A stretch of 48,971 nt of DNA from an uncultured Lachnospiraceae bacterium. Lineage in GTDB: Bacteria > Bacillota > Clostridia > Lachnospirales > Lachnospiraceae. The stretch's first letter is position 1, and every line of letters begins with the position of its first letter. The notes under the pieces were generated by a model. That model was given only the letters and a program-made list of their open reading frames with translations, had not been told where the DNA came from and searched no databases. Both the position numbers and the translations under genes were made by a program. This document shows, piece by piece, positions 1 through 48,971 of the stretch. The stretch is taken from positions 1-48,971 of the forward strand of contig CANPZZ010000002.1 in assembly GCA_947589125.1 (NCBI GenBank). Direction: 5' to 3'.

Positions 1-196
1 TTCTCCGTAAATCGCGCCCAGGATGTGCCCCGGCCCCCGCCTGTCCCGCTGTGGTGTCGCGTGAGCGAGGTATCTTGAGATGACTATGCCTCTAACACGC
101 TATAAAAAGTATGAGTTATTCTCGACTGGAATAAAGGCGAATATATATCCCGGTATTCTGCAAATCTGTGTCTGTAACATGCCCGGGTAGCTTGGT
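1..196. other. Left-edge non-coding stretch
   Basis: This stretch lies downstream of the minus-strand amidase gene. I see no convincing gene, RNA or repeat in it, and no hairpin followed by a T-run that would clearly end the amidase transcript. It is cut by the window edge, so an upstream feature may begin outside. Confidence 0.4.
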
Positions 197-1021
197 TTAC
201 TGCTCCTTCAACGCCGCCTTCACATCCTTACGGAACTGCTTCCACGCGTCCTCATTGTCCACGAAATACTTCGGACACCCCTTTCCATTCACATCGTAGT
301 GCCGAATCACGTCCTTCTCATCCAGCTTGAGTTCTCCGCAGAGCCAAGCCGTCAGTTTCACCAGCGAATCATAAGAGGCGTCGGTGAATTTGCCTGTCTC
401 GTCCGGGTGGCAGACCTCGATGGAGACCGTATCAAAATTCCGCGGCGCGTTGGCGTAGGAGATCTCGCTTACCGGAATGCACTGGATGATTTCGCCTTCC
501 AGGCCGACGATGAAATGGCTGGAGGAAGACGTTCCGCCTTTCTCCGGATCCTGGTCAGCCAGATTATCGAAGTACCGCTGGTTGGAATCCGCGGAAGTGT
601 TCGGGTTGCCTATATAGTGCACTACGATATTCTTCACTTCACGCATGGATACGTCCGGACGGGAGAAAATGTTCTTGCGCAGGAGCTTCTGTTCGATCCA
701 GTCCGGTGATTTGATCACTTTCAGATCCACAGTGTAAGGCTTTTCATATCCCCATATGCGGTAGCCGATCCCGACGCCGGCCCCCATTCCGATCAGGAAC
801 AGAAGAACCAGGCACAGAACGGGAAGAATCTTATCCATGGAAGTGCGTTTTCGGCTGCGGGCCCCTGTCCGTGAGATGCCGGAATTGCCGCCTGTTTCCG
901 GTTTGAAGCGCGGACGCTCTGCCTGGGGCCGGGAGATATTCCCGACAGTGTTCTTAACGCCGGTTTCGCTGGCTGCATCCGGCGGGATCCGGTTCATATC
1001 ATTGCTGTATTCGTCCTGCAT
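197..1021 (-). CDS. Membrane-anchored N-acetylmuramoyl-L-alanine amidase (Amidase_2/PGRP fold)
   Basis: The predicted protein has 274 residues. Residues 1-62 are a polar, basic cytoplasmic segment, 64-89 a single hydrophobic transmembrane helix, and about 130-265 an Amidase_2 domain outside the cell. Expected zinc ligands are present: H135 (VVHYIG), H241 (IRHYDV) and C249 (GKGCPKYF). Family members cut the bond between N-acetylmuramic acid and L-alanine of peptidoglycan; a role in growth, division or sporulation is inference. The open frame extends upstream to a GTG at 1114, but only the ATG at 1021 has a good ribosome-binding site (AAAGGAGA, about 8 bp upstream), so I start there. The gene stands alone and is divergent from the aldolase gene. 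Confidence 0.85.
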   Translation of the reverse strand: MQDEYSNDMNRIPPDAASETGVKNTVGNISRPQAERPRFKPETGGNSGISRTGARSRKRTSMDKILPVLCLVLLFLIGMGAGVGIGYRIWGYEKPYTVDLKVIKSPDWIEQKLLRKNIFSRPDVSMREVKNIVVHYIGNPNTSADSNQRYFDNLADQDPEKGGTSSSSHFIVGLEGEIIQCIPVSEISYANAPRNFDTVSIEVCHPDETGKFTDASYDSLVKLTAWLCGELKLDEKDVIRHYDVNGKGCPKYFVDNEDAWKQFRKDVKAALKEQ

Positions 1022-1093
1022 ATCTGCGTCTCCTTTGCTGTTTAAAAGATGAAGCTCCCTCCGTGGGATGCGCACGGTTCGGTCCGGTGTTTT

Positions 1094-1112
1094 GTCCTCG
1101 CTTCGCTCGGAC
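1094..1112. other. Small hairpin with CTCGCTTCGCTC loop
   Basis: GTCC and GGAC flank the 12-mer CTCGCTTCGCTC (1097-1108). The same 12-mer recurs at 25072-25083 in the centre of a large inverted repeat. It lies just upstream of the preferred amidase start, in its probable leader. Function unknown. Confidence 0.35.
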
Positions 1113-1125
1113 ACCGACCCGGCGC

Positions 1126-1151
1126 GGTATAATCTCTGACGAGATTATACC
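1126..1151. promoter_or_regulatory. Perfect 11-bp dyad containing TATAAT on both strands
   Basis: GGTATAATCTC, a TGAC loop, then its exact reverse complement. Each arm carries TATAAT, one per strand. The minus-strand copy (1144-1149) could be the -10 of the amidase gene, with only a poor -35. The dyad could be an operator or a short RNA hairpin. There is no T-run, so it is not a standard terminator. Confidence 0.45.
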
Positions 1152-1236
1152 ATAGTTTCCCTGAAAAACAAAATAGTTTTTGAAATAGGGAAATTGGGCA
1201 ACGTGTTCATAAGTTCAATAATTTGGCATATTTTCC

Positions 1237-1265
1237 TTGTAATTTTGACGAATCACGAGTATACT
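1237..1265 (+). promoter_or_regulatory. Promoter of the aldolase-nagA cluster
   Basis: TTGTAA (1237-1242), a 17-bp spacer, and TATACT (1260-1265) form a good sigma-A type promoter. The start of transcription would be near 1272, giving a leader of about 50 bp before the aldolase ATG. Confidence 0.65.
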
Positions 1266-1324
1266 GAAAGTGTAATGCAATTTGTGGGAATGGCGTTTAA
1301 TTTTAAGAAAATGGAGGTGTTCAT

Positions 1325-2482
1325 ATGCCATTAGTACCAATGAAAGCGATCCTGGATGCGACGGAGAAGTATAATTACGCCCAGGGCGCCTTTAATGTCA
1401 ATGCGGTGTGTCAGGCGAAGGCCGTCATCGAGGTGCATGAAATGTTCCGCTCGGCGGCGATTCTGCAGGGGGCGGATCTGGCCAATGCGTTCATGGGAGG
1501 CCGGACCGATTTCGCGAACGGAACTCTGGAGGATAAGAAGAAAGGCGCTCTTAACATCGCTAACGCGGTGAAGAAGTATGCCACGAACAGTCCGATTCCG
1601 GTGGCGCTGCATCTGGATCACGGCAAGACTTTCGATTCCTGCGCGGCTGCGATCGCGGGCGGATATACGTCCGTCATGATTGACGGTTCCTCGCTCCCGT
1701 TTGAGGAGAACATGGAACTGACCCGCGAGGTAGTTAAGTATGCCCATGAGAGAGGCGTTACCGTAGAAGGCGAACTTGGCGTGCTGGCCGGGGTGGAGGA
1801 TCATGTGTTTGCGGCCACGTCCACATATACGAACCCGCTGGACGCGGTTACATTTTTCAAGAACACAGGCGTGGACGCCCTGGCCATCAGTTACGGCACC
1901 AAGCACGGCGCCAACAAAGGCAAGGACACGGTCATCCGCAAGGAGATCGCGATCGCCACGAAGGAGTGCATGATGCATGAAGGCATCGAGGGAACTCTGG
2001 TAAGCCACGGCTCCTCCACGGTGCCCCAGTATATCGTCAGCGAGATCAACGCCCTTGGCGGCGACATCCACGACGCATACGGCATTAAGAAGGAACAGCT
2101 GAAGGAAGTCTCCAAGCTGGGCATCCGCAAGATCAATGTGGATACGGACATCCGCCTGGCTGTAACCCGTAACCTGCGTGAACTGTTCCGGGATAAACCG
2201 GCTAAACGGGAGAGCGCGAGTATCGGCCCGATCTATGAACTGCTCCTTAAGAATCCGTCCCAGTTTGATCCGCGTGTATTCTTCCCGCCGATCATGGATA
2301 CGGTCATGTACGGCAATGTGCCGGACGATGACGTGGCGCTGGTGGTGGACTGCATCGAGCGCGGCGTCCGCGAGGTGGTCGGCACATTGATCGTGGAATT
2401 TGACAGCGTGGGCAAAGCGCCGCTGATCGAGACGGTATCGCTGGACGAGATGGCGGAGAGGTATCGTAAGAAAGGAATCTGA
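1325..2482 (+). CDS. fba: Class II fructose-bisphosphate aldolase family protein
   Basis: This 385-residue zinc-dependent aldolase would split fructose-1,6-bisphosphate (or a related ketose bisphosphate) into dihydroxyacetone phosphate and glyceraldehyde-3-phosphate in the cytoplasm. Class II hallmarks are visible: LHLDHGKTF (catalytic D98, zinc ligand H99), GELGVLAGVEDH (about 149-160), GTKHGAN (H194), VSHGSS (H228) and KINVDTDIR (about 265). It is longer than the roughly 285-310 residues of GatY/KbaY-type members, mainly through its C-terminal part. The ATG at 1325 follows GGAGGT at good spacing. It heads a six-gene run that ends with nagA. Exact substrate specificity (fructose versus tagatose bisphosphate) cannot be read from the sequence. 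Confidence 0.9.
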   Translation: MPLVPMKAILDATEKYNYAQGAFNVNAVCQAKAVIEVHEMFRSAAILQGADLANAFMGGRTDFANGTLEDKKKGALNIANAVKKYATNSPIPVALHLDHGKTFDSCAAAIAGGYTSVMIDGSSLPFEENMELTREVVKYAHERGVTVEGELGVLAGVEDHVFAATSTYTNPLDAVTFFKNTGVDALAISYGTKHGANKGKDTVIRKEIAIATKECMMHEGIEGTLVSHGSSTVPQYIVSEINALGGDIHDAYGIKKEQLKEVSKLGIRKINVDTDIRLAVTRNLRELFRDKPAKRESASIGPIYELLLKNPSQFDPRVFFPPIMDTVMYGNVPDDDVALVVDCIERGVREVVGTLIVEFDSVGKAPLIETVSLDEMAERYRKKGI

Positions 2483-2507
2483 TCATAATAAATGGACCGG
2501 CCGCGGC

Positions 2508-2680
2508 CTGCCCGGAGAAGACGGAAACTGTGGCTTGGTGAAGAGATTCAGCCGCCGGGGACTGTCCGGAGAAGACGGAGGCTGTGGTTTGGTGAAGAGA
2601 TTCGGCCGCCGGAGACTGTCCGGAGAAGACGGAAGCTGTGGCTTGGTGAAGAGATTCGGCCGCCGGGGACTGTCCGGAAA
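2508..2680. repeat. 54-bp tandem repeat, 3.2 copies, between fba and pfp
   Basis: Copies start at 2508, 2562 and 2616, with a partial copy at 2670. The unit begins CTGTCCGGAGAAGACGG and ends near GGCCGCCGGGGA; copies differ at only a few bases. Because 54 is a multiple of three, frames in both directions stay open and give spurious ORFs. It fills most of the 281-bp gap between the two genes. The unit does not include the fba stop codon. Confidence 0.95.
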
Positions 2681-2763
2681 GAACGACAGACAGGACTCTG
2701 TAAAAGCATCTGCCTTTCGCGGACAGAAAAGGGCGGCTGGAACAAAGAACAGGGGGAATCGAG

Positions 2764-3927
2764 ATGGGTTTCAATATTCTGGTAGCGCACGGCGGCGGTC
2801 CTACCGCTGTGATCAATACGTCCCTGCAGGGCGTGGTGGAGGCTGCCCGCGCGTCGGGCAGGGTGGATAAGATCTATGCGGCCCGGTTCGGCGCGGAGGG
2901 ACTTCTGAAGGGCGATCTGATCGATCTGACGGATGTGCCGGCGGAGGTGATCAGCCGTCTGTCCCATACGCCGGCATCGGCGATCGGCTCCTGCCGCAGG
3001 AAACTGACGGAGGCGGACTATCCGGTGGTCATCGAGATGCTCCGCCGGTTCGATATTCAGGCATTTTTCTATAACGGCGGCAACGATTCCATGGATACCT
3101 GCCATAAGGTGAATGAGCTGGCGCTGAAGGAGGGGCTGGATGTCCGGGTCATCGGAATCCCGAAGACCATGGACAACGATCTGGTGGTGACGGATCACTG
3201 CCCGGGATTCGGCAGCGCGGCCAGATACGCGGCGATCAACGCGGCGGAGCTGGCGCTGGACGCGTCGGGTCTTCCGATCCATGTGGTAGTCATGGAGCTG
3301 ATGGGACGGAACGCGGGCTGGGTCACGGCGGCAAGCGCCATGGCATCCCGGCTGACAGACTGCGAGCAGTTGGTGTATCTGCCGGAGGTGCCCATTGACG
3401 TGGATCAGATGCTGGCGGATATCGAGAAAGGCTATGCGAAGGGCAGGGGGCTTCTGGTAACGGTCAGCGAGGGTGTTCGGGATATCCACGGCAAGCCGCT
3501 TGCGGATACCGGTATTGTGGACGGCTTCGGCCATGTGATCCCCGGCGGCGTGGGCCAGCACATTTCTGATCTGATCGTGCAGAACACAGGCCTGAAATCC
3601 AGGGCGGAGAAGCCGGGACTTCTGGGGCGTACCAGTATTCCCTATGTGTCGCCGTCAGACCGGAGAGAGGCTTATGAAGTAGGAAGCGAAGCCGTGAAGG
3701 CGGCGCTTCGCGGCGAGAGCGGATATATGGTGGCGATCGAGGCCGACAGAAGCGGTGGAAAATATACCAGCAGGACGTTTTTGACGCCGCTTGCGGGCGT
3801 AGCCAACGCGGAGAAGAAATTCCCGATGGAATGGATCATCGACGGCAATCGGATCGCGGACGAATTCTTCGCCTACGCGGATCCGCTGATGGGCGGGGAT
3901 TTCCCGGAATTTGCGCTGCTGCGGTGA
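2764..3927 (+). CDS. pfp: 6-phosphofructokinase, probable PPi-dependent type
   Basis: The 387-residue enzyme would phosphorylate fructose-6-phosphate to the 1,6-bisphosphate. The N-terminal loop AHGGGPTAVIN (8-18), the GGNDS motif (105-109), PKTMDND (133-139) and MGRNAGW are typical of the PFK-A superfamily. In ATP enzymes the key positions are glycine (GGDG and PGTIDND); here they are D108 and K134, the combination known for pyrophosphate-using members. N107 replaces the more usual aspartate. This makes PPi the likely phosphoryl donor and the step potentially reversible. The start has GGGGGA upstream. It lies 281 bp after fba, across the 54-bp repeat, and 34 bp before the isomerase gene. Confidence 0.85.
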   Translation: MGFNILVAHGGGPTAVINTSLQGVVEAARASGRVDKIYAARFGAEGLLKGDLIDLTDVPAEVISRLSHTPASAIGSCRRKLTEADYPVVIEMLRRFDIQAFFYNGGNDSMDTCHKVNELALKEGLDVRVIGIPKTMDNDLVVTDHCPGFGSAARYAAINAAELALDASGLPIHVVVMELMGRNAGWVTAASAMASRLTDCEQLVYLPEVPIDVDQMLADIEKGYAKGRGLLVTVSEGVRDIHGKPLADTGIVDGFGHVIPGGVGQHISDLIVQNTGLKSRAEKPGLLGRTSIPYVSPSDRREAYEVGSEAVKAALRGESGYMVAIEADRSGGKYTSRTFLTPLAGVANAEKKFPMEWIIDGNRIADEFFAYADPLMGGDFPEFALLR

Positions 3928-3961
3928 TCTTTAATACATGAAAGTGAGAGGATGATTCGTT

Positions 3962-4798
3962 ATGAAACATATTTATCTGAACCTGAAACGCTTTGATGTG
4001 CCGGTGGAGCTGGGCGGTGTGAACCGGCTGGCGCCGGTGGCGGACTGGGGAAGGACTGTCGTAGAGTCTACCCAGGAAGGCCTTAAGAAATATGATCCGG
4101 CGCAGGTGGAATTCGTGCAGTTTCTGCCGGAAGCCCATCTGCTTGGAGCGGCCGCGGCGCTTGGCGAAGACAGTCCGGTGATACTGGGCAGCCAGAGCGT
4201 GTTCCGCGAGAATACGGCGGTCGGCGGCAACTTCGGCGCGTTCACGACGAACCGGCCCGCTTCCATTGTGAAGGCATTGGGCTGCGGGGCGACGCTGATC
4301 GGCCACTGCGAGGAGCGCAATGACAAGAAGGGGATCCTGGCGGAAGCCGGAGTTACCGATATGTCCGCGGTGAACCGTCTTCTGAATAAAGAGATCAAGT
4401 GCGCTATTGCCGCAGGACTTAAGGTGGTCTACTGCATCGGCGAGACCAGCGACGAGCAGCCCCAGTGGCAGCAGGTGCTGGGGGAGCAGCTGAAGGCCGG
4501 TCTTGACGGCGTGGACAAGTCTAAAGTCGTCATTGCCTATGAGCCGGTCTGGAGCATCGGCCCCGGCAAGACCCCGGCGGGGAAGGACTATATTACGATG
4601 ATCGCCTGTTTCGTGAAGGAGCAGACCGGAGGTATGGACGTGGTCTACGGCGGCGGTCTGAAATCCGATAACGCGGCGATGCTTGCGTCCATCGAGGAGA
4701 TCGACGGCGGTCTGATCGCGCTGACCAGGTTTACCGGCGAGATCGGCTTCTACCCGGATGAATATCTGGAGATCATCCGGCTGTATCTTGGAAAGTAA
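3962..4798 (+). CDS. tpiA: Triosephosphate isomerase (divergent paralogue)
   Basis: This 278-residue TIM-barrel protein would interconvert dihydroxyacetone phosphate and glyceraldehyde-3-phosphate. Active-site positions are in place: K9 (LNLKRF, replacing the usual NWKMN), H115 (IGHCEER, for GHSERR) and E194 (AYEPVWSIGPGKTP). The phosphate loop reads YGGGLKSDNA instead of YGGSVKPENA, and the C-terminal GGASL loop is replaced by ALTRFTGE. It is about 25 residues longer than usual. Such changes suggest a paralogue dedicated to this cluster rather than the main glycolytic enzyme, which is inference. GAGAGGA lies 8 bp before the ATG. Confidence 0.8.
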   Translation: MKHIYLNLKRFDVPVELGGVNRLAPVADWGRTVVESTQEGLKKYDPAQVEFVQFLPEAHLLGAAAALGEDSPVILGSQSVFRENTAVGGNFGAFTTNRPASIVKALGCGATLIGHCEERNDKKGILAEAGVTDMSAVNRLLNKEIKCAIAAGLKVVYCIGETSDEQPQWQQVLGEQLKAGLDGVDKSKVVIAYEPVWSIGPGKTPAGKDYITMIACFVKEQTGGMDVVYGGGLKSDNAAMLASIEEIDGGLIALTRFTGEIGFYPDEYLEIIRLYLGK

Positions 4799-4814
4799 TA
4801 TGAGGCTTTGTGCC

Positions 4815-4842
4815 GTGCCGTCCAGCGGAAGTTGGACGGCAC
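4815..4842. other. 10-bp perfect hairpin between tpiA and the larA-like gene
   Basis: GTGCCGTCCA and TGGACGGCAC pair around an 8-base loop, extendable by one C-G pair outside. No T-run follows, so it is unlikely to be an intrinsic terminator. It could be a processing or mRNA-stability element within the operon. Confidence 0.6.
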
Positions 4843-4846
4843 GACA

Positions 4847-4928
4847 GCGCATGAGATCACGCCCGGATTATGTGGGCGAAGGTATGAATGCCGTGGTCGC
4901 CGGACGGCGCGGCGCATGAGATCACGCC
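4847..4928. repeat. 17-bp direct repeat, 65 bp apart
   Basis: GCGCATGAGATCACGCC occurs at 4847-4863 and again at 4912-4928, just before the larA-like ribosome-binding site. Similar GACGGC-rich sequence precedes both copies, so this looks like a decayed tandem duplication in the leader. Confidence 0.8.
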
Positions 4929-4965
4929 AGTATGCGAGAATGAAAATGAAGGAGAGATAAACAAG

Positions 4966-6459
4966 ATGAAACTGGATTTTGAGTATGGAAATGGTTTTAT
5001 GACCGCGGAACTTCCGGATACCACCGACGTATTTATTCCCGGTGAGACGGTTCCGGATCCGCCCTGTCTGCCCCAGGACTGGGACAGCCTGTATGCGGCT
5101 ACCCTTGACAGCATCCGCCATCCCATCGGCATGCCGACCCTGACGGAACTGGCAAAGCCCGGCGATAAAGTAGTCATCGTGATCCCGGATATCGTCAAGG
5201 GCGGCAACCAGCCTACCTCCCACCGCAAGGTGGCGATCCGTGCCTGCTTAGACGAGCTTTACAGCGTGGGCGTCGAGAAGAAGGACATCCTTCTTCTGTT
5301 CTCCAACGGCCTTCATCCCAGGGCTACGGTGCCGGAGATGCGGACGATCCTCGGCGAGCAGTTATTTAATGAATTCTATCCCAGCGGGCAGATCACCAGC
5401 CACGACAGTGAAGATTACGATCATCTGGTGGATCTGGGCTATACGGAGGAAGGCGACCATGTGATCATGAACAAATACGTCTTCGACGCGGACATTCCGA
5501 TCCTGATCGGCCATACCCAGGGCAATCCCTACGGCGGCTATTCCGGCGGCTACAAGCACTGCGCTACCGGCATCAGCCACTGGAGAAGCATCGCGACCCA
5601 TCATGTGCCGGATGTGATGCATAAGCCGGATTTCGTGCCGGTATCTACCTCCAGCGTCATGCGCCACAAATTCGACCGCCACGGCATGTTCATGGAAGAA
5701 AAGATGGGGAAGAAATTCTTCTGTTGCGACGCGGTTTTGGATACCAAATCCCGCCAGATCGAGATCAATTCCGGCTACGCCGCCGAGATGCAGCCGATCA
5801 GCTGGAAGACGGCGGACAAGCGCACCTACGTTCACTGGGCGGAGAAGAAATACGATGTGGTGGTCTTCGGTATGCCGACCAATTTCCACTACGGTGCCGG
5901 CATGGGAACGAACCCGATCCAGATGATGCAGGCATTGTCAGCACAGGTCATCCGGCATAAAAGAGTGCTGGCGGATCACTGCGTGTTTATCGTGCCGAGC
6001 ATCTGCGACGGCTGGTTCCACGATGAGAGGTGGCCTTACCTGCGGGAGCTTTACGAGATGTTCCAGCATGATTCCATGAACATCCTGCCGGATATGAACC
6101 GCTACGGCGAGTATTTCGCGACCAATGAAGAATATATCCGCAAATATCGTTTCGCCAACGCGTTCCATCCGTTCCACGGCTTCTCGATGATGAGCTGCGG
6201 CCATCTGGCGGAGGAGCACACCAGCGCCATCTATATCGTGGGCGCAAGGGAGCCGGGCATTGCCAGAAGCATGGGGCTTAAGACCAGGGCTACCGTGGAG
6301 GAAGCGCTGGCGGACGCGATGAAGAAGTATGTGGGTCCGAACCCGAATATCCTGGCGCTGCCTAAGACGTTCACGACGGCGGCGGTTCATCTGTGCATGA
6401 AGGATCCGGCGGAGAACAGCCATACCAGAGACGGACAGGACCATCCCTGCTGCGGATGA
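4966..6459 (+). CDS. LarA-like nickel-pincer nucleotide racemase/epimerase family protein (DUF2088)
   Basis: The 497-residue protein aligns by motif with LarA lactate racemase, whose nickel-pincer cofactor catalyses hydride-transfer racemisation of 2-hydroxy acids. H117 (NGLHPRAT) matches catalytic H108, K197 (SGGYKHCATG) matches the cofactor-tethering K184, and H213 (IATHH) matches nickel ligand H200; the 16-residue spacing is preserved. The position equivalent to catalytic H174 (10 before the lysine) is N187, while a histidine lies at 183 (IGHTQGNPYGG). Substrate is therefore not lactate with any certainty; a sugar acid is a guess from context. No larB, larC or larE is in the window. An upstream ATG at 4888 has no ribosome-binding site; GAAGGAGAG precedes the ATG at 4966. 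Confidence 0.8.
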   Translation: MKLDFEYGNGFMTAELPDTTDVFIPGETVPDPPCLPQDWDSLYAATLDSIRHPIGMPTLTELAKPGDKVVIVIPDIVKGGNQPTSHRKVAIRACLDELYSVGVEKKDILLLFSNGLHPRATVPEMRTILGEQLFNEFYPSGQITSHDSEDYDHLVDLGYTEEGDHVIMNKYVFDADIPILIGHTQGNPYGGYSGGYKHCATGISHWRSIATHHVPDVMHKPDFVPVSTSSVMRHKFDRHGMFMEEKMGKKFFCCDAVLDTKSRQIEINSGYAAEMQPISWKTADKRTYVHWAEKKYDVVVFGMPTNFHYGAGMGTNPIQMMQALSAQVIRHKRVLADHCVFIVPSICDGWFHDERWPYLRELYEMFQHDSMNILPDMNRYGEYFATNEEYIRKYRFANAFHPFHGFSMMSCGHLAEEHTSAIYIVGAREPGIARSMGLKTRATVEEALADAMKKYVGPNPNILALPKTFTTAAVHLCMKDPAENSHTRDGQDHPCCG

Positions 6460-6486
6460 GAACTTATGGAGGGAACGGAAACGATT

Positions 6487-7308
6487 ATGAAGCATGATTA
6501 TTACTACTATACAAAGGACCAGCTTCTGGCGGCGCCGAAGATCCCGGTAGAGGTCATGGCGGATAACGCCGCCGTGTTTTCAGCCATCGCCAGGGAAATG
6601 GCGGACGAGATCATCCGCAAAAACACTCTGGGCGAGCGGACGGTATTTATTTGCCCGGTGGGGCCTGTGGGCCAGTATCCGTATTTTGTGGATATCGTGA
6701 ACCGGGAAAGGATCAGCCTTAAGAACGTCTGGTTCATCAACATGGACGAGTATCTGACCGATGCGAAGGAGTGGATCGACGCGTCCGAGAAGCTGAGTTT
6801 TCGCGGTTTTATGAACCGGACGGTCTACACGAAAGTCGATCCGGAGCTGGTAATGCCGGCTGAGCAGCGCATTTTTCCGGATCCGAAGGATGTGGAAAAT
6901 GTACCCCGGATGATCGAGAAGCTGGGCGGCGTGGATATCTGCTTCGGCGGCATCGGCATTAACGGTCATCTGGCGTTTAACGAAGCGCAGGACGAACTGA
7001 CGCCGAAGCAGTTCAAGGCGCTGAAGACGCGGGTGCTGACGATCAGCAGGGAGACCCGGACCGCCAATGCCATCGGCGACTTGAACGGCGCTTTGGACGA
7101 TATGCCCCATTACTGTGTGACCATCGGCATGAACGAGATCTACCATGCGAAGAAGATCCGTCTGGGATGCTTCCGCGACTGGCACAGAAGTGTGGTCCGG
7201 CACGCGGTGTACGGCGAGGTATCGGCGCATTTCCCGGTGACGCTTCTGCAGGAGCATCCGGATGCGTTGATCCGGATCACGGAATTTGTGGCGGAGCTGC
7301 CGGAATGA
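6487..7308 (+). CDS. nagB: Glucosamine-6-phosphate deaminase-like protein (divergent NagB family)
   Basis: This 273-residue NagB/RpiA-fold protein would convert glucosamine-6-phosphate to fructose-6-phosphate and ammonia. D87 (NMDEYL), N159, H161 and E166 (GINGHLAFNE) occupy the active-site positions. It is divergent: the usual ATGSTP phosphate loop reads PVGPVGQYP (58-66), the PG after FNE is missing, and the VEGPVT region reads YGEVSAHFPVT. A different aldose or amino-sugar phosphate is possible. The ATG at 6466 lies within the GGAGGGA ribosome-binding site, so translation most likely starts at 6487. It is 27 bp after the LarA-like gene. Its last 65 bases are the first copy of an 88-bp repeat. 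Confidence 0.75.
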   Translation: MKHDYYYYTKDQLLAAPKIPVEVMADNAAVFSAIAREMADEIIRKNTLGERTVFICPVGPVGQYPYFVDIVNRERISLKNVWFINMDEYLTDAKEWIDASEKLSFRGFMNRTVYTKVDPELVMPAEQRIFPDPKDVENVPRMIEKLGGVDICFGGIGINGHLAFNEAQDELTPKQFKALKTRVLTISRETRTANAIGDLNGALDDMPHYCVTIGMNEIYHAKKIRLGCFRDWHRSVVRHAVYGEVSAHFPVTLLQEHPDALIRITEFVAELPE

Positions 7309-7507
7309 ATTGCTGAGAAGGCGGAAGAAAGTTCTGCAGGCTCATCCGGATGCGTTGGTCCGGATCACGGAATTTGTGGTAGGACTGCCGGAATGAACTG
7401 TTGAGAAGGCGGCGGAAAGTTTTGCAGGCTCATCCGGATGCGTTAATCCGGATCACGGAATTTGTGGCGGGACTGCCGGAATGAATTGCCGAGAAGGCAG
7501 AGGAAGG
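7244..7507. repeat. 88-bp tandem repeat, 3 copies, including the nagB stop codon
   Basis: Copies begin at 7244, 7332 and 7420. The first is the 3' end of nagB plus 23 bp beyond the stop. The downstream copies still spell near-identical peptides, HPDALVRITEFVVGLPE and HPDALIRITEFVAGLPE, each ending in TGA. As 88 is not a multiple of three, these are non-coding echoes of the gene end. The array fills the gap before nagA. Confidence 0.95.
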
Positions 7508-7543
7508 GCGTATGCCGCATACAGCGGCATATAAAGGAGAGAA

Positions 7544-8695
7544 ATGAATAAGGACGAGTTCTATATTGTAAACGGCGAAGTATATATCGAGGGACATTTT
7601 ATAAAAACGACCCTTCATATCGCTGACGGAAAGGTCTTTCTCTGCCGCGAGGACGCGCCCGCAGGCGCAGAGTGCGTGGACGCGGCGGGCAAAAAGATCG
7701 TTCCGGGATTTATCGATATTCATACCCATGGCGCGGTCGGTGTCGATGTCAACGGTGCGACGGCGGAGGATTTAAGAAAGATCGGCCGCTTTTTTGCCGG
7801 AAACGGCACCACCTCCTGGCTGATGTCGGTTCTGACCGATACGAAGGAGCAGACGGAGTGGTGCATCGACCAGTTTAAGGAGATGGATCAGTCCCCCTGC
7901 GACGCGGCGCAGCTTCTGGGCATCCATCTGGAGGGACCGTTCCTGGCGAAAGAGTATAAAGGAGCCATGCCGGAACATCTGCTTAAGAAGCCGGATGCGG
8001 CGCTGGTGCTTGATTATCAGAACCGGGCGGAAGGCAATATCCGTTACATTACCATCTCGCCGGAGGTGGAGCGTGCTGTGGAACTGATCCCGGAACTGAC
8101 GGCCCAGGGTATCGTGACGGCCATCGGCCATTCCGGCGCGGATTATGCGACGGCCATGGCGGCCATTCAGGCCGGTGCCGCCTGCAGCACCCACACATTT
8201 AACGCTATGCGGCTCCTGCACCAGCATGAGCCGGCCATTCTGGGAGCGGCGCTGGAGAGCGATATCTACTGCGAAATGATCTGCGACGGCTTCCATCTGC
8301 ATCCGGGGATCGTGAGGCTTCTCTGGAAGGTGAAGGGGCCCCGCAGGCTGATCGCCATTACGGACTCCATCATGGCGGCCGGGCTTCCCGACGGATTCTA
8401 TCATCTGGGCGTCAACGAGGTTGTCGTCAAGAACAGCGACGCGAAGCTGGTCAGCGATGGAACCCGGGCAGGCAGTACGCTGAACCAGAACCGGGCACTT
8501 AAGAATATCCTGAAATTTACCGGGCGGCCCCTGGAGGAGGTTCTGCCGGTATTCACCGAGAATCCGGCCCGGCTGATCGGCGTGTGGGACAGAAAGGGTT
8601 CCATCTCGGACGGAAAGGACGCGGATCTTGTGATGCTGGACGGGGAGATGAACGTGGCGGGAGTTTTCCTGCGCGGAAAGAGATTCGAAGCTTGA
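7544..8695 (+). CDS. nagA: N-acetylglucosamine-6-phosphate deacetylase
   Basis: The 383-residue amidohydrolase removes acetate from GlcNAc-6-phosphate to give glucosamine-6-phosphate, the NagB substrate. Visible motifs are GFIDIHTHG (H60, H62), HLEGPF with the metal-binding glutamate, AIGHSGADY, STHTFNAMRLLHQHEP, CDGFHLHP for substrate binding, and the catalytic aspartate in ITDSIMAAG. Length fits the family. AAAGGAGAG lies just before the ATG. A strong terminator follows directly, so it closes the six-gene cluster. Together with nagB, pfp, fba and tpiA it forms a continuous route from GlcNAc-6-phosphate to glyceraldehyde-3-phosphate. Confidence 0.93.
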   Translation: MNKDEFYIVNGEVYIEGHFIKTTLHIADGKVFLCREDAPAGAECVDAAGKKIVPGFIDIHTHGAVGVDVNGATAEDLRKIGRFFAGNGTTSWLMSVLTDTKEQTEWCIDQFKEMDQSPCDAAQLLGIHLEGPFLAKEYKGAMPEHLLKKPDAALVLDYQNRAEGNIRYITISPEVERAVELIPELTAQGIVTAIGHSGADYATAMAAIQAGAACSTHTFNAMRLLHQHEPAILGAALESDIYCEMICDGFHLHPGIVRLLWKVKGPRRLIAITDSIMAAGLPDGFYHLGVNEVVVKNSDAKLVSDGTRAGSTLNQNRALKNILKFTGRPLEEVLPVFTENPARLIGVWDRKGSISDGKDADLVMLDGEMNVAGVFLRGKRFEA

Positions 8696-8697
8696 GG

Positions 8698-8740
8698 AAA
8701 TGCCTGTTTCTGCCGGATATTGGCGGGGACAGGCATTTTT
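8698..8740 (+). terminator. Intrinsic terminator after nagA
   Basis: AAATGCCTGT pairs with ACAGGCATTT across a 21-base loop that has its own CTGCC/GGCGG pairing. The stem runs into TTTTT at 8736-8740. Confidence 0.85.
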
Positions 8741-8760
8741 GTGCGATTCGCGTTTCTGCA

Positions 8761-8789
8761 TTGACTTTAAAGAGGAGGAAAGCTATAAT
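8761..8789 (+). promoter_or_regulatory. Promoter of the gtrA-yfhO pair
   Basis: TTGACT (8761-8766), a 17-bp spacer, then a perfect TATAAT (8784-8789). It lies directly behind the nagA terminator and 33 bp before the gtrA ATG. Confidence 0.85.
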
Positions 8790-8821
8790 TGGAGAATACT
8801 GGGTTTTTATGAGGTGATGGC

Positions 8822-9280
8822 ATGTTTGCGAAGATCTGGAAGAAATTCGTCAACCGGGAGTCGGTAACCTATATCATATTTGGTGTACTGACGACAGCGG
8901 TTGACTGGGTTACCTACGCAGTGCTGTGGCGGCTGGGAACGGATTACCGGGTCTCCACGGCGCTTAGTTGGGCGGCCGCGGTTTTGTTTGCGTTTGTCAC
9001 CAATAAGCTGTTTGTGTTCCGAAGCTTTGAATTCCGGCCGGCCCTTCTGTGGAGGGAGTTTTCCGGATTTGTGGCGGCCAGGGCGGCGACAGGCGTATTT
9101 ACGATGGTGGCCATGATCGTCATGGTGGATGGTTTAAGATGGAATGAGTTTCTGGGGAAACTGGTGGTATCGGCCATTTCCCTGGTGTTAAATTATATAT
9201 TCAGCAAGTGGTTTATTTTTAAGAAGACGGAGAAGAAGACCGCAAGTGCTGGAGAGTCTGGAGGGACAGAAAGACCTTAA
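8822..9280 (+). CDS. GtrA-family membrane protein
   Basis: A 152-residue protein with four predicted membrane helices (roughly residues 15-37, 45-65, 80-102 and 113-133) and a basic C-terminus. The N-terminal YIIFGVLTTAVDW and the NKLFVFRS and NYIFSKWFIF segments are typical of the GtrA family. Members help move or flip lipid-linked sugars for surface polysaccharide or teichoic-acid glycosylation. GAGGTGATGGC precedes the ATG. The neighbour yfhO acts in the same kind of process, supporting a cell-envelope role. The exact sugar is unknown. Confidence 0.85.
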   Translation: MFAKIWKKFVNRESVTYIIFGVLTTAVDWVTYAVLWRLGTDYRVSTALSWAAAVLFAFVTNKLFVFRSFEFRPALLWREFSGFVAARAATGVFTMVAMIVMVDGLRWNEFLGKLVVSAISLVLNYIFSKWFIFKKTEKKTASAGESGGTERP

Positions 9281-9413
9281 GCCACGGGGAAATCGGCGTG
9301 GGGGAGGAGATCGCAAGCACCGAAGAATCCAACGTGGGGAAAAGAATGTAAACGTCAGAAAATCCGGCGGAGAGACAGATGGGGAGCGTGCCCGGAGGGC
9401 ATGATTAAAGAAG

Positions 9414-12400
9414 ATGGAATCGGATGAGATCAGGAAAACATCGGAGGAACTGGAAAAATTGCTGAAGGAATATGAGGAAGGCGCCTTAAAAGAATATTAC
9501 GATCTGGATAAGGTGAGCGCTTCGGACGAGGATTATGAAGGCGATGAGACTTCAGAGCCGGAGGCAGACGGCGCGGATACGCGCGGCGGTTTGAAAGCCG
9601 GCCGGGAATCGGAAAAATTTGAGAAATACCACGCTTTTGAGGAAGAATTTGAATCGAAAAAATTTGAGAAATACCATGCTTTTGAGAAAGAATTCGAATC
9701 GGAAGAATACGAGGCGGAAGATGATTTTGATCCAGAAGCGGAATATGATCCGCAGACGGATCGTGACGCAGAGGATTCGTATGATTCGGAAGCTGCGTCA
9801 GATACAGACGGATCAAAAGCGGTTAAGGAAGAGGGCTTTAAGGAACCAGGCAGTATTCCGGCATCCCGCAGCAAAGAGGCCCGAAAAGAGCGTAGAAAGG
9901 CCGGACAGACCGACACGGGCCTTCTGAATCTGTCCGGCGGCATGGGGCTGGCGGCAGCGTTTCTGATGCCAGTGTTGGTCATGATACTCGTTTTTGTTCA
10001 GAGAGGGATATTTCCTTTCGGCGACAAGTCTTTTCTGCGCACCGATATGTATCACCAGTACGCTCCGTTTTTCTCGGAGTTCCAGTACAAGCTGACGCAC
10101 GGTGGCAGCCTGCTCTACAGCTGGGACGTTGGCCTTGGCGTGAATTTCTCGGCGCTTTTCGCCTACTATCTGGCCAGTCCCTTAAACTGGCTGCTGGTTC
10201 TGTGCCCGAAGCTGTATGTGATTGAGTTTATGACCTATATGATCGTCTTAAAGATCGGGCTTTCCGGGCTGTCCTTTACGTATTACCTTCACCGCCACAG
10301 CGGACGCAGCGATTTCGGCGCGGCGTTTTTCGGTATTTTCTATGCGCTGTCCGGCTATATGGCGGCCTATAGCTGGAATATCATGTGGCTGGACTGCATC
10401 CTGCTGTTCCCATTGGTCATGCTGGGACTGGAGAATCTTGTAAAGAAACGCCGCGGCATACTTTACTGTGTGTGCCTGGGGCTGTGCATTCTGTCCAACT
10501 ACTATATCTCGATCATGATCTGTATCTTCATGGTGATCTATTTCGCGGCGCTTCTGATCCTGGAACACAGGAAAGGCAAGGGCTTCAGAGACTATGCTGT
10601 GAATATCGTCCAGTTTGGCGGCTGCTCCCTGGCGGCCGGCGGTCTGGCGGCCGTAGTGCTGCTGCCGGAGATCTATGCGCTGCAGGCGACGGCTTCCAGT
10701 GATTTTAATTTCCCGAAGACATTTACGTCTTATTTTTCCATTTTTGATATGTTCGCCCGCCATATCGGCAATATCGATGTGGAGATCGGACTGGATCACT
10801 GGCCCAATATCTACTGCGGAGTGGCTGTGCTGATGTTTTTCCTGCTGTATCTGGGCTGCAGGCAGATATCGGTGAAGCACAAGGCGGTGTACCTGAGCAT
10901 GATGCTCTTCTTCTTCGCCAGCTTCTCCATGAATACGCTGAATTTTATATGGCACGGGTTTCATTATCCCAACAGTCTTCCCTGCCGCCAGTCTTTCATT
11001 TATATCTTCCTGATGCTATATGTCTGTTATGAGGCCTACAGTCATCTTCACGAGATGGAGGAAGGACAGATTGGCCGGGCCTTCTTCGGTTCCGTGGTCT
11101 TTGTGATCCTGGCGGAGAAGCTGGTGGAGCAGGAACATTTCGAATTCTATATGTTCTATCTGGCGATCATTCTGCTGGCAGTCTATGCAGGACTGGTCTG
11201 GCTGTATAAGCAGGGGAAGATGGATCTTAGTCTTCTGCTTCTGCTGGCGCTGGCTGTGGTGACGGAGGAAGCGGCGACCAATACGATGTTTACCAGCGTG
11301 ACCACCACCAGCCGTTCCGCCTATATCCGCGACAACGAGGATGTGCGGACGCTGGTGGAGCAGATCCCTGCGGATGAAGGTTTCTACCGGATCGAGAAGG
11401 TGACCAGGAAGACGAAGAATGACGGCGCATGGATGAATTTCCCGACGGTGTCCCTGTTCTCTTCCACGGCTAATGCGGATCTGACGGCGTTTGTGAAGAC
11501 CATGGGCTGTGAGGGAAGCGTTAATGCCTACAGCATCACAGGCAGCACGCCTCTGGTGGATTCGCTGCTCGACGTCCGCTACGGACTGTATTCGGAGGAG
11601 CAGAACACGGACGAAGACAGGCTGCAGCTGGTAGGCCAGTCCGGAGACACCTGGCTTTATAAGCGGTATTTTACGCTGCCGCTGGGCGTTATGTTCCCGG
11701 ATTATTTCGACAGCGAATGGGTTCGCGACCAGAATAATCCGGCCCTGGTGCAGAATTCTTTCTGCAAAGGCGTCGGCGCCGATCCCGTGCTGGTGGATGT
11801 GGGCGGCGAGAATATGGGGGACAATTTCCGGTTCACGGCGGATATGGACGGCGATTATTACGTCTATATTTCCAATAAAAAGGTAGAGAAGGCTGAAGTC
11901 AGTAAGGACGGCGAAAGTCTCAGCTTTGACAATGTGAACCGCGGTTATCTGCTGGAGATCGGCTGGTGCAGATCCGGACAGACGGTTACGGTCAACGGCG
12001 AAGAAGGCGGCGTAAATCTGGACGCTTACGCCTACCGCTTCTCGAACGACGCGTTGAAGCAGGTGTATAATACCCTGATCCGCTATCCGTTCGAGGTGAC
12101 GGACTGGACGGATAACACGGTAGACGGCGTGGTCACTACGGAGAAAGACGGAGTTTTGTTCACCAGTATTCCTTATGATAAGGGCTGGACGGTGCTCCTG
12201 GACGGTGTCGAGACAGAGACGGAGAAGATATTTGACGCTTTCTTAAGCTTCCGCGTGCCGCCAGGGACCCATACGGTCAGCATGCGCTATGTGCCTCAGG
12301 GACTTACGGCCGGCGCGGCGGTGACCGTCGTGAGCGCGGCGGCGGTACTTGCGGCGGCGCTGATCGGATATGCGGCTGGAAAAAAGAAGAAACGCCTGCG

Positions 12401-12428
12401 CGGCAGAGGAGACGCGGACGAGGAGTAG
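9414..12428 (+). CDS. YfhO-family integral membrane protein with acidic repeat N-terminus
   Basis: The 1004-residue protein has a long acidic cytoplasmic tail (1-165), then about a dozen membrane helices from residue 180 on (first helix AAAFLMPVLVMILVF), a large extracellular region (about 630-970), and a last helix near 975-993 followed by KKKKRLRGR. YFDS, TSYFSIFDMFARH and the C-terminal FTSIPYDKGW belong to the YfhO family, which is linked to lipoteichoic-acid and glycolipid glycosylation. The tail contains a 15-residue tandem repeat (68-97). The start has only a weak AAAGAAG. The TAG stop lies in a 33-bp repeat that stays in frame with argH. The acidic tail is an addition that ordinary YfhO proteins are not expected to have. 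Confidence 0.85.
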   Translation: MESDEIRKTSEELEKLLKEYEEGALKEYYDLDKVSASDEDYEGDETSEPEADGADTRGGLKAGRESEKFEKYHAFEEEFESKKFEKYHAFEKEFESEEYEAEDDFDPEAEYDPQTDRDAEDSYDSEAASDTDGSKAVKEEGFKEPGSIPASRSKEARKERRKAGQTDTGLLNLSGGMGLAAAFLMPVLVMILVFVQRGIFPFGDKSFLRTDMYHQYAPFFSEFQYKLTHGGSLLYSWDVGLGVNFSALFAYYLASPLNWLLVLCPKLYVIEFMTYMIVLKIGLSGLSFTYYLHRHSGRSDFGAAFFGIFYALSGYMAAYSWNIMWLDCILLFPLVMLGLENLVKKRRGILYCVCLGLCILSNYYISIMICIFMVIYFAALLILEHRKGKGFRDYAVNIVQFGGCSLAAGGLAAVVLLPEIYALQATASSDFNFPKTFTSYFSIFDMFARHIGNIDVEIGLDHWPNIYCGVAVLMFFLLYLGCRQISVKHKAVYLSMMLFFFASFSMNTLNFIWHGFHYPNSLPCRQSFIYIFLMLYVCYEAYSHLHEMEEGQIGRAFFGSVVFVILAEKLVEQEHFEFYMFYLAIILLAVYAGLVWLYKQGKMDLSLLLLLALAVVTEEAATNTMFTSVTTTSRSAYIRDNEDVRTLVEQIPADEGFYRIEKVTRKTKNDGAWMNFPTVSLFSSTANADLTAFVKTMGCEGSVNAYSITGSTPLVDSLLDVRYGLYSEEQNTDEDRLQLVGQSGDTWLYKRYFTLPLGVMFPDYFDSEWVRDQNNPALVQNSFCKGVGADPVLVDVGGENMGDNFRFTADMDGDYYVYISNKKVEKAEVSKDGESLSFDNVNRGYLLEIGWCRSGQTVTVNGEEGGVNLDAYAYRFSNDALKQVYNTLIRYPFEVTDWTDNTVDGVVTTEKDGVLFTSIPYDKGWTVLLDGVETETEKIFDAFLSFRVPPGTHTVSMRYVPQGLTAGAAVTVVSAAAVLAAALIGYAAGKKKKRLRGRGDADEE
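9615..9704 (+). repeat. 45-bp in-frame repeat, 2 copies, in the yfhO tail
   Basis: KFEKYHAFEEEFESK (residues 68-82) is followed by KFEKYHAFEKEFESE (83-97). The DNA period is exactly 45 bp with few differences. More degenerate E/D-rich units follow, so the acidic tail probably grew by repeat expansion. Confidence 0.92.
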
Positions 12429-12608
12429 AACCGCGTCGGAAAGGTTACGGACGAGGAGCAGGACCACCGCGGAGAAGATGCGGACGAGGAGTAGGACCGC
12501 CGCGGAGAGGACGCGGGTGAGGAGCAGGACCACCGCGGAGAGGATGCAGGTGAGGAGCAGGACCGCCGCAGAGAGGATGCGGATGAGGGGCAGGCCATCA
12601 GGAAGAAC
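12411..12608 (+). repeat. 33-bp tandem repeat, 6 copies, spanning the yfhO stop codon
   Basis: Units start at 12411, 12444, 12477, 12510, 12543 and 12576. Each encodes an acidic 11-residue unit like DEEQDHRGEDA in the yfhO frame. The glutamine codon CAG in copies 2, 4, 5 and 6 is TAG in copies 1 (12426, the yfhO stop) and 3 (12492). The same frame continues without other stops into argH at 12660. Confidence 0.95.
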
Positions 12609-12659
12609 CGTCGCGGGGATATGACCAGGCAAAGGAAAGACGGAGAGGAGAATCACACC

Positions 12660-14036
12660 ATGAAATTATGGGGCGGACGTTTTACGAAGGAAGAGAATCA
12701 GGCGGTACATGAATTCAACGAGTCCCTGTCATTTGACCGGAGGCTTTACCGCCATGACATCATGGGAAGTATCGCCCATGTGAAGATGCTGGCGAAGCAG
12801 GGGATCGTATCGGAGGAAGACCGGGATGCGATCATTGCCGGACTGGAAGGAATCCTTAAGGATATCGAAGAAGGAAAACTGGAATTTACGAAGGAACACG
12901 AGGATATCCATTCCTTCGTGGAGGCGAACCTGACGGAGCGTATCGGCGAGGCCGGGAAGCGCCTCCACACGGGGCGCAGCCGCAACGACCAGGTGGCCCT
13001 GGATATGAAGCTTTACTGCCGGGATCAGGCGGATGAGATAAGCGGTCTGGTGAAGGAACTGGAGCAGGTCCTTCTTGGCGTCATGGAAACGAATTTGGAG
13101 ACCTATATGCCGGGCTTCACCCATCTGCAGAAGGCCCAGCCGGTGACCCTTGCCCACCATGTGGGAGCGTATTTTGAAATGTTTGAGCGCGACCGGGGAA
13201 GGCTTGCCGATCTCCGGAAGCGGATGAACCAGTGTCCCTTAGGCGCCGGCGCCCTGGCCGGGACCACCTATCCGTTGGACCGGGAATATACGGCGCAGCT
13301 GCTGGAATTTGACGGCCCTACCTATAACAGTATGGATTCGGTGGCGGACCGGGATTACCTGATCGAGCTTTTAAGCGCTCTTTCTGTCATCGCCATGCAC
13401 CTGAGCCGTTTCTGCGAGGAGATCATCCTCTGGAACAGCAATGAGTACCGGTTCGTGGAGATTGACGACGCCTACAGTACCGGCAGCAGTATCATGCCCC
13501 AGAAGAAGAACCCGGATATCGCGGAATTGGTCCGCGGTAAGACGGGGCGGGTTTACGGGGCGCTTATGTCCCTGCTGACTACGATGAAGGGTATTCCGCT
13601 GGCTTACAATAAAGATATGCAGGAGGACAAGGAGGTGGCCTTCGACGCCATTGACACGGTGAAGAACTGCCTTACGCTTTTTACCGGCATGATCTCGACC
13701 ATGACCTTCCGAAAGGATGTGATGGCCGCCAGCGCGAAGAACGGCTTTACCAACGCCACGGACGCGGCGGATTATCTGGTGAATAAGGGCGTGCCTTTCC
13801 GGGACGCCCATGGCATTGTGGGCCAGCTCGTACTGTACTGTATCGATAAAGGGATTGCGTTAGACGATATGAGCCTGGAGGAGTATAAGGCTGTCAGCCC
13901 GGTATTTGAAGAGGATATTTACGACGCGATCTCTCTTAAGACCTGTGTGGAGAAGCGCACCATCATAGGCGCGCCGGGTCCGGAGGTTATGAAAAAGGTG
14001 ATCGAAGCCTGTCGGGAACGGCTTGCCGGAGAGTAA
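12660..14036 (+). CDS. argH: Argininosuccinate lyase
   Basis: The 458-residue enzyme splits argininosuccinate to arginine and fumarate, the last step of arginine synthesis. The family signature GSSIMPQKKNPD, the N-terminal LWGGRF, the HEDIHSFVE and TGRSRNDQVALD segments and the LDREYTA region are all present. The ATG at 12660 follows GAGAGGAG; an ATG at 12621 in the same frame adds 13 residues but has no ribosome-binding site and the protein family starts at KLWGGRF. No argG is adjacent, so the gene is separated from the rest of the pathway. Its stop codon starts a 23-bp repeat array. Confidence 0.95.
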   Translation: MKLWGGRFTKEENQAVHEFNESLSFDRRLYRHDIMGSIAHVKMLAKQGIVSEEDRDAIIAGLEGILKDIEEGKLEFTKEHEDIHSFVEANLTERIGEAGKRLHTGRSRNDQVALDMKLYCRDQADEISGLVKELEQVLLGVMETNLETYMPGFTHLQKAQPVTLAHHVGAYFEMFERDRGRLADLRKRMNQCPLGAGALAGTTYPLDREYTAQLLEFDGPTYNSMDSVADRDYLIELLSALSVIAMHLSRFCEEIILWNSNEYRFVEIDDAYSTGSSIMPQKKNPDIAELVRGKTGRVYGALMSLLTTMKGIPLAYNKDMQEDKEVAFDAIDTVKNCLTLFTGMISTMTFRKDVMAASAKNGFTNATDAADYLVNKGVPFRDAHGIVGQLVLYCIDKGIALDDMSLEEYKAVSPVFEEDIYDAISLKTCVEKRTIIGAPGPEVMKKVIEACRERLAGE

Positions 14037-14142
14037 CAGCGGAACCGCGGAAAAAGTTATAGCGGAACCGCGGAAAAATTAACAGCGGGACCGCAGAAAA
14101 AGTAATAGCGGAATCGCGGAAAAATTAACAGCGGGATCGCGG
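14034..14142. repeat. 23-bp tandem repeat, about 4.7 copies, after argH
   Basis: AGCGG units begin at 14038, 14061, 14084, 14107 and 14130; the unit reads roughly AGCGGAACCGCGGAAAAATTAAC. The first TAAC contains the argH stop codon. The array fills the whole gap to the convergent AraC gene and ends at that gene's stop codon. CCGCGG in most units could pair, but there is no classic terminator. Confidence 0.95.
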
Positions 14143-15213
14143 CTACATCGGTTTCAGGCTCTTTGGCGTTTTTTCGCCGCCGACTTTGCCGGAACGGTTC
14201 ATCTGCCGGTATTTGGCCGGCGTCATATGGAAATTCTTTTTGAAAGCCCGGATGAAATTCTCCGGGTTTTCGTATCCCAGCGTTTCGCTGATCTGATTCA
14301 CGCTCATATCCGAATTCAGCAGGTAATCCTCCGCCGCCTGGAAGCGCATCCGCCGCACCAGTTCCGAGAAGGTGCAGCCCAGATGCTCCTTTAAGTATTT
14401 GGAGCAGTAGGGAACCGTATAGTGGAGGTGCCTGGCCAGGTCGGACAGGGTGATCGTGGAGAAATTCTGCCGTATCATATTAAGAAGCTCCAGATCAAGA
14501 AGTTTCGCCTTCGGGGGGGTGCTCTGGACACGGACCTGGGGATAGAGATTCATCCGGGCGAAAAAGGAAAGCAGCTGGGCGCCCAGGACCGGATTCGACA
14601 TCTGATCGGAACCTACCATCAGCTGGAACATGAACATGGCCATCAGCCGCAGGGCACGGTCGTCGCCGGTGTGGAAGAGCAGATACTGCTCATGGTTGCC
14701 GTTATAGAGGCTGTCCAGCAGGAAATGGCTGACGGTGGTGTCCCCGTCCAGAAGCGGGGCGCAGCAGCCGGAAAAGATCGCCGGGTGGATGGAGAAATAG
14801 AAAACCAGGCTGTCCGGAAGGAACTCATAGTCATGGCGCGCTCCCGGGGGCAGCAGGCAGAAATCGCCTTCCTTCAGGTATTCCAGATGGTTGTTGATCA
14901 CATTGGTGCAGGCCCCGGAGAGAATATAGCAGGCCTCGTAGTAATCGTGGCTGTGAATGACGGAGGGAAGACCCGGATGGCGCGTGACGATGATCTGGGC
15001 GTCCTCCGGAATATGGACTTCGGACGTCCTGTTGGTAAAATCGATATAATTCGTCCAGGTGAGCAGGGGAACGCCGCCGTTCTCCCCCTCCTTCATGTCC
15101 TCGAAGATCCAGTCGGATGCGTTCGGGAAATGGGTACGGTTCAGCTGTTCTATCATTATTTGCTCCAGAAATCGGTCTTTTCGTACGTATGTCGGATCCT
15201 GCTTGTAGTCCAT
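14143..15213 (-). CDS. AraC-family transcriptional regulator with cupin sensor
   Basis: This 356-residue protein has an N-terminal cupin domain (HSHDYYEACYILSG, LLPPGARHDYEF; roughly residues 75-150) for sugar sensing and a C-terminal pair of helix-turn-helix motifs (about 245-340: ITLSDLARHLHY and MSVNQISETLGYENPENFIRAFKKNFHMTP region). AraC members bind direct repeats upstream of sugar genes. It is divergent from the ABC transporter and GH genes, which are its likely targets. The ATG at 15213 has AAAGGA about 12 bp upstream. A good promoter lies in front of it. Confidence 0.92.
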   Translation of the reverse strand: MDYKQDPTYVRKDRFLEQIMIEQLNRTHFPNASDWIFEDMKEGENGGVPLLTWTNYIDFTNRTSEVHIPEDAQIIVTRHPGLPSVIHSHDYYEACYILSGACTNVINNHLEYLKEGDFCLLPPGARHDYEFLPDSLVFYFSIHPAIFSGCCAPLLDGDTTVSHFLLDSLYNGNHEQYLLFHTGDDRALRLMAMFMFQLMVGSDQMSNPVLGAQLLSFFARMNLYPQVRVQSTPPKAKLLDLELLNMIRQNFSTITLSDLARHLHYTVPYCSKYLKEHLGCTFSELVRRMRFQAAEDYLLNSDMSVNQISETLGYENPENFIRAFKKNFHMTPAKYRQMNRSGKVGGEKTPKSLKPM

Positions 15214-15263
15214 GGCAACCCTGTCCTTTTTTCATATGGTAAATTTGTGGTCAATTTCTATTA

Positions 15264-15292
15264 AGTATATCATGATTTGCGGTGATTGTTAA
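15264..15292 (-). promoter_or_regulatory. Promoter of the araC-type regulator
   Basis: On the minus strand TTAACA (15292-15287), 17 bp, TATACT (15269-15264). Five of six bases match in each box. Confidence 0.7.
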
Positions 15293-15299
15293 TAAAAAT

Positions 15300-15347
15300 A
15301 TTGTGTGAAAGCAGGAAAAATGTTCCGAAAATTGTGTAATTATCACA
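15300..15347. promoter_or_regulatory. Candidate AraC-type operator: direct repeats and dyad
   Basis: ATTGTGT occurs at 15300 and 15331, 31 bp apart (about three helical turns), the arrangement AraC-type regulators favour. The second copy also forms TGTG-N7-CACA (TGTGTAATTATCACA). The position between the divergent promoters fits a regulator site. Assignment is inference. Confidence 0.4.
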
Positions 15348-15409
15348 TAAATATTAAAAAGTGATAGATGCATTGCTTAAACGAGGTCATATGCGCGTAA
15401 GGTATCATT

Positions 15410-15418
15410 TGTTATACT
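15410..15418 (+). promoter_or_regulatory. Extended -10 promoter of the ABC transporter genes
   Basis: TGTTATACT gives an extended -10 (TGn-TATACT) with no good -35 at 17 bp, as expected for an activator-dependent promoter. It lies about 77 bp before the first permease ATG. Confidence 0.55.
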
Positions 15419-15494
15419 TATTATCCAGAAATACCAAGTTGAGTAGGGCGGAAGCCTGAAAAAATATAAAAAATCACAAGGAGGTTTGAGAGCA

Positions 15495-16433
15495 ATGGCA
15501 AAAAAAGGCGCAGCTACAGTGCAAAATAAGCGAAAACTCTCATGGGACCTGATCTGGAAGCAGCGGTATCTTTTTTTCATGTCTTTACCGTTCGTTGTCT
15601 GGATCATTATTTTTAAGTACATACCCTTGTGGGGATGGACGATGGCTTTCCAGGAGGTCAAGCCGGCGACCTTCGCGATCCCGGTGTGGCAGAGGGAATT
15701 CACCGGCCTGCAGAACTTCATGGACGCGTTCAAGGACCGTATCTTCATGCAGACCATGATCAACACCCTGGGCATCAGCATTCTGCAGATCGGGCTGGGT
15801 ACCATTGTTGCCATCCTGTTCGCCGTATTTCTGAACGAACTGGTATTTACCAAATTTAAGAAGATCACGCAGACCGTATCCTATCTGCCCCACTTCGTAT
15901 CCTGGGTCATCATCGCCAGCCTTGCGAAGAATATCTTTAACGACGGCGGCCTGTTCGACACGCTGACCCACACCAATCTTCACCTGATGAGTACCAACTC
16001 GCCTCTGATCTGGTTCGTCATCGTCCTGATCGACTGCTGGAAGGAGATGGGCTGGAACGCCATCATTTACCTGTCCGCCATGGCGGGCATCGACACCGGC
16101 CTTTACGAGGCGGCCCAGATGGACGGCGCCAACCGTTTCCAGAAGATGTGGCACATCACCCTGCCGGGCATCCGTCCGACCATCATCGTCCTGCTGATCA
16201 TGAGCATCGGCGGCGCGCTGAATGTCGGCATGGAGCGGCAGATGCTTCTGAGCAACCCGCTGGTCCAGGATCACACCATGGTTCTTTCCTGGTTCTCCTA
16301 CATAAGAGGTATCGGAAGCAGCAACTACGGTCTCGGTACCGCCATCGGCGTCTTCCAGTCGATTGTCAGCGTTACGCTTCTGCTGATCGCCAATAAGCTG
16401 GCCGGTCTGGTCGGCGAAGACAAACTGATTTAG
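15495..16433 (+). CDS. Carbohydrate ABC transporter permease, LplB-like
   Basis: The 312-residue inner-membrane permease of a CUT1-type oligosaccharide importer has six predicted membrane helices, the first near residues 25-45 (YLFFMSLPFVVWIIIF). The EAA loop that contacts the ATPase reads EAAQMDGANRFQKMW. A TTG at 15486 in the same frame overlaps the AAGGAGG site, so the ATG at 15495 is preferred. The partner permease begins 12 bp downstream and the binding lipoprotein follows. No ATPase gene is present; such systems usually share an MsmK/MsmX-like ATPase encoded elsewhere. Confidence 0.92.
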   Translation: MAKKGAATVQNKRKLSWDLIWKQRYLFFMSLPFVVWIIIFKYIPLWGWTMAFQEVKPATFAIPVWQREFTGLQNFMDAFKDRIFMQTMINTLGISILQIGLGTIVAILFAVFLNELVFTKFKKITQTVSYLPHFVSWVIIASLAKNIFNDGGLFDTLTHTNLHLMSTNSPLIWFVIVLIDCWKEMGWNAIIYLSAMAGIDTGLYEAAQMDGANRFQKMWHITLPGIRPTIIVLLIMSIGGALNVGMERQMLLSNPLVQDHTMVLSWFSYIRGIGSSNYGLGTAIGVFQSIVSVTLLLIANKLAGLVGEDKLI

Positions 16434-16445
16434 GAGGTGGCATAG

Positions 16446-17312
16446 ATGAAGAATCTGCATAAAACATGGTTTGATTATCTGCTGATAGTGTTTTTTGTCT
16501 TCATCCTGATCATCACGCTGTATCCGTTCATCAACGTGCTGGCGATCTCGTTCAACGACGCGACGGATACGATGAAGAACATTAATTTCGTCATTCCGCG
16601 GAAGTTCACGATCACGAACTATAAGTACGTGTTCGAAGAGGGCGGGATCGTGATGCCGCTGTTCATCTCCATTGCCAAGACGGTCATCGGTACGCTGCTG
16701 GGCGTCATCTGCACCGCGATGCTGGCCTATACCCTGAGCCGTCAGGATTTCGTCGCCCACAAGCTGTTCACGATGATCTTCGTCGTGACCATGTACGTCG
16801 GCGGCGGTATGATTCCCGAGTACCTGCTGATCATGCGTACCCTGCACCTGGGCAATAACTTCCTGGTCTACATCCTGCCCGGTCTGGTCTGGGTCTATAA
16901 CATGATCCTGGTCCGTTCCTTCATCGACGGCCTGCCCCTGGCCCTTCAGGAAGCGGCCCGTATCGACGGCGCCAACGACTTCCAGATCTGGTATCAGGTG
17001 GTAATGCCGCTCTGTACCCCGGTTCTGGCGACCATCGCCCTGTACTACGCGGTAGGCCAGTGGAACTCCTTCATGGATACCTACCTGTACGCCAAGGATT
17101 TAAAGACCCTGCAGTTCAAGCTGTATGAGATCATGTCCCAGGCGACGATGCAGCTGGATACCCACAATGTCAACAATACCAACCAGGCGGTCACCCCGAT
17201 GGCGATCCGTATGGCGGTCACCGTCGTGGCTACGGTTCCGATCATCATCGTGTATCCGTTCGTACAGAAGTATTTCGTCGGCGGCATGACGCTGGGCGCG
17301 GTGAAGAACTGA
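16446..17312 (+). CDS. Carbohydrate ABC transporter permease, YtcP-like
   Basis: A 288-residue second permease subunit with about six membrane helices; the EAA loop reads EAARIDGANDFQIWY, followed by MPLCTPVLATIALYY. It pairs with the preceding gene to form the membrane channel. TTAGGAGGTGG lies before the ATG. Its last 28 bases, including the stop codon, are the first unit of a 35-bp repeat. Substrate is inferred from the following glycoside hydrolases. Confidence 0.92.
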   Translation: MKNLHKTWFDYLLIVFFVFILIITLYPFINVLAISFNDATDTMKNINFVIPRKFTITNYKYVFEEGGIVMPLFISIAKTVIGTLLGVICTAMLAYTLSRQDFVAHKLFTMIFVVTMYVGGGMIPEYLLIMRTLHLGNNFLVYILPGLVWVYNMILVRSFIDGLPLALQEAARIDGANDFQIWYQVVMPLCTPVLATIALYYAVGQWNSFMDTYLYAKDLKTLQFKLYEIMSQATMQLDTHNVNNTNQAVTPMAIRMAVTVVATVPIIIVYPFVQKYFVGGMTLGAVKN

Positions 17313-17389
17313 CAGAAAGCATGACGCCGGGCGCGGTGAAGAACTGACAGAAAGCATGACGCCGGATGCGGTGAAGAACCGGCAGAAAT
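17285..17389. repeat. 35-bp tandem repeat, 3 copies, including the permease stop codon
   Basis: CATGACGCYGG units start at 17285, 17320 and 17355. The first encodes the permease C-terminus MTLGAVKN and stop. TGA is kept in copy 2 and becomes CGG in copy 3. The copies lie in different frames (35 is not a multiple of three), so they are not coding. Confidence 0.95.
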
Positions 17390-17463
17390 TATCTCGATAT
17401 ATTGTCCTGCGGAAGCGGGATCGTATATACATATTTTTTAATCCAATCAAGGAGGAATGATTT

Positions 17464-19182
17464 ATGAAAATGCGTAAAGTTATGGCACTGTTCATGGTCG
17501 CTTCCATGACGGCTGGCCTTCTGGCCGGCTGCGGCGGCGGTTCCGGCAGCAGTTCCGGCAGCGGCAGCGGTACGACCACGACGGCAGCGGCAGGCGGCAG
17601 CGGCGAGGCGGCCGGCGGCGAGGCGGCGGCTGATGATTTAACCCCCATTACCTTTGAGTATTACAACGCGGACGGAAGAAACGACGTCTGGGATAACCCG
17701 GTAGGCAACGCGATCACCGCGGCGACCGGCGTTACCCTGAAGATCAGCTATCCGGTATCTTCCACCGGCGACCCCGGCGAGGACATCGCCCTGATGATCG
17801 CGAACGACGATTATCCGGATCTGATCTATTCCAAGCAGTCCGTTACCGACCTGTATGAGGCCGGCGCCCTGATCGATATGAGCGATCTGATCGACCAGTA
17901 CGGACCCAACATCAAGAAGATGTACGGCGACGAGTATGACAAACTGAGATGGGGTTCCGGCGACGACGGTATCTATCAGCTGTCCTATGCAGGCGTTCGC
18001 GCACAGACCTTAACCTCCGGCGGTACCTGCCAGATCCAGTTCGCTGTTCTGGCAGAGAACGACTACAAGTATCCGACCACCCTGGACGAGTATGAGAAGA
18101 TGATCAAGGATTATCTGGCGGCTCATCCGACGACGCCTGACGGTCTTGACATGATCGGTATCAGCCAGGTGGCTTCTGACTGGCACTGGATGATCACCCT
18201 GGGCAACCCGGCCGGCTTCATCGCCGATGCGCAGCCGGACAATGGCCAGTGGCTGGTTGATGAGAACAACAACGTTACCTACAAGCATGCGAGCGACGAC
18301 GAGAAGGAATACTTCCGTTGGCTGAGCCGTATGTACGACGAGGGCATCCTGGATCCGCAGTTCGCGACCCAGACCGAGGAAGACTACATCGCGAAGCTGG
18401 GTACCGGCCGTGTTGTAGCTATCACCGACGCCAACTGGCACTACGGTCCCGCTGAGCAGGTGCTGATCGCCGACGGAAAGGTCGATCAGACCTACTGCGG
18501 TCTGCCTGTGACCTTAAGAGCGGATCAGAAGGCTCCGTCCCTGTTATATCAGGGCCTGCAGGTTGGCTACGGCCTGGGCATCTCCAAGAGCTGCGAGGAT
18601 CCGGTTCGTGCCGTCAAGTTCCTTGACTACCTGTGCTCCGACGAAGGCGCAAGACTTTACAAGTGGGGCATCGAGGGCGAGAACTACGAGATCGACGAAG
18701 AAGGCAACTGGTATCGTACTCCCGAGGAGATCGCTGCTTCCCAGTCTGATCCTGACTACTCCAAGAAGACCGGTATCGGCAACTACACCGGATTTCCGAT
18801 CTACGGCGACGGCGCTGTGGATGAGAACGGCAAGCCGTATACACCGAATACCCGCGAGTCTGTAGCTGCTGAGTACAATGCGGCGCAGAAGGCTGCCTGC
18901 GAGGCCTGGGGCGTGGAGCTTCTGGTCGACATCTTCCCGCAGGCTGACGAGTTCGAGACTCCCGAGTTCTCCCCGCTTTGGGCATACGCGACTCCGCAGG
19001 AGATCGTAGATCTGCAGAACAAGCTGGATGAGATCGCATGGCCGGGCATCGTTAAGTGCATCACCGAGCCGCTTGACAACTTCGACGCCAACTGGGAGAC
19101 CATGGTTCAGACGCTGAAGGACAACGGTCTGGATGAGGCGAACGAGAAGGAGACCGCGTTCCTGGCTTCCAAGCTGCAGTAA
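17464..19182 (+). CDS. Extracellular sugar-binding lipoprotein of the ABC transporter
   Basis: This 572-residue solute-binding protein has a lipoprotein signal peptide with lipobox LLAGC (C23), then a flexible Gly/Ser/Ala linker (about 24-58), then a family 1-type binding fold beginning at TPITFEYYNADGRND. It would capture oligosaccharides outside the cell and deliver them to the two permeases. The length (over 500) is typical for LplA-like partners of LplB/YtcP permeases. AAGGAGG precedes the ATG. It lies 151 bp after the second permease, across the 35-bp array, and ends at a strong terminator, so the GH genes behind it may have separate or read-through expression. Confidence 0.92.
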   Translation: MKMRKVMALFMVASMTAGLLAGCGGGSGSSSGSGSGTTTTAAAGGSGEAAGGEAAADDLTPITFEYYNADGRNDVWDNPVGNAITAATGVTLKISYPVSSTGDPGEDIALMIANDDYPDLIYSKQSVTDLYEAGALIDMSDLIDQYGPNIKKMYGDEYDKLRWGSGDDGIYQLSYAGVRAQTLTSGGTCQIQFAVLAENDYKYPTTLDEYEKMIKDYLAAHPTTPDGLDMIGISQVASDWHWMITLGNPAGFIADAQPDNGQWLVDENNNVTYKHASDDEKEYFRWLSRMYDEGILDPQFATQTEEDYIAKLGTGRVVAITDANWHYGPAEQVLIADGKVDQTYCGLPVTLRADQKAPSLLYQGLQVGYGLGISKSCEDPVRAVKFLDYLCSDEGARLYKWGIEGENYEIDEEGNWYRTPEEIAASQSDPDYSKKTGIGNYTGFPIYGDGAVDENGKPYTPNTRESVAAEYNAAQKAACEAWGVELLVDIFPQADEFETPEFSPLWAYATPQEIVDLQNKLDEIAWPGIVKCITEPLDNFDANWETMVQTLKDNGLDEANEKETAFLASKLQ

Positions 19183-19233
19183 TTTACGGCCTCTTATTCG
19201 GACAGCATCTGTAATTACATAAGATAAGACCTT

Positions 19234-19268
19234 GGGGCCTGATATCATAATGGTGTCAGGCCCCTTTT
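19234..19268 (+). terminator. Intrinsic terminator after the binding lipoprotein gene
   Basis: GGGGCCTGATATC pairs with GGTGTCAGGCCCC (two G-U pairs) over an ATAAT loop, followed by TTTT. It may be partial and set a higher level of transporter mRNA than of the downstream hydrolase genes. Confidence 0.88.
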
Positions 19269-19353
19269 ACTAACATTTTATCAGGTATTTCCGCGGTGCA
19301 TGGTATTGATCGATATGACATGGAAAGAATTCGCCTGAGAGAGGAGAACCGTG

Positions 19354-22300
19354 ATGATGAAGAAAAATACACCGTTCTGGGATGCGTCGCTGCCGATCGA
19401 GAAGCGTCTGGACTGGCTTCTTGCCGAAATGACGATCGAGGAAAAATTAAGCTGTCTGGCGTCCAGCGTTCCGGATCTGGAGCGGCTGGGGATTCCCGGC
19501 ATGAACGTGGGCGGCGAAGCCGCCCATGGCGTGGAGGCGAGAAATGACCAGAACGAACTGAAGATCCCGGAGCCGACCACATCCTTCGTTCAGCCCATCG
19601 GCATGAGCGCGACCTGGGATCCGGAGATCATCAAGAAGGCCGGAGAGGTCACCGGGACAGAGGCAAGAGTGATTTATCACCGCCATCCGGACCGGGGCCT
19701 GAGCCGCTGGGCGCCGACCATCGATCTGGAGCGGGATCCCCGCTGGGGCAGGAACGAGGAGGGCTACGGCGAAGACCCGGTGCTGACCGGCGCCATGGCG
19801 TCCGCCTATATTCAGGGCATGCAGGGCGATGATCCCCATTATCTGCGTATTGCCAGCACGCTGAAGCATTTCTACGCCAATAATGTGGAAGTGGGGCGTG
19901 GCTGGAAGAATTCCTCCGTGGATCCCCGCAATGAATATGAGCTCTATCTGGAGCCGTTCCGCCGCGCGATCCAGGACGGCGGCGCGGAGGCCATTATGAC
20001 GGCTTACAATAAGATCAATGGTACGCCGGGAATCCTTAACCGCGAAGTGCAGGATATCCTGAAAGACCAGTACGGCTTAAAGCACGCGGTCAGCGACGGC
20101 GGCGCCATGAGCATGGTGGCGGAGGCCCACCATTACTACGGAACCCACGCGGAGACGGTGGCGAACGCGATCCGGGCCGGCGTGGACGCCATGTCCGAGA
20201 ATAAGGACGGCGTTACCGCGGCGGCGAAGGAAGCCTGGGAACTGGGGCTGATGACCGAGGCGGAAGTGGACCGGGCCGTCCGCAATATGTTCCGCAGCAA
20301 GCTTCGTCTGGGCATCTACGACGAGCCGGTGCGCAATCCCTATGACAATGTGACCGAGGCGGATCTGTGCTCGAAGGAGAACGAAGAGATCTGCCGCCAG
20401 ATGTCGCGGGAGGCGGTCGTTCTTCTGAAGAATGAAAATGGCGCGCTTCCGCTGGACGCGTCGATGCCGGCGAAGGATCTGGCCATTATCGGGCCGCTTG
20501 CGGACGCCTGGTATCAGGACTGGTACGGCGGAGAGCCTCCGTATAAGAAGACGCTGAAGGACGGCGTGGCGGAGATCCTGGGAGAGGGAAGCGCCTGCGT
20601 GGACGGCTGGGACCGGGTGGTATTTAAGTACGGCGATAAGGCGGTGGCGGTCGCTGACGACGGGACGCTGACGCTTTCGGACGAGCCGGATGTGTTCGTG
20701 AAGGAGGCCTGGGACGGCGGATTTTTCGCGCTGCGCAGCGTCCGCACCGGGAAGCTCTGGAACTTGCGGATGCCGATGGGGCCTGGCGATGCGGCGGAAA
20801 TGGGACGGATCGCGGCGGAGAAGGAGCAGGCGTTCGACTGGTTTGTGGTGGAAATTTTCCATCTGTTTGAGGAAGATGACGGGACGGCTTCCGGGACCGC
20901 GGACATGCAGAAGGCTTCGGTGGCAGGTGGCTGCGGAGTGACTGTCGGGACTGCGGACACTCAGAATGTCTCGATGGCAGACAGCAGCGGTGCAACCGCT
21001 GGCCGGAAGTGTGTGCCGGTAACGATCACCGACCGTTTCGGCGCGCCATTGACCGTGGACGCGGCCGGCGCTGTTCGTTCCGTACGCGGAGCGGAGCCTG
21101 CGAAGTTTGTCATGGAAGTGGTCTCTTCCGGTATCGAGGAAGCGAAGAAGGCCGCGTCTGCGGCGAAGAAGGTGGTGCTGGCGCTGGGCTGCCATTCCCT
21201 GATCGACTGCAAGGAGACCCTGGACCGGGAGTCCATCGCGTTCCCGGCTCCGCAGCAGAGGCTTTTTGACGCGGTGACGTCGGTAAAACCTGATGCAGTG
21301 GTGGCTTTATTTACCAACTTCCCCTATGCGATGAGCGAGATTCAGGAGAAGGCGCCGGCGATCCTGATGAGCGCCACCGGGGCTCAGGATATGGGCTGCG
21401 CGATGGCGGAGACGCTGTTCGGACTGAACGCCCCGGCGGGGCGGCTGAACCAGACCTGGTACCTGGACGACAGCCAGCTGCCGGATATCGATGATTACGA
21501 TATCATCAAGGGCGGAAGGACCTATCGGTACTTTGAAGGAGAGGTGCTGTATCCTTTTGGCTACGGACTGACGTACACGGAGTTCGATTATTCGGATCTG
21601 AGCGTGAGACTTGTGAATTTCAAAGATCTGAAGGTTTCTTTGAAGCTGACGAATACGGGGAAATGTGTGAGCGACGAGGTGGTGCAGATCTATGGTTCCG
21701 CTCCGGCGTCCAGAGTGAAGAAGCCGATCCGGCAGCTGCTGGCATTTAAGCGAGTGAAGGCGGTGAAGCCCGGGGAGGGCCGTGCGGTGGAGTTCACGGT
21801 GCCGGTGGAGGAGCTGCGTTTCTACGATACGATCAGCGGGACGCTGATGGTGGAGGAAGGATGTTATCAGATTTTTGCAGGATCTTCCAGCGGTGACCAT
21901 CGACTGACGGCGGAAGCGGAGGTTCCGGGTCTGCATCCGGGAAAGCGTGATCTGACGAAGAAGATCCGTGCCGACCATTATGATGATTATGAGAATATGC
22001 TGCTGACCGAAGGACAGTTCTCCTTTAAGGCAGTGACGCAGGCGGATCCTTCGAAAGAGGGCGTGCTGCGGTATGGCGACTGCGTGCTGGGAGGCGGCGT
22101 GAAGGCGTTTGTGCTGCATTTGAAGAGCGGCGAGGGGTGCAGCGTGAAGGTGCTGGTGGACGGAGAAGTAGTGTCGTCCTGGGTAGGCAATACGAGGGAG
22201 TACCGGCAGGGAGGATTCCCGGCGATGGATGAGAAGGGGCGGAGAGAGGCCGCTCTGCAGGCGAAGACCTGGCCGGTGACTTATACGGATGTGGTTATGC

Positions 22301-22392
22301 CGATTGTCGGCTCGATTCCTGAAAAAGATTGCCATACGGTGGAAATTCGGGTGGCGGGGGATGTCCTTTTGTGTTATTATTATGTTCGATAG
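19354..22392 (+). CDS. Glycoside hydrolase family 3 enzyme with inserted domain
   Basis: The 1012-residue protein lacks a signal peptide, so it acts on imported oligosaccharides. The GH3 barrel (about 10-310) has PTIDLERDPRWGR (121-133), the LKHF motif (170-173) and nucleophile D248 in AVSDGGAMSM, where most relatives have SDW. The alpha/beta domain (about 355-740) is interrupted near 410-590 by an extra segment resembling a beta-trefoil or fascin-like module (GGFFALRSVRTGKLW, ITDRFGAPLTVDAAGAV), within which lies a repeat at 514-549. A fibronectin-III-like domain (NTGKCVSDEVVQIYG) follows. Beta-glucosidase or beta-xylosidase activity is likely. GAGGAG precedes the ATG at 19354; an in-frame GTG sits at 19351. 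Confidence 0.88.
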   Translation: MMKKNTPFWDASLPIEKRLDWLLAEMTIEEKLSCLASSVPDLERLGIPGMNVGGEAAHGVEARNDQNELKIPEPTTSFVQPIGMSATWDPEIIKKAGEVTGTEARVIYHRHPDRGLSRWAPTIDLERDPRWGRNEEGYGEDPVLTGAMASAYIQGMQGDDPHYLRIASTLKHFYANNVEVGRGWKNSSVDPRNEYELYLEPFRRAIQDGGAEAIMTAYNKINGTPGILNREVQDILKDQYGLKHAVSDGGAMSMVAEAHHYYGTHAETVANAIRAGVDAMSENKDGVTAAAKEAWELGLMTEAEVDRAVRNMFRSKLRLGIYDEPVRNPYDNVTEADLCSKENEEICRQMSREAVVLLKNENGALPLDASMPAKDLAIIGPLADAWYQDWYGGEPPYKKTLKDGVAEILGEGSACVDGWDRVVFKYGDKAVAVADDGTLTLSDEPDVFVKEAWDGGFFALRSVRTGKLWNLRMPMGPGDAAEMGRIAAEKEQAFDWFVVEIFHLFEEDDGTASGTADMQKASVAGGCGVTVGTADTQNVSMADSSGATAGRKCVPVTITDRFGAPLTVDAAGAVRSVRGAEPAKFVMEVVSSGIEEAKKAASAAKKVVLALGCHSLIDCKETLDRESIAFPAPQQRLFDAVTSVKPDAVVALFTNFPYAMSEIQEKAPAILMSATGAQDMGCAMAETLFGLNAPAGRLNQTWYLDDSQLPDIDDYDIIKGGRTYRYFEGEVLYPFGYGLTYTEFDYSDLSVRLVNFKDLKVSLKLTNTGKCVSDEVVQIYGSAPASRVKKPIRQLLAFKRVKAVKPGEGRAVEFTVPVEELRFYDTISGTLMVEEGCYQIFAGSSSGDHRLTAEAEVPGLHPGKRDLTKKIRADHYDDYENMLLTEGQFSFKAVTQADPSKEGVLRYGDCVLGGGVKAFVLHLKSGEGCSVKVLVDGEVVSSWVGNTREYRQGGFPAMDEKGRREAALQAKTWPVTYTDVVMPIVGSIPEKDCHTVEIRVAGDVLLCYYYVR
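20893..21000 (+). repeat. 54-bp in-frame repeat, 2 copies, inside the GH3 gene
   Basis: GTADMQKASVAGGCGVTV (residues 514-531) and GTADTQNVSMADSSGATA (532-549). The unit sits in a loop between two parts of the inserted domain and is absent from the recognisable GH3 core. Confidence 0.85.
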
Positions 22393-22511
22393 CAGTTATG
22401 CACGACAGCCGTTATATACGTTAGCGGTTGGTTGCAGAGCCGCGCTAGGCTTTTCGGCAGCTGAGAATGAGGTGCGGAAGCTGTGAATGTAGGAAAAGGA
22501 GATCGGTAAGT

Positions 22512-24935
22512 ATGAAATTCCATAATGGTTGCTGGCTTATGAAGGAGGGCGTGTCGTGGTTTGGGCCGCAGCACGTCTATGAGACCCATATTGCGGAGAA
22601 GGAGGTGCGCCTGGTGGCGCCGACCTCGCGGATCCGGGGAAAGGGGGATACGCTGGGCGGGATCAATCTGACGCTGCGGATCACTTCGCCGGCGCCGGAG
22701 GTTCTGCGGGTGCAGACGTATCACCATAAGGGTGTGCAGAAGAAGGCGCCGGAGTTTGATCTGCAGAATAATGAGGAGAAGACTCTGGATGTTGCAGAAC
22801 AGGGGAATCTCCTGACGGTTGGAAGCGGAAGCTTAAAGCTTGTTATCGACCGGGAGAACTGGTCTATGACGTTTTTGCGTGGCTGTAAGCAGGAAGCACT
22901 GGCTGCGACGGCTGCGTGTGCGCAGGCCGCGCAAACAGATGCCTGCGGCACGGCGGTTCCTCAGATGGAAGTCATTACGAAGGCGGGCCAGAGGGATCTG
23001 GGCTACATAAAGACAAACTGGACCGGCATGGCCTATGATAAGGGCGGGGACGCCTGGATGTGCCAGCAGCTGGGGCTTTCGGTGGATGAGAATATCTACG
23101 GCATGGGCGAGCGGTTCACGCCGTTCGTAAAGAACGGCCAGTCGGTCTCCATCTGGAATGAGGACGGAGGCACGAGCACGGAGCAGGCGTATAAGAACAT
23201 TCCGTTCTATCTGTCCAGCAAGGGCTACGGCGTCTTTGTCAACCATCCGGAGCGGGTGGAGTTCGAGGTGGCTACGGAGCAGGCCAGCAGGCTGGCGTTT
23301 GCGGTGGAAGGCGAAAGCCTGGATTATTATTTCTTCAATGGTCCGACGATGAAGGAAGTCCTTATGCGGTACACGGATCTGACCGGGAAGCCGGCGCTGC
23401 CGCCGCAGTGGACCTTCGGGCTGTGGCTGTCTACGTCGTTTACGACTAATTATGACGAGCAGACGGTGATGAGCTTTATCGACGGCATGCATGAGAGAGG
23501 GATTCCGCTGTCGGTGTTCCATTTCGACTGCTGCTGGATGAAGGAGTTCCACTGGACCGATTTTCTGTGGGACAGCCGGGTATTCCCGGACCCGAAGGGG
23601 ATGATCGCCCGGATCAAGGAGAAGGGCGTGAAGATCTGCGTCTGGATTAATTCTTATGTGGGTCAGGAATCGGCGCTGTTCGACGAGGGTGCGGAGAAAG
23701 GCTATTTCTTAAAGCGGCCTAATGGAGACGTGTGGCAGTGGGATATGTGGCAGCCGGGGCTGGCGATCATTGATTTCACGAATCCGGAGGCCTGCCGCTG
23801 GTATCAGGAGAAGCTTGAGGAGCTTCTGGATATGGGCGTGGACTGCTTCAAGACCGATTTCGGCGAGCGGATCCCGACGGACTGCGTCTACTATAACGGT
23901 GCGGATCCGGTGAAGATGCACAATTTCTATACGTATCTGTACAATAAGACCGTGTTCGACCTGCTGGAGAGGAAGAGAGGACACGGCGAGGCGGTGCTGT
24001 TTGCACGGTCGGCGACGGCGGGCGGGCAGAAGTTCCCGGTTCACTGGGGCGGCGACTGCTGGTCGGATTATGAGTCCATGGCGGAGAGCCTGCGGGGCGG
24101 CCTGTCGCTGACCAGCAGCGGATTTGGGTTCTGGAGCCATGATATCGGCGGTTTCGAGAATACGTCGACGCCGGATGTGTATAAGCGGTGGGCGGCGTTT
24201 GGCCTTCTGTCTTCCCACAGCCGGCTGCACGGAAGCGGGTCTTACCGGGTGCCGTGGCTGTATGACGAGGAGGCTGTGGATGTGGTGCGGTTCTTTACGG
24301 ATCTGAAGCACAGCCTGGTGCCGTATCTGTACAGCAGCGCGGTGAACACGTCACGGACCGGCGTGCCGATGATGCGCAGCATGGCGATGGAATTTACGGA
24401 CGATCCCAACTGCCGGTATCTGGATAAGCAGTATATGCTGGGAGACAGCCTGCTGGTGGCGCCGATCTTTAATGATCAGGGGATCGCCCAGTACTATCTG
24501 CCGGCGGGGAAATGGACCAACTATCTGACCGGAGAGACGGCGGAAGGCGGCGTGTGGCGGAAGGAGAAGCACGGGTATCTGTCGATTCCGCTGTGGGTGA
24601 AGGCGGGAAGCGTGATCCCGGTCGGGAAGAAATATAAGCGGGCGGAATATGAGTTCGCGGGGAATCTGGAATTTAAGGTGTTCGGGCCGGTTGAGAATGT
24701 CGAATTTTGCGTTATGCAGAAGGGGGCGGAAGCGGCGCGATTGAAGCTTGCGGTGAATAACGGGCGGCTTGCCGGTGCTGTCACCGGGGCGAAAGGGTGT
24801 ACGGTTCGGCTGATAGGCAGTACGGCTGAAGGCGCGCTGACGGTGGACAGTGTTTCGGCGATTGATAGTGTGACAGCGGCGGCGGATGGCGGCGATATTG
24901 TGCTGTATATTGAGAAGGATGAAGTGAGGTTCTGA
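22512..24935 (+). CDS. yicI: GH31 alpha-xylosidase, YicI-like
   Basis: This 807-residue cytoplasmic GH31 enzyme would remove alpha-xylosyl residues from the non-reducing end of oligosaccharides such as isoprimeverose. Nucleophile D449 is in FKTDFGERIP and the acid/base D515 in HWGGDCWSDYESMAESL; their 66-residue spacing equals that of E. coli YicI (D416, D482). The substrate-site FHFDCCWMKEFHW and SHDIGGFE segments agree. An alanine-rich insertion (131-150) lies in the N-terminal domain. Ribosome-binding site AAAGGAGA supports the ATG at 22512 over an in-frame ATG at 22467. It lies between two GH3 genes, which suits xyloglucan oligosaccharide breakdown. Confidence 0.9.
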   Translation: MKFHNGCWLMKEGVSWFGPQHVYETHIAEKEVRLVAPTSRIRGKGDTLGGINLTLRITSPAPEVLRVQTYHHKGVQKKAPEFDLQNNEEKTLDVAEQGNLLTVGSGSLKLVIDRENWSMTFLRGCKQEALAATAACAQAAQTDACGTAVPQMEVITKAGQRDLGYIKTNWTGMAYDKGGDAWMCQQLGLSVDENIYGMGERFTPFVKNGQSVSIWNEDGGTSTEQAYKNIPFYLSSKGYGVFVNHPERVEFEVATEQASRLAFAVEGESLDYYFFNGPTMKEVLMRYTDLTGKPALPPQWTFGLWLSTSFTTNYDEQTVMSFIDGMHERGIPLSVFHFDCCWMKEFHWTDFLWDSRVFPDPKGMIARIKEKGVKICVWINSYVGQESALFDEGAEKGYFLKRPNGDVWQWDMWQPGLAIIDFTNPEACRWYQEKLEELLDMGVDCFKTDFGERIPTDCVYYNGADPVKMHNFYTYLYNKTVFDLLERKRGHGEAVLFARSATAGGQKFPVHWGGDCWSDYESMAESLRGGLSLTSSGFGFWSHDIGGFENTSTPDVYKRWAAFGLLSSHSRLHGSGSYRVPWLYDEEAVDVVRFFTDLKHSLVPYLYSSAVNTSRTGVPMMRSMAMEFTDDPNCRYLDKQYMLGDSLLVAPIFNDQGIAQYYLPAGKWTNYLTGETAEGGVWRKEKHGYLSIPLWVKAGSVIPVGKKYKRAEYEFAGNLEFKVFGPVENVEFCVMQKGAEAARLKLAVNNGRLAGAVTGAKGCTVRLIGSTAEGALTVDSVSAIDSVTAAADGGDIVLYIEKDEVRF

Positions 24936-25017
24936 GATTGAGGGTTTGCAGGCGTGATGTGGTCGCGGACGGTCCGCGTCCGGCGGACTGTCTGCATGTT
25001 CCTCAGGATTCAGGACG

Positions 25018-25135
25018 GAAGTGCTTCTAAGTTCACAGCAATTTGTTAAAAGCATCACGAAAAATGAACAACTCGCTTCGCTCAAACAAGTCCATTTTTC
25101 GTGATAACACAAATTACTGTTCACTAAGAAGCACT
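25018..25135. repeat. Large imperfect inverted repeat, MITE-like
   Basis: AGTGCTTCTAAG starts the left arm and CTAAGAAGCACT ends the right. Paired blocks include AGTGCTTCT, a CAGYAATTTGT block and ATCACGAAAAATG, with CTCGCTTCGCTC in the centre. Homology of the flanks (ATTCAGGACGG against the complement of CCGTTCTGAAAT) may extend the element to about 25005-25152. It has the look of a non-autonomous mobile repeat or a long RNA hairpin. No transposase is near. Confidence 0.7.
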
Positions 25136-25182
25136 AACCGTTCTGAAATTCGGAACCTGTAGACAGTCTGCCGGGCGCTGGG

Positions 25183-25275
25183 GATCGGCTTGCGGATGGT
25201 CTGCGGGATGCCGGAAGATCGGCTTGTAGACAGGCTGTGGAACAGCGAGGATCGGCTTGCAGGCGGGCCGGATGT
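25183..25275. repeat. Degenerate 33/34-bp tandem repeat, 3 copies
   Basis: GATCGGCTTG recurs at 25183, 25217 and 25250, with related GRCAGKCTG sequence in between. It is more diverged than the other arrays in the window. Confidence 0.7.
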
Positions 25276-25341
25276 GAAACAAAAGATGTAACAGAAGCCG
25301 GAAGGCAGAAGAATAATTAAAAACAACAGGAGGGTAACAGA

Positions 25342-27975
25342 ATGGCGAAGTTTCATGCATCGACGTCCTCGGTGGTAAGTGAGCGCGAGGTCAGGAACAT
25401 GGAGAGGGCGAGGAAGATCGCGTCGCAGGGCATGGTGCTTCTGGAGAACGCGGGAGCGCTGCCGCTTAAGGCGGAGACGAAGAAAGTGGCGCTTTTCGGA
25501 AACGGCGGACGCAGAACCATCAAGGGCGGTACCGGATCGGGCGACGTGAACAGCCGGGAAGTGGTGAACGTGGAGCAGGGGCTGGAGGCCGCGGGGCTGA
25601 CCGTTACCACGAAGGACTGGCTTGACCGGTATGACCGGGTGGTCGAGGCGGCGCGGACGGAGTATTTCGCGAATTTCGCGAAGAAGGTCGCGGCGGAAGG
25701 CGGTTCTGCGGTGATGGAGCTGTTCAATAATCCGTTCATGGAGCCGGCGATCATTCCAGTGACGAAGGAGGATATGGATGCGTCGGAGACGGACACGGCC
25801 ATCTATATCGTGTCCCGCAATTCCGGCGAGGGTAAGGACCGGGCTCCGGTCAAAGGCGATTTTGAGTTGTTTGAGGTGGAGGAAGAGGCGGTCAGGGCCC
25901 TGACTTCCTGCTATAAGAACGTGATCGTAGTGCTGAACGTGGGCGGCGTGCTGGATACCCGCTTCCTGCGCGGTACAAAGGGAATCGGCGCGGTCCTTCT
26001 GATGAGCCAGGCGGGGAATATCGGCGGCTATGCGCTGGCGGACGTGCTTCTGGGCAGGGTGACGCCCAGCGGACACCTGGCGACTACGTGGGCCGAGCAG
26101 TATTCGGATTATCCGGGAGCTATGAATTTCAGCCATGTGAACGGAGATGTGAACGACGAGTATTACAAGGAGGGGATCTACGTCGGATACCGGTATTTCG
26201 ATACGTTCGGCGTGGCGCCCGCCTATCCGTTCGGTTATGGAAAATCGTATACGGATTTTGCCATAGAATGCAAATCCGTAACCGTAGATGGCAATCAGGT
26301 TACAGTTACCGCAGAGGTTACCAACATCGGCGCCGTTTATTCCGGCAGGGAAGTGGTGCAGGTTTACTATTCGGCTCCGCAGGGTGCGCTGGAGAAGCCC
26401 TATCAGGAGCTGGCGGCCTACGCGAAGACGAAGCTTCTGGCTCCCGGCGAGGCGCAGACGCTTACGATTGGTTTTAAGGTGACGGAAATGGCTTCCTACA
26501 GCGAGGCAAAGGCGGCCTATGTGCTGGAGCCGGGCACTTACTATGTGCGCGTGGGCGATCACTCCCGGGCGACGAAGGTGGCGGCGGCCCTTGTCGTTGA
26601 GAAAGAAGTGGTGACGGAGAAGCTGGCCAACTATCTGAAGCCGGATGTGGAGATGGAAATGCTCTCCTCCGCGGGCGCGAAGCCTTACACCTATGAGGGT
26701 GAGGAAGCGGAAAAGGCAGCGGCCCCGAAGCTGGCAGTCGATGCGGAGAAGCTTCCCTGCTTCACAGCGGTCTACACTCCCATCGGCGCAGGAGAGCAGC
26801 CGGAGCCGGATACCAATGGACACAAGATCACGATGGATGAGGTGAAGGCCGGAACCTACACATTGGACGAACTGGTAAATCAGCTGACCGTGGAGGAGAT
26901 GGCGACGCTGTGCGTTGGTACGGCGAGGGGCGGCTTCGGCGGCGAATCGGTGATCGGCTCCGCGTCGGCGGCATGTCCGGGCGCGGCCGGCGATACCACA
27001 TCCCTGATGCTTCCCGACCGCAATATCCGCAATATGATCCTGGCGGACGGACCGGCAGGACTGCGCCTGTCTACCCATTTCGTCGTGGATCACGACGGCA
27101 GCCAGATCCCGGGGACCGGGGACGCGCCGATTCCGGGTATGGAGCTTCTGACCGCGGGTGCGCCAAAGCCGGAGATCCCGGACGACGCGACCCATTATTA
27201 CCAGTACTGTACGGCGATCCCGATTGCCACGCTTCTGGCCCAGACCTGGGATGTGGAAGCGATCGCGGCGGCCGGAGACATTGTGGGCGAGGAGATGGAG
27301 GAGCTGGGCGTGACATTGTGGCTGGCCCCTGGCATGAACATCCACCGCAACCCGCTGTGCGGCCGGAATTTCGAGTATTATTCCGAGGACCCGCTGGTCG
27401 CCGGAATGTGCGCGGCGGCGGACACGCTGGGCGTGCAGAAGCATCCGGGCGTGGGCACGACGATCAAGCATTTCGCCTTCAATAACCAGGAGGATAACCG
27501 GATGCATACCAACGCTCATGTAAGCGAGCGGGCGGCCCGCGAGATCTACCTGAAGGGCTTTGAGATCGCGGTGAAGCGTTCCCAGCCCATGTCGATCATG
27601 ACATCCTATAACCTGGTCAACGGCCTCCACACCGCCAACAGTTATGAGCTTCTGACGGCGATCGCCCGCCAGGAGTGGGGCTTTAAGGGCTTTGTGATGA
27701 CCGACTGGGGCACCACGGGATCCATCGAGATGGAGCCGGGCAAGACCTTCAAGTACGGCTGCTCCAACGCGGCCGGCTGCGTGAAAGCGGGCAATGATCT
27801 GACCATGCCGGGCAGCCAGAACGACGTGGACGAGATCGTGAAGTCCGTGGGCGCGGCGGAAGGAGAAGTAGAATACCCGCTGACTCTGGGCGAGCTGCGC
27901 GCGGCGGCGAAGAGGATCCTTTCCGTCGTCATGGTAAGTTCGGTGTATGAGGGAGCAAAGCCGTACACGGGCTGA
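25342..27975 (+). CDS. Circularly permuted GH3 beta-glucosidase-type enzyme
   Basis: The 877-residue cytoplasmic protein carries GH3 domains in reversed order. The alpha/beta C-domain comes first (about 15-300: SQGMVLLENAGALPL, YPFGYGKSYTDF), then a fibronectin-III-like domain (about 320-420), a linker (about 430-510), and the catalytic barrel last (about 520-865: LADGPAGLR, APGMNIHRNPLCGRNFEYYSEDP, TIKHFAFNNQEDNR). Nucleophile D788 lies in VMTDWGTTGS. This order is known from Ruminococcus albus and Butyrivibrio beta-glucosidases. It would cleave beta-glucosides released by the other enzymes here. CAGGAGGGTAACAG precedes the ATG. Confidence 0.92.
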   Translation: MAKFHASTSSVVSEREVRNMERARKIASQGMVLLENAGALPLKAETKKVALFGNGGRRTIKGGTGSGDVNSREVVNVEQGLEAAGLTVTTKDWLDRYDRVVEAARTEYFANFAKKVAAEGGSAVMELFNNPFMEPAIIPVTKEDMDASETDTAIYIVSRNSGEGKDRAPVKGDFELFEVEEEAVRALTSCYKNVIVVLNVGGVLDTRFLRGTKGIGAVLLMSQAGNIGGYALADVLLGRVTPSGHLATTWAEQYSDYPGAMNFSHVNGDVNDEYYKEGIYVGYRYFDTFGVAPAYPFGYGKSYTDFAIECKSVTVDGNQVTVTAEVTNIGAVYSGREVVQVYYSAPQGALEKPYQELAAYAKTKLLAPGEAQTLTIGFKVTEMASYSEAKAAYVLEPGTYYVRVGDHSRATKVAAALVVEKEVVTEKLANYLKPDVEMEMLSSAGAKPYTYEGEEAEKAAAPKLAVDAEKLPCFTAVYTPIGAGEQPEPDTNGHKITMDEVKAGTYTLDELVNQLTVEEMATLCVGTARGGFGGESVIGSASAACPGAAGDTTSLMLPDRNIRNMILADGPAGLRLSTHFVVDHDGSQIPGTGDAPIPGMELLTAGAPKPEIPDDATHYYQYCTAIPIATLLAQTWDVEAIAAAGDIVGEEMEELGVTLWLAPGMNIHRNPLCGRNFEYYSEDPLVAGMCAAADTLGVQKHPGVGTTIKHFAFNNQEDNRMHTNAHVSERAAREIYLKGFEIAVKRSQPMSIMTSYNLVNGLHTANSYELLTAIARQEWGFKGFVMTDWGTTGSIEMEPGKTFKYGCSNAAGCVKAGNDLTMPGSQNDVDEIVKSVGAAEGEVEYPLTLGELRAAAKRILSVVMVSSVYEGAKPYTG

Positions 27976-28161
27976 CATAGATCGGCGGCTGGCTGGTTAT
28001 CACATTGATAAGCAAGCAGGAAGGTGCAGCAGTCGTGTTGGAAGATAGGCCGCGCTATAGGATACTCGTATACAAGAAGAAAACGTGACGGCATCCGCAG
28101 CAGAAAATGTGTCCGCGTCCGGGCGGGCGAACGGCTGCGTTAGCGGCAGGAAACAGAATGA

Positions 28162-28200
28162 TTCCCCGCCTGTCGGTATTTCGGCAGGCGGGGATATTTA
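28162..28200 (+). terminator. Intrinsic terminator between GH3 and spo0A
   Basis: CCCCGCCTGTCG pairs with CGGCAGGCGGGG (one U-G pair) over a GTATTT loop, with an extra T-A pair outside, followed by the T-rich TATTTAT. It ends the sugar locus and isolates spo0A. Confidence 0.85.
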
Positions 28201-28213
28201 TCTGCCCTAAACT

Positions 28214-28220
28214 TGTCGAA
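28214..28220. promoter_or_regulatory. 0A box (Spo0A binding site)
   Basis: TGTCGAA is an exact match to the core 0A box. It is centred about 57 bp upstream of the predicted spo0A transcription start, a position suited to autoregulation. Confidence 0.65.
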
Positions 28221-28238
28221 ACTTGCGATAGAATCCAT

Positions 28239-28267
28239 TTGCACCTGCATTTCTGCAAGTTTATAAT
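28239..28267 (+). promoter_or_regulatory. spo0A promoter
   Basis: TTGCAC (28239-28244), 17 bp, and perfect TATAAT (28262-28267). The leader is about 60 bp. No convincing sigma-H promoter was seen, though AnnGAAT-like AATCC sequence is nearby. Confidence 0.65.
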
Positions 28268-28336
28268 CGAAATATCACCGTAACTGTCCCCGATAATTAT
28301 TTTGCAGTTACAGACTAACCCAAAGGAGGACAAATC

Positions 28337-29149
28337 ATGACACCAACTCTAAGCGTAGCAATCGCTGAGGACAACCCGAAAACATTAGATCTCCTGAATC
28401 AGATGCTGTCTGGCGAGGATGGCATCCAGATCGTAGGGAAAGCAGAGACAGGCGATGAAGCCTATGAGATGATCGTCTCCACCAAGCCCGACGTCGTCCT
28501 CCTGGACGTGATCATGCCGGGCATGGACGGACTTACGGTCATGGAGAAGGTGAAGAACGAAGAGAAACTGGCTAAAAAGCCGTCATTTATCATGGTTTCC
28601 GCGGCAGGAAGCGAAAATGTAACGGAGGACGCGTTCCGTCTGGGCGCCAACTATTTTATCATGAAGCCGTTTACCCGCGAGGTGGTCGTGGACAAGGTCC
28701 GCCGTCTGGCCGGCTACGCGGCGAAGCCCAGGGGACTTGCCCTGCCGCATTCCCGCAAGATCCGCCCTTACGAGAATCAGGTGGAATACATGGAGCAGAA
28801 TCTGGAAAATGACGTTACCCAGATCCTGCACGAGATCGGCGTGCCCGCACATATCAAGGGCTATCAGTATCTGCGGGACGCGATCATTTCCTCCGTCTGC
28901 GACCAGGATATGCTGGCGTCGGTGACAAAGGTGCTTTATCCGAATATCGCCAAGAAACATCAGACTACGCCCAGCCGCGTCGAACGCGCGATCCGCCATG
29001 CCATCGAGGTGGCCTGGAGCAGGGGCAAAATGGATACGATCAATGAAATATTTGGCTACACAGTCAGCAACGGCAAGGGCAAGCCGACCAATTCTGAGTT
29101 TATCGCATTACTGTCCGATAAGATCCGGCTGGATTATAAACGGATGTAA
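28337..29149 (+). CDS. spo0A: Sporulation master regulator Spo0A
   Basis: A 270-residue response regulator. The receiver domain (1-125) has acidic pocket E11-D12, phosphorylation site D57 in [11 protein letters not shown], and K in FIMKPF. The output domain (about 150-270) has the conserved Spo0A DNA-binding helix in [17 protein letters not shown]. After phosphorylation it binds 0A boxes and starts sporulation. AAAGGAGG precedes the ATG. The gene is transcribed alone from its own promoter. In many clostridia spoIVB lies directly upstream; here a glycoside hydrolase gene and terminator do instead. Confidence 0.97.
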
Positions 29150-29156
29150 TTCATGA

Positions 29157-29189
29157 CAGCAGGAGGTCTGCCCGGCGTACCTGCTGCTG
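29157..29189 (+). terminator. Possible weak terminator after spo0A
   Basis: CAGCAGGAGGT can pair with ACCTGCTGCTG (one mismatch) over an 11-base loop. Only TTGG follows, so termination would be weak or factor-dependent. Confidence 0.4.
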
Positions 29190-29256
29190 TTGGAAAATCT
29201 GACAAACTTCACATAAAACTTCTAAGAATGTACTTCCTAATTCGGAAAAAGTATTG

Positions 29257-29262
29257 TATACT
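29257..29262 (+). promoter_or_regulatory. -10 element of the glgA promoter
   Basis: TATACT in TTGTATACTATA. The best -35 at 17 bp is TTCCTA (29234-29239), which is weak. A leader of about 120 bp with strong secondary structure would result. Confidence 0.5.
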
Positions 29263-29273
29263 ATATCTGCAAG

Positions 29274-29332
29274 GGGTTTATATCGTACTGCGCGGCATAG
29301 CTGCGGCTTTTTTGCCGCGCAGTGTTTAAACC
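29274..29332 (+). promoter_or_regulatory. Structured leader of glgA with alternative hairpins
   Basis: ACTGCGCGGCA (29287-29297) pairs perfectly with TGCCGCGCAGT (29313-29323), and the flanks GGTTTA/TAAACC extend it. Within it GCGGC-TTTTTTT-GCCGC can form a competing inner hairpin. Both precede the glgA ribosome-binding site. It might be an attenuator or just a terminator for upstream transcription. Confidence 0.5.
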
Positions 29333-29388
29333 GGTCCGTGGGGTAAAGGGCCGGCGTCAGTTTTTTCCAATCACAGGAGGGTTCATTC

Positions 29389-30831
29389 ATGAAGAAGATC
29401 TTATTTGTCGCGTCTGAGGCAGTTCCATTTGTTAAGACCGGAGGGCTGGCGGATGTAGCCGGTTCTCTCCCGAAGTGTTTCAATAAGGAATATTATGATG
29501 TCCGCGTCATGCTTCCCAAGTATATGTGCATGAAGCAGGAATGGAAGGACAAACTGAATTATATCGACCATTTCTATATGGACTATCTGGGGCAGAGCCG
29601 TTATGTAGGCATTCTGCTGTACGAGTACGAGGGCATCAAGTTCTATTTCATCGACAATGAGTGGTATTTCAACGGCAGTACCCTGTACGGCGACTGGCTG
29701 TACGATCTGGAGAAATTCTCCTTCTTCTGCAACGCGGCGCTTTCGGCGCTTCCGGTCATCGGTTTCCGGCCGGATGTGATCCACTGCCACGACTGGCAGA
29801 CGGGTCTGATCCCGGTGTACTTAAAGGACCGTTTCGCCGGCGGCGAGTTCTTCCGCGGCATCAAGAGCGTCATCACGATCCATAACCTGAAGTTCCAGGG
29901 CATCTGGGACGTGGATACGATCAAGAGGCTTACCGGCCTGTCCGATTACTATTTTACGCCGGATAAGCTGGAAGCGTATAAGAACGGCAATCTGTTAAAG
30001 GGCGGCATTGTCTACGCCGACGCGATCACTACGGTCAGCAACACCTACGCCGAGGAGATCAAGATGCCGTTCTACGGCGAGAACCTGGACGGCCTGATGC
30101 GCGCTCGGGCCAACAGCCTGCGGGGCATCGTCAACGGTATCGACTACGAGGAATTCAATCCGGAGACCGACGAGTATATCGTGGCCCATTATAACGCCCA
30201 GACCTTCCGCAAGGAGAAGATCAAGAACAAGAAGGCTCTGCAGAAGGAACTCGGGCTGGAAGAGGATGAGAAGCTTATGATGATCGGCATTGTCTCCAGG
30301 CTGACCGATCAGAAGGGCTTCGATCTGATCCAGTATGTGATGGACGATCTGTGCCACGACGCGGTCCAGCTGGTGATCCTGGGTACCGGCGAGGAGCGCT
30401 ATGAGAATATGTTCCGCCATTTCGCCTGGAAGTATCCGGGCAAGGTGTCGGCCAATATCTACTATTCGAATCCGCTGTCCCACAAGATCTACGCGGCCTG
30501 CGACGCGTTTTTGATGCCGTCGCTGTTCGAGCCCTGCGGCCTGAGCCAGTTAATGTCCCTGCGGTACGGGACGCTTCCTATCGTCCGGGAGACCGGCGGA
30601 CTTAAGGATACGGTACAGCCGTACAATGAATATGAGGGCACCGGCACCGGGTTTTCCTTCGCCAACTATAACGCCCATGAGATGCTGGGCACGATCCGCT
30701 ATGCGGAGCGGATCTATTACGACAGGAAGCGCGAGTGGAACAAGATGATCGACCGGGCCATGGCCCAGGATTTCTCCTGGAACGCATCGGCGCTTAAGTA
30801 CCAGGAACTGTACGACTGGCTGATCGGATAG
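29389..30831 (+). CDS. glgA: Glycogen synthase (ADP-glucose type)
   Basis: This 480-residue GT5 glycosyltransferase extends alpha-1,4-glucan chains from ADP-glucose. KTGGLADV (16-23) binds ADP-glucose; HCHDWQTGLIP, ITTVSNTYAEEI, GIVSRLTDQKGFDL and the C-terminal SLFEPCGLSQL are family markers. CAGGAGGG precedes the ATG. No other glg gene is adjacent, so glycogen genes are split in this genome. Glycogen storage is often tied to sporulation in clostridia, so its position next to spo0A is suggestive but not proof. The genes that follow on the same strand are closely spaced. Confidence 0.95.
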   Translation: MKKILFVASEAVPFVKTGGLADVAGSLPKCFNKEYYDVRVMLPKYMCMKQEWKDKLNYIDHFYMDYLGQSRYVGILLYEYEGIKFYFIDNEWYFNGSTLYGDWLYDLEKFSFFCNAALSALPVIGFRPDVIHCHDWQTGLIPVYLKDRFAGGEFFRGIKSVITIHNLKFQGIWDVDTIKRLTGLSDYYFTPDKLEAYKNGNLLKGGIVYADAITTVSNTYAEEIKMPFYGENLDGLMRARANSLRGIVNGIDYEEFNPETDEYIVAHYNAQTFRKEKIKNKKALQKELGLEEDEKLMMIGIVSRLTDQKGFDLIQYVMDDLCHDAVQLVILGTGEERYENMFRHFAWKYPGKVSANIYYSNPLSHKIYAACDAFLMPSLFEPCGLSQLMSLRYGTLPIVRETGGLKDTVQPYNEYEGTGTGFSFANYNAHEMLGTIRYAERIYYDRKREWNKMIDRAMAQDFSWNASALKYQELYDWLIG

Positions 30832-30846
30832 ATTCGGCAGGAGAAG

Positions 30847-30869
30847 CGGGGGCGGCGTTCGTGCCCCCG
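30847..30869 (+). other. Hairpin in the glgA-PAP2 gap
   Basis: CGGGGGC and GCCCCCG pair over a 9-base loop. No T-run follows. It may lower read-through or stabilise the upstream mRNA. Confidence 0.45.
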
Positions 30870-30896
30870 GCGAGACATAAGAGAGATGGTGGGATT

Positions 30897-31355
30897 ATGG
30901 GTGTATGGCAGGAACTCTTAAGCAATCAGATTCTGGTCAGCGCGGTGGTGGGCTGGACAGTGGCCCAGGTTCTTAAAACATTGATCGATATGGGATTTAA
31001 CAGGTCCTTCCGGCCGGAGCGGCTGGTGGGTTCCGGCGGTATGCCCAGCTCCCATTCGGCTACCGTATGCGCCCTGACGGTGGCGTCCGGCATGAAGTAC
31101 GGCCTGTCCTCGTTTGAATTCGCGGTCAGCTTCGTGCTGGCGAGCGTGGTCATGTATGACGCCATCGGCGTTCGGCAGGAGACCGGCAAGCAGGCCAGGC
31201 TTCTGAACCTGATCGTGCAGCAGGATTGGTTCAGGCTGGACAATCAGGAGGTAGAGAAAAGACTGAAGGAATTTGTGGGGCATACGCCGCTGCAGGTATT
31301 CGCCGGGGCGCTGCTGGGTATCCTGATGGCGGTCCTGGTGAATATGGCGTATTGA
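30897..31355 (+). CDS. Divergent PAP2 family membrane protein (DUF212, YuiD-like)
   Basis: A 152-residue protein with three or four membrane segments and the family motif GSGGMPSSHSATV (about 46-58), in which serine and histidine recall acid phosphatase/vanadium haloperoxidase enzymes; also YDAIGVRQETGKQA. Members are predicted membrane phosphatases, but biochemical function is not established. The ATG at 30897 follows GAGAGATGGTGGG; an upstream ATG at 30861 has no good signal. The gene lies 65 bp after glgA and 27 bp before the phosphatase gene, probably one operon. Confidence 0.85.
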   Translation: MGVWQELLSNQILVSAVVGWTVAQVLKTLIDMGFNRSFRPERLVGSGGMPSSHSATVCALTVASGMKYGLSSFEFAVSFVLASVVMYDAIGVRQETGKQARLLNLIVQQDWFRLDNQEVEKRLKEFVGHTPLQVFAGALLGILMAVLVNMAY

Positions 31356-31382
31356 CCGCAGAGTTATTCTTAGGAGATTTTG

Positions 31383-32171
31383 ATGATCAGGCTAATCGCT
31401 TCAGACATAGACGGTACATTGGTAAGAGACGGTTCCCACGAGATAAATCCGCGGATCTATGACGTGATCGCAAAGCTGCATGCCGGCGGCGTCCAGATCG
31501 CGCTGGCCAGCGGACGCCAGTGGGTCAGCATTGAGAGGCTGTTTGCGCCGGTGAAGGAGAAGATTTTTTATATTTCCGACAACGGCGCCTATGTGGGCTG
31601 TCATGGCCGGCGTTTGTTTCTGAATTATTTCGACCGGGAGCTGGCTATGGAGATGGTGGAGGATATCCGCCGGCAGCCGGGGCTGGAGTATATGGTCAGC
31701 GGCCCGGACGCAGTGTATCTCGATACGAAGGACAGGGATTTTCTGGATCTGCTCACTTATGGTTACCGTTTCGCCATGGAGAAGATGGACGATGTGACGG
31801 AGATGACGGAGCCGGTCATCAAGATGGCGGTCTACTGCGGCGCCGGCGGCATCGAGAAGAAGACGGAACAGCTGAGGGGGAGATACGCGGACCGTCTTCA
31901 TGTTATGGTATCCGGTGATAAGTGGGTGGATTTTGTGATGCCCGGCGTCAGTAAGGGCTGGGGGATTGAACGGCTTCAGGAGGATCTGGGAATCAGTCCG
32001 AAGGAGACCATGGCCTTCGGGGACCAGCAGAATGATGTGGATATGCTGAAGAAAGCCTACTACAGCTTCGCGGTGGGGAACGCGGTGCCGGAGGCGAAGG
32101 CCGCGGCCCGGTTCGCGGCGGATAATAATGTGGATGACGGTGTGCTGAAGATATTGAAACTGCTTGTATGA
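31383..32171 (+). CDS. HAD-superfamily Cof-type phosphatase
   Basis: The 262-residue protein has HAD motif I in ASDIDGTLV (D9, D11), motif II around LASGRQ, a C2-type cap in the middle, and motif IV GDQQNDVDML. The Cof/IIB subfamily removes phosphate from sugar phosphates and flavin or other small metabolites; the substrate here is unknown. The ATG at 31383 follows TAGGAG; a TTG at 31380 directly before is less likely. The last 21 bases belong to a duplicated 35-bp segment. Confidence 0.88.
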   Translation: MIRLIASDIDGTLVRDGSHEINPRIYDVIAKLHAGGVQIALASGRQWVSIERLFAPVKEKIFYISDNGAYVGCHGRRLFLNYFDRELAMEMVEDIRRQPGLEYMVSGPDAVYLDTKDRDFLDLLTYGYRFAMEKMDDVTEMTEPVIKMAVYCGAGGIEKKTEQLRGRYADRLHVMVSGDKWVDFVMPGVSKGWGIERLQEDLGISPKETMAFGDQQNDVDMLKKAYYSFAVGNAVPEAKAAARFAADNNVDDGVLKILKLLV

Positions 32172-32250
32172 GACGCAGGAAAGAGTCCTGGGGCTGCGGG
32201 ATATCGAGTACCTGAATATTGAAACTGCTTGTATAAGACGCAGGAAAGAG
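32151..32250. repeat. 35-bp direct repeat, 65 bp apart, including the phosphatase stop codon
   Basis: ATATTGAAACTGCTTGTATG... (32151-32185) recurs at 32216-32250 with one change, TGA to TAA shifted in sense so that the second copy reads TGT ATA AGA. The first copy is the end of the Cof-type gene; the second is in the leader of the next gene. Confidence 0.92.
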
Positions 32251-32261
32251 GGAGCCGGTTC

Positions 32262-33290
32262 ATGAAAGATGAACGTGTGAGGCTGAGTATACGGCGCTCG
32301 GAAGGGCGCCTTGATGATAGATGGAAACGCCGCCTGCCAAGAGGCGCGGCGATATTTCTTATGGCGGTCTCAATGACGGCGGCGACCGGCTGCGGCGCCG
32401 GCTTTCCGTTTGCCGAGGAAGAGACGGTGTCCGGAGAATATACGAAACCGCAGGCCATGATCATCGTGGCTACGGAGAAGAACCGTTATGAGAAAGTGTA
32501 TACGGATCAGATATGGAGCGTCGCCCTGGAAGACGGCAGGACATTTGAAAGCTATCTTCTGGATCAGGTGAAGGAGTTCCTTACGAATCTGAAGACTATG
32601 GATCTTCTGGCGGAGCGGCAGAAGATCGTGCTGACCAGCGCGGAGCAGAGCCGTCTTAAGACGCTTGCCGGGAGATATTATGAGGGGCTTACGGAAGAAG
32701 ACCGGGAGTACATCGGCGCTGATGAAGAGGATGTACTGGCCCTGTACACGGATTATTATACGGCGAATAAAGTGGTAGGCATCCTGACCGACGGGATCGA
32801 TCTGGAGGTCAGCGACAGCGAGGCCAAGGTGATCACTGTCCAGATGATCCAGATCTCCAGCAGGGAGGCGGCGGAAGCCGTCTACCGCAGGGTCAGCCAG
32901 GAAGGCAGCGATTTTCTGTCGGTTGCCAGAGAGACAAGCGAAGGGGAACAGACGGAACGCCAGCTTGGCAGGGGCGAACTGCCGGAAGTCGTGGAGAACG
33001 CGGCGTTTGCTCTGGCTCCCGGAGAGATGAGTCCGCTGGTGGAGAGCGGAGGCTGGTACTACATTATCCGCTGCGTCAGCGATTACGACGCGGAAGCCAC
33101 AGAATTAAGAAAGACCCGAATCTACGAGGAACGCAAGAATCAGGTCTTTCGTCAGATTTACGAACAGTTTGAACCGGAGGATCCGGCGGCCTTTACAGAG
33201 GATTTCTGGCCGGAGATCCATTTTGACGGGGATGACGGTTCGACTACCACGGATTTCTTCTCGTTATATCAGGAAGAATTCGGAAGCTAA
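32262..33290 (+). CDS. Parvulin-type peptidyl-prolyl isomerase-like lipoprotein
   Basis: A 342-residue secreted protein. An unusually long basic N-terminus (1-27) leads to a hydrophobic segment and a possible lipobox AATGC (C44). A SurA_N/PrsA-like helical region (about 60-190) is followed by a rotamase domain (about 195-285: VITVQMIQIS, GELPEVVENAAFALAPGEMSPLVESGGWYYIIRC). PrsA-like proteins assist folding of secreted proteins outside the membrane. Acidic C-terminal tail. GAAAGAGGGAG precedes the ATG at 32262. Its last 27 bases overlap the convergent aminopeptidase gene. Confidence 0.85.
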   Translation: MKDERVRLSIRRSEGRLDDRWKRRLPRGAAIFLMAVSMTAATGCGAGFPFAEEETVSGEYTKPQAMIIVATEKNRYEKVYTDQIWSVALEDGRTFESYLLDQVKEFLTNLKTMDLLAERQKIVLTSAEQSRLKTLAGRYYEGLTEEDREYIGADEEDVLALYTDYYTANKVVGILTDGIDLEVSDSEAKVITVQMIQISSREAAEAVYRRVSQEGSDFLSVARETSEGEQTERQLGRGELPEVVENAAFALAPGEMSPLVESGGWYYIIRCVSDYDAEATELRKTRIYEERKNQVFRQIYEQFEPEDPAAFTEDFWPEIHFDGDDGSTTTDFFSLYQEEFGS

Positions 33291-34559
33291 CCGGTTAATG
33301 GCGGTCTGATCGGCGCATGCCATCAGCTCCCTCGCGGAGTGCATGGCCAGGATCGGAACGCCGATATCTACGGTTTTCATAGACAGTTCCGCAGACGAGA
33401 TGGCTCCCAGTGTGGAGCCTCCTCTCATATCTGAGCGGTTGGAGAACTTCCGGTAAGGGATCCCCGCGCCGCGGCAGATGCTCTCAATGACGCCGATGCA
33501 GGAAGAATCGGTGGCGTAGGACTGGCGGGAACTCATTTTCAGCACGACGCCGTCTCCCATGCAGATCTTGTTCTTGATATCGCATTTCTCCGGATGGTTG
33601 GGATGTATGGCGTGGGCCACATCCATCGACAGCAGGAAGCCGTCCATCACCGCGTTCAGATAGGTCTCCCGGTCATATCTTAAAGCCAGGTATATCTTCT
33701 CCAGAATACGCTCCGTCACGGAGGAGAGGGCGCCCTGCTTGGTGCGGCTGCCGATCTCTTCGTTGTCGTAGAGCAGGATCATGTTGATGCCGTTTCCGCG
33801 CGTGCCGGCGGTGATGCCGTGCAGGCAGGCCAGAACGCTCGTCAGGTTGTCAAGCCTCGGGGCGCTTAGGAATTCGCCGTTTAAGCCTGTGACCGCGCAG
33901 GGATCCGTATTGTAAATGCTGATCTCGTAATCCAGGATCTCTTCCGGCGCACAGCCGGCTTCCTCAGCCAGGCGGTTCAGGAAGAAATGATCCTTGTCCA
34001 GAGCGTTTGTCACAGCGGCCATGAGAGGCAGCATATCGATCTGGGGATTCAGCTTCATGCCGTCGTTGGCTTCCGGATTCATATGGATCGCCAGATTGGG
34101 GATTGTCAGAAGCGGATCTTTGAAATCGACAAAGCGGGTCTCCGGCTCGAACGGCTTTCCGCCTGCGATGCTTAGCCGGCCCGCCATGGACAGCGGACGG
34201 TCCAGCCAGGTGTTAAGGACCGGCGAACCGTAGACTTCCACATTCAGTTTGGCGTAGCGCTCCGTTGAAACTTCGGGGGAGGGCTTTACGCGCAGACACG
34301 GCCAGTCCGTGTGGGCCGCTTCCAGACGCAGGGAAGGACGGTCGGTCAGGTCATCGCCGATCGTGAAGGCCGCCAGCGTCGAGTCAAAGAGCGGCAGATA
34401 ATAGCCCTGGCCCGGCTGCAGATTCCAGCGGTCCGTCAGCGCCAGACGCTCGAAGCCGGCGTCAGAAAGGACGCGCTCAGCCTCAAGCACGCAGTGAAAC
34501 GGGGATACGCCTGCGTTTAACAGGGTGATTAGTTGTTTGGTATCTTCAGAAATGTTCAT
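33264..34559 (-). CDS. apeB: M18 family aminopeptidase
   Basis: The 431-residue cytosolic zinc aminopeptidase removes N-terminal, often acidic, residues from peptides. Metal-site motifs are visible: H83-x-D85 (EAAHTDWPCL), NEEIGSRTKQGA, DVAHAIHPNH and the last histidine in AMHSARE. The frame is open to 34652, but only the ATG at 34559 has AAGGAG about 7 bp upstream and the family start pattern. It is convergent with the isomerase gene (27-bp overlap) and divergent from the DUF5721 gene. A TATAAT for this gene lies at 34613-34608, without a good -35. Confidence 0.92.
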   Translation of the reverse strand: MNISEDTKQLITLLNAGVSPFHCVLEAERVLSDAGFERLALTDRWNLQPGQGYYLPLFDSTLAAFTIGDDLTDRPSLRLEAAHTDWPCLRVKPSPEVSTERYAKLNVEVYGSPVLNTWLDRPLSMAGRLSIAGGKPFEPETRFVDFKDPLLTIPNLAIHMNPEANDGMKLNPQIDMLPLMAAVTNALDKDHFFLNRLAEEAGCAPEEILDYEISIYNTDPCAVTGLNGEFLSAPRLDNLTSVLACLHGITAGTRGNGINMILLYDNEEIGSRTKQGALSSVTERILEKIYLALRYDRETYLNAVMDGFLLSMDVAHAIHPNHPEKCDIKNKICMGDGVVLKMSSRQSYATDSSCIGVIESICRGAGIPYRKFSNRSDMRGGSTLGAISSAELSMKTVDIGVPILAMHSARELMACADQTAINRLASEFFLI

Positions 34560-34659
34560 GGTATGCTCCTTATGATCATCGGGATCGTTGCCGCTGATGA
34601 AAGTAAAATTATAATACCATATTTTCATAAAAAGAGAAAGTATGCTGCGCAAGTTTTGG

Positions 34660-34688
34660 TTGAAATAGGGCGGATATTAGGATAGAAT
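34660..34688 (+). promoter_or_regulatory. Promoter of the DUF5721-tdk pair
   Basis: TTGAAA (34660-34665), 17 bp, TAGAAT (34683-34688). The predicted transcription start is near 34695, which excludes the upstream ATG at 34690. Confidence 0.75.
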
Positions 34689-34707
34689 AATGGCAGGGGG
34701 AAGACAG

Positions 34708-35205
34708 ATGGTCGCGCTTAAGATCGAAGATAAGAAAAAGTTCACATCGGAACTGTTCATCGGCGGGCTGTTCGACCGCTTTTTCCTGCGGGAAGCGGTG
34801 ATCGTTACCTTCAATTCGTTTACGGTCGACGGCAGGATCCGCCAGGGGTATTTTACGGAGGAGGAACTGGAACAGGAGCGGATCGAGGAGTATTCCCTGT
34901 GGTCCGCGGTGAAGCCGTTCTGCTGCTCTCTGATCAAAGGAAAGAAGCTTCCGGAAAGCTTCCGGATCGTGCTGCAGTATCCGGCCGGGGCCGTGGAGCG
35001 GTTCCTTGCGGACAACGGCCTCGCGATGCGGGCGGAGCAGGTGAAGGGACTGTATCTGAATATACGCTACGACGAGGGACAGATCCTGTGCGTGACCGGT
35101 ACGGCGGTGGATTATTTCACGCTGGACAAGAGCCTGGAGAGGGCCTGGGATGCGGCGGTGGAGAAATATTTTAAGGCAAAACAGATTCCGTTTGCGTCGG
35201 AATAA
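34708..35205 (+). CDS. DUF5721 family protein
   Basis: The predicted 165-residue soluble protein starts MVALKIEDKKKFTSELFIG and matches, from memory, the DUF5721 family found in Lachnospiraceae. Its function is unknown. It has no signal peptide, membrane segment or catalytic motif that I can see; CC at FCCSLIKGK is the only cysteine pair. GGGGGAAGACAG precedes the ATG at 34708. It lies 32 bp before tdk, so the two are probably co-transcribed. Confidence 0.8.
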   Translation: MVALKIEDKKKFTSELFIGGLFDRFFLREAVIVTFNSFTVDGRIRQGYFTEEELEQERIEEYSLWSAVKPFCCSLIKGKKLPESFRIVLQYPAGAVERFLADNGLAMRAEQVKGLYLNIRYDEGQILCVTGTAVDYFTLDKSLERAWDAAVEKYFKAKQIPFASE

Positions 35206-35237
35206 GAGATATCCGCAGGCGGCAGAGAGGAGAACAT

Positions 35238-35828
35238 ATGGCGAAATTATATTTCCGCTACGGAGCCATGGGCAGTTCAAAGACGGCGAACGCCCTGATG
35301 GTCGAGTATAATTATTTCGAGAGGGGCAAGAAAGCGCTTCTGGTGAAGCCGAAGCTGGACAGCCGGGACGGCGATTACACGATCCGTTCGCGGATCGGTC
35401 TTCAGAAGGAGGGCATCCTTCTGGAGCAGCTGACGGCCATGAGCGACGACGCGCTTAGGAAATATGACTGCGTGATCGTGGACGAGGCTCAGTTTGCCAC
35501 CAAGGCCCAGGTGGAATTCATGGTCCATATCGTGGACGACCTGGAGGTGCCGGTGATCTGCTACGGGCTGCGGACTGATTTCCGCCGGGAATTCTTCGAA
35601 GGGAGCCTGTGGCTGATGGCCTGGGCGGATAAGATCGAGGAGATCAAGACCGTCTGCTGGTGCGGCAAGGCGGCTACCTGCAACGCCAGGATCGGCGAGG
35701 ACGGCCATATGGTCCGGGAAGGCGAGCAGGTGATGATGGGCGGCAACGACCGGTATATCTCCCTGTGCCGGAAGCACCATATGCTTGGGGATCTGGGGCC
35801 GGGCCGCGGCGGCTCGCCGGAGCGCTGA
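35238..35828 (+). CDS. tdk: Thymidine kinase, type II
   Basis: This 196-residue enzyme phosphorylates thymidine to dTMP for salvage. P-loop GAMGSSKT (9-16), VDEAQF with the catalytic region, and zinc ligands in CWCGKAATCNAR and LCRKHH are those of TK1-like kinases. Length and order of motifs fit the family. GAGAGGAGAACAT precedes the ATG. The C-terminal GPGRGGSPER is a short basic extension. Confidence 0.95.
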   Translation: MAKLYFRYGAMGSSKTANALMVEYNYFERGKKALLVKPKLDSRDGDYTIRSRIGLQKEGILLEQLTAMSDDALRKYDCVIVDEAQFATKAQVEFMVHIVDDLEVPVICYGLRTDFRREFFEGSLWLMAWADKIEEIKTVCWCGKAATCNARIGEDGHMVREGEQVMMGGNDRYISLCRKHHMLGDLGPGRGGSPER

Positions 35829-35942
35829 CGGGCGGAGCCCTGACGGTTCATTGGAATATATTGGCGGATGAAGACATGGCGGTCTGACAGAATACAGGTG
35901 AACTGACAGAATGGCTCTGGAGGCCGGCCCGCAAGAATTTTC

Positions 35943-35971
35943 TTGAAGATTTATCCGGCGTCGTGTAGAAT
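35943..35971 (+). promoter_or_regulatory. Promoter of the nrdR-aro operon
   Basis: TTGAAG (35943-35948), 17 bp, TAGAAT (35966-35971); transcription start near 35978 and a leader of about 60 bp before nrdR. Confidence 0.75.
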
Positions 35972-36036
35972 TAGAAACAGACAGGCAGATGCGGGGCATT
36001 TGCCGAATATATATCACACATTGGAGGAAGCAGCAT

Positions 36037-36489
36037 ATGAAATGCCCATACTGCAATGAAGACAACACGAAGGTGATCGATTCCCGTCCGGCAGAGGAGA
36101 ATTCCGCGATCCGCCGCAGGCGCCAGTGCGAGAGCTGCGGGAAGCGTTTTACCACCTATGAGAAGCTGGAGACCATGCCGCTTATGGTGGTCAAGAAGGA
36201 CGGAACCCGTGAGGTCTACGACCGGTCGAAGATCGAGGCTGGTATCCTGCGGTCCTGCCACAAGCGTCCGGTGTCGCCTCAGCAGATCGACGCGCTGATC
36301 GATGAGGTGGAGGCCAATGTGTTTAATCTGGAAGAGAAGGAAGTGGCAACTTCGGTCATCGGTGAGCTGGTCATGGCGGGGCTTAAGGAACTGGACGAAG
36401 TCGCTTATGTGCGGTTTGCGTCCGTTTACCGGGAATTTAAGGATGTGAATACATTTATCGACGAGATCGGGAAGCTTCTGAAGAAATGA
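36037..36489 (+). CDS. nrdR: Transcriptional repressor NrdR
   Basis: The 150-residue regulator has an N-terminal zinc ribbon (CPYC at 3-6, CESCGKRF at about 31-38) and an ATP-cone domain (about 48-138: VVKKDGTREVYDRSKIEAGI). It represses ribonucleotide reductase genes in response to dATP. The ATG at 36037 follows GGAGGAAGCAGCAT; an in-frame ATG at 35989 would add 16 residues unlike the family. No nrd gene lies in the window. It heads a tight cluster with yqeG and aroE. Confidence 0.95.
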   Translation: MKCPYCNEDNTKVIDSRPAEENSAIRRRRQCESCGKRFTTYEKLETMPLMVVKKDGTREVYDRSKIEAGILRSCHKRPVSPQQIDALIDEVEANVFNLEEKEVATSVIGELVMAGLKELDEVAYVRFASVYREFKDVNTFIDEIGKLLKK

Positions 36490-36511
36490 TGTGTTTCCGT
36501 GCGGAGGCAGC

Positions 36512-37021
36512 ATGCTTAGACAGTTTTATCCGGACAAATGGGTGGATTCCGCCTATGAGATTCCGTATGAGGATTTATATGAACAAGGTGTCCGGGGGAT
36601 TATCTTCGACATCGATAACACCCTGGTTCCCCATGGGGCCCCTGCCGATCAGAGGGCCCTTGCGCTTTTTGAGCGGTTCCACAGGATGGGCATGAGGACG
36701 TGTTTGCTGTCCAACAATAAGGAGCCGCGGGTGAAGCCGTTCGCGGAGCAGGTGGATTCCCTTTATATCCATAAGGCCGGGAAACCGGGAGTAAAGGGGT
36801 ATGAACGGGCCATGACGCTGATGGGAACGGACCGGGAGACGACGGTATTCGTGGGCGATCAGATCTTCACGGATGTGTATGGGGCCAACCGGGCCGGGAT
36901 CAGGACATATCTGACGAAGCCCATCGATCCTCACGAGGAGATCCAGATCGTTCTGAAGCGGTATCTGGAGGCGGTGGTGCTGTTCTTTTATAAGAAATAT
37001 CGGAACTTGGAGGAGAGCTGA
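36512..37021 (+). CDS. yqeG: YqeG family HAD IIIA-type phosphatase
   Basis: A 169-residue HAD protein with motif I IFDIDNTLVP, motif II LLSNNKEPR, and GDQIFTDVYGANR as motif IV. In Bacillus yqeG lies next to yqeH and aroD (aroE), similar to here. The substrate is unknown. GCGGAGGCAGC precedes the ATG at 36512; an in-frame ATG at 36491 is poorly placed. The stop codon TGA is directly followed by the aroE ATG, which indicates translational coupling. Confidence 0.9.
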   Translation: MLRQFYPDKWVDSAYEIPYEDLYEQGVRGIIFDIDNTLVPHGAPADQRALALFERFHRMGMRTCLLSNNKEPRVKPFAEQVDSLYIHKAGKPGVKGYERAMTLMGTDRETTVFVGDQIFTDVYGANRAGIRTYLTKPIDPHEEIQIVLKRYLEAVVLFFYKKYRNLEES

Positions 37022-38140
37022 ATGGTTACAGGCAATGCGAAAGTCTGCGGCGTGATCGGGAACCCGGTGGGGCATTCCCTGTCGCCGCTTATGCATAATG
37101 AGATCGCGCAGGCTTTAGGACTTGATTATATCTATGTACCCTGCCCGGTGGCGGAGGGCGTGGCCGGCGACGCGGTCCGCGGCGCGTATGCGCTGGGATT
37201 TGAAGGGCTGAATGTAACGGTTCCCTATAAGCAGCAGGTGATCCCATTTCTGGCGGAGACCGATGAATCGGTGCGGTGCATCGGCGCGTGCAATACGCTG
37301 GTGCGGCTGCCGGAGAAGGAAACGGATACCGCGCCGGATGAGAAAGGTTTCAAAGGTTACAAGGGTTATAATACGGATGCTGAAGGTCTGTTCCGCACGA
37401 TGCAGGAGCAGGAAATGGAGATTCGGGGGCGGGACTGCCTGCTGATCGGTGCGGGAGGAGCGGCGCGGGCCGCCGCCTATCTGATGGTCCGCGAGGGGGC
37501 GGCCTCGGTTACGATCCTGAACCGGAGTCCGGACAAGGCGGAAGCGTTGGCAGAGGATATACGGAGAATGGCGGAGCAGATGGAATGGCGCGGTGATTCT
37601 CTGGAGCGCGGGACACGGATTCCGGACAAGGCGTCCTTGGAGCGAGGAAAGCAGCCGCAGGGCGATGCAGCTCTGAGGCAGGGAAAGCAGCCGCAGATGA
37701 GTGCAGCTCTGGAGCGAGGAAAGCAGCCGCAGGGTGATGCAGCCCTGGAGCAGGGAAAAAAGCCGCAGGGCGACGTGCTTACAGGGAGAGAAATCGTCGT
37801 GTCTGCTTTTCCGCTCGACCAGTGGCGCCGTCTTCCGGGCAGTTCCTATCTGGCGGTGCAGACCACCAGCGTGGGGATGTACCCGCATACGGACGCCGCA
37901 CCCATTGAGGACGCGGAATTCTACAGGAAGATCGCCCAGGCGGTGGATATCATCTACACGCCGTCGGAGACGCGTTTTATGAAGTATGTGAAACAGGCCG
38001 GTGGCCGCGTCTGCGGCGGTCTGGATATGCTGATCTATCAGGGCGTGGCGGCGCTGGAATTGTGGAATCCCGGCGTGGAGGTGCCGCGGGAAGTTGTGGA
38101 CAGAGTCCGCAGGGTCATGGAGGAACGGCTGCATGGGTGA
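37022..38140 (+). CDS. aroE: Shikimate dehydrogenase with in-frame repeat insertion
   Basis: The enzyme reduces 3-dehydroshikimate with NADPH. Family motifs are intact: GNPVGHSLSPLMHN, NVTVPYKQ with the catalytic lysine, GYNTDAEG, GAGGAARA for the dinucleotide, NRSPDKA, SVGMYP and GLDMLIYQG. It is 372 residues against about 270-290 normally. Most of the excess is an insertion at about 184-253 in the NADP domain, after the NRSPDKA helix and before REIVVSAF, containing four 12-residue repeats. The insertion keeps the frame and the rest of the protein is well conserved, so the enzyme is probably active. It overlaps aroK by 8 bp. Confidence 0.93.
   Translation: MVTGNAKVCGVIGNPVGHSLSPLMHNEIAQALGLDYIYVPCPVAEGVAGDAVRGAYALGFEGLNVTVPYKQQVIPFLAETDESVRCIGACNTLVRLPEKETDTAPDEKGFKGYKGYNTDAEGLFRTMQEQEMEIRGRDCLLIGAGGAARAAAYLMVREGAASVTILNRSPDKAEALAEDIRRMAEQMEWRGDSLERGTRIPDKASLERGKQPQGDAALRQGKQPQMSAALERGKQPQGDAALEQGKKPQGDVLTGREIVVSAFPLDQWRRLPGSSYLAVQTTSVGMYPHTDAAPIEDAEFYRKIAQAVDIIYTPSETRFMKYVKQAGGRVCGGLDMLIYQGVAALELWNPGVEVPREVVDRVRRVMEERLHG
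37637..37780 (+). repeat. 36-bp in-frame repeat, 4 copies, inside aroE
   Basis: Units start at 37637, 37673, 37709 and 37745 and encode LERGKQPQGDAA-like 12-mers (residues 206-253). A decayed earlier unit (SLERGTRIPDKA) precedes them. The peptide is polar, basic and probably disordered. Confidence 0.95.
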
Positions 38141-38648
38141 ACATATTGTCCTCATCGGATTTATGGGAGCCGGTAAATCCACCGTCGGCAGATGGCTTTC
38201 CCGGAAGCTGTCCAGACAGCTTCTGGATACGGACGCGATGATCGAGGCCAGGGCCGGCATGACGATCAGTGAGATCTTCGCGGCGCGCGGCGAAGAGGCG
38301 TTTCGCACTGCGGAGACAGAGGTACTTGCGGGACTTGCGCAGAGGCGGCAGCCGGTGATCGTTTCCACAGGCGGCGGGATGCCGATGCGCGCGGAGAACC
38401 GCGAGGCGCTGCGGAAGCTGGGCAGCGTGGTTTATTTGCGGGTGAAGCCGAAGACCGTGTGCGAACGGCTGACAGGCGATACGAGCAGACCGCTTCTGGC
38501 CGGGGATGACAGGCAGAAGAAGGTGGAGACGCTTCTGGCGCAGCGGGGCCCTGTTTATGAAGAAGCGGCGCATCTGACTGTAGATGTGGACGGCCGGGGA
38601 CCGGAAGAGATCGCAGAGGAAATTCTGCATGTATTACATATCGCTTAA
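38133..38648 (+). CDS. aroK: Shikimate kinase
   Basis: A 171-residue kinase that phosphorylates shikimate with ATP. The P-loop is GFMGAGKST (8-16), followed by DTDAMIEARAGMTISEIFAARGEEAFR and STGGGMPMR for shikimate binding, and the lid arginine in LTGDTSRPLL. The ATG at 38133 overlaps the last 8 bases of aroE, indicating translational coupling. An upstream ATG at 38094 would lie inside aroE without a ribosome-binding site. Confidence 0.95.
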   Translation: MGEHIVLIGFMGAGKSTVGRWLSRKLSRQLLDTDAMIEARAGMTISEIFAARGEEAFRTAETEVLAGLAQRRQPVIVSTGGGMPMRAENREALRKLGSVVYLRVKPKTVCERLTGDTSRPLLAGDDRQKKVETLLAQRGPVYEEAAHLTVDVDGRGPEEIAEEILHVLHIA

Positions 38649-38740
38649 CAGCCGGCGGAAAAGCGCGGAGCATAAAGGCCGGAGGAGGATCAGACGCGGA
38701 ATATCCGGATCCGCGGACAGAAAAGGAGGCGGCAGTATTT

Positions 38741-39172
38741 ATGAAACTTTTGGTAATTAACGGTCCAAACCTGAATTTCCTTGGCATCCGTGAGAAAGGG
38801 ATCTATGGGACAGAGGACTACGAGTATCTGGTGACTATGCTTAAGAACAAAGCGCAGGCGGAAGGCCACGAACTGGAGGTGTTCCAGAGCAACTGCGAGG
38901 GCGCTATCATCGACAAGATCCAGGAAGCTTATCACACGAAGGTGGAGGGCATTATCATCAATCCGGGGGCTTTCACCCATTACAGCTACGCGGTCCGGGA
39001 TGCCTTAGCGTCGGTGGAGATCCCGAAGATCGAGGTTCATATTTCTAATGTCCATAAGCGGGAAGAGTTCCGCCATACCTCTGTGACCGCGCCGGCCTGC
39101 ACCGGGCAGATTGTGGGACTCGGCCTGAAGGGTTATGTGCTGGCCATGGATTATCTGACCGGGAAAGCGTAG
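38741..39172 (+). CDS. aroQ: Type II 3-dehydroquinate dehydratase
   Basis: The 143-residue enzyme converts 3-dehydroquinate to 3-dehydroshikimate, the AroE substrate. NGPNLNFLG, the catalytic tyrosine region REKGIYG, NPGAFTHYSYA and EVHISNVHKREEFR are typical. AAAAGGAGG precedes the ATG. It lies 92 bp after aroK; no terminator was seen between, so the operon likely continues. With aroE and aroK three consecutive steps of the shikimate pathway are grouped. Confidence 0.95.
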   Translation: MKLLVINGPNLNFLGIREKGIYGTEDYEYLVTMLKNKAQAEGHELEVFQSNCEGAIIDKIQEAYHTKVEGIIINPGAFTHYSYAVRDALASVEIPKIEVHISNVHKREEFRHTSVTAPACTGQIVGLGLKGYVLAMDYLTGKA

Positions 39173-39233
39173 CCTTTTGACGGGATTTTCCGCGCGCAGC
39201 GCGCATTTATTTCCCGTAATTTGCAAAAAGTGG

Positions 39234-39262
39234 TTGAAAGTACGGCTTATTTAGTATAGAAT
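39234..39262 (+). promoter_or_regulatory. efp promoter
   Basis: TTGAAA (39234-39239), 17 bp, TAGAAT (39257-39262). The leader is about 50 bp. Confidence 0.78.
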
Positions 39263-39317
39263 GAAATGGATCAAACACCGCAAAGTATAGTCAGTATTTG
39301 AAGGAGGAGCTACATTT

Positions 39318-39875
39318 ATGATATCAGCAGGTGATTTTAGGAACGGCGTGACACTGGAGATCGACGGGAACGTATACCAGATTCTGGAGTTCCAGCATGT
39401 AAAGCCCGGCAAGGGCGCGGCGTTCGTCCGCACGAAGATCAAGAACGTGATCAGCGGCGGCGTGGTTGAGAAGACGTTCCGTCCGACCGAGAAGTTCCCG
39501 GCGGCCAGGATCGACCGCGTGGACATGCAGTACCTGTATCAGGACGGAGATTTATACAATTTTATGGATACGAATACCTACGAGCAGATCGCTCTGAGCA
39601 GCGAGCTGATCGGCGACGCGCTTAAGTTCGTCAAGGAGAACGAGATGTGCAAGGTCTGCTCCTACAACGGCAAGGTGTTCTCCGTAGAGCCGCCGCTGTT
39701 CGTAGAGCTGGAGATCACGGATACCGAGCCCGGCTTCAAGGGCGATACCGCTACCGGCGCTTCCAAGCCCGCGGTCGTGGAGACCGGCGCGACCGTATTT
39801 GTTCCGCTGTTCGTCAGCACCGGCGACCGGATCAAGATCGATACCCGTACCGGCGAGTATCTGTCCAGAGCATAA
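39318..39875 (+). CDS. efp: Translation elongation factor P
   Basis: The 185-residue factor relieves ribosome stalling at proline runs. Three beta-barrel domains are expected; the tip loop KPGKGAAF carries K32, the residue that is modified in some bacteria. The C-terminal [17 protein letters not shown] matches the family. AAGGAGGAGC precedes the ATG. It has its own promoter and terminator, so it is monocistronic. Confidence 0.97.
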
Positions 39876-39902
39876 TCGGAAGCTGAGAATACACGAGATA
39901 TT

Positions 39903-39942
39903 GCCCCTTCGGCCTGTTTGGCCGGAGGGGCTTTCCTGTTTT
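39903..39942 (+). terminator. efp terminator
   Basis: GCCCCTTCGGCC pairs with GGCCGGAGGGGC (one U-G pair) over TGTTT, then TTTCCTGTTTT. Confidence 0.88.
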
Positions 39943-40050
39943 ATGTGAATAGAGTAACAGTGATGTCCTGTTCCTATCTCCGTTCAGAAAATGTGACAGT
40001 GGAACATTTTCTGTATTATCTCTGGAGCAGTGCATACGTTTCGGAAACAG

Positions 40051-40079
40051 TTGCTTTTTTCAGCATTTTCCTGTATAAT
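40051..40079 (+). promoter_or_regulatory. argS promoter
   Basis: TTGCTT (40051-40056), 17 bp, perfect TATAAT (40074-40079). Transcription would start near 40086, which rules out the in-frame ATG at 40030. Confidence 0.72.
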
Positions 40080-40131
40080 TAAATGCCAATCACGAAGACA
40101 GATGCTTATTATAGAAGGAGAGTTTATAGCT

Positions 40132-42132
40132 GTGAAGAAGATACTTGATCTGATCGAGGAACAGATGCGGGCGGCGTTTGCGGGCTGCGGATATGCGGCG
40201 GATTACGGGAAGGTGACGCTTTCTAACCGGCCGGATCTGTGTGAATACCAATGCAACGGCGCCATGGCGGCGGCGAAGGCGTACCATAAGAAGCCCATTG
40301 ATATCGCAAATGATGTGGTGGCGGTTCTGAAGGACCAGACGTCTCACGAAGAATCGGAGAAAGCTGTGATGGATGGCAGCGGGAACGGTGTGGCGGCCGG
40401 CGCTGGCGGTTGTGAAGCCACTGGATCCGCGATAGACGGCAGCGGGAACGATGCGGCGTCCGGGACGAGCAGGCTGGCGGCCAGCGCTGCAATGGTTCCG
40501 ATGTTCGAATCTGTCGAGGCGGTGATGCCGGGATTTATCAACCTGAAGCTGAGCGGCGAATATCTGGCGGCCTATCTGGACGGCATGCGCGGCGAGGACA
40601 AGCTGGGCGTGGAGGAGACCGGCGAAGGCAGGACGATCATCGTGGATTACGGCGGGGCCAATGTGGCCAAGCCTCTGCATGTGGGACATCTGCGTACGGC
40701 TATCATCGGCGAGTGCATCAAGCGGATGGGCAATTATCTGGGATACCACATGATCGGCGACGTTCATCTGGGCGACTGGGGTCTGCAGATGGGCCTGATC
40801 ATCGAGGAGCTGCGGGACCGGAAGCCGGATCTGCCGTATTTTGATGAGACATTTACGGGAGAATATCCGCAGGAGGCTCCCTTTACGATCAGCGAACTGG
40901 AGCAGATCTATCCGGCGGCCAGCGCCAGATCCAAAGAAGATGAAGCATTTAAGGCCAGAGCGCAGGAGGCCACGTTTAAGCTGCAGAGCGGCTACGCGCC
41001 TTTCAGGGCAATCTGGAAGCATATCATGAATGTGTCTCTGGCGGACCTTAAGAAGAATTACGGCAATCTGAACGTGACCTTCGATCTGTGGAAAGGTGAG
41101 AGCGACGCCCAGCCTTATATTCCGGGTCTTATTGAGGATCTTACGAAGCGGGGGCTGGCCTATGAGAGCGAGGGCGCGCTGGTAGTGGATATCGCCCGGC
41201 CGGACGATCCGAAGGAACTTCCGCCCTGTATCATCCGCAAGTCGGACGGCGCGGCGCTTTACGCGACTTCCGATCTGGGAACGATCATCGAGAGGGAACG
41301 GGACTTTGCGCCGGAGGAATATATATATATCACGGACAAGCGCCAGGAGCTGCATTTCATCCAGGTCTTCCGCGTGGCGAAGAAGGCCGGCTATGTGAAG
41401 CCGGAGACGAAGATGACCCATATGATGTGCGGCACCATGAACGGCAAGGACGGAAAGCCGTTTAAGACCCGCGCCGGCGGCGTCATGCGGCTGGAGAACC
41501 TGATCCGCGAGATCGACGAGGCGGTCTACGACCGGATCATGGAGAACCGGACCATGGAGAAAGAGGAGGCGGAGGACGCTTCGCGGATCATTGGACTGGC
41601 GGCGCTGAAATACGGCGATCTGTCCAACCAGGTATCGAAGGATTATGTATTCGACGTCGACCGGTTCATATCCTTTGAAGGAAATACGGGGCCGTATATT
41701 TTGTATACGATCGTACGGATCAAGTCGATCCTGGCCAAATATGAGGAAAGTCTGGCGGCAGTTCCGGATTCCGGAAATGTATCCGCGGCCGGGAAGCCGG
41801 CGCAGACTCAGGATACCGCGGCCGGCGCGGCTGCCTCGCTGTCCTGCAATATGCGCCCCGCGCAGTCGGCCGAGGAGAAATCTCTGATGCTTAAGCTTTC
41901 CGCGTACAACGACGTAGTGGCGGCCGCGTTCGAGGAGAAAGCGCCTCATAAGTTGTGCCAGTTCATTTACGAACTGTCCGACGCTTTCGGAAGCTTCTAC
42001 AATACGACAATGATTCTGAAGGAAGAGGACGAGGAGAAGAAGGCCGGCTATATCCGTCTGATCCGCCTGGTAAAAGATGTGCTGGAAAGCAGCATCCATC
42101 TGCTTGGCTTCGAAGCGCCGGAACGGATGTGA
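40132..42132 (+). CDS. argS: Arginyl-tRNA synthetase with two low-complexity insertions
   Basis: This class I synthetase charges tRNA-Arg. The adenylate site is HVGHLRTA (HIGH-like) and GKPFKTRAGGVM replaces KMSKS; the C-terminal helical anticodon domain runs from about 500 on. A GTG at 40132 with AAGGAG 11 bp upstream gives MKKILDLIEEQ, the usual family start, and 666 residues; an ATG at 40102 has no such site. Two insertions are unusual: 81-118 in the N-terminal domain, built on DGSGN repeats, and about 543-578 in the anticodon domain, rich in A, G, S and T. Both keep the frame, and flanking motifs are normal, so activity is expected. Confidence 0.93.
   Translation: MKKILDLIEEQMRAAFAGCGYAADYGKVTLSNRPDLCEYQCNGAMAAAKAYHKKPIDIANDVVAVLKDQTSHEESEKAVMDGSGNGVAAGAGGCEATGSAIDGSGNDAASGTSRLAASAAMVPMFESVEAVMPGFINLKLSGEYLAAYLDGMRGEDKLGVEETGEGRTIIVDYGGANVAKPLHVGHLRTAIIGECIKRMGNYLGYHMIGDVHLGDWGLQMGLIIEELRDRKPDLPYFDETFTGEYPQEAPFTISELEQIYPAASARSKEDEAFKARAQEATFKLQSGYAPFRAIWKHIMNVSLADLKKNYGNLNVTFDLWKGESDAQPYIPGLIEDLTKRGLAYESEGALVVDIARPDDPKELPPCIIRKSDGAALYATSDLGTIIERERDFAPEEYIYITDKRQELHFIQVFRVAKKAGYVKPETKMTHMMCGTMNGKDGKPFKTRAGGVMRLENLIREIDEAVYDRIMENRTMEKEEAEDASRIIGLAALKYGDLSNQVSKDYVFDVDRFISFEGNTGPYILYTIVRIKSILAKYEESLAAVPDSGNVSAAGKPAQTQDTAAGAAASLSCNMRPAQSAEEKSLMLKLSAYNDVVAAAFEEKAPHKLCQFIYELSDAFGSFYNTTMILKEEDEEKKAGYIRLIRLVKDVLESSIHLLGFEAPERM
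40372..40491 (+). repeat. 63-bp in-frame repeat, about 2 copies, inside argS
   Basis: Copies begin at 40372 (DGSGNGVAAGAGG, residue 81) and 40435 (DGSGNDAASGTSR, residue 102). The first 20 bases are almost identical; the rest is diverged. Confidence 0.8.
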
Positions 42133-42146
42133 AGCAACAGCTCACC

Positions 42147-42208
42147 CGCCGGTAAGTGGCCTGGCAGGTTTATGCTTGCATAAGGACCTGCCGGGCCACT
42201 TACCGGCG
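42147..42208. other. Very long hairpin after argS (23-bp stem)
   Basis: 42147-42169 pairs with 42186-42208 along all 23 positions with one G-U pair; the 16-base loop holds a further TTATGC/GCATAA pairing. No T-run follows (GAGGGAGCGC). It might be a terminator of unusual type, a palindromic repeat element or an RNase III-type target. Confidence 0.75.
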
Positions 42209-42255
42209 GAGGGAGCGCAGGAACATGAACAAAACGGAGCTGCGAAGCAGCGGAG

Positions 42256-42370
42256 AGCCCCGCAGGGGCGGGTTTTGCGAATGCTCCTGCGCGGGTGAGC
42301 GTAAACCGGCAGGCACCCCACGCAAAGAGCCCCTCCCAGGGGCAGATTTGCGTCACTCCTGCGTCACGCG
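42256..42370. repeat. Imperfect 72-bp-spaced direct repeat before the SNF2 gene
   Basis: AGCCCC-N-AGGGGC followed by TTTGCG and CTCCTGCG occurs at about 42256-42300 and 42328-42370. Each copy forms a short GCCCC/GGGGC hairpin. The second copy ends just before the SNF2 ribosome-binding site. Confidence 0.6.
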
Positions 42371-42391
42371 CATACAGTGGAGGCCATATCC

Positions 42392-45300
42392 ATGCGTATC
42401 GAGAGCATGCAGACCCGGAGCTTCTGGAAAGGCGAGACCGGCGTGGAAGGCGTCGTGGAGGATCTGGGTTTTAAATATCGTGTGCGTCTGGAAGTCAAGG
42501 GCAGCGAGATCTACAGCTGCTCTTGTTCTTGTGGAGTAAGATCCACTTACGCCCGTCCCTGCGTCCATGAAAAGGCGCTTCTCAAATATTATCTGGAGCA
42601 CATCGACGATAATCCCCGGCGGCCGGTAACCACTTCCCCGCAGGTCCGCAGTATGATCCGCGAGTATACCAACCGGGAGGTGGCCGGCATCGCCCGGAAC
42701 GAGCGGGAGAAACAGGTGGAATTGATCCCCCGCCTTTTGCTGCGCCGCCAGGAGATCCGTGTGGAATTCCGGATCGGCGTCGGCCGCGGGTATGTGGTTA
42801 AGGATCTGTCGGCTCTGGCGGAAGCGGTCGAGAAGGGCTCCTATGTGGAGTATGGCAAGGGTCTGGCGTTCTATCACAGCCGGGAGGCATTTTCCGAGGA
42901 CAGCCGGGGCCTTCTGGATATGGTTCTGGAACTGGCCGATTCCTACAGGGAGCATTATTTTGAGTTCAAGAAGAACATGTACGCGCCGGTACCTCCGATC
43001 CGGGAACTGAATCTGAGCCGGGTGCGAAGGGACCGTTTCTTCGATCTTTTGATGAACAGAGAGGTGGAAGCGGAGGACAGTCAGGGAAGCAAACGCCAGC
43101 TTCTGGTATGCCGGGAGAATCCGGATTTTGTCGTGGAAGTCCGCAGAGCCGGAGCCGGCGGAATCCGCGTGTCCATCGATAAGGATATTGTTACATTCAG
43201 CGGCGAGAAGCATCTCTATGTGCTGAAACGCGGCAGGCTGTACCAGTGCGGCGAGGCGTTCAGCCGGGAGATGGAAGTATTTTTCAGCCAGATGACCCAG
43301 GGCTACGGCGCGCCGTACGAGGTAACGGTCAGTGAGAAGGATGTGCCGCTGTTTTACGAGCGCGTTCTCCGCAAAATGGAGAATCTGGGCGTCCTTCATT
43401 CCGAGGGAGTGGAGTTGGAGAATTACCGTCCGGCGGCGCTTAAGGCCCGGTTCGAACTGGAAAGCCCGGAGCCGGATAAGGTGGTGCTGCGGCCGCGGCT
43501 CAGCTACGGTTCCTGCACATTTCATCCGCTGGAAGACGAAAAGGTGCCGCCGACCGTGGTCCGCGACGTGCCGGGGGAATTCCGTATCAGCCAGACGCTT
43601 ACGAAATATTTTCCGTACCGGGACCAGGTGACCAATGATCTGGTGATCAAAGACGACGAGGCGGCAGTCTTTAAGCTGCTGTCGGAAGGCATCGGCGAAC
43701 TTAAGGAACTGGGAGAAGTGTATCTGGCGGACAGCATGGCAGGTCTTAAGGTGATTCCGCCGCGGGAGGTATCGGTAGGGATTCAGGCCGCGGGCGGCTG
43801 GCTTACGCTGACGGTGGATGCCGGCGACTTAAACGGCGCGGAGCTGGGCCAGATCCTGGCGGCATACCGCGAGAAGAAGCCGTATTACCGCCTGAAAACC
43901 GGCGAATATCTGCAGCTTGCGGATAACGGCCTGCTGACGGTGGCCCGCATGGCGGATTATGTGGGCGTGTCTGGTAAATATACAGCGGCCGGGGACATTC
44001 GGAGCGGCGGTGCGTCCGGTATAACTGGCATGACTGCCCAGGACGGAGGTACCGAAAAAACGATCTTCCGGGTACCGGCATACCGGGCGCTTTATCTGGA
44101 CAGCCTGTATCGCGAGCGCCATGATATCCGGCTGGAGAGAGATTCCCGTTTTAAGGCCATCGTGCGCGGGATGAAGTCGGTGGAGGACAGTGATTTCGAG
44201 GTGCCGGAAGAGTTCGCGAAGGTATTGCGCGGCTATCAGAAGATCGGTTTCCGCTGGCTTCGCACTCTGGATTTCTTCGGTTTTGGCGGTATCCTGGCGG
44301 ACGATATGGGCCTGGGGAAGACCGTGCAGGTCATCAGCGTGATCTATGACGAGGTACGGAAGATTAAGTGCGCCGGAGCGGGAAACGGCGATGCAGGAAG
44401 CTATGATGCGGGAAGATGTGATGTAAGAAACTGCGACGTGGGAAACGGCGTCGCAGAAAATTGTGATGCAGGAAGCTATGACGCGGAAGGAAAGAACGAA
44501 GAGGCGGCGGATGTATTGGCGAAGCCTGCGGAACCGGTCGTGTCTTTGATCGTATGCCCTGCCTCTCTGATCTATAACTGGGAATGCGAATTTATGAAAT
44601 TCGCTCCGTCCCTGCGGGTCCTTCTGATTACCGGAACTGCGTCGGAGCGGGAGGAAAAGCTTCGGACCGCGGCGGATTATGACGTGGTGGTCACATCCTA
44701 CGATCTGCTGAAGCGAGATCTTCCTCTCTACGAGGGGCTCCGTTTCCGCTTCCAGGTTATCGACGAGGCCCAGTATATCAAGAATCCGTCTACCCAGAGC
44801 GCCAGGGCCGTGAAAGCGGTTCAGGCGCAGACCCGCTATGCTCTGACGGGTACGCCTGTCGAGAACCGGCTGAGCGAGCTGTGGAGTATTTTCGATTATC
44901 TGATGCCAGGGTTCCTCTATTCCTATCAGCGTTTTAAAGAGCGGTTTGAGTCGCCGATCGTGAGGGAGGGGGACGAGGACGCGGTAGGGATGCTGCGGCG
45001 GATGACAGGTCCATTTATCCTGAGGCGCCTTAAGAGGGATGTTCTTAAAGAACTGCCGGAGAAGCTGGAAACGGTGGTCTATTCACAGATGGAAGGGGAG
45101 CAGAAGGAGCTTTACACTGCGCGGGCGCTGCAGTTAAAGGAGACGCTGGAGGGCCATGAGATGGAGAATACAGGCGGGGCGTCACTGACGCCGCACGCAC
45201 CTGGAAATAAGATCCAGATCCTGGCGGCGCTTACAAGGCTCAGGCAGATCTGCTGCGATCCGCGGCTGATCTATGAGAATTACGGCGGCGGTTCTGCCAA

Positions 45301-45802
45301 GCTGGAGACCTGCATGGAGCTTCTGAGTTCCGGCGTGGAGGCCGGATACCATATCCTTCTGTTCTCTCAGTTTACGTCCATGCTGGATCTGATCCGTGAG
45401 CGGCTTGACGCAGCGGGTATTGCCAGCCTTCTTCTGGTGGGAGAGACCTCGAAGGAAGAACGCCTGCAGCGTGTAAACGCGTTTCAGCGGGGGGAAGCGC
45501 CGGTTTTCCTGATCTCGCTGAAGGCCGGCGGCACGGGGCTTAATCTGACGAAGGCGGATGTGGTGATCCATTACGATCCATGGTGGAACGTGGCGGCGCA
45601 GAACCAGGCGACGGACCGGGCCCACCGCATCGGACAGGAGAAAACGGTCACGGTGATCCAGCTGATCACCCGAGGAACGATCGAGGAGAATATACTGAAG
45701 CTCCAGCAGGCGAAAGCGGCGCTGGCCGATCAGATCGTGACGGATGAAAATGTGTCGCTGGGGAGTCTGAGTTTCGAAGAGATCGCGAAATTATTGGAGT
45801 AG
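42392..45802 (+). CDS. SWIM zinc-finger SNF2-family helicase
   Basis: The 1136-residue protein starts with a SWIM zinc finger (CSCSC at 43-47, CVH at 57-59), then a bacterial SNF2-associated region (about 120-570), and a SNF2 ATPase core. Walker A is DDMGLGKT (K643), Walker B DEAQ (791-794), then ALTGTPVENRLSELWSIFDYLMPG and the C-terminal helicase lobe with LLFSQFTSMLDLI, ISLKAGGTGLNL and DRAHRIGQ. It is a double-stranded DNA translocase; the partner or role is unknown (repair or nucleoid remodelling are guesses). A 35-residue repeat (664-698) is inserted just after motif I. The GTG/ATG at 42377 lies in the GTGGAGG site, so the ATG at 42392 is preferred. Confidence 0.93.
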   Translation: MRIESMQTRSFWKGETGVEGVVEDLGFKYRVRLEVKGSEIYSCSCSCGVRSTYARPCVHEKALLKYYLEHIDDNPRRPVTTSPQVRSMIREYTNREVAGIARNEREKQVELIPRLLLRRQEIRVEFRIGVGRGYVVKDLSALAEAVEKGSYVEYGKGLAFYHSREAFSEDSRGLLDMVLELADSYREHYFEFKKNMYAPVPPIRELNLSRVRRDRFFDLLMNREVEAEDSQGSKRQLLVCRENPDFVVEVRRAGAGGIRVSIDKDIVTFSGEKHLYVLKRGRLYQCGEAFSREMEVFFSQMTQGYGAPYEVTVSEKDVPLFYERVLRKMENLGVLHSEGVELENYRPAALKARFELESPEPDKVVLRPRLSYGSCTFHPLEDEKVPPTVVRDVPGEFRISQTLTKYFPYRDQVTNDLVIKDDEAAVFKLLSEGIGELKELGEVYLADSMAGLKVIPPREVSVGIQAAGGWLTLTVDAGDLNGAELGQILAAYREKKPYYRLKTGEYLQLADNGLLTVARMADYVGVSGKYTAAGDIRSGGASGITGMTAQDGGTEKTIFRVPAYRALYLDSLYRERHDIRLERDSRFKAIVRGMKSVEDSDFEVPEEFAKVLRGYQKIGFRWLRTLDFFGFGGILADDMGLGKTVQVISVIYDEVRKIKCAGAGNGDAGSYDAGRCDVRNCDVGNGVAENCDAGSYDAEGKNEEAADVLAKPAEPVVSLIVCPASLIYNWECEFMKFAPSLRVLLITGTASEREEKLRTAADYDVVVTSYDLLKRDLPLYEGLRFRFQVIDEAQYIKNPSTQSARAVKAVQAQTRYALTGTPVENRLSELWSIFDYLMPGFLYSYQRFKERFESPIVREGDEDAVGMLRRMTGPFILRRLKRDVLKELPEKLETVVYSQMEGEQKELYTARALQLKETLEGHEMENTGGASLTPHAPGNKIQILAALTRLRQICCDPRLIYENYGGGSAKLETCMELLSSGVEAGYHILLFSQFTSMLDLIRERLDAAGIASLLLVGETSKEERLQRVNAFQRGEAPVFLISLKAGGTGLNLTKADVVIHYDPWWNVAAQNQATDRAHRIGQEKTVTVIQLITRGTIEENILKLQQAKAALADQIVTDENVSLGSLSFEEIAKLLE
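44381..44485 (+). repeat. 15-bp in-frame repeat, 7 copies, inside the SNF2 gene
   Basis: Units GNGDA, GSYDA, GRCDV, RNCDV, GNGVA, ENCDA, GSYDA (residues 664-698). The insertion splits motif I from motif Ia. It contains three cysteines, in the RCD, NCD and NCD units. Confidence 0.93.
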
Positions 45803-45855
45803 ATGGGCGGGCTGTTTCATTTTCTCGAAAAATCCCCTCGCACACATAAAATCAT

Positions 45856-45884
45856 TTGCCAGTCCGGCCTTTCTGCGGTAGAAT
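45856..45884 (+). promoter_or_regulatory. Promoter of the PPOX-family gene
   Basis: TTGCCA (45856-45861), 17 bp, TAGAAT (45879-45884), 77 bp before the ATG. Confidence 0.75.
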
Positions 45885-45894
45885 AGATAGTAAC

Positions 45895-45931
45895 GGAACC
45901 TTGTCCCGAGGCAGTCTGCCGGGACGGTTCC
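45895..45931 (+). promoter_or_regulatory. Leader hairpin of the PPOX-family gene
   Basis: GGAACC-TT-GTCCCG pairs with CGGGAC-GGTTCC with a two-base bulge; the loop closes further with GCAG/CTGC. It starts within about 5 bases of the predicted transcript start and lies upstream of CAAGGAGG. It may protect the mRNA 5' end. Confidence 0.6.
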
Positions 45932-45960
45932 GGGAATCTTTGAGCAAGGAGGATATATTC

Positions 45961-46353
45961 ATGAACGAAGTCTATGAATTTCTGAAGAAATGCGGAGTTT
46001 ACTACCTGGCGACCGCCGAGGGGGACCAGCCGCGCGTCCGGCCGTTCGGAACTGTCGATCTCTTTGAAGGAAAACTCTACATCCAGACCGGGAAGGTGAA
46101 ACCGGTGGCCCATCAATTGAAGGCGAATCCGAAGGTGGAGATTTCCGGTATGGCGGACGGCAGATGGATCCGCGTGGCAGGGGAAGCGGTTCTGGACGAG
46201 AGGATCGAGGCCCAGAAGCATATGCTGGATTCCTATCCGTCCCTGCAGGCCATGTATCAGCCCGGCGACGGCAATACGGAGGTCTATTATCTGAAGAACG
46301 TGACGGCTCAGATCTGCTCGTTTACGGAGCCGGCGAAGGAGTTCCGTTTCTAA
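45961..46353 (+). CDS. Pyridoxamine 5'-phosphate oxidase-family (FMN-binding split barrel) protein
   Basis: A 130-residue cytoplasmic protein with the split-barrel pattern YYLATAEGDQPRVRPFGTVDLFEGKLYIQTGK. It probably binds FMN or F420-like cofactor; the substrate is unknown, and it need not be a real PNPOx. CAAGGAGG precedes the ATG at 45961, while an in-frame ATG at 45856 falls in the promoter. Monocistronic by context. Confidence 0.85.
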   Translation: MNEVYEFLKKCGVYYLATAEGDQPRVRPFGTVDLFEGKLYIQTGKVKPVAHQLKANPKVEISGMADGRWIRVAGEAVLDERIEAQKHMLDSYPSLQAMYQPGDGNTEVYYLKNVTAQICSFTEPAKEFRF

Positions 46354-46398
46354 AACGGACCGGTTTAAGAAAATTTATTTGCACTTCGCATTTTTTCC

Positions 46399-46427
46399 TT
46401 TATTATCCGCGGAAATAATGATATACT
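46399..46427 (+). promoter_or_regulatory. xylB promoter with overlapping dyad
   Basis: TATACT (46422-46427) with a weak TTTATT -35. An imperfect palindrome centred on CCGCGG (TTATTATCCGCGGAAATAAT, 46400-46419) covers the spacer, a likely operator for a sugar repressor. Confidence 0.5.
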
Positions 46428-46524
46428 CACCATATAGGACAGAGACCGCGTCAGAGGAAAATGTGCGTCTGTCCGGGTAAGGCGGCGCATCGCGAAAGCC
46501 ATAGCGGCCGCAAGGAGGATCAAC

Positions 46525-48048
46525 ATGTATTACCTGATAGGGATCGATGTGGGAACATCGGCGACGAAGACGGTTTTATTTGACGAAAAGGGCACGATCA
46601 TGGCGTCTGCCTCTGCCGGTTATCCGCTGTACCAGCCTCACAACGGCTGGGCGGAGCAGAAGCCGGAGGACTGGCGGGACGCGGTGCTTAAGACGCTTAA
46701 ACAGGTGACAGTGCAGTCCGGCGTGGCGGCCGCGGATATTAAGGGGATCGGCATTTCCGGGCAGATGCATGGTCTGGTGATGCTTGATGAAGCCGGAGAG
46801 GTGATCCGTCCTTCCATCATCTGGTGCGACCAGAGGACCGGGGCTGAGGTGGAGGATATGCTGAATCTGATGCCCAGGGAAGAGTGGATCGAGATCACGG
46901 CCAATCCGCCTCTGACCGGATGGACGGCGGCGAAGATCCTCTGGGTCCGGAAGAACGAGCCGGAGAGTTACGCCCGGTGCCGTCATATTCTTCTGCCGAA
47001 GGATTATATCCGTTACATACTGACCGGCGAGTTCGCCACCGAGGTGTCGGACGCCAGCGGCATGCAGCTTCTGGATGTGCCGGAGCGGTGCTGGTCGGAC
47101 GTGGTTCTTGAGAAGCTGCAGATCCCGAAGGAGTGGCTGGGGAAGGTCTATGAGTCCTGCGAAGTGACCGGAAAGCTGCTGCCGGAGATCGCGAAGGCCA
47201 CAGGGCTTACGACGGATACCGTGGTGGTCGGCGGGGCCGGAGATAACGCGGCCGCGGCCGTGGGTACCGGCGTCGTGAAGGACGGGACCGCATTTACCAC
47301 GATCGGAACATCGGGCGTGGTGTTCGCACATTCCAGCCAGGTGACGATTGATCCCAAGGGGCGTGTGCATACCTGCTGCTGCGCGGTGCCGGGAGCATGG
47401 CATGTGATGGGAGTGACCCAGGGCGCGGGGCTGTCGCTCAAATGGTTCAAGGACCAGTTCTGCCAGGATTATGTGGCGGCTGCCGATGAGATGCGGGTGG
47501 ACGTCTATGATCTGATCGATCACGATATTAAGAGCATTCCGGCGGGCAGCGACCGGCTGATCTATCTGCCGTACCTGATGGGAGAGAGGACTCCCCATCT
47601 GGATCCGGACTGCCGCGGCGTGTTCTTCGGCCTTTCCGCGATCCACACCAAGGCCCATCTTCTGCGGGCGGTGATGGAGGGCGTCTCCTATTCCCTGGCG
47701 GACTGCAACGATATCCTTCGGGAGATGGGCGTGTCCGTGGGCGAGATGATGGCCTGCGGAGGCGGCGGAAAGAGCGCGATCTGGCGCCAGATGCTGGCGG
47801 ATCTGTACGGCTGTCCGGTGAAGACGGTCCATCAGTCCGAGGGTCCGGCCCTGGGCGCGGCGATCCTGGCCGGCGTGGGCTGCGGCATCTATGAGAGCGT
47901 GGAGGCAGCCTGCGGGAAGCTGGTGTCCGCCGATAAGTGCAGCGAGCCGAACCCGGAGCATGAGAAGCTGTATGCGGAGTACCATAAGCTGTACAAGAAA
48001 TTGTATATCGATCTGAAGAACAGTTATAAGGAGCTGGCGGCATTATAA
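46525..48048 (+). CDS. xylB: Xylulokinase
   Basis: This 507-residue FGGY kinase phosphorylates D-xylulose for entry into the pentose phosphate pathway. GIDVGTSATKTVLFD (5-19), ISGQMHGLVMLD, the WCDQRT segment, GAGDNAAAAVGTG and the C-terminal GGGGKSAIWRQMLADLYG agree with XylB rather than other FGGY sugars. GCAAGGAGG precedes the ATG. No xylA is in the window; it may lie beyond the right edge. It would consume xylose freed by the GH31 enzyme 22 kb away. Confidence 0.92.
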   Translation: MYYLIGIDVGTSATKTVLFDEKGTIMASASAGYPLYQPHNGWAEQKPEDWRDAVLKTLKQVTVQSGVAAADIKGIGISGQMHGLVMLDEAGEVIRPSIIWCDQRTGAEVEDMLNLMPREEWIEITANPPLTGWTAAKILWVRKNEPESYARCRHILLPKDYIRYILTGEFATEVSDASGMQLLDVPERCWSDVVLEKLQIPKEWLGKVYESCEVTGKLLPEIAKATGLTTDTVVVGGAGDNAAAAVGTGVVKDGTAFTTIGTSGVVFAHSSQVTIDPKGRVHTCCCAVPGAWHVMGVTQGAGLSLKWFKDQFCQDYVAAADEMRVDVYDLIDHDIKSIPAGSDRLIYLPYLMGERTPHLDPDCRGVFFGLSAIHTKAHLLRAVMEGVSYSLADCNDILREMGVSVGEMMACGGGGKSAIWRQMLADLYGCPVKTVHQSEGPALGAAILAGVGCGIYESVEAACGKLVSADKCSEPNPEHEKLYAEYHKLYKKLYIDLKNSYKELAAL

Positions 48049-48172
48049 TTTGTTTGCGTTTTACTGGCGGCACAACGGCTTTGGTTTTGGAAAAGCGGCA
48101 GAACGAGCAGCCGATTTGTTCCGGGAGGCATACAGAGGAAACGCGTAGAAGTGCTGGTATTTCCGGCGATCC

Positions 48173-48206
48173 GGCATCAGATTCATGCTGGCATCAGATT
48201 TATGCC
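48173..48206. repeat. 17-bp tandem direct repeat
   Basis: GGCATCAGATTCATGCT and GGCATCAGATTTATGCC follow each other without a gap. Confidence 0.9.
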
Positions 48207-48264
48207 AATGTCAAATTCACGACGGTGCCGGAATTCAGGAATGGCGAAGTAAGTTAGGCATATG

Positions 48265-48354
48265 GCAGCTAATACGTGTGCCGGAGTTAATACGTGAGTC
48301 GCAGCTAATACGCGTGCCGGAGTTAATACGTGAGCCGCAGCTAATACGCGTGCC
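48265..48354. repeat. 18-bp tandem repeat, 5 copies
   Basis: GCAGCTAATACGTGTGCC and GGAGTTAATACGTGAGTC alternate, giving an 18-bp period with a 36-bp superperiod. Starts: 48265, 48283, 48301, 48319 and 48337. There are no spacers, so it is not CRISPR. Confidence 0.95.
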
Positions 48355-48402
48355 GCAGATAAGAAAAATAACCCGCAAGGGTATAAGAAGGAGGGGTTTC
48401 CC

Positions 48403-48971
48403 ATGGAGATCAGGAAAGTTACAGATCCGTCATTTGCCGAGTACGGAAAGGTAGTGACCGGCTACGATGTGAGCGAGCTTTTGAAAGCGATGGAGGAGAA
48501 GACACCGCTGCCGGACGATGTGGTCTATGTGCCGTCCGTAAAGGAGCTGGAGGATCTGGCGGTATCGAAGCTGATGCAGAAGAACCTGTACGGTCAGATC
48601 CCGGTTCAGGTGGGTTACTGCAACGGACATAATAAGAAGCTGAACGCCCTGGAATATCACAGGAGTTCTGAGATCAATGTAGCCGTTACGGATCTGGTCC
48701 TGTTGATCGGAAGGCAGCAGGATATCGAGGCCGACTATACTTACGATACGTCGAAGGTCGTGGCATATCTGGTTCCGGCGGGTACGGTCATTGAAGTCTA
48801 CGCGACGACGCTGCATTACGCTCCCTGCCATACGGACGAGGGCGGATTCCGCTGCGTGGTCATCCTGCCCGCCGGCACGAATACGGATCTGGATCCGCTT
48901 GACGAGGTATTTGCCGAGGATAAGCTGCTGTTTGCGAAGAACAAATGGCTGATCGGCCATGCGGAAGGCGG
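48403..48971 (+). CDS. DUF4867 family protein, partial (cut at right edge)
   Basis: The first 189 codons are open to the window end. The sequence MEIRKVTDPSFAEYGKVVTGYD recalls the DUF4867 family, and the pattern is also reminiscent of cupin-like ureidoglycolate lyase starts. HRSSEINVAVTDLVLLIG and LHYAPCH look cupin-like with possible metal ligands. Function is not established; the place behind xylulokinase suggests a link to sugar metabolism. GAAGGAGGGG precedes the ATG. Confidence 0.78.
   Translation, partial: MEIRKVTDPSFAEYGKVVTGYDVSELLKAMEEKTPLPDDVVYVPSVKELEDLAVSKLMQKNLYGQIPVQVGYCNGHNKKLNALEYHRSSEINVAVTDLVLLIGRQQDIEADYTYDTSKVVAYLVPAGTVIEVYATTLHYAPCHTDEGGFRCVVILPAGTNTDLDPLDEVFAEDKLLFAKNKWLIGHAEG

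Follow-up and report, generated by a model that had tools for sequence, protein, structure and literature searches.

Stop-spanning tandem arrays in a Lachnospiraceae contig as probable locus-private minisatellites

The tandem arrays at gene ends in a 48,971-nucleotide stretch of DNA from an uncultured Lachnospiraceae bacterium (the window) are very probably locus-private, VNTR-like minisatellites that reflect random duplication followed by selective survival. Tandem duplications of ∼15–130 bp would arise along the chromosome by replication slippage or unequal exchange, after which copy number would shift quickly, presumably in a neutral manner. Selection would allow almost only periods divisible by three to persist within genes and almost no array to survive across a start codon. 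Arrays between genes or across a stop codon would survive freely, because the first copy retains the complete gene with its stop. Where the intergenic gap is short, a 30–90 bp duplication must overlap the gene end, so that stop codons would be copied by geometry. Tandem-copied stop codons would then require no special mechanism, as geometry and selection yield about the observed rate.

Tandem arrays in the window

The initial annotation described five gene-end arrays in the window, each repeating the end of its own gene with the stop codon. Tandem Repeats Finder (TRF), the sequence itself and the gene calls confirmed that the arrays at the nagB-like, YfhO, ArgH and permease genes start within the gene and copy its stop, whereas Cof has no more than a direct repeat of 35 bp, its two copies offset by 65 bp. 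The features are as follows.

2500..2682, + strand: intergenic array, period 54, 3.4 copies, beginning 17 bp after a stop and not touching it (TRF)
6466..7308, + strand: nagB-like gene, glucosamine-6-phosphate deaminase-like, under the NCBIfam nagB cut-off and with no Pfam match
7244..7505, + strand: nagB array, period 88, 3.0 copies; gene end at 7308 (TRF and sequence)
9414..12428, + strand: YfhO-family membrane protein gene (PF09586)
12406..12594, + strand: YfhO array, period 33 (66), ∼5.5 copies of 33; gene end at 12428 (TRF and sequence)
12660..14036, + strand: argH, argininosuccinate lyase (TIGR00838)
14032..14142, + strand: ArgH array, period 23 (46), convergent genes on both sides; gene end at 14036 (TRF and sequence)
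16446..17312, + strand: ABC-type permease gene (PF00528)
17284..17388, + strand: permease array, period 35, 3.0 copies; gene end at 17312 (TRF and sequence)
31383..32171, + strand: Cof-type HAD hydrolase gene (TIGR00099)
32150..32250, + strand: Cof repeat, ∼35-bp direct repeat in two copies at a 65-bp offset, not in the TRF list
35818..35846, + strand: weak stop-spanning array, period 15, 1.9 copies (TRF)
48265..48362, + strand: intergenic array, period 18/36, not touching a stop (TRF)

The first copy of the nagB array consists of the terminal 65 bp of its gene, including the TGA, together with flanking DNA. The YfhO array includes the TAG stop, which reads CAG in four of the six copies. Overlap of the ArgH array with its gene is limited to the final 3–5 bp, with the argH TAA included; the permease array includes the TGA, which is missing from its third copy. 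For the Cof repeat, which is also present in the sister species, the other 30 bp of the 65-bp offset have no match. Divergence between copies within the window arrays is ∼8–18% as estimated by TRF. The arrays at 35818–35846, 2500–2682 and 48265–48362 were missing from the initial annotation.

Each of four queries (nagB with flanks, the post-stop parts of YfhO and ArgH, and the whole permease array) matched nothing in the draft genome at E ≤ 0.001 except its own locus. The four queried arrays thus show no sign of a dispersed mobile repeat of the MIRU type, in which the same unit occurs at many loci, and the earlier statement that the units do not derive from a single mobile repeat holds for them. 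When the window and five loci were searched against Rfam, the only matches were the 6S RNA of L245 and a tRNA of L175, both outside any array.

Copy number among relatives and comparison with known systems

The genome of the window (G000) was compared with relatives represented by one genome per species, so the variation described here is between species. G017 is a sister species with ∼95% DNA identity to G000, and array length differs between the two at nine of the ten comparable loci. The nagB unit is single-copy in G017 and present in three copies in G000; the permease unit has two and three copies, respectively. The YfhO array measures 189 bp in G000, ∼64 bp in G017 and ∼123 bp in G010, and the ArgH array 109, ∼39 and ∼8 bp in the same genomes. 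The 2500–2682 array is absent in G017, and the 98-bp array at 48265–48362 is reduced there to ∼62 bp. At the yfhO-argH junction, the gap is shorter than 15 bp or the genes overlap in 9 of 19 further genomes from the genus, and a gap of 40–52 bp without an array is found in another six; the short gap is probably the older state. G017 has a gap of ∼100 bp with only a weak array of 12-bp period, and clear arrays are present in G010, G023 and G019 with periods of 33, 36 and 31, respectively.

These properties match those of bacterial minisatellites and VNTRs: four of the five named cases, Cof being the exception, are head-to-tail arrays of 10–100+ bp units, the degenerate copies fall in the 15–130 bp range and copy number varies among close relatives (nine of ten loci between G000 and G017). 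They differ in that the variation is seen between species rather than strains, and in that array density in the clade is high. A clade with many fast-changing intergenic arrays may offer strain markers and a test bed for the growth of operon junctions.

The gene-end arrays also resemble tandem duplications formed at short junctions by slippage or illegitimate recombination, in that their unit ends are not part of any known element and TGCAGG lies near both ends of the nagB unit in the single-copy G017, at an offset of 91. A comparable 6-bp repeat occurs at 115 of 370 G017 gene ends, however, so this short-repeat signature, which slippage sites would be expected to show, is not significant, and the TGCAGG repeat is no evidence of how the nagB array arose. 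A similar situation to yfhO-argH is the rnc-fpg1 MIRU-VNTR junction (ETR-F / VNTR3239) of the M. tuberculosis complex, where tandem repeats of 279–358 bp occupy a junction that spans 6–54 bp in the mycobacteria outside the complex that the report shows (PMC2734929). In both, a junction that is compact in relatives carries tandem repeats. MIRUs are described as scattered over many loci (PMC2734929), whereas the four tested units here are unique. Among the literature matches listed, no title dealt with stop-spanning arrays in this group, which is no proof of absence.

Placement of arrays and the signature of selection

The initial annotation proposed a process acting at gene ends. Stop-spanning arrays were compared with random placement in a genus sample of ∼2.8 Mb, in which no surplus across stops was found: 24 of 105 arrays spanned a stop against 20.5 expected (p = 0.19), and 20 of 99 against 18.0 once the window was excluded (p = 0.31). 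With a less strict cut (score ≥50, with the G010 and G021 stretches left out), the count was 23 against 17.6 (p = 0.07). Placing each window unit randomly in its own ancestral gap gave five stop-spanning arrays out of eight at score ≥50 (expected 2.6, p = 0.035) and four out of six at score ≥100 (expected 2.5, p = 0.16), both values being optimistic since the window was picked for the feature. One observation at odds with plain random placement is that five arrays lie within 15 kb of the window, a tighter grouping than a uniform distribution would give (p = 0.017 among 28 arrays). The genus sample carries a signature of selection. The period is divisible by three in 147 of 151 in-gene arrays and in only 7 of 24 stop-spanning arrays, and start-spanning arrays are depleted (2 against 15.9 expected).

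Array density in the genus is about eight times that of the other sampled, mostly clostridial, loci, a difference that the minisatellite reading leaves over. One of the 57 outgroup loci, L033, is identical with the contig G007, which belongs to this genus; leaving L033 out does not alter the outgroup density, which is then 4 arrays in 1069 kb. Loss of mismatch repair was rejected as the cause of the density: MutS1 passed the cut-off in 22 of 26 genomes, including G000 and G017, and MutS2 in 25 of 26. The search for RecJ gave no match in G000, which is incomplete (88%), whereas G017, G010, G012 and G023 each had one over the cut-off; the rejection of repair loss covers these three genes only.

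Alternative readings and array edges just after stops

Assembly error is a conceivable source of arrays in a draft of 219 contigs that is probably metagenome-derived, but we consider it very improbable, given the divergence between copies and the recurrence of arrays at these sites, in different copy numbers, in separate draft genomes. Selection for spare stop codons, also proposed initially, would protect from read-through. It would fit the duplication of a stop in all four arrays but is contradicted and the most improbable of the readings, because the window's extra stops are mostly out of frame (phases 0, 1, 2 for nagB; 0, 1, 2 at 46-bp steps for ArgH; 0, 2 for permease; Cof likewise out of frame). 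YfhO is the sole in-frame case and keeps TAG in two of six copies, and 17 of the 24 stop-spanning periods in the genus are not multiples of three. Array length might instead tune how strongly the downstream gene is expressed at operon junctions, through spacing or RNA structure, as reported for the M. tuberculosis rnc-fpg repeats (PMC2734929). Arrays of differing period at the yfhO-argH junction of several species are in line with this, and folding is predicted to be better than in shuffled sequences for the ArgH array (z −3.8) and somewhat for the nagB unit (z −2.1). But z is only −0.3 to −1.4 in four of the six folded arrays or units, good folding is built into any tandem repeat of part-palindromic units, the junction is free of arrays in 15 of 19 relatives and copy number is not conserved, which makes such tuning unlikely.

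What plain random placement does not predict is an about twofold excess of array edges 0–20 bp after stop codons: 24 of 94 edges at score ≥60 (expected 11.4–12.6, p ≤ 0.0006; the bin was chosen post hoc, and these data include those in which it was found) and 18 of 69 at score ≥100 (expected 8.2–9.1). The edge rate is 0.90 per kb at 0–20 bp, compared with 0.24–0.33 at 20–110 bp. Array edges thus appear to be non-uniform relative to stops, which agrees with that much of the initial reading, although arrays span stops at the random rate. In the outgroup, where L033 is of this genus, 4 of 15 edges fall in the bin against 1.6 expected (p 0.05–0.06). A process just after stop codons, where ribosomes leave, nascent RNA is bare and R-loops or stalled replication might promote slippage 0–20 bp downstream, could cause the duplications; we regard it as unlikely. 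The later small set from G010 and G021 gave only 2 of 17 edges (expected 1.3–2.1). Gene-end arrays are purine-rich relative to post-stop DNA as a whole (0.62 vs 0.55, p = 1.7e-7) and arrays farther from the stop less so (0.564, p = 0.0008), but an R-loop-type composition was rejected as a special feature, the purine fraction being 0.646 (n = 31) vs 0.631 in array-free codirectional gaps (n = 491, p = 0.33). Host-gene GC3 skew is likewise no different from elsewhere (0.106 vs 0.113, 41 genes, p = 0.69), which gives no indication of a head-on form of the replication-transcription conflict suggested initially, and head-on genes were rejected as a cause. Slightly more doubtful is a lineage-specific form in a Lachnospiraceae-like clade, in which duplication in the first 20 bp after stops would produce the ∼eightfold intergenic minisatellite density and would have loosened formerly compact operons. 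If the pile-up holds on complete genomes, the end of translation would be linked to duplication. Part of the pile-up may derive from ageing stop-spanning arrays in which the coding portion has ceased to match; the mean rank of residual periodicity into the gene is 0.32 vs 0.5 over 22 arrays.

Arrays at gene ends and their state in related genomes

The initial annotation listed five arrays in the window that repeat the end of their own gene together with its stop codon. With gene ends taken from a simple custom gene caller, the four arrays detected by TRF among these five all start inside the gene and copy its stop, and the Cof case gave no TRF array. Two strong intergenic arrays lacking a stop were absent from that list.

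7244-7505: nagB-like array, period 88 (TRF; gene end 7308)
12406-12594: YfhO array, period 33/66 (TRF; gene end 12428)
14032-14142: ArgH array, period 23/46 (TRF; gene end 14036)
17284-17388: permease array, period 35 (TRF; gene end 17312)
Gene end 32171: Cof case, 35-bp direct repeat at offset 65, remainder without match
2500-2682 and 48265-48362: intergenic arrays (TRF)

Profile searches assigned YfhO to PF09586, ArgH to TIGR00838, the permease to PF00528 and the Cof-type hydrolase to TIGR00099; the nagB-like gene showed NCBIfam matches below cut-off and no Pfam match. As proposed, the units tested are not copies of one mobile repeat: in the draft genome (2.5 Mb), queries from four arrays matched only their own locus. 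The window also contains in-gene arrays at 9606-9708 (45 bp) and 37638-37773 (36 bp).

Among 26 genomes of the genus searched, the sister species G017 was nearest (ArgH 97% identical), and the window runs collinear with it as far as 32.9 kb, the aligned blocks being 90-97% identical; the region 9539-9856, around the first in-gene array, lies between blocks. G017 carries one nagB unit, two permease units versus three in the window, shorter ArgH and YfhO arrays and no array at 2500; the Cof repeat pair is in the identical state. Of 90 arrays queried, 27 had an orthologous place in sampled relatives, and array length differed at 9 of the 10 loci comparable, at the species level, between the window's own draft genome (G000) and G017. 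Across 19 other genomes, the yfhO-argH gap is below 15 bp or overlapping in 9 and spans 40-52 bp, array-free, in 6; it measures about 100 bp in G017, where only a weak array is present, and carries clear arrays in G010 (period 33), G023 (period 36) and G019 (period 31). Arrays have therefore lengthened junctions several times or in several forms, which resembles rnc-fpg1 of the M. tuberculosis complex, for which the same kind of junction growth has been described (PMC2734929).

Placement relative to stop and start codons

Selection for spare stops, one cause suggested initially, is excluded as a general cause: copied stops occupy phases 0, 1 and 2 at nagB, the same three at 46-bp steps at ArgH and phases 0 and 2 at the permease, the two Cof copies have an offset of 65, and the in-frame YfhO copies keep TAG in only 2 of 6. 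A process acting at gene ends, the other suggestion, was weighed against random placement in about 2.8 Mb of draft sequence, comprising 833 kb of G000 (about one third of it, window included) and other stretches of the genus. The unit of each non-coding array was placed uniformly within its own ancestral gap; arrays were excluded if they lay within a gene, engulfed one, sat at an open gene edge or lacked a gene on one side. Stop-spanning arrays were near the random number (24 of 105 at score at least 60, 20.5 expected, p=0.19; 20 of 99 versus 18.0 with the window removed, p=0.31), counts that are not fully independent because several arrays are mutually orthologous. A looser cut (score at least 50) in a smaller earlier sample gave 23 versus 17.6 (p=0.07), or 18 versus 15.0 without the window (p=0.21). 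Only 2 start-spanning arrays were observed against 15.9 expected. Periods were divisible by three in 147 of 151 in-gene arrays versus 7 of 24 stop-spanning ones, which thus behave like non-coding DNA. Random tandem duplication with a selection filter accounts for the stop-spanning arrays: duplications would arise at random, presumably by slippage, and selection would then filter them. A short-repeat test of the duplication mechanism was not significant.

What may stand of a gene-end process is an excess of array edges 0-20 bp past the stop (24 of 94 versus 11.4-12.6 expected, in a bin picked post hoc), a rate of 0.90 per kb versus 0.24-0.33 at 20-110 bp. The bin held 2 of 17 edges in the later-fetched G010 and G021 (1.3-2.1 expected) and 4 of 15 in the outgroup of other, mostly clostridial, genomes (1.6 expected). 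Since weak periodicity persists into the gene for some of these arrays (mean rank 0.32 versus 0.5, 22 arrays), some of the excess may come from old arrays that spanned the stop, their coding part kept while the other copies drifted.

Array density

Non-coding arrays of score at least 100 numbered 28 in 833 kb of G000 (33.6 per Mb), 16 in 207 kb of G010 (77 per Mb) and 11 in 220 kb of G023 (50 per Mb), with 27, 26, 23, 17 and 14 per Mb in G012, G016, G017, G019 and G021. G005 (120 kb) and G007 (116 kb) yielded none, a result still compatible with up to about 31 per Mb (upper 95% limit); ten further genomes pooled gave 1 in 162 kb. The genus sample totalled 77 in 2770 kb (27.8 per Mb) under one codon model and 80 under a per-group model, and its argH neighbourhoods alone held 14 in 340 kb. 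By comparison, the 56 outgroup loci, all argH neighbourhoods with few arrays, held 4, or 3.7 per Mb over 1069 kb. In the window, 2500-17388 contains five intergenic or stop-spanning arrays in 15 kb, denser than the remaining sampled genome (p=0.017). The 0-20 bp edge excess, the density and this cluster do not fit pure chance. A lack of MutS1 or MutS2 does not account for the density. A whole-genome search of G019 (99% complete) gave no MutS1 match over cut-off, the sole match lying inside the MutS2 gene.

A dispersed hairpin repeat of the genus

The genus also carries a dispersed 39-bp hairpin repeat, single or in tandem, composed of a TTTCCATG lead, an 11-nt arm, a CCAGTGA-type loop and an 11-nt arm. 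A motif scan found none in the window or in the other loci scanned, and in the five loci searched no Rfam match at gathering fell on the repeat.

L132: 16257-16381
L133: 15766-15894
L139: 948-1028
L175: 11579-11659
L189: 19414-19535
L241: 4273-4379
L245: 12081-12202, 34 bp past a 6S RNA match

Across 28 distinct stems, pairing covered 281 of the 308 stem cells, versus a mean of 247 and a maximum of 259 for shuffled arms (1000 trials).
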